Positions 1 to 64,000 of a DNA stretch of 64,000 nucleotides are shown piece after piece (within the stretch, counting starts at the first letter, position 1; each line of letters opens with the position of its first letter). The stretch comes from Apostichopus japonicus (taxonomy: Eukaryota; Echinodermata; Holothuroidea; Aspidochirotida; Stichopodidae): NCBI RefSeq assembly GCF_037975245.1, contig NC_092568.1, forward strand, positions 34,628,501-34,692,500. Direction: 5' to 3'. The position numbers and the translations under genes are program-made. The notes under the pieces were generated by a model that worked only from the letters and a program-made list of their open reading frames with translations, was not told the DNA's origin and made no database searches.

Positions 1-479
1 ATGATAACTACAAGGACAATGTATCAAAATCTTCCACCAGACAATTCCTTTAATATTTGAACTAAAAAGTACTGTTGAAGATTGTTAAATTATAAAATCA
101 TGCTGGTTACCTTCAAATTCTAATTAGCCACAGGTAACGAGAATTTCATAAATGTTGCAGAGACAGGTAAGTTTGCTGCAAATAAATCTCAAAGGCAGCT
201 AATATTTGTTTTTTTCATTTCTCTTAAATTTCTTGAAGGAATTCAATAATTGTTTTCTCCGTGGAAGCAGTGAGAATCTCTCTGATAATTAGAAAATTCA
301 ATTGCTATCAGTTTTTTTTTGGGGGGGGGGGGGAGGGGGGACATTACAGAGACGAACTATAGAGTACCATATCCGGTGGTGGACAGTGGATATTTTAATT
401 TAGCAAGAAAGGAATACATTTTAATGAAAAATGATGTTTACTTATAGGTTACTGGGGTCTAAAAAGTAACAGACTTTGA
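1..479. other. Non-coding stretch, no gene seen
   Basis: AT-rich sequence without a convincing exon on either strand. A short T run followed by a long G run lies at about 310-340. Nothing else is recognisable. Confidence 0.5.
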
Positions 480-1130
480 TTCCTTGCCAGAGGCAGAAGG
501 GATCTATGTAGCGGTAATGGCGTGCATGCGTGTGTGTATGTGACACTTGCTTGTTAACACGGCAACTCAAAAATTTCATGGGAGATTAACTTCATAATTG
601 GTATGTGGATCCTTCGTATTGAGTACAAGAACTCTATTGTTGTTTTGTGAAATTCAATGTTCATTTGGGGTCAATAGAGGTCAAAGTCTGAAAACTTTGT
701 AAATGATAACTCAAAGAGTCCATCTTTGTCGAACTTATGATCGATCCACATATCCGGCTTGGTCAAATGTCAAACGAGATCAACAGGTGTCAAAGTCTGA
801 AAACCTTTTATACATGATAACTCCAAAATTAAAGCTACAATTAATCTGTGAAATCTCTCAAGGCTATAATTTTCTTTCGTTGAACATAGTTCGGTCAAAT
901 TCAGTTCAGTTTAGTTTTGTAAAGGGGCTCTTTAGATCTTCAACAAAACATGCAGTCTTCCAGGAATGAAATCTGCTTCAAAGAGTTGATAGTCTTGTTT
1001 TAAGCACACTCAAGCAGGCCCTAATCATGTGTCACCCTCTGAGCATCAAGGGGTCAACAGTTACGTCATATGGGGGGGGGGGAGGGGCATTGGCTCAAGA
1101 GGTCAACAAGTTATCTGAAATAGTGTCAAA
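480..1130 (+). repeat. Diverged satellite-like repeat, locus 1
   Basis: This stretch repeats, imperfectly, a unit built from blocks such as 'aggtcaaagtctgaaaac', 'atgataactcaaagag' and 'catttggggtcaa'. The same blocks occur in the same order at 11,830-12,770, at 21,330-21,930 (opposite strand) and at 41,620-41,830. The open frame at 703-969 is made of this repeat and is not a gene. No transposon ends were found around it. Confidence 0.7.
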
Positions 1131-2817
1131 ATTGGCCATATGCTCTGTGACGTATACTAGATGACTTTTGCTTTGGCAGTATTAGTTGTGAAAATATTTC
1201 AAAGTGTTTAAATCTTGTCATGTAGAGCTCTCATTCAACAATTATTAAAGGGATGGCTGTAGGAGAGCAGCTCAAAAATTGTGTAAAAAAAAGGTCCTTT
1301 TATTGATACATCTATGTGTCTATATATCACATAGGAAGACTGTTTGATCTAAACATTTGGAATAAAAATTCTATACTTTAAAATTCTTACCAGTGGATTT
1401 ATAAATGGTTGATGCCCACAAGGGAAATGTTACAAATGAAGAGCTGGAAATTTCTGATCTTTTTCTGGTTCTCACTTAAGTCTTGGACAAATTTAACTTA
1501 CTTATTATTCAGATAGTTATGTGGAATTTTGAGCAAATTGTACGGCAAGGAATCACAAAACCAACTGGCTTTCTGCTTGTGGAAAAGTTTATGATACTTC
1601 CTTTCAGTTAGCTTGCTTTCATATCTTGGAAATGCTGCTAATTTACAACGAATCATCTAATTAACTCTACTGCAAATTCTCTCTATTTTTAATTCATGTT
1701 TGTTTTCTTACATGGACAGATATTTTATGCTTGGTACATAGGACAAGAGGGTGTCAAAGCCCTTGAACTATCTTGTGTGAAGCAAATATTAAAAGGCCTC
1801 TGTTCTTTCGAAAGGCATTGCAGCCATCTAAATCAGCATGAAAGGGTGGGTGGGCGTGGGGAGTGGTGGCAAGATGGGGGGGGGAGGACGGGAGGGGGTT
1901 TGATAAATGGGCAATGATTATAACAGATAATAAATAAACTCTGTTACGATGTAATGTGAAGCAAAAAAGGACAAATTAAACATTTGTGTCACTTGGAAAC
2001 TGGATCTCTTTCACTGAATATTCAAATGATGGCAAATTTTACCGGACAAGAAACAAGACTTCTCCTTAAACCTACAATAACAAAAACAACATTAACAACA
2101 ACAGTAAACAATAAAAATATTATTTCCCACATAATGCTGAAGGAGGTTAGAATTGGGAGAAAAAAAACTTTATTATTCATGCCCTACCCTTTGGGAGCCC
2201 CAGTATCTCTGCAGATTTCAATCTTTCAGTATTTTAAGTTTTAATATAAATGTTATAGAAGACAAAGTCATGGCTTGATATCCAGTTTAGCCATATCTTG
2301 AACCAAATGATCTTCGAGTTTGTTTAGGTTTCATCGTTCTGTACGTAAAATTGTACAAAAACAAAATGGTTGTTGATTGATTGACGTCTGTGAAATTTCA
2401 TTTTATTCATTCGTTCAGGTTTGCAGAAACAAAAATCGTTCTGATTTTTTGTATGTAGAAAAATAACAGAAATTTATGGGAATTAACTTGAAACTTAAGA
2501 TACGTTCTTGTTTTACTAAAAAAGAAAAACATAATTCTATTCAAAGCTTTCAAGTTGTTTTGTATCATATGGCTCCCCATATCTGCTGAACCGGGCATAT
2601 TAAAAAAGCCCCAGCCCAAATATTCAGTTCGATTCGATAAGGTCAAGGTTAGGTTGCGTTCTCAGTACATCGTGGGTTGGAAATTGTAAATTGGTATGTT
2701 TGTCTGTTTTACTCATGGGTAGCGCATGCTGTTTCTATACATTCTTTTCTGTTCATTACTTTTTCCCCCTTTTTTCTGTTTTTGTTCCTCTCTTGTGGCG
2801 CAGCTAACCCCCCTGAC
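1131..2817. other. Non-coding stretch, no gene seen
   Basis: Short open frames occur (for example 1,696-1,917 and 1,984-2,244) but have low-complexity composition, no recognisable domain and no supporting splice context. A G-rich run lies near 1,875. Confidence 0.5.
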
Positions 2818-3572
2818 ACCGGGCCGCGATTTTTTTCCCAAACAGGTTTGCAATTACGGAGTTTTCCGCCAATCAGATTGCTCGTGACGTCAGAATCAAT
2901 AATGGGCATCGCTTCAAAGTTCGAAGACATGCACTGAGTTACACACTGACACTTAATTAAGTCTAGTTACGGGGTTTCCCATCAAACGCCCTAACTTTAA
3001 TTTTAATGCTTGAATCACATGTTGACCTTACTCATGATACATACGCTACATTCTATTGGGTTCGTGTTTACGTTATTCAAGATTTGTGAGCCGTTCTACT
3101 GCAATCGGAATTCGTTTCGTGGACTGGGTAGGCCTACACTAAAATCAACTTCACTTGTCTTGAATGAATATACGCAAACAGTTTAGTGTACAGTATGATA
3201 TTTTCGCGTCACTGCACTGTGTACACAGTTATAATACATATAGGCCACCAGCGCATGTGTGATGTACCCTGCACGAACATTTCACTGTGCGTTGTTATCG
3301 ATTAATGCCTTCACAGAAAACTTCAATCAAAGTAGATGATCATACCATACTAGTGTGCGCATTATGTCTAAACCAATTCCAAACACATCTACAACGAAAA
3401 GCTTCGGGTAATTTTGAACGGGCATATCTTCGTTGCGACGAATGGATGCAGACACTTTGGTTACCTGGAAGTGAAGGTTTCTATCGTGATGACGTAACTT
3501 TTCCGACCAATCACGAGCGCCTATTTACACGCAATTGCAAACCTGTTTGGGAAAAAAAAATCGCCACCGGGC
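2818..3572. mobile_element. Inverted-repeat element, copy 1
   Basis: The ends are inverted copies of each other. The left end near 2,826-2,860 reads gcgatttttttcccaaacag followed by gtttgcaatt; its reverse complement lies near 3,530-3,564. Similarity continues inward through a 'caatca-ga-tgctcgtgacgtca' block on both sides (2,868-2,892 and 3,495-3,520). A related element in the opposite orientation lies at 51,798-52,350. The family is not recognised, no target duplication was identified, and the open frame at 3,287-3,718 overlaps the right arm and is probably fortuitous. Confidence 0.6.
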
Positions 3573-4495
3573 CTCATGTATACCTTGCCGAGGAAGAGAA
3601 GATTATTGTGGAAGAAACTAGGGGCAATCAAACTGTTGTAGAAGAGTTCCACTCAAATCCCAATTCTGGCTTATGTGTGCCTTTTTTTTGCTTTCCTTTT
3701 TGTTTACCACTCTCTTAGTCTGGGGTTGCAAAAGAGAAACGAAAAAAAAGTGGGAATTATTAACTCAGTTTTTTTTAACCCACTCTCTCGCATGGACTAC
3801 ATCTGTGTGCAAAGTTTGCTCAATGGGAAATGTAAAGCAAACATTAATGCTCCAATTTGTGGTGACGCTTTTCTTTAACATTGAAAGAACATTTTTTTTT
3901 TGTCGTGACATTGCTCTCTCTCACCCATTAAAAGAACTTCCCTCACTCGCCATGACGTCAGTTTAATATGCACGATGTTTAGAATTGTTACGATTTATTC
4001 AGAGGTTAATAACGATTGCATTATATTCTGACTTCAGCAAACCCTTATACTCTTTTGCTTTATTCATTTCGAGTAACATATCTACGATATTAAAATGCTA
4101 TTCGACAGGATATACTATAAGTGTAATCCCAATACAATGTATTTTCACAATCATGTTACGCTTCAAATTATGAACTTTATTTGGTAGACTCTCATGTTGA
4201 GTTTAAATCTCTGGAGGGTATAAAAAAAGTCTGATCAGTAACTGTATTTCTACTTTTGGTTGGTGGCATGGGGAGCATTATTACTGGGGTTACTACTGTT
4301 GCTGTTTAATCACTACATAAATATCTAGTGGTGCATTAGAAAATGACAGGCAGGCAAGGGGTTGGATGTTTATAGCAGATGTGCACCCTTCAATGGAATA
4401 AATTCAATCGACACTTGATCAATCAACTATGCCATAATATATTCAATAGGTATGATGACCAAAAATTCCAGCTGTATATGGTCAGGGGTGGGAAG
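3573..4495. other. Non-coding stretch, no gene seen
   Basis: AT-rich DNA with short homopolymers. The frames at 3,673-3,966 and 3,985-4,173 have no recognisable domain. Confidence 0.5.
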
Positions 4496-4991
4496 CACTG
4501 GCGTAGGAAGGTATTTTTTCAGGGGGCTGATGCATGATGGATTGTAATAAAATGAATTTGTAATAAAATGTTCTCATATTTCCTGATTTACTTTACTCAT
4601 CTTGCGTGCAGTTGCCAGGCGTGTACGTGCTATGCGTGATATGCATGAACTTACGGAGTAGCGGCGATGGTGTATGTACTAGGTCAGTATGTATGCCTGA
4701 CCTACCGTACATGAACTAAACGAAGGAGTTCTGTACACACTGTAGCGTATAAGCTAGCACAACCTAAACATGCAGCACATTGGTCTGGACGAGGTTCGAT
4801 CCTGACTTATTTTGACGGTATGCTCGAACGCTAGCGAATTTCCGGCGGAGATAGTGATTCCCAATAATCGCAGTACTAAACAGTCTGAACAATGGTGAAA
4901 GACTACGTTCTGAATTACAGTAAATAGTTCAAAAATGAAAGGGCTTTTAACCCTTGACGACTGGGGGTGGGGGAAGCTTCCTACGCCATTG
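4496..4991. mobile_element. Non-autonomous TIR element, CAGNGGCGTA family (diverged)
   Basis: The left end reads CACTGGCGTAGGAAG and the right end CTTCCTACGCCATTG, which are inverted copies with one mismatch. Flanking octamers GTGGGAAG and GGGGAAAG are similar but not identical, so an 8-bp hAT-type target duplication is plausible but decayed. There is no transposase. Cleaner relatives occur at 30,557, 42,384 and 49,235. Confidence 0.65.
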
Positions 4992-6070
4992 GGGGAAAGG
5001 TGTGGAATGGTGTAGAAGGAAGGAAGGGGTAGGAGGGTTGGAAGAAATATTGTTGGTGGGGGAGGAAATGTATATACACGAACATCAAAACTGCTTTACA
5101 CTCTTAAACTGTCTGTTCAAATATGATCAGAAACTTGTCAAATGTGAACAGTTTGCCTGATCATAGTGGTACCGAACAGATTCGGTTCAAACTGATCAGA
5201 ATATTTTATTAAAAAACAATGACCAGGAATCTGATCAAGTAATGCAAATAACCAGTTTCTGTGAAACATGGGATCTGATCAGATTCTATTCAAATTTATA
5301 AGAATCTGATCAAATAGTGGATGCAATGAATTTGATAAAACAAATTATTTAATCCTCAAAACAAGACATATGACTGTATTTATGTTGAGAAAGGAGTAAT
5401 TCATGACTCAACAAAACAAATTCAAAACAGGGAAACAATTCTTTTTCTTCTTGGTTTATTTTCTCTCCATTAATGTTGCAAGAAACAAACGTTAAAAGAA
5501 ATGAAATACATTAACTACATACCCCACAGAAAAAGTTAAACAATATTTACATGTTTGCTATTGTCACCATACATTTTCATTGACATTACTGTCCCCTCGT
5601 GTGACTCGAGTTCTTAATGCAGATCATCCCCTCCATTCAACACTGTTATAACTTTTTTTCTGCAAAGTCAATATCAGTAATATGTACAGTATATAAAAGG
5701 GGAAATATATTACGTTTGCGCTTTATTTGTATATGTTCATTATTCAATGGTAGTTTTCTGGTGAAGGTAATTAATTCAACATGTATTACAAGTTTCACTT
5801 GTTGAAACTGCTTTGAATGGTCAAGTTTTTTATGGAACAAACTTGTTGAAATGACCGCATGTCCACCAGCAAAAGAAATGTAACACAATTAAACCCATGC
5901 ATGGAGACTGAACCCTCACTCCCATTCAGCGCATTATTTATGTGTGGTCTATAATGAAGCAGTTAAAAACATGCATACGGGAGGTTGCCTTAGCACAATC
6001 ATCTTTGCTTACAAGTGTGCTCCAGCTTGAATGCTCAGTAGACAGTAAAGAGTTCGTGTTTTGAACGAGC
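4992..6070. other. Non-coding stretch, no gene seen
   Basis: A cluster of short diverged 'ctgatca' words lies at 5,120-5,310. Small open frames on both strands near 5,617-5,888 overlap each other and show no domain. Confidence 0.45.
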
Positions 6071-6071
6071 C

Positions 6072-7125
6072 TTTTTTTTTTTTTAGAAGTAATAATAAGA
6101 GAAATTGTGGGAAGGCGGAAGTGGAGGTATAAGGCTGCCCCTGCCCTGGCTGGAGTTCTTCTAAGAGAGGGAGCATTCAGAACCCTCCCGGTGGCTGTGC
6201 TATATAGCTCACAAGCACTCTAGCCACCGGGTTCCTAGTTCTTTATAGGGCTTAGGGGCCACCAGCCCCAATCCCCCTCTGCTAAGGCCGAGGCCTCCTT
6301 CCAGGGTACTGATTGATTTTGTTTGACTTAAGCTTAGAGTGGGTAGTAGAGATTATATCATCAAGGAGTAGATTTTTTATTAGAGGGTCAAGAATTAAGT
6401 TATTTTTGAGAAGTTTGGTGTTAAAATTTTTGATATTAATATTAGTACTGGATGTTTTGCCAATTTTGAAAAAGTTGTTTATTGAAAGTAAACCTTGGGG
6501 TTTTGAGGCAGATACGGTAGGCAGAGTTATGTGTGTGATTTATTTATTTATTTTAATTCGGAGAGCTAATAAAGGCGAAACTGCCATACAAAAGAATAGG
6601 TTTGATTTTGGCGTGATAGATATTTAGGAGAGTTTCGACTCTTAGTATGTTCGTATTACTTCATATTCCTAGGGTCTTAACTGAGGGTTCTCCATGCTAT
6701 CCCCGCAACTTTATTTATATGAGTTTTATGTTTTAGTTCTTTATCAGTTGTTACGCCTAGGAAGATAGCTTTGCTATTAGTTATTGTATTATTTAAGAGG
6801 TTGATTGTCTTGGGTTTTATTTTGTTTCTACTAAACGAGTGTTCGATAATTATGAATTTACTCTTAATTAGATTTAGTTTTATTCGCCATTGGTATAACA
6901 CCACTCTTCCATCATATAAATTAAGTTTTGTAGATGCATTTGTGACTGTTTTACAAGTGTTCCACATGGCTATATCGTCGGCGAACTGGCTAATTTTGGT
7001 ATTACTGACTTTATTGGTAGGTATGTCGTTTACATATAAAGAGTACAGTAGAGGACTTAGTACTGAGCCTTGGGGAGTGCCAGCTTCTAGAATCAAAGGA
7101 CACTGTGGTATTCTACCATACTATT
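6072..7125 (-). mobile_element. 5'-truncated non-LTR retrotransposon (Jockey/CR1-like RT)
   Basis: Reading the minus strand, the frame at 7,096-6,677 contains the reverse-transcriptase palm motifs AGTPQGSVLSPLLY and QFADDIAMW, then a Gly-Val core (IFLGVTTD). Further downstream, in broken frames, come the thumb-type words PILLYGS and NSAYRICLKTPRFT, written here by analogy with PILLYGS (the copy reads LLYGSFAF). A T run at 6,072-6,085 on the plus strand is the poly-A tail of the minus-strand element, which places its 3' end there. Multiple stops show it is dead. The RT motif style is that of Jockey/CR1-type LINEs; the exact clade is uncertain. Confidence 0.85.
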
Positions 7126-7869
7126 TATACAGGACCAATTGCACGACGGGTACCATCTCCTGGCAGCCGTCACTTCCTCACTGTACCCTGCGTGTCCTAT
7201 TTACATAAGATCATTGGGGTAAATTTATGAGTTATTGGTTAATTTATGAGTTATGAAAACGTGTAGCCTACGTCATGAAGGCCTATTGGCTTTGACCCCA
7301 GACACTATGGTTATCATTAACCAACACAACAGTTGAATTATCATTACCCTGGTGGAAATCCAGTTGAACTTTTGAACTGGGTTCAACTGGAATTTTCTAT
7401 ATAGAAATTGGCCCAAATTTGAACTAGGTTGAAATGGTGAACTGGGGTTCCCAACTGGTTCAACTATGTTTTGCTGGGTTAAACTGGGTGAACTATGAGT
7501 AAGGGTGTTAGCCACTGAAAATAAATGTTTGTTCTTGATCAGAGAAGTTTGGGTTTGGTGTGATGAACAAGCACAGAGCAAGACACATAAAAAATGGAAA
7601 ACTCAACTGGATTGGATCAAAAGAAATTATAATTATGAATAACAAACAATAAACAACTGATCTGGGCCCAGTCAAAGAATAAAAAAAAAACAACTAACAG
7701 TCGTGAGGTGCGCACCCAAAATATAAGGAAATACACTTAATATAAAAGTCTGTTCTGGTGAGTTGGCCTGCTGGTGACATCAAGTATTCTAAGACCTCAG
7801 ATCTTCCACGACATCAGATATTCTACGACATCAGTATAGTTGAACCCAATAAATGGTATTATGAATGTC

Positions 7870-8065
7870 CGATCCCAACAAAACAGTATCCTTTAATCTA
7901 TAAGCAATAGTGTCCCAGGGTATCCTTTCAGTAAAATAATGTCAATATCCTTTGTGGTAAAATAATGTCCTTTATAAGTGATGGTGTCCCGGAATATCCT
8001 TTATTGCAAAATAGTATCCTTTATAGTAAATAGTATCCTTTAAAATAAATAGTGTCCCAGACTGT
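7870..8065 (+). repeat. Degenerate short tandem repeat
   Basis: Words of the type 'agtatcctttatagtaaa' and 'atagtgtcccagg' recur about every 20-45 bases. The array lies inside the TIR element at 7,337-10,092. Confidence 0.6.
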
Positions 8066-9604
8066 CAGATGAATATCACAACTTCCATAGAATAATACGG
8101 ACTACAGTAACTTGAACTATGTAAATTAAGGTTTAAAACCATATCCAACAATTCAAACTATCTTTCCCTTTCTTTTACAACTGCCTTGCTCAGATACTCA
8201 TATCCAACTGCATCACTCCATATACCCTCACAAAACTCCTTTGTTCCTAAAATATATATACACACAGACCCCATTTCCTGTGAGAGCTAATTTCCAGGAA
8301 GAACAAGAGAGTTGCCTAGCAACCCAGAAGAGAGAGAGGTGTTAATCCACCCTTTTGCTGCCACAAGACAACATACAAATATACTGTACAAATGTATAGC
8401 CCTCTGTACAGTGAGCACTGCACAGTGCACTAATAAACAAGTAAAACTATGGTACAAAAAAAAAACTTTGTATAAGAGCTGACCATCTTACATAATGTTT
8501 AACTGCTTATATTTTTAAAAAGGTTGAACTGGGATTCTCAACTGGTGTTATCTACACAATATAACACCACACTATAAAAAGTGTTTCTTTGTTTTTACAG
8601 TAGATCTATACTGTACAAATGAAGCCTCACTTGAAATTAGATTGATAGTTTAATGTTCATAATGTTCAGTGAAGGGCATCCTCACATTTGTAGCATATAG
8701 GTGTATGCTGTATACTTCAATAATAACTTTCGAAAAGTATGTTATTATGCCAATAGGACACTTCATGTTTGAAACAACAATCAAGGCAATTGCGTAAATT
8801 TTGAAATATCTGTGAGCCTCTTTTGTTTGAGACACCTTAAGAAACTGCCATTATGTTTGCTAGTTGACGATAGCTTTCCTAAAATCACGCGGCTAAATAT
8901 AGGTGTTAACTTGAGTATAACTAGGTTAGGCCCCTATAAGCTAGGCAACTATAACGTTAGGATATGTCTAACGTTAATAAATGTACCAAGTAGTATACCT
9001 AGTACTAGTAGGGAACCGGTTTGTTAGGCCTAGCCTATACTATAGTCCTAGGCCAGTATATATATATATATATATATACAGTTTAAGTTCCATTCAAATA
9101 TTAATGATAAAGAGCACGTTTACAATCAATTTTAACGTTAGTGTGTGTCAATAATATAAAGATACTGCAATATCACAAAGGAGGGAACTTAGCCGCGGTA
9201 AAAATTTGAAACTGCTGAGAAGCTTCTGTTGGCGTAAGTGGTTTGCGGTTTCGGAATTTATAAATTTAGCGCTAAAGCAAGACAAATGTCAAAGTTCAAA
9301 TTTAGCCGGATCATACCATTTTGCACTAGGGATGCATTTTGCCTACCAATTGTTCAAATCGCAAAACATAGTATGACATAATTTGTTCAAATTTATCAAA
9401 TAGTAAATATATCATATTTGTAATCATTGCGGTACAAAAGTTTAATCGTTTAATCATAACTGTGATAAATATGACAAAGATTGATTTTACACCCCTCATA
9501 AATTTAGCATTTTCAATATATTACGATACGGCTACTGCTTAAAAACTTACATGATAATATTCTCGATTATTACGCCTAAAATAAAAGCAGTCAACATAGC
9601 CCAA

Positions 9605-9850
9605 AGTTCCAAACCCAGTTGGCCAGTGTGAAACTAGTTCAACCCCAACAGGGCAAGTTCACCAGTCAACACAGTCCAAACCCAGTTGGGCCAGTGTGAA
9701 ACCTAGTTCAACCCCAACAGGGCAAGTTCACCAGTCAACACAGTCCAAACCCAGTTGGGCCAGTGTGAAACCTAGTTCAACCCCAACAGGGCAAGTTCAC
9801 CAGTCAGCATACTTCAAACCCAGTTGGGCTAGTGCAAAAACCAGTGAAAC
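9605..9850 (+). repeat. 69-bp tandem repeat, about 3.5 copies
   Basis: The phrase 'tccaaacccagttgg' starts near 9,607, 9,675, 9,744 and 9,813, giving a period of about 69 bp. Copies 2 and 3 are nearly identical. The array extends the right subterminal repeat region of the TIR element. Confidence 0.85.
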
Positions 9851-10092
9851 CTAGTTGAAGCCCAGCTGGATCAGTTCAAACATAGTTCAAATTCAGTTGA
9901 GCCTGAACAAACCCAGTTGAACATTGTGTAAACCAAGTTTAACCTAGCTCATACACAGCATAGTCCAGTTGGAACCAAGTAAGACCCAGTTAAACACAAT
10001 TAAAAACCAATGAAACATAGTAGGCCCTAGTAGAACCTAGTTAATTTTTTTTAACTGGGTTCTACTGGAATTTCTACCAGGGTAAGGATAAT

Positions 10093-10717
10093 CTTAGTGA
10101 CACGTAAAGTTAGCATACAGCAACGAGCAGTCTGTGACTTTCCATTTAAAAAGGAAGTTTCGTGGTCTACGTGCAGAATGTCACGCTCAATCACTTGATA
10201 ATGTAATCAAAAGTCAACAGCAACCTGGGATACCTTGTTCAAGTGACTATCGTCTGGTTTGATTCCCATAATAAATGATCTGCACATCAATTAGGCCTAT
10301 GAAATGGTTTTGAGCATAGGTTATATGCCTTCATATTTTTCTTTGAAATGTGTTATAAATCCACTGCTCAATATATCTGATAAAGCCATAGCCCTTGGTT
10401 TTTCTTATAACATCTTAGTAATCTCCCTTTTTCTTGTACACGGCAGCCGGCTAACGGCTCAAAAATGGCATTTGTGATAACTTCTATGGATAGAGACGAT
10501 CTAAAATACTACATTGACACGGTTACTTTGGAATTGAGGCTAAAAATGGGTATTTGATGATGTTGGGGGGGGGGGGGGATCGAGGGGTTCATTCCTTAAT
10601 TATGGTAAGGGTCAATATTTTAACAGATTAATTACAATCCCCCTCCCACCCACACCCCAAAGTGGTTATACGTCTATGAATTTGCCGGTTTCTTTTAGTT
10701 ACATAAACTCATGTGAG
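10093..10717. other. Non-coding stretch, no gene seen
   Basis: AT-rich sequence with a G run at about 10,563-10,578. No exon or element end is recognisable. Confidence 0.45.
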
Positions 10718-10825
10718 CAGTGGCGTAGCAAGCGGGGGGGGGGGGCAGGGGCGGGAGCCCCACCTACAGTTGAAACGCTCGCCCCCCATTTGCCCTCCAC
10801 CCCAAATGGAATTATTGTCTGAGAA
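10718..10825. mobile_element. One end of a CAGNGGCGTA-type element
   Basis: CAGTGGCGTAGCAAGC followed by a G run matches the left end of the hAT-like element at 30,557 (CAGGGGCGTAGCGAGC). No matching right end was found nearby, so this appears to be a fragment. Confidence 0.45.
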
Positions 10826-11829
10826 AAAAAAATGAATGCACACTAAATATGTTGCTGGGCCTATGTGCATATTCCCATGGTTTTTATGCAATTTTTATTC
10901 TTTACCTTTTACCTAATTCTCTATCTGCGAAATTGGGTGGCCAAAATAAAAATCCCTTCTATGGGAACATTGCCTTGAAAAAGAATTTCACCCAAGCAGC
11001 AGCGCAAAAAACCCCACTGTCTCTGTATTGTCAAATGTGGAAACGGGTTGGCAATTTAATTAAACGGTCTCCGCGTAACTGTAAGTTCATTATAAGAAAC
11101 TATAGTCATTTAACTTGAAGTATTCACATGAAAGAAGTTAATCGTCCTTTTAAAATTACGCAAATAAGGAAAGGTTGTGAGTCTGTGATTCAACTGAGCG
11201 AGCGTCAGGTATATAGTATGGGCATAAGCAGCATGTGCATACAGTACGTTAGGCGATACGTATACGGTATAGGTAGACATATAGGCTAGGCGTATATGAA
11301 AATAATACTGAGGGAGACTGCATAGGCTGTATAATGTTGCTATAGCGTAGGCCTACGGTATCACCGCCAATAAATGTGGATTATATTATGTTACACTGCC
11401 CTTAGTAAACCAGTTACTACAGTAGACTAGTTTGACTAAAGTGAAGTTAGGCCAAACTGTGTACAGTAAAGATGTTGATGAATGTCACCAAATTGTTTAG
11501 CCGGCTTATAATACCTTTTATGTTTGCATTTTGGAGTTGGAACTTTTGCTTCGCTCGAATATCAGTGTCTATGTCATTCCCACTGAGCTACGTATCAAAC
11601 AATTTTAATTTTGTACAGGAAGTTCTGAGGTGCGGAGTTGCAGTATATATATCACCATACTAGTAATTGGTATAAATACTAAATAGTAAATAGGACTAAT
11701 CATGGCGTCATCGAGTAGGCTGAGCAGACCTGGGCTATCCCCTTGGTCAGCTGCCTTCTTTAGCTAATGTAAATTTATTAATTTTTTATTCCTTGTTGAA
11801 GGCATCTACAGTAGGCCTATGCGTTGGTG
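10826..11829. other. Non-coding stretch, no gene seen
   Basis: Short frames at 10,849-11,118 and 11,472-11,663 have no domain and no splice support. Words such as 'taggcctacggta' are frequent. Confidence 0.45.
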
Positions 11830-12770
11830 ATGGCGTGTTTGACGCCTTGGCTTGCAAACATGATATCTCAAGAACTAAAACTTGCTGGTACTTTAAACTT
11901 GGTATACAGTAGGTAGCCCTTTGTAAGTAGACAGTCCCTCTTGTTTTTCATGAAGATCAAAGGTCAATAATGGTCAAAGTCTGATAACCTTGTAATCACG
12001 GTATCTCAAGAAGTAAAAGTTGCTGGAACATCATACTTGATAAACGGTAGCCCTTGATGAGTAGACAGTACTTGTTTAAATGGAGAAAATTGAAAACTTG
12101 TGAATATGATATCTAAAGAAGTGAAAACTGCTGGAACTTCAAACTTGGTATGTAGGTACAGTAGCCCTTAGTGAGTAGACAGTCCTTAATTTTTTCATGG
12201 AGGTCAAATGTCATTTGAGGTCAACAGAGTCAAAGTCAGAAAACCTTCTAAACACGATATCTCAAGAACTAGAAGTTGCTTGAACTGCCTATGTAAGCAG
12301 ACCTTAGTGATTAGACAGTCCCTATTGTTCTTAATGATGGTCAAATGTCATTTGAGGTCTACAGAGTCAAAGTCTGAAAACCTTGTCAACATGATATCTC
12401 AAGAACTAAAAGTTGCTTGAACTTCAAATTTAGTTCTTCTGTAGGAAGCCTTTGGTGAGTAGACAGTCCCTATTGCATTTCATAGAGGTCAACGGTCATT
12501 TGAGTTCAACAGAGTTAACAAACCTAAAAACCCTATGTAAACACCATATCTCCAGAAGCAAAAGTTGATTGAAATTTAAACATGTATGTAAGTAGCTTTA
12601 TAAAAGTGGATAATAGCATATACTTTTTCAGGAAGGTCACAGGTCATTTTAGGTTAGCATAGATCAAAAGTCTGGAAAACCTTATAAACGTGATATCTCA
12701 AGAAGTTATTGAGGTTAATAATTCCAGGTTTTTCATAGAGGTCATAGGTCATTTGTCTAAGTATGAAGGG
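11830..12770 (+). repeat. Diverged satellite-like repeat array, locus 2
   Basis: About seven imperfect copies of a unit of roughly 135-155 bp. Each has 'gatatctcaagaactaaaa', then 'cttggtat-tag-tagccctt-gtgagtagacagtccct', then 'catggaggtcaaaggtcatttgaggtcaacag' and 'caaagtctgaaaacctt' blocks (shown in pieces). Starts of the first block lie near 11,864, 12,000, 12,111, 12,257, 12,392, 12,548 and 12,694. The open frame at 12,208-12,420 is repeat-encoded. Confidence 0.85.
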
Positions 12771-13830
12771 CTGCAGCTACTGTAGTATATGCATTGATCA
12801 GTGCAAGACCAATGCACATCTGGTCAGCAATGGTAAAGTTTGAAAATCTTGTATCCAATTTTTCTTTTTATACTTTCTTGTTTTTAAACATTCCAAATTT
12901 TTCATAGTAATGCATGCTGGTGACCTACCAGTGCCAGCAGGAATGAAAAGCACTTGAAAGGGTTGGGGCAATCACTTCAGTGAATTTGTATCAAATGACT
13001 CACTATCTGTAGTTTGCATTAAGTGATTCATTTTTTGAGGATGGTTATTCCATATCACGTCACAGAGGCTGTTGCTCTGCCATTTAAAGACAAAAAGACC
13101 TAAACAAATTTCTGAGTAGAACATCATGTAAAATAATCACACAGGTCTTGTATTGTAAGCTCATTTGCCATTGATATGTCATCACAGAGTGGAAATGATT
13201 GAGCTGTACACACTGTCTCATAATCCCGGGTGTTCAGAATTTACTTCTAAAAATCATTCCTCTGCGGTTTTGCAAAATTTAATGATCGTATTCGGTCAGA
13301 ACATCGAGAAAAATAGTTTAACATTCCATGCAGCGCCTAAAAAGGCATTTGCCGAAAATAAAAAACTAATACCTTTTATTAGCAATGCACACTAACATGA
13401 CCTAGATTGACCCTTACATCTCTCAAATACAGAACCACCCTATAGGGGACCAAGATCCTTTGGTGTTATTTCAGGTTATAGAGGTTAAGCACTATTTTCG
13501 GAAAATTGTCCACTGCCATATAACCAACAGAAGGGAAACTTTAACAGTTTTAATCAACAGATTATGTAATTGGAATTTTGTCAAACATTCAAATGAAATT
13601 ACGCTTTTTGCTCAGTTGGTATATAGGGGTACTATTCCAGAAATGTTATCATCACTGCACAAAAACCATTCATCCAAGTTTTTACCTTTTCTGGTATGAC
13701 CTTCTCAGGCTATGCAATATTTTATATAATTTCTGTTTCATTTTACACTTTATCAACCAGCATCCTGATGGCGTCTGGGAGAAAACGTATTAGAAGCACT
13801 GAAGGTATAAGAAGGCATCTGAAATAGAGG
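12771..13830. other. Non-coding stretch, no gene seen
   Basis: The small frames at 13,165-13,395 and 13,460-13,793 lack recognisable domains. No transposon ends were found. Confidence 0.45.
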
Positions 13831-13837
13831 TATACCT

Positions 13838-14219
13838 CTACCACAGGTGTGACTCTTATCAAACTAACAAATTTAGCTACTTCCTGAAACACTTACAGGA
13901 TGTGCATTCATCTGAGCCTGGCTTTACTGTAAGATGTGGCATTGCCAATTGTGAAAAAACCTACACAAAACTTAACTCCTACCTCTGTCACATAAGCAGG
14001 GTCCATGGGTATGCACACGTACCAGATGAAGTACACTATGTAGGTGATGTGGTAAATACCATTGTCAATACTGTTGATGCACAGCCAGTGCCAAATGAGG
14101 ATATCAGTGAAGCAATATCTGATACAAGCGATGAAACTATTCAGCGTAATCTAGCCATCATGATTCTAATATGGTGTGAGAAGTATCAATTGCTAAAAAA
14201 TGTCCTAATAATCTCCTAG
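13838..14219 (+). pseudogene. C2H2 zinc-finger-like exon or gene fragment
   Basis: The plus-strand frame contains a two-finger-like pattern: YHRCDSY...FLKHLQDVH (C, then H and H) followed by VRCGIANCEKTY...LCHISRVHG (C-x5-C...H-x4-H). A pyrimidine-rich AG (TCTACCACAG) just before the first Cys could be a splice acceptor. After the fingers the frame runs through an acidic stretch to a stop at 14,217-14,219. No upstream exon, start codon context or downstream domain was found, and the frame ends without a typical C-terminal domain. Such multi-copy zinc-finger ORFs are common in invertebrate genomes and are often transposon-linked. It may be one exon of a larger gene or a relic. Confidence 0.45.
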
Positions 14220-14654
14220 AAAATGTAAATTATATATTTTTTTTTTTGGCTTTTTTTCTGCTTCATAGCTTACGAGATCTGACCTTCGGTTTTTCTTCTT
14301 CTGCCCAAATATATGTTAACTGCATACATCAAATTCGTAACATGACACGAGTGTTTCGAAGGGAAAAAAACATAACATATAGTGACGTCAGCTTCGTTAG
14401 AGGCATGGAATTCAAAATATACTCCCTTCAAGGATCTCATGAATTATGATTATACCTTGAAGGAACGCGCTCGAACAAAATGAACTGAATCATCCACGAA
14501 GAAAACAAGGGAGGGAAAAATAGCATGAATATCGCTTAGCAATATGTTTGCATGTTTCTTGGCCGTGTAGTTGTCTTAATGGGAAGGTGGGCGATAGGAT
14601 GGGTGGGTAGTTGGGAGTAGATGGATGGGTGGAGGTGTTAAGGTTAGGCGTTGT

Positions 14655-14835
14655 GAGGGCGTTGTGGTCAAGTGGTTAAGGCAGTGGACTTGTGATCTAA
14701 GGATTACAGGTTCGAGCCCTGGCCAGATCATTGCGTTGTGTCCTTGGGCAAGGCGCTATATCTCCATTGCCTCTCTTCACCCAGGTCTATAAATGGAGAC
14801 TTGCGCGGTAACTTGTAAATATATTTGCGTCCGCC
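14655..14835 (+). mobile_element. tRNA-derived SINE
   Basis: A tRNA-like head has box A TGGTCAAGTGGTTAAGG (about 14,665) and box B GGTTCGAGCCC (14,709-14,719). It is followed by the tail block 'tgtgtccttgggcaaggc' and 'ccaggtctataaatgg', which is common in deuterostome SINEs. It replaces the position where unit B has promoter sequence, so its insertion or an accompanying deletion removed the TATA-bearing region from copy A. Confidence 0.85.
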
Positions 14836-17444
14836 GATTATATAGAAATGAAATGTTTTTGCACCAAGCTCTTTCCTGTTATTTCATGCCTGCTGATACT
14901 AACAGGTATGAATGTCTGAATGTTTAGATAAACATCTTTTCAGTACAAATGAAACTCGTTCATGTGATATTCTTTTACTTATGTCGTCAATTTCAATAGA
15001 ATATGTCATTCTGCTGTATCCATGGTCTCAAAACGACATACTCGTTAGGGATAAAATGGTGGATAACTTGTGAAAGTTGAGGACCAACCCGCTAGGCATG
15101 AACAGACGATACGAAGAGGTATTCTAACTTGTCTTTATTTTTGTGTTTTTTGGTCAACTTTGGTCCTTAGCTCAATAATGGAGGATAACCAAAGAACGTA
15201 CGGCAGTACGGCCAGTACCAACGAAGAGGGAAGTCTCGCTTATAGTCAGGGGCGTATCCAGGATTTTCTTACCCTGGGGCGGGAATTACTATCTAAGCGG
15301 AGCGCTACCATTGGTTGGCGCGGAGCGTACAAGAAAATTTCTGGTTTTGATATCCCCCAGATCACCGGAAATGGCACTCGGACTCGAAAATGACCAACCA
15401 GATGTACAATTTTGCCTGAGAACCGAGTATTTCCTTTTAGTTTTCCTTTTCCACCCATAACCTTTATGAAGATTGTCACAAGTCACACATCATGTTCGAC
15501 CTCATCGCATCTCCTGTGGGTCATTGCTTATGTAGGTGATTCTACGTCGCGGCCCACAATACCCGTCAGTCCCAATTTTTAAGGTTTTAAGCCCATTATT
15601 GTTCAGAATTTGAAAATTCCCTTTTCTCGTGAAATAAATTCACTTCAACACATAGCCATAATGTTGCACAAAATTTCATATATGGACAACCAATATAGAG
15701 AAAACTCCTTTAACCCCTAGCAGACCTGTCAATATTGCATGAATAGAGGTAAGTATGTTTAAGAATGCTGGTCAGGGGATTTGCGAAAATTCAGACACAG
15801 TTAATTTATAGCTGCATGGACGCAGATCAGTCTTGTACAATGGTGGGGCCCCTTCTATCTAAGCGGAGCGCGACCATTGGTTCGCGTGTAGCGTACAAAC
15901 ATTTTTTGGCAAATATTCCTCGCAGATCGCCGGAAATAACCCAATGATGCTCCCAAACCTTTTTAAGTTTTAGACCTCATGGCTTAGAAATTTAGTTTTG
16001 GAAAATACATGGGCGTCTGCAGAAAAAAATCAGGGGACAAATAATCCAAGTAGACTTTTGTATATACGATGGGTCTGGGATCCTCTCCCAGAAAACAATT
16101 ATAGATCGCCGCAAATGCGAGTTCCGTCCTATATTTAACAACTGTGGATAAATATAATGAAATGAGAATTGGACGTGAAGCTATCTCAAATTGGCAACAC
16201 ACAGTGTGAGTTGTTAACGATTTTTTTGTTCGCACTCAGTCCGTTTTGCTGACCACAATTTACCAGTCTCGTGCATAGAGTATGTTTCACATGATTGAAT
16301 GTGTAAATACTTCACGTCACGCCTAACAGTGTCAATAGTAATAATTATCGTCTTTTAGAGCATGTCATTTGCACAATGCTGGATCAAACTGCGCCAAAGT
16401 TCAATACACTGGAATTTTAAAGGCAACGTTTGGTCAAGACAACTTGGTGGTGGAACGGTATATCATGTCCCCGCCACTGAAAAAGTTTGTGGGGACGCGT
16501 CCCGCTGTCCCCGCCAGGATCTGCGCCCATGTATTGGTGCACAAATATTAAAACCTATCATAACGGCTATTATAAAACTTCGTTGAAGGAAATTAAAAAA
16601 TACCAGATATTTCCGAAACCGACCACTACACACGTAGACAGTTTGGAGGCTGTTTCTCCTGGAACGCCATTTTCATGCTCACTGATATGATTTGATATCT
16701 GCTGCTTGCTTTACAAATTCGAATAATTGAAATGAGACTGAAATAAATACGGTAAGTTTTATTTGTTTGTTGGCAATGCCCCACATTCTTTTCATTTCAT
16801 TTCTTGGGATTTTTCGGGCCTGATCTTGGGAAATTGCAAAATCGGGAGTGGTCACAATCCGTGTAGGTCAGTGCACGACATCTAGACGTCACTAAACCAG
16901 GGAGTTGTTATGGAACAACTCCCTTCTAAAACACAACCCGATCACTTGCTATCGATGAAGTGGTGTGTTGCCGGATTTTGTCAAAGTCTTGGTACTACGG
17001 GCGAAGGTCATTAATTAAGCTTCGTAACTCATCGGGAAGCGATTAGAGGGGTTGGCTTAGGGTTGTGGGGCGCGCGTTTTCATGCAAATGGGAACAATCT
17101 CAAGAAGTGATAGGTGCGTCCGCCCCCCCCCCCCCCACGGCAATGATACGCCCTTGGATCCACTGCATGATATTCACAGGAAATGTGCTCAATTCTCAAA
17201 TCGCATCTGGATTCATTGTATGAGTTACGTACTAGGTTTGGGGTAACAATTAACATTCAAGTCGGGGTGTATAACATTTTATCTCTGGATGGCAGTGTTG
17301 CATAGACATATGTCTAGTGCAGTTCGTATATAGATCCTGATCCAATACCGAAATGCGTCATGGTCCCCGACGAGTCGGTCGAGTTCAAGACCAGCCACAG
17401 TTGGTTTTAAAGCACAATTGTACAACTGCTTAAGGCGTCCACAC

Positions 17445-17665
<221 letters not shown>

Positions 17666-17798
17666 TTCATTTGCCTTTGTCGTTTACCTCCATTGCATTA
17701 ACATAAAGTCTGTTCAAAGTATCTCTTTTGAGATCCGGCTTTAGGAATCACAAATGATTTCGAGTTGATTAGCATCATGTTTGATCTCTAGAGTAAGG

Positions 17799-18152
17799 CA
17801 AAATATGTCACCAAAAACAGAACCAAAAACCGTGCAACAAAAACATGGAATCTTCTAATGAACGATTTAAAGAGTAAAAAGTCAGTCACATCCTTTAAGA
17901 AGTGGTTTTGTAAGGAAATAATAGCTAGTTACTGACTAAAACTAAATTATACCTGTATGTAATTACTATATATATATATTGAACATTTAATTTGTATTTA
18001 TATCTATGTATGTATTCATACACATGTATATATTTTGTTTTTTCTTTTCTTTTCTTTCTTCAGGGAGTCTTCCACATTGTTAAGCTTTTAAGCTTTATGG
18101 AAGACTTCCTCCTCTTTGTACTTTTGTGGCAAACAAATAAATAAATAAAAAC
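17799..18152 (+). mobile_element. 3' end of a non-LTR retrotransposon (CR1/L2/Jockey-like)
   Basis: The open frame ending at TGA 17,933-17,935 has the typical LINE ORF2 C-terminus NRATKTWNLLMNDLKSKK followed by SVTSFKKWF and a terminal ASY. The 3' UTR contains an inverted repeat (GGAGTCTTCCA at 18,064 with TGGAAGACTTCC at 18,098) and ends in an (aaat)n tail at about 18,135-18,150. A 3' hairpin plus a short-repeat tail is characteristic of CR1/L2-type elements. It is 5'-truncated. Confidence 0.85.
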
Positions 18153-18247
18153 AGAACTAGTATTGTTCGATACAGGTGACAAACGCCTACAGTGGAATTA
18201 CGATCTTCCTTACCGGTTTCGAACCTCTGGACATACAATCAGCGTAC

Positions 18248-18360
18248 ATAGCCTAGTGGTTAGGGTGTCCGCGTACAGAGCGGAAGGCCCGTGGTTCGAA
18301 TCCCGGTGGAGTCTGAAAGTTTTTTTACTGTTCTGGATTTTCCAACTCATTACGATTTTC
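18248..18360 (+). mobile_element. tRNA-derived SINE
   Basis: Box A TAGTGGTTAGGG (18,254-18,265) and box B GGTTCGAATCC (18,293-18,303) are spaced as in a tRNA head. The body 'actgttctggattttccaac' is shared with the 17,556 copy. A (TA)n run follows at 18,365-18,392. Confidence 0.88.
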
Positions 18361-18398
<38 letters not shown>

Positions 18399-19229
18399 TA
18401 GTAAGAGGAAAAACGGAATCGTCACAAATGGAGTTGTTGGTTGAAGGGGTAGGCTGAGGCGCACGCCCCTTCCGAAATCATCGATCCGTCACTGGCTACC
18501 CTGTGTATATAATAGGGATCAGCGCTGTAATTATGTCACTGTTCCTCTTTCTCTTCCCGGTGTCTTGGTGTTTTTCTTCTGCTCCCTCCTTTTCTTCTTT
18601 TCTCCTTTTCTCTTTTTTATCTCTTTTTTCTTTTTCTTTACTTTTCTCTTCCTTCCTCCTCTTCCCCCCTCTTTTTCCCCTTTTTTCTTCTCCCTTTTCT
18701 CTCCTCTTGTTCTTACCCGGTGGGGGGGGGGGGGGGGGGTGCGCGCCGCCAACGCCTCCCTGGATACGCGCCTGATAGTAAAGGTAAGTTTAAAGCAGCA
18801 TTTTGCGTTTGTCCAGAATTTTTCCGTGTCTATCGAGTTTTCATCATAATACGATCACAAAAGACAAAACTAAGACTTTCTCATACTTTTTCCCCCACAT
18901 CGAACGTTAATTAGCAAGTAATTAAGGATATTATATGATTCTGAGAATTGTGTCTCCCAGACACAATCGACATTAGTATTTATCACATGCAGCTCTACAA
19001 ACCGCCTATTCAAATTCAACCAATCAGTGAAGAGATGTTTATGTATGACTTGGAGCTTAAAATAGACTCAGTCATTGGCATGGTAATCCCTCAGCGTCTT
19101 TACCGTGAGTAAAGTGTACACGCACGTAAGCCTACTGTACGTAGTACTTAGCAAAGTATTTAGTGTCGTATAATTGCTACATGCACACAATACTATAACC
19201 TGGTGACGAAGTGACAAAAGAATAAAACA

Positions 19230-20492
19230 ATGGAGAAGCGCTCAAATGGGAAATATAAATTTTTGAAGAACCTAACTTCACCTGAAAAGAGAAAATGGCG
19301 GAAAGCCCAGAAGAAAAAGTGTCACGACACCGTGTCCCTTTCGGGAATCAATGGGAAAGATGGAGCGAAGTGAAGAGGAATTTACATCTGAAGAGTGATT
19401 CAGAAGTCACTCGACTTCTACTCGACAGGTAAGCAAAGGATAGAATTGTTCGTTACAATTTTTGTTTACATGATTTAACGTTACTTCTCATTATCGGTGA
19501 GAGAAACTGAGACCGAACCTCTGCCTCCACTATTATTACTACAGTATCTAGTTTAGCCTAGGCCAGTATAGGGGCCTATACTAAGTCTATAGTACTACTA
19601 GTAGTATAGTGTACTTAGCCTATTATTTACTAGCACAACCAAGGCCAGTTAGGCTAAACGCTCTTACTTTTCTTACTCTTTCTTCACAGTCATAGTCTAA
19701 TCAAATTGCAACAAGTTTTTGTTCTTGATACAGTGCTAACTAACGTTCACGCCCGACGCATAGATACTTTACACTAGACTTTACAAGGCATGGGCTATGA
19801 TGGCAGTGATTGCATATGCAGTAGCCGAAATCACGAGGCCTACGTTCTGGCGGTTCCCGTTAGTTTCATGCCCTAAATAATGTTTGTTTCATCCCCTAAA
19901 AACGTTTCTTACCTCTGTACCTCCTCAATCATGGGGAGGAAATTATCGTTTTTCCATGGAGGAAGCTGATGAAAGCATATTGGCTAGGCTATGTGGAAAG
20001 AATAAATTTAGTAGGCCTAGGGCCTAAGTGGAATAACTGTAGGGATTTCTTTTCATTTCTACCTTTTCTACAAATATCTCTTCCCATATAGCCTAGCCAA
20101 TTTGCCTCCCTTGGAAAATGTTTCTTTGATTGAAATCGTTATTTTCTCTCCTAAATCAAAAATTACAGTTACTTCAGTACCTAACTCTTTCTACGTAGCC
20201 TAGCCAAATGTCTTCTTGCTTGAATTCCTCCCCTGAGAAACAGTACTTTCCTCCCTGAGTGATAGTTTATTTTTGTGATTCTACTTTCAGGTTTACAAGG
20301 AATTTCTCAAAGTCTGCAGGCAGATGGACCTGTGTTCCTGTTATGGAAAAGAATAGTTACAAGTACATTCCGCAACTGATGAAGGACATATTTAGACGGA
20401 GGCTTGATGATGACAATTCTCAACTAGGACGTGTTGTCGTGTTGTTCTTGCTGAGGATGACCCAAGGCACATCTCTGGTACAATTCGCCTGA
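19230..20492 (+). pseudogene. Two-exon ORF of the TTAA transposon, frameshifted
   Basis: Exon 1 runs from ATG 19,230 (MEKRSNGKYKFLKNL, Lys-rich) to a consensus donor at 19,428|gtaagc. A one-base slip in the A-rich run near 19,315 is needed to reach the second half, which contains GNQWERWSEVKRNLHLKSDS and ends RLLLDR. Exon 2 starts at 20,291 after TACTTTCAG and is in phase (codon AG|G). It continues KNSYKYIPQLMKDIFRRRL to a stop at 20,490-20,492. The W-x2-W...LKS-x4-V-x2-LLLD pattern resembles short DNA-binding or accessory modules in other transposon-linked invertebrate ORFs, but I do not recognise a named family. No catalytic triad is visible. Confidence 0.5.
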
Positions 20493-20508
20493 GCCAACCT
20501 CCATCAGT

Positions 20509-20770
20509 TTTACAGCTTCTTGCAAGCCATCATAGCAGAATATGGGACCAAGTTCTACTGTTGTAATGAGTCAAATCTATAAGTCTTCCTTGCATCAGCA
20601 AGTGATATCATTTTTTTTTGGGTGGGGGGGGGGGTGGGATGGAGTTGTTGCACAGCTTGTTGCAAGCCATCAGAGCATCATGGGGCCTAGTTCTACTTTG
20701 TAATAAGTCAAATCTATTAATCTTCCTCGCTTCAGCAAGTAATATTATTTGGGGGTGGGGGGAGGTTGGA
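20509..20770 (+). repeat. Tandem duplication, period about 142 bp
   Basis: Two copies of a block starting 'acagctt-ttgcaagccatca' (20,510 and 20,652) and running through 'agtcaaatctat-a-tcttcc' to a G-rich end. The first copy overlaps the region just after the stop of the transposon ORF. Confidence 0.85.
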
Positions 20771-21329
20771 GTGATTGCAACCTGCATGTCTCCTACAACT
20801 TTGCAGTAATTTAAAAAGTGGTAGGGGTGGGGGGCTTCTTTTCTCATAGTCATCAGTCATGCCAATTGATCTAAAACATAATGCATGTACTAGTTTGGAA
20901 TCAGGTTTGGACTCGAAGAACTATTCCTTTTTTTCAATTTTTGTTGTTGTAAAGATCAGCAGACTTATTCTAAGCACATTCATCAATAAAAAATGAACAC
21001 TTAATTGAACTTGTTATGTGTATTGAAGCTTATTAATGTCCATGTTTCAGAATAAATTAGCACATTAAATTGGAAGATTTTTCAGATTGAAGTAAGAACA
21101 GCAGTGAAAGAAACTGTGTGTTTATTCAAAGCCCTGAATGGTAAAGTTAAGGAACACAGAAAAATTGAGAAAAACCATGATCACGTCTTTCACAAAAAGA
21201 AAATGTAATACTAATAACATGTCTATAATCTTAGATGATAGTGAAAACAAGTCTATATTTGGCAAGGAATACAACTGATCAAGAAATAAAGAACTGAATA
21301 CAAGTGAATGATTAAGTCAAGGAAATAGA

Positions 21330-21930
21330 GAATATCTTTGACCCTAGATCACTTTGACCTATGGAAAACAATAGCAATCAATTACTCTCCAGGGGCTACA
21401 TATGTAACAGTTAACCAACTTCTCTTCTTGAGATATGGCATTAGCACTAATGGCCATAAGCATAACAATGGGATTATCTACCCACCGAGTGTTATTAACA
21501 TTTGCCATGAAACCAACTTTCACTTCTTGGGATATGAACTATTGTCCTCAAAATGACCTTCATGGTTAACAAAATGTTTTACCTTCTAACCAAGGGCCAA
21601 CTATATAGCTAGTTTGAAGTTCAAACAACTTTCACTTCTTGATATTGTTTATAAGTTTTCAAGAGTTGAACATCTCTTGACCTAAAATGACCTTTAACCT
21701 CCAGGAAAAATAATAGGGTTCATCTACTTACCAAGTGCTATCTACATAGCAAGTTGGATGTCAAACCAACTAGCACTTCTTGAGATACTGTTTTTACACA
21801 GATTTCAAATGCTGACCTCAAATGACCTTTAAACTCGATGCAAAACAATAAGGATCATCTACTCTTCAAAGACTACCTATATACAAAGTTTGAATTCAAG
21901 CAACTTTTACTTCTTGAGATGTTGAGTGTA
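21330..21930 (-). repeat. Diverged satellite-like repeat array, locus 3
   Basis: On the minus strand the blocks 'tatctcaagaagtg', 'gtagatagcacttggtaag', 'aggttaaaggtcatttt' recur in the order seen at 11,830-12,770. About four copies lie inside the TTAA transposon. The open frames at 21,338-21,556 and 21,838-22,143 overlap it. Confidence 0.8.
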
Positions 21931-22414
21931 CATAAATCAAAAGAGTGCCGGATGGGTTTCAAGCAGTTGCATTACCAGTTGTCGAGGCTGTTGAACATCT
22001 ACATTACCAACCATTGCCTAAGAAGAAAAGTGAAGAAAAAAGAGTATCATTTATTTTGCTTAAGTAATAATATCATTGCTTTTGATGATAGACAGCACTT
22101 ATTGATTGTGTTGCTTTGGGTGTTTAATATACATGTGATATAAGAAGATAGACATAAAATATATTGTTTGAACACTACACCAAGTACTACGAAGTGCTCT
22201 GTTTTTCAAAACGTGCTTTCAGACAAACAGTATTTTGCTTCCAAAAAGGATTAGCAAATATAACCCTTTGATAATTGATGTCATTTAAAAATAACTATTT
22301 TCAGTATGACAATCTAGCCAGCTACTTATGTTGCTAGTATTCTTTAATTGAGCAAGCCATTCTGTTATTACTCTGAGTTTAACTGTTTAAAGAATTACCA
22401 GCTGTTACTTTGCA

Positions 22415-22601
22415 GATCCCACAATTTTGCATATTGAAACGTACCCTTATATTTCCCATTCACTCCTTTTGGCGTTCTTCTACCTGCCTCCTAGCTGCAG
22501 CTGCTGTTAGCCGGGTTGTCCCGTTGTCTGGTGTTACCCAGGAGCTAACCTCTACTCTACTTCTGCCAGCCCTCCTTGGTGTTTCATCACCAGATGGTTG
22601 C
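22415..22601 (-). other. Possible terminal coding exon in the TTAA transposon
   Basis: On the minus strand a good acceptor (GCTACCTTCTTAG) is followed by an open frame that includes PSGDETPRRAGRSRVEV, SSWVTPDNGTTRLTAAAARR and QVEERQKE, then TGA. Composition is coding-like and much less AT-rich than the surroundings. No upstream exon was confirmed, and the function is unknown. Confidence 0.35.
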
Positions 22602-24689
22602 TAAGAAGGTAGCAAAAGGTTTCAAATTATAACCATGTCTTTGGATCCGCTGCTAAAATGTATTGCTCTCATTTACTGGTGACATATGACTAGATGCTAT
22701 TTATCACTTTCATGGAATGGTTGTACACTTTACTATAAAATTTATAGAACAGCAGACATTGCATGTTGCCCTAGGTTTCAGTTTCCCGACCTGTTAGTTC
22801 CTCCCCTGAAAATTTTAGTTTCCTCTACTAAATACGTTACTTTCCTCCCCTACATCAAGGTAGTAAAGTATCGCATTCAGGTTAGGAAACTAATATGCTT
22901 GTTGAATGAAACTTAAAAAAAAGGTTACTTACTACACTCACACATAATGATAAAAATCGCCTAAATCATCAATTGCAATTACTACAGTTTTGCAAAGCAC
23001 TTGCTACAAAGCACTACTTAAATCTCCACATGGCCTAGCCAGTATGCCTTATTGCATTCCCTTATGAGAAACGTTACTTTCATCTCCTGAAAAACGTTAT
23101 TTTCTCCCATGTTGTAAGAGGAAAAAGCTAACGTTTTTCAAGAGATCCGGGAAAAGAGGCCCCCATTGCGATACACTCGTAGCTACATTGCTTTTAGTGC
23201 AAAATTCACAGCGTGTACATAACGTTATTCAGGCCTAACCAGTGTAAGTCACACACTAATAGGTCTGATTGTACTACAGTAACTAGCCTATGTAACACCG
23301 AGTACAGTGATACAATATCGTTCTAGAGAATGTTACGTACCGATCGAGTTCTTGCTGGTTCAATGACTTTCTCTCTTGTGTATCCTTGCTACAAAGCTGG
23401 TTTTATTTTCGCGGAGCGACGAATTTTCTTGGGTTTTTAGGGCATCGTATGCAATGAGATATGCCGTAAGTGTCCCTTCGCGCAATACGTACATCTCCTC
23501 AGCTGATTTTTGTTTACTGTTTACCTTGCTATTCAAAGTACCTTTTTCGTTATACATATTCACAAGGTTCCTTTATGTGGGAGGAGTCTATCGAAGTCAA
23601 AGATTCAAAATACGAAAACCAGAAAATGTCATATTTTTGCACTTTTCGGGAATAGTTTGAGTTGAAACTTTACAGTTAGCTTAGTTTACGTCATTGGTAT
23701 AGTATCGGATATAGTATATAGTATTGGAAAACCTCGAGAATCAACGCAAAATGCTGCTTTAAAACCTGTGAGCATTGCAGTACTCGAGTGGTTCGCTTCA
23801 ACTAAAGCTGAACAGGAAAAGAATATGAATCATTGTGTCTATAGTGATGTATATATACTTACCGCTAAGAACATAGGCTATATACGTGAGCATAACAATT
23901 GATGCCGATTTATTATTAGGTTGTTTCATTAATGTCTCAACAACACAAATTGTATACCCAAAATGTTGAAACATGTCTTGTATTTGTTTGTATCAAGAGA
24001 AAAGACTGTTGAAAAGAAATTTCCACTCTTACAATATAAGATTAAGTGATATCAAGGGACAGAGAGAATGGGCCCAGAGAGAACCACTCTATACTTACAT
24101 AGAACAATGCGCAGGACGGGCAAGAACGTAAGCCACTCAAGGGTAAAGCTTTTATTGAGGACCCGCATATGCTACCCCGGTCAGTGCAAGAATGTGAGCC
24201 GATCTTTTTCGTGAGCCGCCCAATGAGGATCCCTGCTATAGATCTATAAAACACTTTTTTAAAAGAGCTATAAAAGCATAGAGCCTAATTTGCATATTAA
24301 ACTTGAAGCTTAACAGTATTGTCAATTGTGGTCACGTAATCATTATATAAACTGATTGTTTCATTGCGTGCTGGCCAGTAACACCACGTTCAACCCCATT
24401 GTCAAGACAGACAATGGAATAACAAAAAAATGGTGAAAACGATCGTTTGTGACCCTGATGAGTTTACTCTATGTTAAAGGTCGCAATGAAACCCAATCAG
24501 GAACAATTCCTTTCCTGATTTATACGCACAAATAAACATATGCACCCTATATTTATGTTGATAACCCCCATTGTTCCTTTTTATACTTCACAAACATCGT
24601 CATGGCATTATATGATGTTATTGAATAAAATGACCTCATCATTTTCAAATCAAACGGAAAATGAGAGCCTATAGGTTTAAAGAGCTCGT

Positions 24690-24815
24690 AAATTAAAACA
24701 CGGTTTGTGTTATATGGCATTGTACGGTATGTACACGGTATGTGCTATATGGCATTGTACGATATGTACAAGGTACTTGCAATATGGCATTGCACGTTAT
24801 GTACAAGGTATGTGC
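24690..24815 (+). repeat. 35-bp intronic minisatellite, copy A (about 3 units)
   Basis: Units of the form 'gtacggtatgtacaaggta' plus 'tgtgctatatggcatt' repeat about three times. The same array sits at the same place in intron 1 of copies B (33,470-33,670) and C (40,335-40,390) with different copy numbers. Confidence 0.85.
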
Positions 24816-25796
24816 TTAAATCGTACTCTCACTGTTCATGTGTACAATCACAGTTATTAACGCTGTACTGTATGGCTGAATAGATAAATCTCAGAAAGTG
24901 ACGGTGTCTTTAACCGTGGTGACATTGAATTTTTGTTGTAATCACTTTCCGTTTTGATATCGTTTTTCCGCTTACAAACAGTGAAACGATGCTAATGGCG
25001 TTTGAAAGAGAAAACATATTGTACATAACTGCATGTGTGAAAGATATGACAGGATACTAACCCTTGTGTTTTTTTTTATGTAACTTCTCCGTTACCACCT
25101 CATCGGTAGGAATAAAAAACTTCACAGACTTCAGAGTTAATTTCTTCACCAATTTAAATTATACAGAGTGAAATAAACCCATAAGGTGTGTTAATAATTG
25201 AATAGACCATTCCTTTCCTCATTTATTTTTTTTCGTAGAATTACGAGGCTTGCAAATTTCTCAGTTGTTTGCAATATCTACAGACATGCAGTCACTCTTT
25301 GATAAAAGTGTAATTTCATTGGCTGAGTATTCTAATCTGTTAATGGATCACCATGAGTGAGCAGTCATCTCCATCGACGGGACAGATCCAGGAATTTATG
25401 AAGGAGGAGGTATAACCCTAGCTGGGGTAATTGAAGCCGACTGGGACTCCCCCCCCCCCACCCCAAAGAATTTGTATGCTGCGAGGTTGAAAACGGGTGG
25501 GGTATAAATCATCGCATATACTCCTGGAATTGCGCGGGTTCAGCATTATGGTCATCGTCCTTGTCATCACCAATACCATCACTGTTACCCTCATAGTTTG
25601 ACATAAATAATAAACCCATGAAGAGGAAGTCCAGAAAGAAAATGACGAAAGCAGCCTGTCGAAAGGGTGAAAGAGAAGGGTTAAGGGAAGGGGAGCCAAA
25701 CTTCTAAAGTCTTCTTTTGATCTGATAAGATAAAAAGAATGACCTCTTCCAACCACCTTTAAACACGACAATATCATGAAAATGCCGACAAAAATG

Positions 25797-25872
25797 AAAT
25801 AATAATAATAATACAAATCCTAATAATAATAATAATCAAAATCATAACAATAATCATAATAATCATAAAGTC
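25797..25872 (+). repeat. (TAA)n microsatellite, shared among units
   Basis: Imperfect ataat/taa runs. Equivalent runs occur at 34,635-34,715, 42,025-42,085 and 46,593-46,826, always a few hundred bases before exon 2. Confidence 0.9.
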
Positions 25873-27083
25873 CATCAGCTGAACTACGCAGAAGGAAACA
25901 GCTATCAGCAATTCTCAGATAGCAGTTTATGAGATTTTTGAGTTTATAATTTCATAAAACTACCCTCTATAGACCACTTTGTGCAATACCGAAATCGGTG
26001 TGGTAAAATTTAGGGAGCCCACTAGTGCCCCTGCCCCACCCTGGCAAAACCTATCCACTTCAATGGGTACATCATCCCATACACGGGCACTTTTAAACAC
26101 TATCGATGCGTCACAGTTGGAATACATAAAGGGACTATTTAACGGTCATGTAACTAAATATACTAATTTACCAAACGCAATTCACATTTGCATATTAATC
26201 TCATTGTTAAATATTTCGTCCCATTTCGTCTACAGTTACTGAATAAAATAAGCGAAACATTGTACGTCGAGTAAATCGTGAGAAAACTGAATCAATCCAT
26301 CGTGGCGGTGAGTTACACACACGGAGGCAAATATAATTAACTTTTCCAATAAATTCAGAGGGGGGGGGGCAAAGGTCGACCTACCCCCCATTCCACTGCC
26401 CCACCATTCCACCTTCCGCCTCAGTTACGTACAGGGAAGGCAATTAATGTAGAGATTGAGAACCTGTGTGGTGTTACAAATTTCGTGTGATGTTTCACGT
26501 TTTTTACTTAGTACTTTGTTTTCACGCAAAGGACAAGAGAGATATTTTCCAACCGAAAAACATAATTCGATTGTTGTTCATTAAAATCTCTGAAAATTGA
26601 ATGAGATGCCTTTTATTTGTTTATCATTTTATTTAAACAATGACATTTGTTTTTTATTCTTTTCTTTTTATATACAGAGATTCTTACTGAGCAAACCGAC
26701 GAAGCTTTTCCTCTAGTCAACGATACAAGTAGAAATCGTTCATGGAGGAGACTTGGCTGTTGCTGTTGTTGTTTTTGAAATAATTTTGCAGAAATTCGAT
26801 TGGACTGATGCAGCCTTATATTTAGTACCCTTTATAACTCTTATTGTATTATCTCTTATTGTATTATGTGCAAATTGGGAAACAAGGAACAAGTTTTCTT
26901 TTGAGACAAAATGAGGTGAAATCATGCTCGTTGCTAATGTAGGAATCTTTCGAATTAGAGTTTATTTCTTGCTAATATCTTTACAATTTTTTTTCTATTC
27001 GAAATTACAGCTATGTTCTGGCCTATAACTTAGTTCAATATTTCCATAAGGATAGAAAGCAAACAGAAGCTCATGTTGATTGC

Positions 27084-27265
27084 ATCACTTTAGTCTTCTG
27101 TTTATTAATGCCTCATTAGCTAGCAAATTTGTTTTTATTAGCATCTGTTGCTTGGTTGATGACATGAGAGCAATGTCATCTGCAAAATCTGCAAAATCTG
27201 CAAAATCAAATACTGATAAACCTGACTGAAATTTATTCAGATTGCAAGCTTATAACCAAACACAA
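27084..27265 (-). mobile_element. LINE RT fragment (RTE-like), unit A
   Basis: This piece matches 37,840-38,025 in unit B, including the minus-strand sequence encoding FADDIALMSST, with an internal deletion and a tripled 'gcaaaatct' word. The flanks continue into sequence shared with B at 38,025-38,100, so the insertion predates the A/B duplication. Confidence 0.8.
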
Positions 27266-27354
27266 ACTTTGACGTCGCTATGCCAAAATGACCTCACGGC
27301 ATGTCCCTCCACTTCGATTTCGGTAAGGCAGCATTATGAAGCGCCCTCTATTTA

Positions 27355-28393
27355 TGCTGGCGTCACACTGTCCCCAAGTTGACATCAGATGGACACACGA
27401 TAAAGAAAATGTTCAAATTTGGCTCTGATCGTAAAAACATCGGGCCATTCGTGAGGGCATCTTAAGCCATCGTATGACCGCCGGTGGAGTTTTTCAGGCT
27501 CCGGCAGCAACTTCGTGAGTGGTGGCAAAATTTTTGGCATGCCAAAAAATTGCCCGAAGACCTTGCGAAGGTTCGTTTTCGTGTTGAATTCGTGTGTCCA
27601 TTTTGCCCTTCGTAAGGCCATCGTGAGGGCATCTTATCAAATCGTGTCATCTTCGTTTTTAATTCGTATGATCATCGGTGCCATCGGGCATTTTCGCCTC
27701 ACGAAGACAATACGAAGGAAACAAGAAGCTGCCGATTGTCTTATGAAGGTAACACGAATACGTGAAGCCCTCGCAATGCCGTCGAGTAACCATCATATTA
27801 TAATACGATGATATCGAGATGGGACCACGGTGTCGGCGAAGACAGCCGAATTTGTGAACCTCAAGCGTTTCCCAGGTGTCATGGTAACGTGGACATATAA
27901 AGGCCAGCCTCAAAGAATCTTCCACGGACAGTCCTAAGCAACTCTACAGAGTAGAGGCGTGTGTAACTCCCAAAGCTACAATCACAATCACAACTAACCA
28001 CAATTCAGTTCCTGCAGAATGGCATACTTTGGTGATGAGACAACCAGGAAAAAGAAAGCAGCAGCATTGCTTCTTTTGATGTACCTCAGAAAACATGATG
28101 AGCACTTCTTACAGGCCCAGCACCTCCTCTTACAATAAGAAAGCATTATTTGATTTCACTTTGTCATTTCTTGCTATTTGCCTTTCTAGCATTCGATAAT
28201 GTACTTATCAATACGTCGTCGTGTAGCCATCGTGTGGCCTTCGTGTGGCATTCGTGTGTCCTGCGGGTAAACTACTTAAATAGAAATGCACATCTTCGTG
28301 TTGCCTTCGTGTGTGGTTCGGGTGCCATCGTGTGACCTTCTGTAGGCATCGTACTTGCTTCGGCTGTTGATTGGCGACAGTGTGACGCCTGCA
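27355..28393 (+). mobile_element. 1.0-kb PIF/Harbinger-like element with TTA target duplication
   Basis: The ends read TGCTGGCGTCACACTGTC and, inverted, TGCAGGCGTCACACTGTC. TTA flanks both sides (27,352-27,354 and 28,394-28,396), and unit B has the empty site ('ctctatttaacacattctg'). A 3-bp TTA/TAA duplication is the hallmark of PIF/Harbinger. The interior has many direct 'atcgtgagggcatctt'-like and 'cttcgtgtggcattcgtg'-like words near both ends. A short ORF with its own upstream region is retained (28,019-28,138). Confidence 0.85.
28019..28138 (+). CDS. 39-aa ORF in the Harbinger-like element
   Basis: ATG at 28,019 opens a 39-codon frame (MAYFGDETTRKKKAAALLLL, then MYLRKHDEHFLQAQHLLLQ) ending at TAA 28,136-28,138. 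A TATA-like 'catataaaggc' lies about 125 bases upstream. A Lys/Arg-Ala-Leu-rich start of this kind resembles the N-terminus of HARBI1-type transposases, so the element may keep the promoter and start of the transposase gene after internal deletion. That identification is inference; no DDE domain is present. Confidence 0.35.
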   Translation: MAYFGDETTRKKKAAALLLLMYLRKHDEHFLQAQHLLLQ

Positions 28394-28429
28394 TTAACAA
28401 ATTCTGTTTCAATGATTCGAGTGCGTTTA

Positions 28430-28824
28430 AGGCCCGGTCACACTACAGCGATATTTTATCGGAATACGGTCCGATTTTTCTGATTTTAGGCAGAAGAGTG
28501 AGGTTTGTGGTAGTGAATGTAATGAATGCAGTGGAATATTCGAATACCTTCTCCAAATCTGAGGGGTTCTGGAACGGACTACATTCTGAAGGGACGTCAC
28601 ATCGATAAACGATAAAAATCGGAAGAGAAATCGGATAGCTATCCGATAAAAGGAAATGGAGTCCATATCAAAAGTTAGGGGAGGGCTATTCCACATCGGA
28701 ATGGCTCAACAGATAGCAAATCAGGTCCTTTATCACTGTGGCTAGAAGACCCGAACGAAAAACTGGCTGTTTCGATTCCTCCGGGAAAATCGGATAGTAT
28801 TCCGATAAAAAATCGGTATAGTGT
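28430..28824. mobile_element. 0.4-kb inverted-repeat element (MITE-like)
   Basis: The left part 'acactacagcgat' followed by 'tttatcggaatac' is matched by its inverse at 28,785-28,824 (about 40 bp with a few mismatches). Unit B reads through this place without the element ('gtttacaaggcgac'). The left end has about ten extra bases (aggcccggtc) missing on the right, so the right end may be trimmed. Confidence 0.7.
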
Positions 28825-29779
28825 ACAAGGTGACTTCTGCGGCTCTCTATTACAGGTGGATAAAATTGCTTTTTTCGATGCCTCTGTATTGAACATATAG
28901 CCCAAAAACCGGATTTAGTGTTTAAATAGTTAAATAAATAATAAAAAAGTTTTTTTTAAATGTATAAGAAACAAGCATTCATAATTTTCCTTCATTTAGT
29001 TTATGCATGGTTTCATTGTCACGTGACGATATTTTTTGTGGCTCCTCTCATATTGCACTTTGCATAACAATATTGCAATTCCCCCTTCCCGAACGAATAA
29101 GGGGAAATATCTGACTAACTGTAGTTTAGTTTGCTGAATTACATGAGAAATTCAGTTTGAGTACGCTTCCATATATATATATATCATGAGAAGTTGGACG
29201 ATGTTGAAATCACTATTATGCATGGAAAATCAAACAATTTGCCCACCGAGTATATTAGAAAACAGCCAACGGGGTAGGCCAAGAAAACTTAGAAGCTACC
29301 CAGCAGGTAAAGCATTCTTATTTACTTTGTTGAGATCACTAAATAGCATAACTGACCCGTAAAAGCTAATTTAATAGAACTTAAATTAAATTAATGAGTC
29401 ACAAAACCCAGCACATTATGATGTGATGGCGACATTCACAATCTGATAATCACGTCCGTTTCATTTTTACTTAACCTGCGAATACATGATCAAAAGTAAA
29501 TAAAAATAAAATGAAAAACGATTCTACAGAAGTTCAGCTAAGCCTTATAATGTATAAGATAATGTATAAGATAAATCGGCATATTTAGCTCCTTTGCTTT
29601 TGTTCTTGTCTTTTTTTCTGCTGAATTATCCACGAAAGGAAGAAAGAAGGGAAACACATCATGAATATCGCTTAGCAATATGTCTGCATGTTTCTTTTGT
29701 CGTCTTGTAGTTTTCTTATTGGGAAGGTGGGCGATAGGGTGGGGTGGGTGGGAGTGTATGGGTAGGTGGGTGCAGGTGT

Positions 29780-30556
29780 TAATGTCGCTACTTTAGTCTC
29801 CATATATAGCTATTTGTGGACTAAGTATAAACAAATACAAATCAATTGTTTTGACGCATTGTAAGCACGGGCATTCTACACTTACTATTATAGCAAATGA
29901 CTGAAGTTAGTGAATTTCTCGGAAGAACATATACGGAAGACAAAATAATATTGATTCCGTTTCATATAGAAACATGTTCTCTATCTATGCTTGTTTGTTG
30001 TACTTTGTGCGCTATTTTGAGAAATAAGCCCCATTTTAAGGCTGCAGCCTTCAAAGTAGGATTTTTTGGAAAGCAGGTGGTTATTTCGTGCTTCCTTATA
30101 GCATAAACCCATGGACAACAGAGGGAAATTGTAACCGTGTGATCATGATGATGTTACGTCAAGTGAGTAGGCTATATCTCAAGGCCCTTGGAAAGAGAAA
30201 TATATATTGCTCAGGATCTTAGCCACAATGACAGAGCAACATGGTCAATACTTTTTTTTAAAGAAAATGACCCAAGATGGAGAGCCTGGGCACGAGAACC
30301 AAACTACTGATCCACACTCAACCCCAGTCCCCATTGCACCGAGAGTGGCTGTCACTGTTTGGTCATCGTCAGATGAGTATCACGCGAGTCATTTAGAAAG
30401 GGAACAAATACTATTCATGATCTAAGCCAAAAGGCCAAGAAGCAACTGGTCGGTCTGTATCTCCTAACTTTTTAGAAGATTTAGTATTGTAAGTATTCGT
30501 TACAGAATGGAGAGTAAACGTGCATTAACGATGAGTTCACATGCTATAGGCCTATA
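29780..30556. other. Unit B upstream sequence, no gene seen
   Basis: Absent from A and C at the corresponding place. The frames at 29,897-30,106 and 30,207-30,425 have no recognisable domain. Confidence 0.4.
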
Positions 30557-31326
30557 CAGGGGCGTAGCGAGCGGGGGGTGTGGGGGGTGTCACACCCCCC
30601 CCAATAATTTGGTCGCTGTCGGCAAATTTTGGGTCTGTCGGCAAAAGGAGAAAAGGTGAAGAGAGCGGAAGGGGAAGAAAGAAGGAAAGCTGAATAGAGA
30701 AAAGGAGAACGGGAGCTTCTTCCGTGCCAAATTTGACTTAAAATATGCACCAGATTGCATCTAAGACGTTTCAAAACTAAAAATTTTCCAAAGGGGAGGG
30801 GTAGACCCCCTATACCCTTAGACCCCTCCCCCATTTCAGTCACCACTTCCAGATCCGTCGGCAAATCAAATTTGACTTAAGATATGCACCAGATTGCATC
30901 TAAGGACGTTTCAAAACTAAAAATTTTCCAAAGGGGAAGGGGACACCCCCTCCCCTTAGACCCCTCCCCCATTTCAGTCACCACTTCCAGATCCGTCGGC
31001 AAATCAAATTTGACTTAAAATATACACCAGATTGCATTTAAGGACGTTTCAAAACTAAAAATTTTCCAAAGGGGAGGGGGACACCCCCTCCCCTTAGACC
31101 CCTCCCCCATTTCAGTCACCACTTCCAGATCCGTCGGCAAATCAAATTTGACTTAAAATATACACCAGATTGCATTTAAGGACGTTTCAAAACTAAAAAT
31201 TTTCCAAAGGGGAGGGGACACCCCCTCCCCTTAGACCCCTCCCCCATTTCAGTCACCACTTCCAGATCCGTCGGCAAATCAAATTCTCCACACCCCCCCA
31301 ACAAAAAAAACTTCGCTACGCCCCTG
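30557..31326. mobile_element. hAT-like non-autonomous element with internal 139-bp array
   Basis: Ends CAGGGGCGTAGCGAGC and, inverted, CGCTACGCCCCTG. A perfect 8-bp target duplication GGCCTATA lies at 30,549-30,556 and 31,327-31,334, the hallmark of the hAT superfamily. The inside holds four tandem copies of a ~139-bp unit ('ccagattgcat' at about 30,750, 30,889, 31,028 and 31,166). No transposase. Confidence 0.92.
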
Positions 31327-31334
31327 GGCCTATA

Positions 31335-32180
31335 ACGTTTCAAACAAGTCCTTTTATGCTGGGCACAGAACAATGTAATATGTGAAAACGTATAGTGCCA
31401 CAATAATAGTACATTAAAGTTTCACCTTAGTTTACTTTTTAACTGACGAGTTGTTCACTTTAAACCGAGTTATGTGTTTCGTCTTGGTTCTGTTAAACTA
31501 ATTAAATTTTTGAACTATATCACTTTAAGTAAGTCTTCATACATTAGGAATGATGCACGTATTATTCTGGCAGGAATTCGTTATGTTGGCTTTTCTTTCT
31601 GGGTTTACTTGTACAGTTGATTTATTTATTATTATTTAATTTTTTGGCCAATAATGTTTTGACGCACTTATAGTAGAATGGCCCTTTTATAGACAACCTA
31701 CGCGTAAATGGAAAGGTAAACGGGTAGTTCTCACCGAGCCGGGCTACAAAATGCAAATTGAATAGCAGAGAGGAAACTTTAATACAAATCCCTTATACGT
31801 TCGTTTCAGGATCGATGGCTTCCATTTATAACATTAAAACGAGCTCATTTATGTGAAACCTTCCCTCTTTGAATTAGGCTAAGTACTACCCCCCCCCCCA
31901 AAAAAAAAAGTTTTCCAATTCTTCCCTTACTAAATGTAAACACCCCCGCAACCCCTTGTAAACGTTTTACCCACGACAGGTGATATAGGTGAGGAGGGGG
32001 GGGGGGCATGGAATCCCCTCCCCGTATGAATGCCGTTAGTTAAGTTTGTGTACCGTAATTGTTATCATTTTGCGACGAAAACTTGAAGGACGGGTCTGTG
32101 GTGCTGCAAAATGTGGGAATGATACCTAATAAAAGTTACTTGTTTCCAAGCACCAAGTATTGTATACAGCAGTATAGTGT
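31335..32180. other. Upstream flank of copy B, no gene seen
   Basis: AT-rich with C and G runs near 31,890 and 31,995. May hold upstream control sequence of copy B, but nothing specific is recognisable. Confidence 0.4.
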
Positions 32181-32260
32181 ACAACTTGGCCTATATAAGC
32201 AAGTCATATGACAAGGCAGGAAATACCAAGTGCACGTGACTTTGATGATATAGAAATGTA
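32181..32260 (+). promoter_or_regulatory. Candidate core promoter of copy B (TATA)
   Basis: CTATATAAGC at 32,191-32,200 is a good TATA box. The surrounding block ('acaacttggcctatataagc', then 'catatgac', then 'tgcacgtgac') is also found upstream of paralog E at about 51,305-51,375 ('gcaacttggcctagaaac', 'cacatgac', 'tgcacgtcac'), while A and C lack it. Conservation between old paralogs suggests control function. Confidence 0.5.
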
Positions 32261-32595
32261 ATGTTTTTGCAACAAGCTCTAATTTCTTTCCGGACTTTCT
32301 TATTATTTCATGCCTGCTGATACTAACAGGTATGAATGTCTGAATCTTTATAACATCTTTTCCGGTACAAATGAAACTCGAAGTTCATGTGATATTCTTT
32401 TACTTATGTCGTCAATTTCATTAGAATATGTCATTCTACTGTATACATGGTCTCAAACCAACATACTTTTTAGGGATCAAATGGTGGTGAAAGTTGAGGA
32501 CCAACCAGCTAGGTGTATGAACAGACGATACGAAGAGGTATTCTAACTTGTCTTTGTTTTGTGTTTTTCGCTAACGTCCAATCCTTAGCTCATTA

Positions 32596-35500
32596 ATGGA
32601 GAATAACCAAAGAACGTACGGTACTACGGCCAGTACTGACGAAGAGGGAAGTCTCGCTTATAGTAAAGGTAAGTTTAATACATGTGAGTATTGCAGTACT
32701 CGAGTGGGTTCAACCAAAGCTGAACAGGAATAGAATATGAATCATTGTGCCTATGTGATGTATATATACTCACCGCTAAGAACATAGGCTATATATACTT
32801 GAGCATAACAATTTGATGCCGATATATTGTTTGGTTGTTTCATTAATGTCTCAACAACACAAATTGTATACCCAAAATGTTGAAACATGTTTTGTATTTG
32901 TTTGTATTGAGAGAAAAGACTGTTGAAAAGAAATTTCAGCTCATAAAATATGAAATCAAGGGTTATCAAGTATTTTTTTTTATTTCTAAGAGGGACAGAG
33001 AGAAACATGGGCCAGCGAGACTTAAATTACTCTATACTTACATAGAACAATAAGATGCGCAAGAACGTATAAGCCACTCAAGAGTAAAGCTTTAAGGACC
33101 CGCATATAGGCTACCCGGTTAGTGCAAGAATGTGAGCCGATCTTTTTCATGGGCCGCCCAATGTGAACCCTTGCATGCTATACATCTATAAAACAATTTT
33201 ATGACAGAGTAATAAAAGCATAGAGCCTAATTTGCATATTAAACTTGAAACTTAACAGTATTGTCAATTGTGGTCACTGATTTATACGCACAGATCAACC
33301 TATGCACCTTATATACTTGTGTTGATTTCCCCCATTGATCCTTTTTATACTTAACAAACATCGTCATGGCATTATATGATGTTATTTTATAAAAATGACC
33401 TCATCATTTTCAAATCAAAACGGAAAATGAGAGCCTATAGGTTTAAAGAGCTCGTATATTACAACACGGTATATGTGCTATATGCCATTGTACGGTATAT
33501 ACAAGGTATGTGCTATATGCCATTGTTTATATGGCATTGTACGGTATGTACAAGGTATGTGCTATATGGCATTGTACGGTATGTACAAGGTATGTGATAA
33601 GTGTCATTGTACGGTATGTACAAGTTATGTGCTATATGGCATTGTACGGTATGTACAAGGTACGTGCTTAAATCGTAGTCCCACTGTACATGTGTACAAT
33701 CACAGTTATTACGCTGTACTGTATGGCTGAGTAGATAAATCTCAGAAAGTGACGGTGTCTTTAACCATATTGACAGTGAATTTACGTTGTAATCACTTCC
33801 GTTTTGATTTCGTTTTGCCGCTTAAAAACAGTGAAACGATGTTAATGGCATATGAAGGAGAAATCATACTGTACATAACTGAATGTGTGAAAGATCTGAC
33901 AGGATACTAACCCGTGTGTTTGATTTATGTAACTTCTACGTTACCACCTCATCATTCGGTAAAAAAAACTTCCCAGACTTCAGAGCTCAGTTTCTTAACC
34001 AATTTAAATTCTAAAGCGTGAGATAAAAAACCCATAAGGTCGGTGTGATAACAATTTAACAGACCGTTCTTTTTCTCGGTTAATTTTTTTTTCGTAGAAT
34101 TACGAGGCTTTCAAATTTTTCAGTAGTTTGCAATATATATATATATACAGACATGACGCCACTCTTTGATATACGTGTAATTTCATGGCTGAGAGTTCTA
34201 ATCTGTTCATGGAACACCATGAGTGTGCAGTCATCTTCATAGACGGGACAGAGCCAGGAATTTATAAAGGAGGAGGAATAACCGACTGGGACTCCCCACC
34301 CCCAAGAATTTTTATGTTGTGAGGTTGAAAACGGTAGGGGTGTAAATCATCGCATACTCCTGGAATCGCGCGGGTTCAGCATTATGGTCATCACCCTTGT
34401 CATCATCAATACCATCACTGTTACCCTCATAGTTTGACATGAATAACAAACCCATGAAGAGGAAATTCAGAAAGAAAATGACGAAAGCAGCCTGTCGAAA
34501 GGGTGAAAGAGAAGGGTTAAGGGAAGAGGAGCGGTGAAACTTCTAAGTCTTCTTTTGATCTGATAAGATAAAAGAATGACCTCTTTCAACCACCTTTAAA
34601 CACGACAATATCATGAAAATGCCGACACAAATGAAATAATAATAATAATAATAATACAAATCCTAATAATAATAATAATCAAAATCGCAATAATCATAAT
34701 TATCATAATAATCATAAAGTCCATCAGGTGAACTACGCAGAAGGAAACAGCTATGAGCAATTCTCAGATAGCAGTTTATGAGATTTTTGAGTTTATAATT
34801 TCATAAAACTACCCTCTATACACCACTTTGTGCAATACCCGAAATCGGTGTGGTAAAATTTAGGGAGCCCACTAGTATGAGACGCACTTTCCTCTACCGT
34901 GCCCCTGCCCTACCCTTGGAAAACCTATCCACTTCAATGGGTACATTATCCCATACACAGGCACTTTTAAACACTATCGATGCGTCACAGTTAGAATACA
35001 TATAGGGACTATTTAACGGACATGTTACCAAACGCAATTCATATTTACATATTGAACTAATTATTACATATTTCGTCCCATTTCGTCTACAGTTACTGAA
35101 GAAAATATGCGAAACGTTGTACGTCGAGTAAATCGTGAGAAAACTGAATCAATCAATCGTGGCGGTAAGTTACGCACACGGAGGCAACTATAGTTAATTT
35201 TTCCAATAAAACCAGAGGGGGGGGCAAAAGGTCGGCATGCCCCCCATTCCACTGCCCCACCATTCCACCCTCCGCCCCAGTTACGTACATGGAAGAAAAT
35301 TTATGAAGAGAACCTGTGTGGTGTTACAAATTTCGTGTGGTATTTCACATTTTTTAGTTAATAAATTTTGTATTTTCACGCAAAGGACAAGAGAGATATT
35401 TTCCAACCAAAAGACAAAAATCGATTTGTTGTTCAGTAAAATCTCTGAAAATTGAATGAGATGCCTTTTTTTGTTTATCATTTAATTTAAACATTGACGT

Positions 35501-35630
35501 GTGTTTTTTATTTCTTTTCGTTTAATATACAGAGATTCTTACTGAGCAAACCAACGAAGCTTTTCCTCTAGTCAAAGATACAAGTAGAAATCGTTCATGG
35601 AGTAGATTTGGCTGTTGCTGTTGTTTTTGA
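32596..35630 (+). CDS. Copy B: intact 80-aa cysteine-tailed SNARE-like protein
   Basis: Three coding exons: 32,596-32,668, 35,093-35,164 and 35,533-35,630, all with GT/AG borders and matching phases (codon split 1/2 at both junctions). The protein starts MENNQRTYGTTASTDEEG, has a charged helical region VTEENMRNVVRRVNREKTES (residues 25-44) continuing to EILTEQTNEAF (49-59), and ends RSWSRFGCCCCF. No signal peptide or membrane segment. The four terminal-proximal Cys would suit palmitoylation and thus membrane attachment on the cytosolic face. Aligned by exon to paralog E, the helix takes the place of an R-SNARE motif, but the central Arg is Val37. A possible 51-nt 5'-UTR intron (32,538-32,588) precedes the start. 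It is the only open copy of A-D and the only one with the TATA block. Role in membrane fusion is inference; it could also be an inhibitory or unrelated coiled-coil protein. Confidence 0.7.
33470..33670 (+). repeat. 35-bp intronic minisatellite, copy B (about 5-6 units)
   Basis: Unit 'attgtacggtatgtacaagg' plus 'tatgtgctatatggc' repeats about 5.5 times in intron 1. The open frames at 33,376-33,730 are read from the array. Confidence 0.92.
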
Positions 35631-36319
35631 AAAAAAATGGAGTTGCATGGAAATAATGGAGTTGAATGTCATTTAAGGATACTTGAGATTTTACGTCAGT
35701 ATCCACCCTGTACATATCGGGCATATGTTAGAAAAGGGCTGGCAACCTTGGTGACGTAAAATAGCCGCGTGTCGAAATTGTCTATAACACCTAATGGTTT
35801 TTTGCATAAGTGTCAAGATACTTAATTGAGATATAAATCCTGGAACAAATTCCTAGTCTCTATTGAAACTGGCACAATTTAAGGCGTGAGTCTGTATGGT
35901 TCTCGTCTGGTCGTTACTTGCTTTTACGTAAACGTTTGTACTAAGTGACAATATTCTATGATCTGGCCTATAACTTAGTTCAGTATTTTTATAAGGATAT
36001 AAAACCAACACAAGCTTATGTTGATTGTAGATGACATTCACAGGCTTACATCAAGTCTTCTCTTTTCGATGAGTGCTCAAGGAAGTCAACCACCCCTGCT
36101 CCCAGGACCGACAATTAACGTCCCCATCTGACGGACAAGAGGGTACCTCGGCATTTGACTACTTTCGGAAATATAGGAGAAGGTGAATACACACTACGGT
36201 GAACGAATTTGTCATGCAATACTGCATTAAATTCAACTCTGAAAATGTTAGTACTTAAATCAAGTACAACCGGTATGTTAGACCATTTGTTTCCTATACC
36301 TTACCCTTTGTTGCGGTAA

Positions 36320-37105
36320 GAGACTCTAGGGATACAGTATCTTTAATTCCGGTCCTTACACAGAATATTGGGTACAAATACTTTTCTTTATAGAATTAAT
36401 ATCAAAGATTCACCTTCTTTCACTTTTTGTAACTCGTTTACTGAAACATTAGAACATCTGTTCTGGGTTTGTCCTACAATAAATGCGTTCGGGAATTTTT
36501 TTTTTTAAGTCTTCTTACTAAAGAACGTTTCGATGTTAATTTAGAAAATGTTAAGTTTGGATATATTGAGGATATTTTGCACCTTATTAATATCCTTGTA
36601 CTCCATGCAAAACACTTTATTTTCAACTGTAGTTAATTTTTTTTTTAAATAATTGTTTAACAACTTGGGAATTTAATGGAGGTTTAGGAACAATTTAAAC
36701 AGAGTACATTTGATTTTATATCAAAGGATTTCGATAGGTTTCGTTCCTACAAAATAAAAATAAAAAGGAGACATTACAGTTACATAAAATGCGAATGCAG
36801 TATTCAGACATATTCAATAAAGATGTATATGTATATGATATGCTGTCTTCTTGCAGTGATTTCAATTCATCATTATGTTTGAGGAAATAATATCAATTCA
36901 GATCGATTTTTTATATTCCTTGTAGTTTTAATTATATATGTACCCTTCCGTAATAGTTTAATGTCTATATTGTATGTACAACATTGAATGAATATTTGTG
37001 TCGAATGATTGTTTATACCGTTTTTAAGTCATGGTAGCTTTCTGTATCTTGAAATAATGTATAAAAAAGGGAGTTCAAATAAAGCAAGTGCCAACATAGC
37101 ATGAT
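36320..37105 (+). mobile_element. 3' end of an L1/Tx1-like LINE, unit B copy
   Basis: The plus strand encodes, in broken frame, a C-terminal zinc-knuckle-like region (SFTFCNS..TETLEHLFWVCPT) typical of L1/Tx1-clade ORF2. The copy continues through a 3' UTR to 'aataaagcaagtgcc' at about 37,080. The same fragment sits at the same distance behind exon 3 in C (44,085-44,885) and D (48,440-48,745), so it inserted before those duplications. Confidence 0.75.
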
Positions 37106-37185
37106 CGCACTGATTCTACTTCTGTTAACTTACGTGACTGTGTACGCATATGTTTCTTTTGATAGCGGTAAATACTGATAATCTC

Positions 37186-38025
37186 TCATCTGTCTTCTTC
37201 TTGCCTAGAGGCAAATAAGGACTCAACAGAGCGTCTCCATTCGTCTCGGTCGGCAGCTGCAGGCCTCATTCCAGAATCGCCGCACCAGCTCCCTCTCTCT
37301 TTGTCTACTGTCCTGCGCCATGTTGTTTTTGGTCGCCCTCTCTTTCTCCTGCCCTCTGGTGCCAAAGTCATGCTGATGTTGCTGTCGTTGTTAGGGTTTG
37401 GGCGCAAATATATGCCCAATGAATATCCATTCTGCTTTTCTTAATTTCGATGCTTAGTGGTCCCATTTTTGCTCTCTTTAGCAGTTCATTTGTGCTGACC
37501 CGTTCTTGCCATCTTATCCCTAGCACTCTCCTGAGGCATTTGTTATGAAATATATTCATTTTCCAGGTCTTGCATCCATATAGTAGGACCGGTAGTACCA
37601 GTGTTTTGTATAGCCTTATTTTTGTTCTTCTACAGATGCTTTTGGAGACCTAAATCTTTTGTAGACGTATTAGTGCACCCCTGGCTTTCCCAATTCTGTT
37701 GGCAATGTCTTCCATTCCGCCACCATCTTTTGTCATTGTCGCACCCAAGTATACAATTCTGTCCACCTTTTGTAACTCTTCCTGACCAATATAAATACGT
37801 TCCTGGTTTCTAGTGTTTATACGCATCACACTGGTCTTCTGTTTATTAATGTCAAGATCCACTCTGCTCGCCTCATCAGCTAGCAATTTTTTTTTTATTT
37901 GCATATGTTGCTTGGTTGATGACATGAGAGCAATGTCATCTGCAAAATCTGCAAAATCAAATACTGATAATACTGACTGAGTTTTATTCAGATTATAAGC
38001 TTATCAGCAAACACAAACTTTGACG
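37186..38025 (-). mobile_element. RTE-like LINE, C-terminal half of RT ORF
   Basis: Minus strand. In order: FADDIALMSSTKQ (RT catalytic box), INKQKTSVMRINTRNQERI, VDRIVYLGATMTKDGGGMED, KIRLYKTLV..VLLYGCKTW, NKCLRRVLGIRWQERVSTNE, and the basic terminus PEGRRKRGRPKTTWRR ending at RQEEDR. This is the thumb and C-terminus of a family abundant in marine invertebrates. Frames are broken between the pieces, and the 5' part is missing. A shorter copy lies in unit A at 27,084. Confidence 0.9.
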
Positions 38026-38699
38026 TCGCTATGCCAAAATGACCTCACTGTAAGTCCCTCGACTTCGCTGTCGGTAAGGCAGCATTATGAAGCGCCCTCT
38101 ATTTAACACATTCTGTTTCAATGATTCGAGTTTGTTTACAAGGCGACTTTTGCGGCTCTCAATTACAAGTGGATAAAGCTGCTTTTTTCGATGCCTCTGT
38201 AATGAACATATAGCAAAACAACCCTGGATTTAGTGTCTAAATAGTTAAATAAATCATAAAAAAAGTCCTTTATAAAATGTATAAGAAACAAGCATTCACC
38301 GGTAAATAATTTGCCTTCATTTAGTTTATACATGGTTTCATTGTCACGTGACGATATTTTATGTGGCTCCACTCATATTGCACTTTGCATAACAATATTG
38401 CAATGCCCCCTTTCCGAACGAATAGGGGGAAATACATTTGGGATTATGAAACCTCTTTGGGTGAATTTGTTTGACCAATTGGTCTATGACAGACGTCCAT
38501 CAATACGATGTTTGCATTCCTCTTTACTGTTGGTGTCGTCCCTCTTGTTGTTATCCCCACATGGTGGCGTGATGGCGGGCTTTTGAGGAGTGTTACCCCA
38601 AGAATCGGAATCAGATGATGTGATTTCCAAACGATGTATGAAGATCATAAAGAGAGTGACCAAGGAAATATATCACACACTATAACTGTGTCTCCATAT

Positions 38700-38735
38700 A
38701 TACATACATATAGTTATAAATATATATATCTATAT

Positions 38736-38793
<58 letters not shown>

Positions 38794-38800
38794 TGAGCAG
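38700..38800. repeat. (TA)n / (TATC)n microsatellite
   Basis: Runs of tatatc and (TA)n about 100 bases long. Unit A has a shorter TA run at the corresponding place (29,169-29,184). Confidence 0.95.
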
Positions 38801-40334
38801 TTGAACGATGTTGAAATCACTATTTTGTATGGAAAATCAAGCAATTCGCCCACCCAGTATATTCAAATATAGCCAATGGATGGCCCAAAAAAATTAAAGC
38901 TACCCATCCCGTAAATCATAGTTATTCACTGAGATTACTGAATTGCATATCTGACCCGTAAAAGCTCATTTAATAGAACTTAAATTAAATTAATGAGTCA
39001 CAAAACTTAGCTCACTGTGATGTGATGGCGACATTCACAATCATACAATCACGTCCGTTTCATTTTAGCGAATACATGATAAAAACTAAATAAAAATAAC
39101 TAAAAGAACGATTTTACAGATATGAGGCTAAGCCTAATATTGTAGTACATTGTATAAAACAAATCGGAAAATTTTTCTCCTTGGTTTTTGTGTTTTTATT
39201 GTGTTTTTTGTTTCTGCTTCCTTTTTTTGTACTGAATTATCCACGAAAACTAAAGAAGGAAAAAACAAATGTTTTTGCACCAAGCTCTAATTTCTTTCCG
39301 GACTTTCTTATTATTTCATGCCTGAGGATACTAACAGGTATGAATGTCTGAATGTTTAGATAACATCTTTCCTGTACAGATGAAGCTCGTTTATGTGATA
39401 TTCTTTTAATTAAGTCGTCAATTTCATGAAAAGACGATACGACGAGCTATTCTTACTGGTTTTTGTTTTGTTTTGGCTAACGTATTATCCTTAGCTCAAT
39501 AATGGAGAATAAGCAAAAAACGTACGGCAGTACGGCCAGTAACTGACGAAGAGGGAAGTCTCGCTTATAGTAAAGGTAAGTTCAATGCCTGTGAGTATTG
39601 CAGTACTCGAGTGGTTCGCTTAAACCAAAGCTGAACAGTAAAAGAATATGTATCCTTGTACCTACATGTGATGTATATATACTCACCGCTAAGAACATAG
39701 GCTATATATTCGTAAGCGTAACAATCGATGCGGATTTGTTGATAAGTTGTTTCACTAATAATCTCAACAACACAATTGTATACCCAAAATATTGAAACAT
39801 GTCTAGTATTTGTTTTTATCGAGAGAAAACACTGTTGAAAAGAAATTTCAGCTCATAAAATAAAAAATGAAGGGTTATGAAGTAATATTTTTCTACGAGG
39901 GACAGAGAGAAACATGGGCCAGAGAGACTTAAATTACTTTATACTTACATAGAACAATGCACAGGATAGGCAAGAACGTAAGCCACTCAAGAGTAAAGGA
40001 CCAGCATATAGGCTACCCCGGTTAGTGCAAGAATGTGAGCCGATCTTCTTCACGGGCCGCCCAATGAGGATCCCTGCTATAGATCTATAAAACACATTTA
40101 TAACAGAGTTATAAAAGCATAGAGCCTAATTTGCATATTAAACTTGAAGCCTAACAGTTTTGTTAATTGTGGTCACGTAATCATTGTACTAGCTGATTGT
40201 ATCATTGCGTGTTGGCCAGTAAAATTACATTCAACCCCATTAAAACTCAGGTGGCGGTGAAGACAGACAATGGAATTACACAAAATGGTGAAAACGATTG
40301 TTTGTGACCCTGAAGAGTTTAAAGAGCTCATATA

Positions 40335-40395
40335 TTACATGGTATGTGCTATATGCCATTGTACGGTATGTACAAGGTATATGCTTAAATCGTAT
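40335..40395 (+). repeat. 35-bp intronic minisatellite, copy C (about 1.5 units)
   Basis: 'atgtgctatatgccattgta' and 'cggtatgtacaaggtatatg' give one and a half units at the place where A has about three and B about 5-6. Confidence 0.8.
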
Positions 40396-40529
40396 AATCT
40401 CATAGTACATGTGTACAATCACAGTTATTTACGCTGTACTGTATGGCTGAGTAGATCAATCTCAGAAAGTGACGGTGTCTTTAAATTAACCATGCTGACA
40501 GTGAATTCAAGTTGTAATCACTTCCTTTT

Positions 40530-42020
40530 TGAAAGATACAATAAAAAAAAATAGCAATCCGCAAACCATTTGTTTCGTGAAGAAACATTTAAACGTAACA
40601 TCCATTTGGATGCTTCGATTTGCAAATTGATCAGAAAATATTTGTCATTGACATGACCCTTTAACCTCGCAGTGGTTTGGTGCCAATCCTGTTCTATCCC
40701 AAGAATTTCTTTGCTCTTCTTAACCTTAAGTTTGTTTATAATTTCCCGGCCAGTTTTTTGGTTTTCATTTACTGACATAATTTCTATTGAAATGGAAAGT
40801 GCATATCCATAAATTTGTTTTTGTGAATTGGTTGGACATGCATTGCTTAATAGTGTGACATGGTTTATTATATTGCATATGTTTATAATGCAAACAGTGA
40901 AAGTAAGGACTAGTACTAACAGTGCTTGAATTCCACACGTTCCACCATGTTGCAAATATGTTGGTGCTTCATTGCATTGCATCGCATTTATCCATTCTCG
41001 TAAAGTACTACTTCACATGAAAATTTTTGGTCACATGGTGTGAATACTATTAATGCGATACCATTTCTAGAATGTTATAGTTTTGCTGTTTACAATGAAT
41101 AATGTTACTTGTGATGTAATTATTTCTCGCAAACTTTGTTTTCATGTAGCTATGTTTTGCTCTCATAGACATTTTCCCAAATTGACACGAACCGAAGAAG
41201 TAAAAAAAATTGAAAATGAACATTCCTTTTCATATTTATGAGTGTGACTCAATTCAGATTTAATAGCTAGTTAAGCTAAAATGGAAATCACTTTGCATCC
41301 GAGTGTGGGGAGTATAGCAGTTGTACTAGTAAGAGTACTGTAACACTGAATAACATCAAGATAGCACCGTATGGAATTCCAGTCAGATGCGGGTTGTCAC
41401 GGTCACGCCTGTTCTATCCATGAAATGAGATACTTTGGGTGAGAAATTTATACATAGTGGACTGATTTTCAATACAATGCTGTTATAAAGTATGAAATCT
41501 TTGTTTGATAAACAAGCATTGAATACATGGTCAATTGTTTGAAAAATAACTATATAATACTGGTTGCCTCCTGAAAAATGGGCTTTATGGTTTAAGTGAG
41601 AAGAGAAACCCATGCAGTCATGATGGCGTGTGTGTGTTTGTGATACCTTGCTTGTAAACACTATATCTCAAGAAAGGTAACTTCGATGAACCTAATACTT
41701 TGTATGTGGATGCCCCATATTGAAAGGAAGAAACCAATATATTGGTTTAGGTTCTGGTGGAGGTCAAAGGTCATCTGGGGTTCCCAGCGGTTAAACACTA
41801 AAAATATTGTAAACACTATAAAGATAAAAAGCATGGATTCTTTCTAATGCATTTTGCATTATGTGTAAATAAGGTATGTCAGTGCAGAAGATATTTGAAG
41901 ACAAGCATTTAAAAATATCATATCTATAAAAATATGAAGTGATGAAATCAGCAGTTTTCCCTCCAAGGCTCTGAAATGTATTGGTTTCATTTGTAAAGAG
42001 AATTGACAAAATTTTCTCTT
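40530..42020. other. Unit C-specific segment in intron 1
   Basis: This stretch has no counterpart in A, B or D. It replaces about 0.9 kb of the intron between the shared word 'gtaatcacttcc' and the (TAA)n run. The minus strand has a 154-codon open frame (40,982-40,518) with a hydrophobic N-terminal part and a Lys-rich middle (KLKVKKSKEILG), no recognisable domain. A satellite-like block lies at 41,620-41,830. The segment may be an unrecognised insertion; no inverted ends were found. Confidence 0.5.
41620..41830 (+). repeat. Diverged satellite-like repeat, locus 4
   Basis: One to two copies of the unit: 'ctatatctcaagaaaggtaa', then 'tttgtatgtggatgcccc', then 'gaggtcaaaggtcatctggg'. Same orientation as loci 1 and 2. 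Confidence 0.75.
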
Positions 42021-42383
42021 GCCTAATAATAATAATAATAATAATAATGATAGTGATGATGATGAGGATAGTGATAATGATAATAATAATAAAATCCATC
42101 AACTGAACTACGCAGAAGGAAACAGCTATAAGCAATTCTCAGATAGCAGTTTATGAGACTTTTGAGTTTATAAATCAATAAAACCACCATCTATACACCA
42201 CTTCGGGCAATACCGAAATCTGTGTGGTGGAAATTAAGGTGCCCACTATAGAAAGAGAAGCACCTTCCCCTACCGTTCCCCCTGCCCCACCCTCGTAAAA
42301 CCTATCCACTTCAATGCGTACATTATCCCATACACTGGCATTTTTAAACACTATCGATGCGTCACAGTTAGAATACATATAGG

Positions 42384-42732
42384 CAGTGGCGTATATAGGA
42401 AGGTACTTTTGAGTGGGGGGCTGAAGACTGATGGCCGGCCTGGGGGAGGAATCTAATTCCCCTTTGGAATTTTTAGCATTTCCAGGTGTCCTCAGATGCA
42501 ATTTGGGGCAATATAGCACACTTCAACACCCACTCCATTTTGTAAACTTTATTTTGTATTTTTACCTGGCAGCAATTTGGTGCTCCAAATGAGATTTTGT
42601 TCTCATTTGGAAATGAAAAAGGGGTTTTCTGACTTGCGGAGCGGGGGGGGGGGCGGAATGATACTTCCGCCCCTCCACATTTTTCACTGGGGGGCTGGCG
42701 CCCCCCCCAGCCCCCCGGTTCCTACGCCCTTG
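42384..42732. mobile_element. hAT-like MITE, 349 bp, in copy C intron 1
   Basis: Starts CAGTGGCGTATATAGG and ends CCTACGCCCTTG-type inverted end. Perfect 8-bp target duplication CATATAGG (42,376-42,383 and 42,733-42,740). Internal sequence ('gatggccggcctgggggagg', 'tttccaggtgtcctcagatgc') is shared with the element at 49,235. Confidence 0.93.
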
Positions 42733-44084
42733 CATATAGGGTCTATTTAACGGTCATATAACTTAATATATTAATTTACCAAACGCAACTCACATTTGCA
42801 TATACAACTCACTGTAACAAATTTCGTCCCATTTCGTCTACAGTTACTGAAGAAAAAGTGCGAAACATTATTCGTGGAGTAAATCGTGAGGAAACTGAAT
42901 CAATCAATCGTGGTGGTAAGTTACGCACACGGAGACAAATTAAGTTTTCCAATGAAACCGGAGGGGGGGGCAAAGGCCGACCTAGCCCCCCATCCGACTG
43001 ACTGCCCCACCATTCCACCCTCCGCCTCAGTTACGGAAAGGGAAGTCAATTTATGTGGAGATTGAAAAACTGTGTGTTGTTCCCAATTTTGTGTGATATT
43101 TCACGTTTTTGACTTAATATTTGTGTTTTTACACAAACGACAAAAGAGAGATTTTCCAATTTTTCCAACCCCCCCAAAAAAATCGATTTGTTGTTCATTA
43201 AAATCTCTAAAAATTGCATGAATGAGATTCCTTTTAATTGTATATAATTTTATTGAAACATTGAAGTTTGTTTTTTATTTCTTTTCTTTTCTTTTCTACA
43301 GAGCAACTTACTGAGCAAACCGACGAAGCTTTTCTTCTAGTCAAGGATAAAACTAGAAATAGTTCACTTAACTGTTGCTGTTGTTTTTGAAATAATGGAG
43401 TTGAATGGAAATAATGGAGTTGAATGTAATTTAACGATACTTGAGATTTTACTTCAGTATCCACCCTGTACAGGTCGGGCTTATGTTAGAAAAGAGCTGG
43501 CAACCTTGGTGACGTTAAATAACCTCGTGTCAAAATTGTCTTTAACACCTAATGGTTTCTTGCATAATTGTCAAGACATTTAATTGAGATTTACATCCTG
43601 CAACAAACTCCTGGTCTATCTTGAAACTGGAACAAGTTAAGGTGTGTGTGTCTATATGGTTCTTGTCTGGTCGTTACTTGCTTTTACGTAAACGTTTGTA
43701 CTAAGTGACAATATTCTATGATCTGGCCTATAACTTAGTTCAGTATTTCAATAATGATATAGAAAACAAACAGAAGCTCATGTTGATTGTAGATGACATT
43801 CACAGGCTTACATCAAGTCCTCTCTTTTCGATGAGTGCTCAGGGAAGTCAACCACCCCTGCTCCCAGGACCGACAATCAACGTCCCCATCTTACGGACAA
43901 GAGAGTACCATTTGAATACTTTCGAAAATACAGGTGAATATACACATATGGTGAACGGATTTGTCATGCAATACTGCAGTAAATTCAACTCTGAAAATGT
44001 TAGTCCTTAAATCAAGTACAACCAGTAAGTTAGACCATTTGTTTCCTATACCTTACCCTTTGTTGCGGTAAAAGACTCTAGGGA

Positions 44085-44885
44085 TACAGTATCTTCAATT
44101 CCGGTCCTTACTCAGAATATTGGGTACAAATACTTTTCTTTATCGAAATATTATCAAAGATTCACTTTCTTTCACTTTTTGTAACTCGGTTACTGAAACC
44201 TTAGAACATCTTTTCTTGCTTTGTCCTACAGTAAATGCGTTCTGGAAAAAGATTTTTAAGTCTTCGTACTAAAGAACATTTTGTTGTTAGTTTACATCAC
44301 TAAAGAACATTTCGATGTTAGTTTACAACATGTATAAGTTTGGATATATTGAGGATATTATGCACATTATTAATATCCTTTTACTCCATGCAAAACACTT
44401 TATTTTCAACTGTAGATAAAAAAAATTAAATAATTATTTAACAATTTGGGAATTTAATGAAGGTTTAGGAACAATTTAAACAGGGTACATTTCCTTTTAT
44501 ATCAAAGGATTGATAGCTTTCGTTCCTACAAAGCAAATGAAAAGGATACATAACAGTTACATAATATGCAAATGCAATATTCAGACCTATTTAATAAAGA
44601 AGAATAAATATTTTATATGCTGTATTCTTACAGCGATTTCAATTCAATATTATGCTTCAGAAAATAACATCAATTCAGATGGTTTTGTGATGTTCCTTGT
44701 AGTTTTAGTTACATATGTATGATCCGTAACAGTTTAATGCTTATATTGTATGAAAACATTGACTGAATATTTGTGTCGAATGATTTTTTATACCGTTTTT
44801 AAGTAATTGTAGCTTTCTTTATCTTGAAATATTGTATAAAAAGAGAGTTCAAATAAAGCAAGTGCCAATAAAGCATGATCGCCTG
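44085..44885 (+). mobile_element. 3' end of an L1/Tx1-like LINE, unit C copy
   Basis: Duplicate of the fragment at 36,320-37,105: SLSFTFCNSVTETLEHLF region, then 3' UTR ending in 'aataaagcaagtgcc'. Contains a small private tandem duplication around 44,265-44,335 ('aaagaacattt'). Confidence 0.75.
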
Positions 44886-45010
44886 ATTCTACTTCTGTTA
44901 ACTTACTTGTTTACATTTGACTACTTTCGGAAATACAGGGGAAGGTGGATACACACCATGGTGAACGAATTTGTCATGCAATACTGCAGTAAATTCAACT
45001 GTAAAAATGC

Positions 45011-45203
45011 CGCATTAGGGCAGCAGTCGCCCTTACAGCGGAGTTGCATTTCCAGCCCGACCTTAAGCGGGGCAAGTCGGGTTGGGCTTATCTCGAGCTT
45101 CAGCTTTCCTTAAACCACTTATCTTATACCTATCAAACGGACCAACGACCATGCGGTTTACTCTGTCATGGCTAGTGTGCCAGCTATATGCATATGGAGT
45201 GAG
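45011..45203. other. Junction between units C and D
   Basis: After a partial second copy of the 3'-flank block (44,905-45,010, matching 36,150-36,250), about 190 bases of unshared sequence precede the start of D homology at 'gagtgagcagttatctt'. No promoter or exon 1 of the array gene is found here. Confidence 0.5.
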
Positions 45204-45639
45204 CAGTTATCTTCGTTGACGGGACGGATCCAGGATTTTATAAAAGAGGAGGTATAACCCTACCTGGGGTAATTGAAGCCGACTGGGACTCCCTCCCCCC
45301 ACCCCAAAGAATATATATGTTGTGAGGTTGAAAACGGTAGGGGTGTAAATCATCGCATACTCCAGGAATCGCTAGGGTTCAGCATTATGGTCATCGTTCT
45401 TGTCATCACCAATACCATCACTGTTACCCTCATGGTCTGACATGAACCCTAGAGAGGAAATTCAGAAAGAAAATGACATTATCAGCCTGTCGAAAGGGTG
45501 AAAGAGAAGGGTTAAGGGAAGGGGAGCCAAACTTCTAAAGTCTTCTTTTGATCTGACAAGATAAGAGACCACCTTTTAACACGACAATACCATGAAAGTG
45601 CCGACAAGAAAAAGAAAAATCAATGTATACCATGACATA

Positions 45640-46570
45640 AAAAAAATCATTTCTTTATCAATAGTGCAAGGAATCTCTTAGCAGTTTAATTTCTTTGTGC
45701 TTTTTGTAATTAATAAGTCTATGCATTTTAACACTCAAGAAAAAGAAGGCTTATGTTTGACAGTATCATAATTTGGAACGTTTTTATTGATTCTACACAG
45801 GTAAATATAGCCTAATACTTGGCGTAAACAATCGTGAGGCTATACCATATCATTTTGTTCTCATAATCATAACCAAAACACACATGTTCGTACTCGACCG
45901 CAACCGTTTTGAATTAACTATTTCGAGATATGTTTTATTCCAACTGCGCTGCAACGCCAGAAAAGGTGGTCTAGGGTTTGACTTAACTCGCCACAATAAG
46001 TGCAACTTGGGTTATTTATAATTTTAAGTTTACTAAGGAAAATGCTTGTAGCAATGATACGATGGATAAACTTGTACTGAAAGTTTCTTATTTTAGTATC
46101 TAGAATCTTTACAAGAAACAAACATCCTACACCAGTTTAAAGAGGTGCCTTTGAATCATTATCCCATGTTAAACATCAACGTGGTTGCTCAATACGACGG
46201 CTGTTAAATTTACTATAAGCATGTTGGCAAATCTTAGTAGTATACAACACAATTGCGCTAGCATAACCTACTGACTAGATGGTTGCCTAGGTAACTGTAA
46301 TGAATACCTAGATGGTACCCGCGTATGTGGGATAGAATCTCAGTCAGCTTTGTAAAAGCAAAGCTTGGACAGCTAGCATCATTATAAGTAGCATACAAAT
46401 TTTCGTAGAACGTCCGCACAACGTTCAGAATTGCATCGAGATCGGTAAACTCGATTCCCATTGCCATCGACTAAAATGTTAATTGACTTAGGCTCGCTAT
46501 TTCGCTTCTCTAAATTTAGGAAGTACTGTGTATTCCGCTCACCTTTTTCAGCCCATCTCGCTCTATAGAG
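45640..46570 (-). mobile_element. L1/Tx1-like LINE fragments, private to unit D
   Basis: On the minus strand, just below 46,570, is RWAEKGERNTQYFLNLEKRN, the conserved pre-RT region of L1/Tx1 ORF2. It is followed after a large internal deletion by the C-terminal zinc-knuckle-like region INNPSCTYCGELSQTLDHLF (about 46,000). The RT domain itself is missing. Other units lack this element, so it inserted after duplication. Confidence 0.8.
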
Positions 46571-46592
46571 AGGAAAATAATACCGTCAATTC

Positions 46593-46631
<39 letters not shown>

Positions 46632-46826
46632 TAATAATAAAAAATAATAACAAAAATAATAATAAAAATAATAACAACAATAATAATAATAATAAATATA
46701 ATAATAATAATAATAACAACAATAATAATAACAACAATAATAATAATAATAATAATAAATATAATAATAATAATAACAACAATAATAATAAATAATAAAT
46801 AATAATAATAATAATAATAATAATAA
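46593..46826. repeat. Long (TAA)n microsatellite
   Basis: About 235 bases of imperfect TAA/TAAA/CAA repeats. The polyleucine frame on the minus strand is an artefact. It is much longer than the equivalent runs in units A-C. Confidence 0.97.
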
Positions 46827-47207
46827 CCATTAACTGAACTATACGCAGAAGGAAACAGCTGTAAGCAATTCTCAGATAGCAGTTTAGGAGAGTTTTGAGT
46901 TTATAAATTCAATCAAACTACCATCTATAGAACACTTTGTGCAATACCGAAATGTGTGTGGTTGAACTGAAGGAGCCGACTCGTAAGAGACGAACCTTCC
47001 CCTACCATGCCCCTGCCCAACCATTGCAAAACCTATTCACTTCAGTGGATACATTATCCCATACACAGGCACTATCGATGCGTCACATTTAGAATACATA
47101 TAGGGTCTATTTAACGGTAATGTAACTAAATATATTAATTTACCAAACGCAATTCACATTTGTATATTAAACTCATTGTTACATATTTCGTCCCATTTCG
47201 TCTACAG

Positions 47208-47752
47208 TTAACTGAAGAAAATGTGCGAAACGTTGTTCGTCGAGTAAATCGTGAGGAAACTGAATCAATCAATCGTGGCGGTAAGTTACACACACGGAGG
47301 CAACTATTATTAATTTTTCCAATAAAACCAGAGGGGGGGGGGCAAAGGTCGACATATCCCCCACCCACTGCCCCACCATTCCACCCTCCGCCTCAGTTAC
47401 GTACAGGGAAGGGAATTTATGTAGAGATTGAGAACCTGTGTAGTGTTACAAATTTTGTGTGATATTTCACGTTTTTGACTTAATATTTGTGTTTTCACGC
47501 AAAGGACAAGAGAGATATTTTCCAACCAAAAAACAAAAATCGATTTCTTGTTCATTAAAATCTCTGAAAATTGAATGAGATGCCTTTTTTTGTTTATCAT
47601 TTTATTTAAACATTGACATTTGTTATTTATTTCTTTTCTTTTCATATACAGAGATTCTTACTGAGCAAACCAACGAAGCTTTTCCTCTAGTCAACGATTC
47701 AAGTAGAAATCGTTCATGGAGGAGACTTGTCTGTTGCTGCTGTTGTTTTTGA
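47208..47752 (+). pseudogene. Copy D of the SNARE-like gene: exons 2 and 3 only
   Basis: Exon 2 is 47,208-47,280 with the same acceptor and donor as in B, but one extra A near its start (TTAACTGAA for TTACTGAA) makes it 73 nt and shifts the family phase. Its sequence is otherwise open (TEENVRNVVRRVNREETES). Exon 3 is 47,652-47,752 (EILTEQTNEAFPLVNDSSRN, tail RLVCCCCCF). No exon 1 was found upstream within unit D. It is a 5'-truncated duplicate, though exon 2-3 could still be spliced from an upstream unit. Confidence 0.8.
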
Positions 47753-48439
47753 AATAATGGAGTTGAATGGAAATAATGGAGTTGAAAGTAATTTAACTAC
47801 ACTTGAGATTTTACTTCAGTATCCACCCTATACAGATCGGGCATATGTTAGAAAAGAGCTGGCATCCTTGGTGAGGTAAAATAAACTCGTGTCGAAATTG
47901 TCTTTATTATCTAATGATGTTGCATAAGTGCCAAGACATTTAAGTGAGATTTAAATCCTGGAACCAACTCCTGGTCTCTCCTGAAACTGGCACAATTTAA
48001 GGCGTGTGTCTTTATGGTTCTCGCCTGGTCGTTACTTGCTTTTACGTAAACGTTTGTACTAAGTGACAATATTCTATGATCTGGCCTATAACTTAGTTCA
48101 GTATTTCCATAAGGATAGAAAACAAACAGAATTAAGCTCATGTTGATTGTAGATGACATTCACAGGCTTATATCAAGTCTTCTCCTTTCGATGAGTGCTC
48201 AAGGAAGTCAACCACCCCTGCTCCCAGGACCGACAATTAACGTCCCCATCTGACGGACAAGAGGGTACCATTTGATACTTTCGGAAATACAGGAGAAGGT
48301 TAATACACACTACGGTGAACGAATTTGTCATGCAATACTGCATTAAATTCAACTCTGAAAATGTTAGTACTCAAATCAAGTACAACCGGTATGTTTGAAC
48401 ATTTGTTTTCTATAACTTACTCTTTGTTGCGGTAAGAGA

Positions 48440-48745
48440 CTCTAAGGATACAGTATCTTCAATTCCGGTCCCTACACAGAATATTGGGTACAAATACTTT
48501 TCTTTATCGAAATATTATCAAAGATTCACCTTCTTGCACTTTTTGTAACTCGGTTACTGAAACCTTAGAACATCTTTTCTGGGTTTGTCCCACAGTAAAT
48601 GCGTTCTGGAAAAAGATTCTTAAGTCTTCTTACTAAAGAACATTTCGATGTTAGTTTACAATATGTTAAGTTTGGATATCTTGAGGATATTACGCACCTA
48701 TTAATTTCATTTTACTCCATGCAGCAAAACACTTTATTTTCAACT
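48440..48745 (+). mobile_element. L1/Tx1-like LINE 3' fragment, unit D copy (truncated)
   Basis: Same fragment as in B and C (SCTFCNSVTETLEHLFWVCPT), cut off about 300 bases in, where unit D homology ends. Confidence 0.75.
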
Positions 48746-48829
48746 GTAAACAAGAAAGCAAAACACCCGGTGCTTCTGTTGTCTTCACAAGTTTCTCTTT
48801 TCTTTAGTAGTCAAGTAGAACAATAAGTT

Positions 48830-48871
48830 TAATCATTTCTTAAATGATTTAAATCATTTAAGAAATGATTA
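48830..48871. repeat. Perfect 42-bp palindrome
   Basis: Two 21-base arms, inverted copies of each other without mismatch or spacer. Begins taatcatttcttaaatg at 48,830. It lies about 90 bases beyond the end of unit D homology. Confidence 0.95.
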
Positions 48872-49226
48872 CATATATCCATTCATGAGGGGTGGAGTGA
48901 TGGTGTTGGGTCCATGGTTGATTGGTTGAGCATTGCGTGGGGTTGGGTGTTGGGCCATTCTCAAATTTATTTCGGATTATATGAAAAAAATCAACACACT
49001 CAAAACAGTGTCATCTTTTTAGATTTATGTAAGATATATTCATTAAATTGTGTGTTACTTATTATGTTCTAATTTTGTAGATGTATTTCTATTGTAATAC
49101 AGAAAGAAACTTTAATTTTATTGGTGCGATTGGATCTTTATTACAGTTATTGTATTTAGTTATAATTTGTTTCTTACATAAGATTCGATGAATGAATTAA
49201 CTTGAAGATGAAGCTTAAAACTATAT
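48872..49226. other. Non-coding stretch, no gene seen
   Basis: AT-rich sequence between the palindrome and the next MITE. No exon or repeat recognised. Confidence 0.45.
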
Positions 49227-49234
49227 GATGTGGG

Positions 49235-49581
49235 TAGTGGCGTATGAAGGTAATTTTGAGTGGGGGCTGAAGACTGATGGCCGGCCTGGGGGAGGGGTCT
49301 AAGGGGACGGGGTGTCCCCCTCCCCTTTGGAATTTTTTTTTGCATTTTCAGGTGGCCTCAGATGCAATTTGGTGCAATATAGCACCCTTAAACACCCACT
49401 CCATTTTGTAAATAATTTTGCATTTTCACCTGGCCTTAGATGCAATTTGGTGCTCCAAATGAGATTTTTTTTCTCATTTGGAAATGAAAAAGGGTTTTTC
49501 TGACCTGCGAAGCGGGGGGGGGGGGAATCATACTTCCGCCCCACCATATTTTTCACACAGCCCCCCGGTTCCTACGCCCTT
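49235..49581. mobile_element. hAT-like MITE, 347 bp
   Basis: Ends TAGTGGCGTATGAAGG and, inverted, GGTTCCTACGCCCTT. Perfect 8-bp target duplication GATGTGGG (49,227-49,234 and 49,582-49,589). Internal sequence is shared with 42,384-42,732, including 'gatggccggcctgggggagg' and 'tggtgctccaaatgag'. Confidence 0.93.
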
Positions 49582-49589
49582 GATGTGGG

Positions 49590-51300
49590 GAATTAAAGTT
49601 AGCGAACACGTCCATTCGTCGGTTATCTCTGTAAACGCTATGGGCCTTAGATGAGACTGATGTGTGTTAGTTCAAGAAGAAAAAAAATTGAGTTCTCGTT
49701 ATAAACAACGTTTGATGTTTTCAAGATATCCGATTTTGGAAATATGTTAAAAGGCTGGAATGCTCCTTTAGAGAGAGGCTTCTGAGATGATGACGTCGGT
49801 TCCTCAACCCAAACATTCTCTTTTAACTTCATATAACCAAAGAGAGCACCATTGGATGTAGTCCTGTTCAAGACCCTGGCATTCTGCTGTTACTGTTTTA
49901 ATCAGTATGAGTGCACCCTCACATCCTCTGTCGAAACCCAGTTTGAAGGCTAATTCCCATGACAAGCTAATTTGTTGAAGGGCGCCCCCAGTTGATGTGC
50001 AATCCGACGATACTTATGTATAGAACGATCGCCTTGAATATATATACGGGGTTCGAATACCGGCTATGAGGTTTTTTTTCACTGTTCTGGTAAAAATTAC
50101 GGAAGTTCAGAAATCAGAAAATTTCCTCTTTCACGCCCGGTGAATTCATCCTTCCGGGAGTCATCAGGCGAAGGTATGAATCGAACCCCGGACCTTCGTG
50201 CCGTCACAGACCTAAAGTATGAATCGAACCCCGGATCTCCGTTTCCCAGACCTAAGTCGGTACCATTACTAATGACTTTGTATAACTGTCAATGAGAGCG
50301 TTTTACGCACGTGTTATGATTGTACAGAGTGCACCGCTTGTGCATTTGTTTCCGACAATGTCACACGGAATTCCCAGGCTTGTAAGAGGGGAAATAAGTT
50401 CATTGCTTTTAAGTTACGAGCGTTTCGAGTATTTTTTGTTAGAACAAATACTTCTCCCAGTCCAAAGGTACAAATGTTAGAAAAGCGTTTACCTGTTTTC
50501 TGGTTATATACCCCTGTTTGTTGATTTCCTGTTGCTGACTATGGCCATTCACAGACACGGCAGTTCCATACTAACATTTACAAGAATATGATTCGTATGA
50601 GCCTATATGATATATAGGTGAACGAGTGTGAGAATTTGCCTTATATATAGGTGATCATCAAATGTAGAGTAAGTGTGGTGGGACAGGTAAGTGAACACCT
50701 TTCATATTAATATTGTTAATATGTACATGTTCAATGTTAGGCCGAAAATAATGACGTAGCGAGTTTGTATATTTGCCTTACTTCTTATAGCATTTAAACA
50801 TATGGACTACACCTGTTGCTTCTTATAATAGTAGTTCCAAAGCCAACAGTCAATCACAGAAAAGTTTGTACTTATTATATCATCTTGTTATTGATAAAGA
50901 AACCAGATGGGTCGATGTATATTATCAATCATAAGTTTTCGTTCCTACCCCCCCCCCCCCCCGGACACATTAAAAATAACTAAAGGGTATAGTTGACAAG
51001 TAATACGCACTGCGTTGCTCTATAATGGATCTCAACATTTGAAACAGTGTGAACTTCTGGTTGATGCATTTTGCTTAATTTATTGACCTAAGTTATTCAT
51101 AAGAATTATGACCCTTATATATATAAGCCTATAACCTCACACACTGCCACGAGCATTGGTGTGCATGTTTTCCTTCTTCCTTTGTAGTGTATATTTATGT
51201 ACTAGTCATTTTATGACCAAAACTTAATTGATTGGTCTTGATGACGAAAAACAGTTTGGAAATATCGATAAAAGGGAAACTACAGAATTAGGTATTGTAC
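49590..51300. other. Non-coding stretch with SINE relics
   Basis: At 50,050-50,105 'ggggttcgaataccggctat' plus 'cactgttctgg' is a decayed copy of the SINE seen at 18,248. At 50,168-50,250 two inverted box-B-like words 'tatgaatcgaaccccgga' lie 45 bases apart. The rest shows no gene; a C run lies at 50,949-50,962. Confidence 0.5.
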
Positions 51301-51385
51301 AGAATTGTGCAACTTGGCCTAGAAACAATCACATGACTTAACAAAGCAGCTGTAAAAACTGCACGTCACTTGCTGATATACAGAA
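51301..51385 (+). promoter_or_regulatory. Block upstream of paralog E shared with promoter of copy B
   Basis: 'gtgcaacttggcctagaaac', 'cacatgac' and 'ctgcacgtcacttgctgata' align with 32,180-32,260 of copy B in order and spacing. The TATA itself is not kept here. It lies 2.3 kb before the start codon of E, so a 5'-UTR intron would be needed if this is its promoter. Confidence 0.4.
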
Positions 51386-51797
51386 ATGGAATACTGATTT
51401 ACTGTGCTGTAATGTCGTTACGTATACTTTCTTATCGTTTACAGTTGTGTAAGATAACATGTTGGCCTACTTTTAAGAAAATCAGTTGAAGATCCAGACA
51501 ACTAATACACACTGCTTGTAAATCCTTGTTTTTTTCTTCTTCTTTTTTTTAAACCGGTGACAAATATCGCAATTGTTCTCGGTGAATATTCTTTAAAGAT
51601 TTCTTTAGAGTTATTATCGATCCAACACGATGTTGCATGATTCCATTCTGTTGCAGACTGCCTTTCTGCTTACAATAATTGGATGAGACAATTTACTACA
51701 ATTGTTACTGACTGTTTGATTGTTCTTTAATTTTCTATTCCGGTGTGACAATGTAAAGTCTCACCCTCAGTGTGTATCGGGGGGGGGGGGGGGGTGG

Positions 51798-52350
51798 CAC
51801 GAAGCTTTTTCCCAAACAGGTTTGCAATTAGTGTAAACAGCTCATGATTGTTGGAAAAGTAATGGGATCACCGTTAAAAGCTTCAGTTGTTACCAAAATG
51901 TTGAGTGTACGGTATAATGTACGGTAATGTTATGTACGGTGTTTATTCAATTGTTTTATATATATTTACTTCAATGCAGATACATATCATTCAGCAGAAA
52001 TGTTGTGTTAATTAAGCCTTGCTTATTCGCGTACCATTGTCCACATTTTGGACAGGAAAATCCAGGCTAACTAGAGGCCTAATCACAATTCAATGACGTA
52101 CTGTACCGATTCAAAACTATTGCTGCTGTCATGTTTTGTTGAGGATATTCATTCAAGACAAAACTTAATGTGTTCATCTCAACACCATGTTTCAGTGACT
52201 CCAATGAATGCAATGAATATTTTGACATTTTATGACATATGCACCTTATCATTTTTCTGATTCAGTCCAACTTCCAAGCGATGGTTTTTATTGATGCTGA
52301 CGTCGCGAGCAATGATTGGCCGCAAACTTCGTTATTGCAAATTCTGTACA
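51798..52350. mobile_element. Inverted-repeat element, copy 2
   Basis: The left side 'tttttcccaaacaggtttgc' followed by 'catgattgttggaaaagtaa' matches the inverted right arm of copy 1 (3,495-3,555). The right side 'gacgtcgcgagcaatgattg' matches the inverted left arm (2,868-2,895). Interiors differ. Confidence 0.6.
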
Positions 52351-53665
52351 AGAACGCTTAACGGACAGGGGGAAATAATCTTCTTCACAACAACCCAACA
52401 GTGTGATTTTGATGTGATGACTATGCATAGCGTGTGCAGTGCACATGCACTTAATTCCTACAAAACACCAAATAGCGTACGGCAACGACACAGTTGCAGC
52501 ATTTCTTGTGTACTAATAAGCCAATGACTTTGATCAACATCTAGATTTAGAAATATGGATAAGTATTGAACTTAACGTAGTCGAAACAAGGTACAAACTA
52601 TCAATGGCTCAAAGCAAGGGTTCTCTATGGTAATTTACGAGCAGTTTCATTGAGAGTTAAAATGGTAACTGATACATTTTAATGGAGGGGGGGATTCTAA
52701 ATCCCCCCCCCCCCCCGATGGAGGATTTAGGTAAAGGTGTGAACCTTTATGGAAGGATTTGAGAAGGAAGGGTCCTGAAATATTGCAAACAGCAATGTAA
52801 GAATTGGAACACAACTGCGGGTTTACCACCCTCTCTTGTGTTTTCATTCTCTCAGTGTTACTCAGGTGGACCTCATTCATAGTGCAAGTCTGCCTCGGAA
52901 TGCACGTCTGAGTTTTAAAATTTGCAGAGGGTGGGGAAGGGGAATGCAGCCCTACGCGGTACTCGGCTTCAATTACCCTATGGCAGCACCTCATCTTTAT
53001 AGATACTTCATTCGCATCTAGAACTCCCTTAAATATTCAGGCGACTGTCATCATGTTTCAGTCGGTGGAAATTTTGGGTTTATCATTATTTATTAGCACA
53101 ACTGCTTCGCAATACACTTTTGGGCGAGGGCGGGGAGGGAGTGGGGAGGGCAGGCGGCCGGGGGTGGCAGATCAACCAATCTCGTTCATAGGAGCCGGTT
53201 TAAATGAACCCAGGATAGTTATTTCGCCCCTGGCCCTTGAAATGTTCAGCTCTCAACCTCAATAAGTCGGGTGTAATTTTTAGTTTTCCCCGTCCCCCAC
53301 CATTGAATCTCATGCGCGCCACTGGGAAGGGGGAGGGGGATGGGTAGGTTTGGTAATATTTAGTACATTTTTATAAATCCCCCTTATATATCACCTTATT
53401 GTAGTCTCCATAAATGCATGGTACATTCATGAGCGAAAATGAATAGATTTTTGTTTGTATCAACTATATACCCCGTTTCTCGAGGCTGTAGCGCCTCCCG
53501 ATCCTTCCTCCCAACCCCTCCCCCAACCCCTCTCATATTGTAGACAGCACTGGATGTTGTTATTTCTAGAATGAGTCATTTACCCTGCGACGAGATAACA
53601 AATTAACTTCTTTTTGTTTGTTAAGAAGGAAGAAGTTAAGCTATATACGTTTGAGAAAAACAGAC
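52351..53665. other. Upstream flank of paralog E, no gene seen
   Basis: Contains C/G-rich homopolymer zones (52,684-52,715, 53,120-53,165, 53,320-53,345). Short frames here have no recognisable domain. A pyrimidine-rich acceptor-like site (tttttgtttgttaag, about 53,615-53,628) could start the first coding exon of E. Confidence 0.45.
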
Positions 53666-55558
53666 ATGGCCAGTGGTCACGGAAGCTATGGCAGTATACC
53701 CTCTTCGGACAATACTGACAAGGAAAGAACTCTCGCTAAGTACGGAGGTAAGCTCAAAGTAATGATTGTGATGAGTGGTTCAATTTAGCCAAAGTTAAAG
53801 GAAAAGTGGAGATAAAAATTAATTTATGTCGATATTAATGAAAGAAGAACATAAACTAAGCATCCTGGTGAAATTGAAATGTTATTCCTACATTGTCTGT
53901 TAGAGATTATAAAAGTAGAAATTGTCAGAGTTTGTACCATAAGTACATGCTGATAGGATTTTATTATTTATTAATTTCCCTTTATTGTTTTGATCTTGGA
54001 TTGAATGCTGGTTTCAAACTTGCGTTCGTGTATGTCAATGTATTAATACCACAATAACTATTGTGTTCAAAAATGTTAATGCATCCCTTTTCGAAGAACA
54101 ATTTTGATAAAGATTTTAAAGACACTTAAAAAACACATTTTTCAATGTGCATTTGTGATTGCGCACACTAAGTGCTTCAAGTTTGCTTTCGGTACAAAAC
54201 ATGTCAATTTCAAATGTTGATTTCATGAAAACGATGCATAAGAATTTGGTTCAAGTTTAGACACGAATCCTAGAATACTCTTTCAAAAGTCAAACATAAT
54301 ATTTCTCTGGTTACTATTGCTTCAATCTTTTATTAGTAAAGTGTTTCAATATATTGTTAGTTCGTTTCATTAATGTTACAAATACTATCTCAATCAACAA
54401 ATCAATTAGTTTTCAAACCAAGCATCACCTCATCGACTATATAAAATCTCTTCAACCATTTATAACAAATGTATATAGGTCTTGCCTAATGTGCCTCCAG
54501 GTGTAACCTTATATATATATATATCTATATCTATATATTGAGTTGCTTGAAACTGGTATAAGTCCACGGAAATTGACTTCTACCGATTCAATTCGACAAA
54601 TCATCGATTTAAACTGGTATGATGTCGATTTAAATTTACATATCATCGATTTATTTTACGTATCATCAGTAACTTGGAAAACGCTTATTCTAACAAAGTG
54701 GCCTTTGACGTCATATTTCACGGTGGTACTCTCCACCACAAGCATCAGTTCAGTGCCTCAATGGGGTGTGAGGTGGGCAGCAATTTGGTATAACATTCTT
54801 GCACAAATTGTCGATAAAATGCATTTTCTCATTCCCAGCAAATTACATTCAATTTAGAGATGAAATTAAAAAAAAAAAAACATAACCATATTTTTCACTA
54901 ATTCCTCAAGTTATATACACATATAACACTTGTTGGCGTTGATGAATAAAGTAATATTCTACAGCTAGTGTGTTAGTCAATCGCAATTCACAAATTGGAC
55001 TTACACTGAATTTGGTATCTTTTGACCGTAATTTAGACACTGTAAGGAAAGTGCGACAGCTTATAAACGATCGAACACGTGAAGTAAATGACGATATCGA
55101 GCGTGCTGGTAAGTGTTACTTATGTTGTCCTAGTAGTAAGTTTTATTCAACTACTCCTTTTTTTCTCATTATTATTTATTTGGTCGCCTAGCAACCAGTC
55201 GCCACAAATTTTTCTCTGAGAAAATGTACGTATTTCAAATCTCGCATCTCTTAGCTTTTCCCTGATATATAGTTTTATGTTGTAGTAATCTGGTTTATTC
55301 AACCCTTGTAACTATGGACCGCATGGTTCCATGCACTTTTTGTATAAAATAATGTGGGGCTCAAGAGAACTGAAAGGTGAACATTTTCTTCTCTTCATAT
55401 ATATAGATAATTTAGAAGCGCAAACTGATGCATGCTTTAAAAAGGGTGTCAGTGTGCAAGTTGAAGAAGATGTTCCTATCGTTTCCCGTATAGCTAATGA
55501 AGGCTCATGGAAGAGGTATTGCTGTTGTTTGTGTTGGAAACGTAGAGTTACAGGTTAA
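53666..55558 (+). CDS. Paralog E: 101-aa R-SNARE-like protein with cysteine tail
   Basis: Coding exons 53,666-53,747, 55,037-55,108 and 55,407-55,558, all GT/AG, with the same phases and the same 72-nt middle exon as copies A-D. The N-terminus (MASGHGSYGSIPSSDNTDKE) is Ser/Asp-rich. The motif runs LAKYGDTVRKVRQLINDR, then TREVNDDIERADNLEAQTDA, then CF (residues 23-62). It aligns without gaps to the central part of VAMP/synaptobrevin: Arg40 at the ionic zero layer, Leu23, Tyr26, Val30, Val33, Ile37 before it and Val44, Ala51, Leu54 after it, with a 'RAD-L' match to VAMP2. It lacks a membrane helix; instead SWKRYCCCLCWKRR near the C-terminus suggests palmitoylation and basic membrane contact. 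It is open, so probably functional. The SNARE assignment rests on visual alignment and could be convergent coiled coil. Confidence 0.7.
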
Positions 55559-58396
55559 AATACACCAAGGTTCTAATCTGCAGGCTAGATAGCGGAGAGG
55601 GGGATCCCCCTCGAGGGGTGTATAACGCTAACTGCTAGAGAAAGAAAGAGCAATCTAAGAGATAGAACTGAAACAATTGTCATTCAGCCTCTAAAGACGA
55701 TCCTGCTAGGATCGAAACGTGAGGCCCACTTACGTTTACACAAGAATTAAATTGAGGAGAATTTTTTTTTTAGGACAGTAATGAACTTTGGTAATTTTCA
55801 ATGCTGGTAAATTCATAACCTGGGATGAGGTCTTTAATATAGGGGTCTTTTAATAAGTTTTTATTATAGAGTTTGTTATGTAGATAGTTGAAATAAGTAA
55901 ACAGTCTGTTGCACCATTTCTCCAAGTGGATTACGGATTTTTGGATATGTTTTACGATAAGTTTAGGGGTTGCTTAACTTGGAGGCCAATACTGATGACC
56001 TATTAAGATAGCTGAAGTGACCAGACAATATTTAATTATATGTATATATTTAATCCTGGTGAGATTTCGTGCCTCTCTTTACAAAAGAGGGGGAGGGGGA
56101 CATTCACATTTTGTTCTTTAGACTTGTCAAATTTTCTTTTCATTTAGATTGACTTAAACTTAATAAGATTTTTGATAATGCCCAAATTTTGCGTACAACA
56201 AGTGACATAATATTGAGATGAAAAAGTTTCTGGGTGATGAAATATTGATTATCCGATGAAATAATTTTTTGTTTATATTGTTTATTGTTAATATGTAAGT
56301 TAATATTAAATTATATTCCTATATCAATGAAATATCAGATGATCTTCAAATAAGTTAAGACATCTTAAATATAGAAGTTAACTTAAGATCATGAACTGAA
56401 TACGAGATATTTTATTGTCAGAGGGAATATAAATATATTGAATTAAGATGTTTTGAACCGATTCAACCGGAATTACAGTTGTTATTAATTTTAATTGCGA
56501 TGTTTGACTCTTAGCTTGGAGAAATATAATGTATATAATTAGAGTTATTGTGTTCTCATCGTTCACGTTTTAATTGTTATTCATTATGTAACTAATGTTT
56601 CACTTTTATTATATAAATACAGATACATATATAAAGAAAGAAATATGCAATTTTGAATATACTTTTCAATATAATAGTCTATTTGTGTGTAATAATTATT
56701 GTTTCTTTTTAGAAGAGTCTGTCATTGCCAAACCTCATCAATTTGAAATCTGAATCAACTTAATTAGTATAATGTGGATTCTTACGGACACGCTCACTGT
56801 CATTCGGTCTAAATACAACATGTATGGCTAGCCCCCAAAAGAGTTTGCGTTAAAGGGGAGCATGTATTATGCAGTGAGGATAATAATCCTATACCTGTAA
56901 GTTGAACAGACGTCCACAATTTCCCGAGGGCAGTCCCTGAATTTCATGTACCGCCCGGATTGAGTGTTCAAGAATTGTCCCCAGATTTAATTTATAATCG
57001 GATTAAAGGTTTCCACAGAATTCTTCTCCTGTACCCGGATCATAAAAAATGTACCCGAACTGTTGAACTTCCCCGAAAATTCTAAACTTCCTTTCTGTGG
57101 CTTTCCGTTCGTTGAATCAGAATGAATGAAGTGGTAATTGCGGTCAAGTAAAAGCTTAAATTTGAATTTACTAAGTGAATTCTAAGATATCCCAGTACAT
57201 TTACGTACTTTTGCCTTGTATTTTTAATTGTGGGCAAATAGGTTTTTGGGAGGTACTACACATACATTAACATTTGAATATCATCCTTATGACATAGCCG
57301 ACCACAACTTGGATGCCATCAAAAGTCCACCTATAGTCCCTTCCCCATCCCAACTCACCCCACTCACACAACTCTCCTCAGCTCACATTATGGTAGAGAA
57401 AGCAAATCAAGATATTAAATCTCAATCTAATATTCTTGCTTCCCTCCAAATCATTTCTGGACACGAGGAATGTTAAAGATGAAAATTCAATTTCTCAGTG
57501 ATGGGCAAAATGCTTTGCTGAAGTTCGCACATGACATTTACATGAATTTTCTTGCCTATCTGGGAGTAGAAATTTAAATCCTCAGTTGAGTTTAAGGAAA
57601 TATGTGATGGAAGAGAGACAAAAATATTCTGGCAGCGCTGATTTGTCTACAAGTATGTTTGATGCCGCTGAAAAAAATATATATATATTGCCACATTTAT
57701 TCTTTCGTGGCATGTTTTTCGGCAATACTACTTCCTTGTAAATATCTAAAAGAAATAAATCTAATAAAATATGCATTGGTTTACTGTTTCCACACTGCAT
57801 GGATAAATACAGGATATTAACAAAGCAATCGTATAAAGAAAAAAACGGGATCACAAAATACAACTTTCACAATTTGTATTTTGCTATGTTTATTTACATT
57901 TGACATCTGTACAAATTCATTTTATAATAACAGATACTTAAGTAGTAAAATGTATGTCTTTTTAATTCACATATTTAATAAACGCCATCCCACTAAAATA
58001 AAAGCAGATATGGTGATTCAGAAACAAATGTAATGAAACGCCTATACCCAGACAGTAAGATATGACTCAACCAATAAATGGAAACATTACCCACATAGAA
58101 GACAGGCATTGCTTCAAAATCGTGTATCTTAGATTTTTGTTGAGCCCTATCCAAAACGACTAGATATTTAAAGTTAAATCCATCAAAGCAGCCACCCCGC
58201 CCCCTCCCCCTCATGATATCACCAGACAACAGAGAAGAGATTAAGGTTGATCTTAAACATCTCACCCCAAGATACTTTGTTTTCCTTACAGCATTGCATA
58301 GCCTACACATTTACTACAGGAAAGTATTGAATATCAGACTATTAATAACAGGAGTTAGGACAAGAATCAATCTCAGCTATATAATTTCTCTCTTGC
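55559..58396. other. Intergenic stretch between E and PPP2R3C
   Basis: No convincing gene. A short dispersed block 'gatcctgctaggatcgaaac' at 55,700 recurs in weaker form at 63,246. The frame at 57,228-57,476 is open for 82 codons but lacks a domain and splice context. The region below 58,397 lies downstream of the PPP2R3C polyadenylation signal. Confidence 0.45.
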
Positions 58397-58402
58397 TTTA
58401 TT
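58397..58402 (-). promoter_or_regulatory. PPP2R3C: Candidate polyadenylation signal of PPP2R3C
   Basis: AATAAA on the minus strand about 600 bases after the stop codon. It would give a 3' UTR of roughly 0.6 kb. Other weaker signals cannot be excluded. Confidence 0.4.
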
Positions 58403-59005
58403 AATTCTAGTGAATAATTGATATTAATCATGTTGCTTAAATTCAACTGCATCATCTGAGAAGTATCTCCAACCATGGAGGTAAAAACAGATGGTTTTTA
58501 CTTAGTGGCCTACTTATATTGAGTCTGTCGATTGACGCTACCTCATGGGAATAGCAAGTGCCGGGTAAAATGCTGAGTGCATGCGTACAGTATTTTGTGC
58601 TAGATGAGCGGTGAGGACGAAACTGATCTTGCAGGCTAAAATGAAATATCAATTTGTGCCCAATTCCGAGGGAATAGACATGATTCAAAGATGTACCTGC
58701 TCCCATATGAAACAATAACAATTGGATATATCTGTGTTTACCTCCATGCTCCAACTAATGGGCACCAATGAGAAAAAAAGAAACACTCCTTCATCTTCCA
58801 GCCAGGTAACTTGACAACCCAACTTGACAATTTTTTTAAATGTAACTAGCTAAAATCAGCAAACATCAGTCAGCAAAAATTCTATGTGATCACAGGCTTT
58901 CATAGTCACATACATTGATGGAGTCTTCACTGAATTCTTAAACTGAAAGGCCATTTTCTTTCTGCTTCACTTTGTTATATAGTTCCTTCCAAAAGAGGTA
59001 CAACA

Positions 59006-62000
59006 TCAGAATTCACTGTTGTCATCCTGTACAACTTCCGAGCTGTTATTCTCCGCCATGAACACTTCTCTGTTCTCGTAAGTCCAGAATCCATTCAAGT
59101 CAATCAGAATACTGACCACCGTTTCTCCATGGTTACTAGAAAAGGAAGTTTATTAACCAAAACAATTAAACAAATGATTGAAAATGATTAAATGATGATT
59201 AAAAAGAATGTCTGAATATTTACATCTCTGTGAATACAATGACAACGTTTGTCTTTAGAATAGTCTATGTATATATAATTATTGTAATTTTTTTTTTTTG
59301 GTCAAGAAAAATGTGTTTGGTCTTCGATGGGTTATAACTGAGTTGCATATACGACACACCAACCAGTGTATCTTTAATGATCTTCTGAGGAAAATGTAAA
59401 AGTTACACTACCTGGTGGTTACTAACAAACGACGCTGATGACAATAAGTTTAACTTGATGCATGTGGCAAGAAACTTGAGAGTAAGTGAAAGAAATTATC
59501 ACCATTTCTGAATTCTCCATTTCAACAATACCAATATCAATAAATTATGAAAGAAACAGTAATTTGGTTTCCTCTGATAATACTTTGTAGTAATATTTTA
59601 GATTATTTTTGAGCCAATTGCTCATACAGAAGGCCGATCATTAACTTTTCTGTATTGCACAAAAAATTCATGAAAATGTTTTGTTTTGGTATGCAAAATT
59701 TCACATATTTTGAATGTGAAAATAAACATACCTTTATATTAACAGGGGTCAAAAGGGGCAAACAGAATCTTACTAGAAAAGAACTAAACCAAATATTGGC
59801 CAATGATGGGAAGAATTGATAGTAAACCAGTCAAACTAACAGGTATAGGTCTTCATTATGGTAGATTCAGAAGGAAGCAGGAATGGTCATTGACAAAGAA
59901 ACTGACCATCAGAGGAGCTTTGCTAAAATACTATCAACTTGGTTAGGTTGAGAGATATTACACTAAACTTGCTGGGCAGAGACAGGTAAGGAAGACGAGA
60001 GTAAGTACAAATTCTAAGGCATGGAATAATGTTCAAGGCAACATTGTAATTTTTTTCTTTCTGAAGTAACAACCCACGAAACACACTTTAGGTTTATTTC
60101 ATTCCACAAAGACAACTCTAAACCAACAGATGTAATCATGTCTGACAACTGATGAGGTATAAACTGATGTAATCATGTCTGATAACTGATGTCTGATAAC
60201 TGATGAGGTATAAACTGATGTAATCATGTCTGATAACTGATGTCTGATAACCGATGAGGTATAACCGGATGTCATCATGTCTGATAACCGATGAGGTAAA
60301 ACCTGATGTAACCAGGTCTGATAACCGATGAGGTATAACCGGATGTCATCATGTCTGATAACCGATGAGGTAAAACCTGATGTAACCAGGTCTGAAAACT
60401 GATGAGGTATAACCGGATGTAATCAGGTCTGATAACTGATGAGGTATAACCGGATGTAATCATGTCTGATAACTGATGAGGTAAAACCTGATGTAATCAT
60501 GTCTGATACCTGATGAGGTATAACCTGATGTTATCATGTCTGATAACTGATGAGGTATAACCGGATGTAATCATGTCTGATAACCGATGAGGTATAACCG
60601 GATGTAATCAGGTCTGATAACCGATGAAGTATAACTGGATGTAATCATATCTGATAACCGATGAGGTATAACCTGATGTAATCATGTCTGATAACCGATG
60701 AGGTAAAACCTGATGTAATCATGTCTGATAACCGATGAGGTATAACCGGATGTAATCAGGTCTGATAACCGATGAAGTATAACTGGATGTAATCATATCT
60801 GATAACCGATGAGGAAAAACCTGATGTAATCATGTCTGATAACTGATGAGGTATAACCGGATGTAATCATGTCTGATAACCGATGAGGTATAACCTGATG
60901 TAATCATGTTTGACAACCCCCCATGATAAATAACCAACCTTTGGATTAGGTCTTGTAAGGTGATGTGGAGAGGGTCCGAGGGTCTGACCATGTCAAATAT
61001 TTCATCTTTCACATCAGCGAAGGATACCGGCTCCTGTCCGTGCTGCTGCATTTGAACTTGGATGGCCTTGTATTGAAAATGATAGAAAGTAATCATTCTG
61101 AAAAAAGTTAGGACTTACAACTGTGACAAATGCAAAGTACATATTTGGCAAAATGAGCATTTACAGATTTTCTCTCACTTCCTATTAATTTGATACAAAA
61201 AATTGTTCCCATGGCCATGTGCAATTAAATCAGTTCAGAAAAAAAATTAACCTTGTTATTTTCCTTTGAATTTACTAATTTTGAATACTAATGGAAGTGG
61301 TTACGATTCCTTGTGTACATCAAAACCCTCATACATCCTATAAATCTAGCCGAGGTCCTGGCACACTGCCCGGTAGTTATTTTGAGCCACTTTGAGTGCT
61401 CTTAAGGTCTTGGCAGTGGAACAAAATTGGAACTGTTAATTTGCATATCACCCTTAATTGTTATTAAGTGAAAACTCCGTTGTCGGAGATATTAATTCCA
61501 ACTAGCACATTTTTTGGGAGAGTTTAAATGACTTACTCTAAAAAAGAAGTTGAGTGCAAAGACATTAAGGTAGCCTCTCTTCTGGACGTCCAGCAGACGG
61601 AAGAAATATTGGAGAGATTGTGGCTCCTTCCTGTTCTCCATGGCAAGAACAAAGTCAAGGTAGGTCTTGTAATCCTAAGAGGAGAACCGAGAAGCAAAGA
61701 ATCAACGTACAGATGCTGGTTGTGATAAAGTAAAATAAAATAAGATCGCCTTATTCCGCCTCTCAACAGAGTCAGCCAATTTAATGAGATGAGTACATAT
61801 GTGGTTTTCACACAGTACACACTAAGAAAAGCTTACTTAGATATAATTAGCAGAAATTAGATTTAGCAGTTAATGATAACAACAACTTCAGACCAAATTT
61901 TTTTTGTGCAAAGTAGACCAGGAGAGGCATTATATTTGCTATGAGAGTATATTATATGCATAGTCTAAGTGTAGAGTTTGTTTTGAAATGTGACAGAATT

Positions 62001-63123
62001 TTTCTAGGTACTAAACACTTATTGTGATATTTTGTGAAGAAAAAGCATTCCATACGTGTCCCTGTCTATTGTGTGTTTTTTTGATTCCTTATACTTGCCC
62101 CAACCCCTTCCCTTGCCCACAAACAAGAAGAGACCAATTGATAGTTACTGCCAGTCACAAATGACTGCTCCATGAACATGTAAAGTTTGTCTGACTCTGT
62201 AGGTACAGTAGTCATCGCATAACTAGAAGAATACAACTTCACAGACAAATGAGACACAGGGACAAGGATTGGAAACAGAAACAGCTTTGAGATGAGATTC
62301 ATCACTTGGCAGACTCTAGTTCTGAAGATTAAAACACTGAGTAAGACCTTTAAACGAGACACAACACACACTTCCATCTTTAACTAATATGATAGAGACC
62401 TTTGTGTTAACAACTCCCTCCACCAGCTGAGATAATTCTTGCTTTATTTGGAAGGTTCCCTAGTATTAAGGTTATAAGCCTGGATTGCTATCTTTATGTA
62501 AATCTGTGATGTCATAGCACCACAAGGCACTGAAACCTTTTACTCCTCTTTATTCCTCCATCCATGTTTTCAATAAAATAACATTCACAGTGTTGACGAA
62601 AGCAAAGCCGACACGCGGTCACATAAAGAGCTTCCATATTTTAGATTTAACATTTGCAAATCCCATCTCTATGATGCTAAGTAGATGCCACAAAAAAAAA
62701 AAGAAGAGAAAACCATAAAATGCCTTTAAAAATATGTGGCTGGATGATGTCATATTTAGACTTGTTTAAGTCTTCAGCCTTGTTTTGGAACAATAAGCTT
62801 GTAATATCGCACTCCCCACTGGTAAAATAAAGTTTCTCCTAGCTGTTTTGAGATGATATTCATCTATATCTCTCCCCAATGATACAATGAAGTTTCTCTT
62901 AGTTGTTTTTGGTTGTTCATCAGGTTTATTGGAGTTCCGTGTCTTCTTAATCTTAATCCCACCCTTGCAATAACTACAAGTTTTACCATTTCACCGTCGT
63001 ATGTGAGGCATTCCTGGAAAACTCGATCCAGAAACACGTCCGTCAGTGTGTTGGTGCCGTACTTTGATAATTCTTCCTTGCTGAGCATACCATTGTGATC
63101 CTTGTCAAGATTTAGATATTGAC
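59006..63123 (-). CDS. PPP2R3C: PPP2R3C, PP2A regulatory subunit B''-gamma (C-terminal part)
   Basis: Four coding exons on the minus strand: 63,123-62,987, 61,674-61,537, 61,066-60,939 and 59,135-59,006. All have GT/AG borders and join in frame. In order they encode GQYLNLDKDHNGMLSKEELS (canonical EF-hand loop D-x-D-x-N-G-x-L-x3-E), VFQECLTYDGEM, DYKTYLDFVLAMENRKEP, a second degenerate EF-like stretch (LLDVQKRGYLNVFALNFFFR), AIQVQMQQHGQEPVSF, DVKDEIFDMVRPSDP, then SILIDLNGFWTYENREVF and an acidic terminus ending NSEF. This matches the last ~178 residues of vertebrate PPP2R3C (about 450 aa) almost position by position. The protein is a calcium-binding B'' subunit that directs PP2A, and PP5, to targets in cytosol, nucleus and centrosome. 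The first exon begins in phase 2, and no earlier exon was found up to the window edge, so the N-terminal half lies beyond 64,000. Confidence 0.96.
60121..60905 (+). repeat. 37-bp minisatellite, about 20 copies, in the last PPP2R3C intron
   Basis: Unit 'gatgtaatcatgtctgataa' plus 'ctgatgaggtataacct' (37 bp). Copies vary at fixed sites (c/t in aac-gatgag, tata/taaa, catg/cagg), which gives runs of alternating variants. Near the left end extra partial units 'tgatgtctgataac' occur. The array ends only about 33 bases from the splice donor at 60,938. The open frames at 60,275-60,463 and 60,830-61,096 partly read through it. Confidence 0.95.
61675..62986. other. PPP2R3C intron, no other gene seen
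   Basis: Lies between the EF-hand exon and the DYKTYL exon. Open frames inside (61,533-61,820 partly, 62,066-62,377) show no domain. Confidence 0.6.
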
Positions 63124-64000
63124 CTGTAAAGAATACATCAAAAAGGGAGAAGTTGCACAACTTTACGGTGATACACTCTAAGATGATCACAATTTTCTAT
63201 ATTAATCAAACAGTATAGAGGCTAACTGACTTCTCTCTACAAGAAGTCCTGCTAAGATCCAAACATCAGCCCCTCGTACTTACTTATATATTTACCTATG
63301 ACAGGCATTTTACAATTTGTTAAGTGTTTTTCTCTTTCTTGATATATATCATATTCTCAGTATGAACTGGAAAGAACATAAATGTTACAGCATTGTAATA
63401 AATGATGGTATTGCAGTACTTTGTAATAATACTGATACACCTTGTACACGTTACACCATTTCAAACTCTATGACATCCTTCCAGCATTTTCCAATTGTAT
63501 ACATAGCATATTGTGGTGCTTTGCACTGGCCATTCAAATCTGGATTCAAGTCTGAGACGTGTAATGTATTGAAGGCAATCCGACTTCTGTTTAGTTTCAC
63601 CTTTGGCCTTGATTCATTCCAAAAACATGCAACTTGAACATTTGCAGTGTCTGGTTATTTCAGGACAAAAAAATGAAACACATTTTCTACTGTACAGGCT
63701 AGACTTCCATCTAGGTTTCAAGTAACCACCCAGTTTGGGACAATGTTTTCTATACTGTAGTGTCATGTCCCGCTTCAGAGCACTCGTATTGTCAGTATGA
63801 GCAGTATGAATATAACGCTTTCTATCAGATCAAGGTTAGGAACTGTTTACACTGTCAATACCAGTGCTTTGAGAGCATGATATTAATGTGCGGTGTAGAG
63901 AGGTATTAGCATTAGGAAATTGTCCCAATTGGCTGAAGTAACCAGCAGGGTCACGAATATTCAACAGCATCAGATCACTCAAAGCAAGTCTTACTTTTGA
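63124..64000. other. PPP2R3C upstream intron, no exon seen
   Basis: The minus strand was read for the expected preceding PPP2R3C exon (a Leu/Glu-rich segment with a Trp-Phe-Ser-Ala-like end) and none was found. The plus-strand frame at 63,317-63,637 has no domain. Confidence 0.5.

Follow-up and report, generated by a model that had tools for sequence, protein, structure and literature searches.

A tandem locus of Apostichopus japonicus with two open genes for small cysteine-tailed proteins, one of them a candidate R-SNARE derivative

Results

Two of five tandem copies are open

Sequence comparison within the 64-kb window (the whole stretch of DNA analysed) revealed five related tandem copies on the + strand, which we named c1 to c5. 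Their coding part begins at 15178, and similarity to the next unit sets in, as non-coding sequence, at 14485; the start at 14460 given by an earlier sequence-only reading was thus not retained. The recognisable exons are as follows.

15178..15246, + strand: c1 exon 1 remnant (MEDNQRTYGSTASTNEEGSLAYS..), splice donor lost to a repeat from 15247
26236..26307, + strand: c1 exon 2, 72 nt, in-frame TAA
26678..26778, + strand: c1 exon 3, tail SWRRLGCCCCCF-stop
32596..32668, + strand: c2 exon 1, 73 nt, ends in phase 1
35093..35164, + strand: c2 exon 2, 72 nt
35533..35630, + strand: c2 exon 3, tail SWSRFGCCCCF-stop; c2 open, 80 aa
39502..39575, + strand: c3 exon 1, 74 nt, frameshift to stop
42844..42915, + strand: c3 exon 2, 72 nt
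43302..43390, + strand: c3 exon 3, tail NSSLNCCCCF-stop
47208..47280, + strand: c4 exon 2, 73 nt, frameshift
47652..47752, + strand: c4 exon 3, tail SWRRLVCCCCCF-stop
53666..53747, + strand: c5 exon 1, 82 nt, MASGHGSYGSIPSSDNTDKERTLAKYG; ends in phase 1
55037..55108, + strand: c5 exon 2, 72 nt, helix with R-SNARE-like layers
55407..55558, + strand: c5 exon 3, NLEAQTDACF..SWKRYCCCLCWKRRVTG-stop; c5 open, 101 aa

Only in c2 and c5 (2/5 copies) are the three exons all present and the frame open, so the three-exon plan earlier ascribed to all five is intact in these two alone. Exon 1 of c1 runs into a repeat (CAGGGGCGTATCC...) at 15247, with no consensus donor among the 111 bases read; exon 1 of c3 is 74 nt long instead of 73 and consequently reads MENKQKTYGSTASN-stop; exon 2 of c4 carries one extra base that shifts the frame, and no recognisable exon 1 was found at that locus. 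These three copies, c1, c3 and c4, are pseudogenes.

Other features of the sequence-only reading were borne out. Exon 2 measures 72 nt in c1, c2, c3 and c5 and 73 nt in c4 (its copy D); the predicted range of 80–101 aa corresponds to the products of the open copies; a Tyr-Gly-Ser/Thr motif is present in exon 1 of c1, c2, c3 and c5; and the C-terminal cysteine cluster reads CCCCCF in c1 and c4, CCCCF in c2 and c3, and CCCLC in c5, the c2 protein ending on CCCCF and that of c5 on ..KRRVTG. The claimed absence of a membrane helix also holds for both open copies, whose best 19-residue Kyte-Doolittle means are -0.23 (c2) and 0.38 (c5), as compared to 3.41 for synaptobrevin of this genome.

With three of five copies broken, the whole locus may be decaying, c5 and c2 being merely the last open copies and functionless. 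The exons and introns of c1–c4 diverge at about equal rate, and, among the pairs counted, dN approaches or exceeds dS, as such decay would have it; the resulting dN/dS of ~1 also counts against an R-SNARE derivation of c5. Yet despite the distance between c2 and c5 (dS 0.72 over 32 codons), neither has lost any of its four splice sites or its open frame, and their phases agree; we regard decay of the entire locus as quite unlikely.

The last intron of c5 coincides with the layer +3 intron of three R-SNARE genes

The last intron of c5 lies in phase 1 after ..ERA (IERA/D, the slash marking the intron) and interrupts a GAT codon (G^AT). Three R-SNARE genes of this genome have an intron after layer +3 that agrees with it in position, phase and split codon: synaptobrevin (DDRA/D), a VAMP4-like gene (DKS/D) and a gene that we call C7 (MARA/D). 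By contrast, all six Qa (syntaxin-type) exons that cover the +3 site run through it with no intron, and in both SNAP-25 genes (2/2) a phase 0 donor closes the exon 4 nt before this site, the following exon not being found. Two observations count against a shared origin: firstly, the +3 intron is absent from five other R-SNARE genes of the genome, so that a phase-1 intron after this layer is a feature of three R-SNARE genes here, not of all; secondly, the upstream intron of c5 is 7 nt off the synaptobrevin site and in phase 1 as compared to phase 0.

C7 (G000:C7; about 26028480-26030675, - strand) has a full match to PF00957 (E = 3.7e-13) that includes the layer-0 Arg, and its protein matches VAMP4 in the PDB (E = 5e-7). 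Judged from these matches, C7 is a true R-SNARE gene. A hydropathy scan showed no membrane helix in its product, and its tail, CCIWKSIRNLFSKCNCCTA, is cysteine-rich. The next upstream exon reads SYGSCSSDSSNED, its counterpart in c5 SYGSIPSSDNTDKE, with a SYGS motif common to both; this exon ends with a phase 1 donor in each gene (GTAAGT in C7, GTAAGC in c5 exon 1). C7 and c5 are therefore alike in the SYGS and Ser/Asp N-terminal motif, the phase-1 introns, the RA/D intron, the lack of a membrane helix and the Cys-rich C-terminus, and they differ in that C7 has the full PF00957 match, a longer basic N-terminal region and a tail of its own. The N-terminal match between c5 and C7 was equalled by 45/3000 shuffles; that between c2 and C7 was not significant (519/3000), which counts against extending the relationship to c2. 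A search for a second copy of C7 found none.

Register and profile fit

Scored with an ungapped R-SNARE profile, c5 fits best in the very register fixed by its intron, which ranks first of 64 windows and places Arg at layer 0. Shuffled sequences, at any offset, equalled this score in 15/4000 cases with a profile of the three own-genome R-SNAREs, in 37/4000 with seven typed human R-SNAREs and in 22/4000 with both sets combined. The residues of c5 at layers -3 to +6 are V V I R V D A L T C, those of synaptobrevin M N V R L L A L A F. Hydrophobic residues or Arg occupy most layers of c5 between -5 and +6 (-5 and -4 assigned by eye from the sequence), and after layer +6 Gly/Pro follows in this register; the R-SNARE standard is Arg at 0 with regular hydrophobic layers from -7 to +8.

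Several tests count against this fit. The other open copy, c2, fits best 10 residues away (score 8.3; shuffles 47/4000) and, in the register of c5, has Val at layer 0; scored together, c5 and c2 favour the +10 register whichever of the three profiles is used (own-genome: 3.7 vs -8.7); the VAMP4-like motif alone places c5 best 7 residues off; and a profile HMM gave reversed c5 a higher score than c5 itself (3.3 and 2.6 bits). The R-SNARE-like half motif that had been read into the copies gains support in c5, where the phase-1 intron, the Arg-0 register and the C7 gene speak for it, but not in c2, with its other register.

Among the other SNARE classes, the Qa (syntaxin) motif fitted c5 more poorly than the R-SNAREs did (shuffles as high in 241/3000; HMM version 107/2000), as did the Qb (SNAP-25 N-terminal) motif (439/3000; HMM version 1878/2000). 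In the register set by the intron, one typed SNAP-25 Qc motif does fit c5 (22.0; 25/3000), so that the SNARE class cannot be read from the profile alone.

Family searches

Profile searches against SNARE families, proposed with the sequence-only reading, placed c2 and c5 in none of them, either in Pfam or in the PDB. Whole c2 and c5 matched no SNARE family in Pfam, the one hit being DUF4192 for c5 at 0.08, below cut-off, and the joined exons 2 and 3 of c2, c3 and c5 likewise gave no SNARE, only weak unrelated models below cut-off; the positive controls matched PF00957 at 3.7e-13 (C7) and 9.7e-29 (synaptobrevin). A sequence search of the PDB returned nothing for c5 and one chance match for c2 (E = 0.8), and a two-row profile returned one coiled-coil protein (E = 1). 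A search of 5.8 billion proteins, a collection probably poor in animal proteins, matched neither c5 nor the C7 R-SNARE; since a true R-SNARE was also missed, we do not read the blank for c5 as absence.

The blank Pfam and PDB searches, the HMM test, in which reversing c5 did not lower its score, and the differing registers of c2 and c5 are all in keeping with another origin, in which c1–c5 would form a lineage-specific, fast-evolving family of small acylated coiled-coil proteins unrelated to SNAREs, the helix binding some other partner and resembling an R-SNARE only as any short amphipathic helix might. Set against this, intron position, phase and split codon match three R-SNARE genes at precisely the best-scoring register of c5, the C7 R-SNARE has SYGS, a phase-1 intron and a tail of the same type as c5, and G-protein gamma, a candidate outside the SNAREs that we rejected, had no Pfam match and no profile fit (shuffles as high in 801/2000 for c5 and 904/2000 for c2). 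We consider an origin outside the SNAREs possible, though rather doubtful.

Discussion

A candidate shortened R-SNARE

We propose, with a probability of roughly one half, that c5 derives by shortening from an R-SNARE gene of the brevin/VAMP4 type and that its product, with an acylated tail, acts as a non-fusogenic decoy. Such a gene would have kept the three-part plan and most of the R-SNARE helix, with Arg at layer 0, while its motif lost the last turns and its membrane helix gave way to a Trp/basic/Cys end; c1–c4 would be a later tandem series whose helix drifted further, with c2 its sole open member. Like synaptobrevin/VAMP1-2 and VAMP4 of this genome, c5 has the phase 1, G^AT intron at +3 and Arg at layer 0, but it differs from them in having neither the last layers, nor a membrane helix, nor a profile match.

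The Trp/basic/Cys cluster of the c5 tail is probably S-acylated. So modified, the tail would anchor half an R-SNARE helix on the cytosolic membrane face, where the helix might pair with Q-SNAREs and displace a VAMP; being unable to finish zippering or to pass force to a membrane helix, it would perhaps serve as a non-fusogenic decoy. The earlier notion of a family of fusion regulators shrinks, with three of five copies broken, to at most one or two genes whose role in fusion we only infer.

If the R-SNARE derivation of c5 is correct, an R-SNARE gene was turned into a small lipid-anchored decoy by loss of the motif end and exchange of the membrane helix for cysteines, a full-motif relative with the same tail survives in the same genome, and SNARE origin can be recovered from intron position and phase where profile searches fail. 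A broader and distinctly less probable version would have a lineage-specific set of membrane-helix-free R-SNAREs with acylated Cys tails, comprising C7 as full-motif parent and the shortened, fast-evolving c5 and c2 as dominant fusion decoys, perhaps shaped by conflict with intracellular microbes.

Comparison with known proteins

The claim that no described family has such a combination was too strong. Lipidated SNAREs or SNARE-like proteins that lack a membrane helix include YKT6, syntaxin 11 and R7BP. YKT6 is an R-SNARE with a lipidated cysteine tail; its motif is complete, and it has a longin domain as well as a CCAIM box for prenylation. The open copies share with it the cysteine tail and the missing membrane helix; identity with YKT6 was rejected, as c2 and c5 have only 80 and 101 aa, no longin match in Pfam and no CaaX box. 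Syntaxin 11 and syntaxin 19 likewise end in a cysteine cluster in place of a membrane helix, but these are Qa-SNAREs that carry an Habc domain and have Gln at layer 0, which sets them apart from c2 and c5. R7BP (RGS7BP), SNARE-like and with an acylated CC tail, is much larger, and its likeness to c2 and c5 is one of general description. IFITM3/CD225 proteins have a membrane domain. IFITM3 has a printed R-SNARE-like motif, and IFITM3/CD225 proteins are reported as SNARE mimics that regulate SNARE-mediated fusion (PMC11730294). Neither c2 nor c5 has a CD225 match in Pfam, and identity with this family was set aside; if the broader version above were true, the decoy logic of c5 and c2 would be comparable to the R-SNARE mimicry of IFITM3.

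The tail pattern elsewhere in the genome

The tail, which may be like those of R7BP and RhoU, was followed genome-wide as a DNA pattern for S-W-basic-x-C-C; c1–c4 have one extra residue before the cysteines, and the pattern was not expected to catch them. It gave 12 exact matches as compared to 8 for a backwards-read control, so that most matches are due to chance. Besides c5, an in-frame S/T-W-basic-x-C-C occurs at three loci (L046, L051 and L052), with no LEAQTD-like exon start and no YGS/YGT start within 1.5 kb upstream at any of them. L046 has one 72-nt phase-1 candidate upstream, unlike exon 2. L051 ends ..ILVPKVVGTYRSWKRKCC-stop, which is tail-like.

Tandem copies and their state

Self-comparison of the window showed tandem units whose likeness (~77–92%) can extend for kilobases and takes in the introns. 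They carry five related copies (c1–c5, numbered in order, + strand) of small cysteine-tailed SNARE-like genes:

15178, 32596, 39502, 53666: first exons with YGS or YGT (c1, c2, c3, c5)
26236, 35093, 42844, 47208, 55037: second exon starts, c1–c5
26.7, 35.6, 43.4, 47.7, 55.5 kb: last exons with cysteine tails, five copies

Exons of 73 + 72 + 98 nt give c2 80 codons plus stop, and exons of 82 + 72 + 152 nt give c5 101 codons plus stop. Each of these copies has two introns, all in phase 1, and the two products are 34% identical. The sequence-only reading had described a five-copy family with a common three-exon plan: related copies are indeed present and c2 and c5 are open across three exons, but c1, c3 and c4 are broken. 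Exon 2 of c1 reads TE*NKRN, and its exon 1 has lost its donor, being cut off exactly at 15247 by a repeat whose first bases are CAGGGGCGTATCC / CAGGGGCGTATCCAGGATTTT and which resembles a hAT-type terminal repeat. A single additional base turns c3 exon 1 into MENKQKTYGSTASN and a stop; c4 has one additional base in exon 2 and, compared within the window, no upstream likeness to the exon 1 region of other copies. These lesions leave two of five copies open.

Among the six pairs of c1–c4, exons 2 and 3 differ at 4–14% and 4–22% of sites and the intron between them at 7–17%, and thus the exons show no clear constraint.

dS and dN between copies (Nei-Gojobori count, own script)
c2–c5 (32 codons): dS 0.72, dN 0.78
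c1–c5: dS 0.63, dN 0.75
c3–c5: dS 0.73, dN 0.61
c4–c5: dS 0.81, dN 0.71
c1–c2 (42–43 codons, as for all pairs below): dS 0.00, dN 0.05
c1–c3: dS 0.09, dN 0.17
c1–c4: dS 0.03, dN 0.08
c2–c3: dS 0.13, dN 0.15
c2–c4: dS 0.03, dN 0.04
c3–c4: dS 0.05, dN 0.15

Both the small number of open copies and the exon divergence would suit decay of the whole locus, a reading we consider quite improbable.

Family searches

Placement by profile search against SNARE families, as suggested from the sequence, failed: neither 80-aa c2 nor 101-aa c5 had a credible match, whether in Pfam, in PDB by sequence or in a large protein collection. Against a profile HMM of eight typed human R-SNARE motifs, with shuffles and reversed sequence as controls, c5 scored 2.6 bits, a level attained by 19/2000 shuffles, and c2 scored 1.9 bits (101/2000); reversed c5 outscored both at 3.3 bits. 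Taken alone, these searches and scores would make the SNARE reading of c2 and c5 fail, and they favor an unrelated acylated coiled-coil protein; we regard this as unlikely, since the position, phase and split codon of a c5 intron are common to three R-SNAREs.

A shared intron after layer +3

Searching the genome (671.6 Mb, 35 contigs) with PF00957 gave 20 matches, 11 above cut-off; names ending in "-like" come from our reading of own-genome sequences. Phase-1 introns stand at DDRA/(G^AT)ALQ in synaptobrevin, at QDKS/(G^AT)DL in a VAMP4-like gene and at MARA/(G^AT)SL in an R-SNARE on contig C7 (the C7 gene), and the second intron of c5, also phase 1, stands at IERA/(G^AT)NL. No intron interrupts this place in the exons read from the VAMP8-like, YKT6-like, amisyn-like and tomosyn-like genes; the Sec22-like gene breaks earlier, and the VAMP7-like piece read does not span it. 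A control search with PF05739 gave seven matches, six of them syntaxin-type exons that span the place uninterrupted and the seventh a downstream exon. In both SNAP-25 genes an exon with a phase 0 donor stops 4 nt short of the equivalent position, and no following exon was found in either. The upstream introns of c5 and synaptobrevin lie 7 nt apart and differ in phase.

Register of the c5 helix

Aligned by this intron, c5 meets the layer-0 Arg with the Arg of its NDRT, RAD with RAD, and layer +4 with a Leu. With synaptobrevin as sole reference the intron offset is best of 128 (score 31, next 19), a score reached by 46/1000 shuffles at any offset and 0/1000 at the intron offset; it ranks 4/151 against the C7 gene alone and 34/136 against the VAMP4-like gene alone, in a row with a one-residue error. 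With 38-column profiles of three own-genome R-SNAREs, seven human or all ten, the intron register ranks 1/64 each time; the maximum is attained by 15, 37 and 22 of 4000 shuffles, respectively, and the score at the anchored position by 20, 30 and 19 of 4000 heptad-preserving ones (3/3000 shuffles in a repeat with the own-genome profile). As single 38-column motifs, synaptobrevin and C7 favor this register and the VAMP4-like motif one 7 residues off. One SNAP-25 Qc motif favors it too (25/3000 shuffles); the fit of Qa and Qb motifs is poorer (241/3000 and 439/3000). Judged by these alignments, the c5 helix is SNARE-like, and its layer-0 Arg and intron phase speak for the R class.

The copy c2 disagrees. 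The register of c5 puts a Val in its layer 0 and leaves its layers poor (2323/4000 heptad shuffles as good, own-genome profile); its own best register lies 10 residues off and brings the Arg of INRGE to layer 0 (47/4000), and the joint c5 + c2 score favors that register with all three profiles. This tells against one story for all copies: either the motif was lost in c1–c4, or the c5 register is coincidental. The SNARE kinship proposed earlier is upheld in part, by the intron and register of c5 and by the C7 gene, but not by c2, with its other register.

A cysteine-tailed R-SNARE on another contig

The C7 gene (about 26028480–26030675, − strand), whose exons join to a frame ending PSLAELQQQTEEVAAAMRENGTRILQRGEHIDTLMARADSLNKVAETFQKNTREIPAGRCCIWKSIRNLFSKCNCCTA and a stop, is by sequence clearly an R-SNARE (PF00957 3.7e-13; PDB VAMP4 match 5e-7). 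Its product has a long basic N-terminal region, a cysteine-rich tail and, by hydropathy, no membrane helix. An upstream exon holds SYGSCSSDSSNED and ends at a GTAAGT donor in phase 1; shuffles reach its N-terminal match to c5 in 45/3000 cases and to c2 in 519/3000. The start codon was not found, leaving the gene model partial, and a search with it returned its own three exons and no further copy. The C7 gene and c5 are alike in N-terminal motif, phase-1 introns, RA/D intron and anchoring style, and the gene would be a natural link from c1–c5 to R-SNAREs. Further ORFs upstream of it have similar STGDGTT/NGDGPIT stretches and may be repeated first exons. Among the papers listed (titles and abstract starts, most subscription journals being outside scope), no cysteine-tailed R-SNARE family like c5/C7 was described.

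A decoy reading of c5

We give about an even chance that c5 is an R-SNARE-derived decoy, a story of which the anatomy alone was observed directly. The tail cysteines would be acylated, as suggested by their clustering next to Trp and basic residues in place of a membrane helix. The c5 helix would join a Q-SNARE bundle as far as about layer +6 before breaking at Gly, later Pro, and for that reason would be non-fusogenic. A printed precedent is IFITM3, a small palmitoylated fusion regulator acting via an incomplete R-SNARE-like motif (PMC11730294). Non-fusogenic SNAREs are termed i-SNAREs in another paper (PMC3627133).

A DNA pattern for the tail also found, on contig C15 (10733204–10733226, − strand), an open frame ending ILVPKVVGTYRSWKRKCC and a stop that resembles the c5 tail; as no matching upstream exon was seen within 1.5 kb, the likeness may be chance.

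Neighboring sequences

3263–3715, + strand: ORF matching beta-PIX coiled coil (PF16523, E 3.3e-5, just below cut-off)
6680–7120 and 37653–38000, − strand: reverse transcriptase pieces (PF00078, second just below cut-off)
18242–18314, + strand: tRNA-like sequence (Rfam RF00005, 38 bits)
30728–31285: tandem array, unit ~139 bases, 94–97% alike (window self-comparison)
60833–63196, − strand: exons reading as PP2A B'' regulatory subunit (sequence reading)

The first ORF probably represents the last part of an ARHGEF7-like gene bordering the family, and the PP2A B''-like exons border it on the opposite side; these have no Pfam match, and 62867–63196 weakly matches the B'' beta subunit in PDB (E 0.044). 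ARAGORN finds no tRNA at 18242–18314, perhaps a tRNA-derived SINE, and the reverse transcriptase pieces probably come from non-LTR elements.
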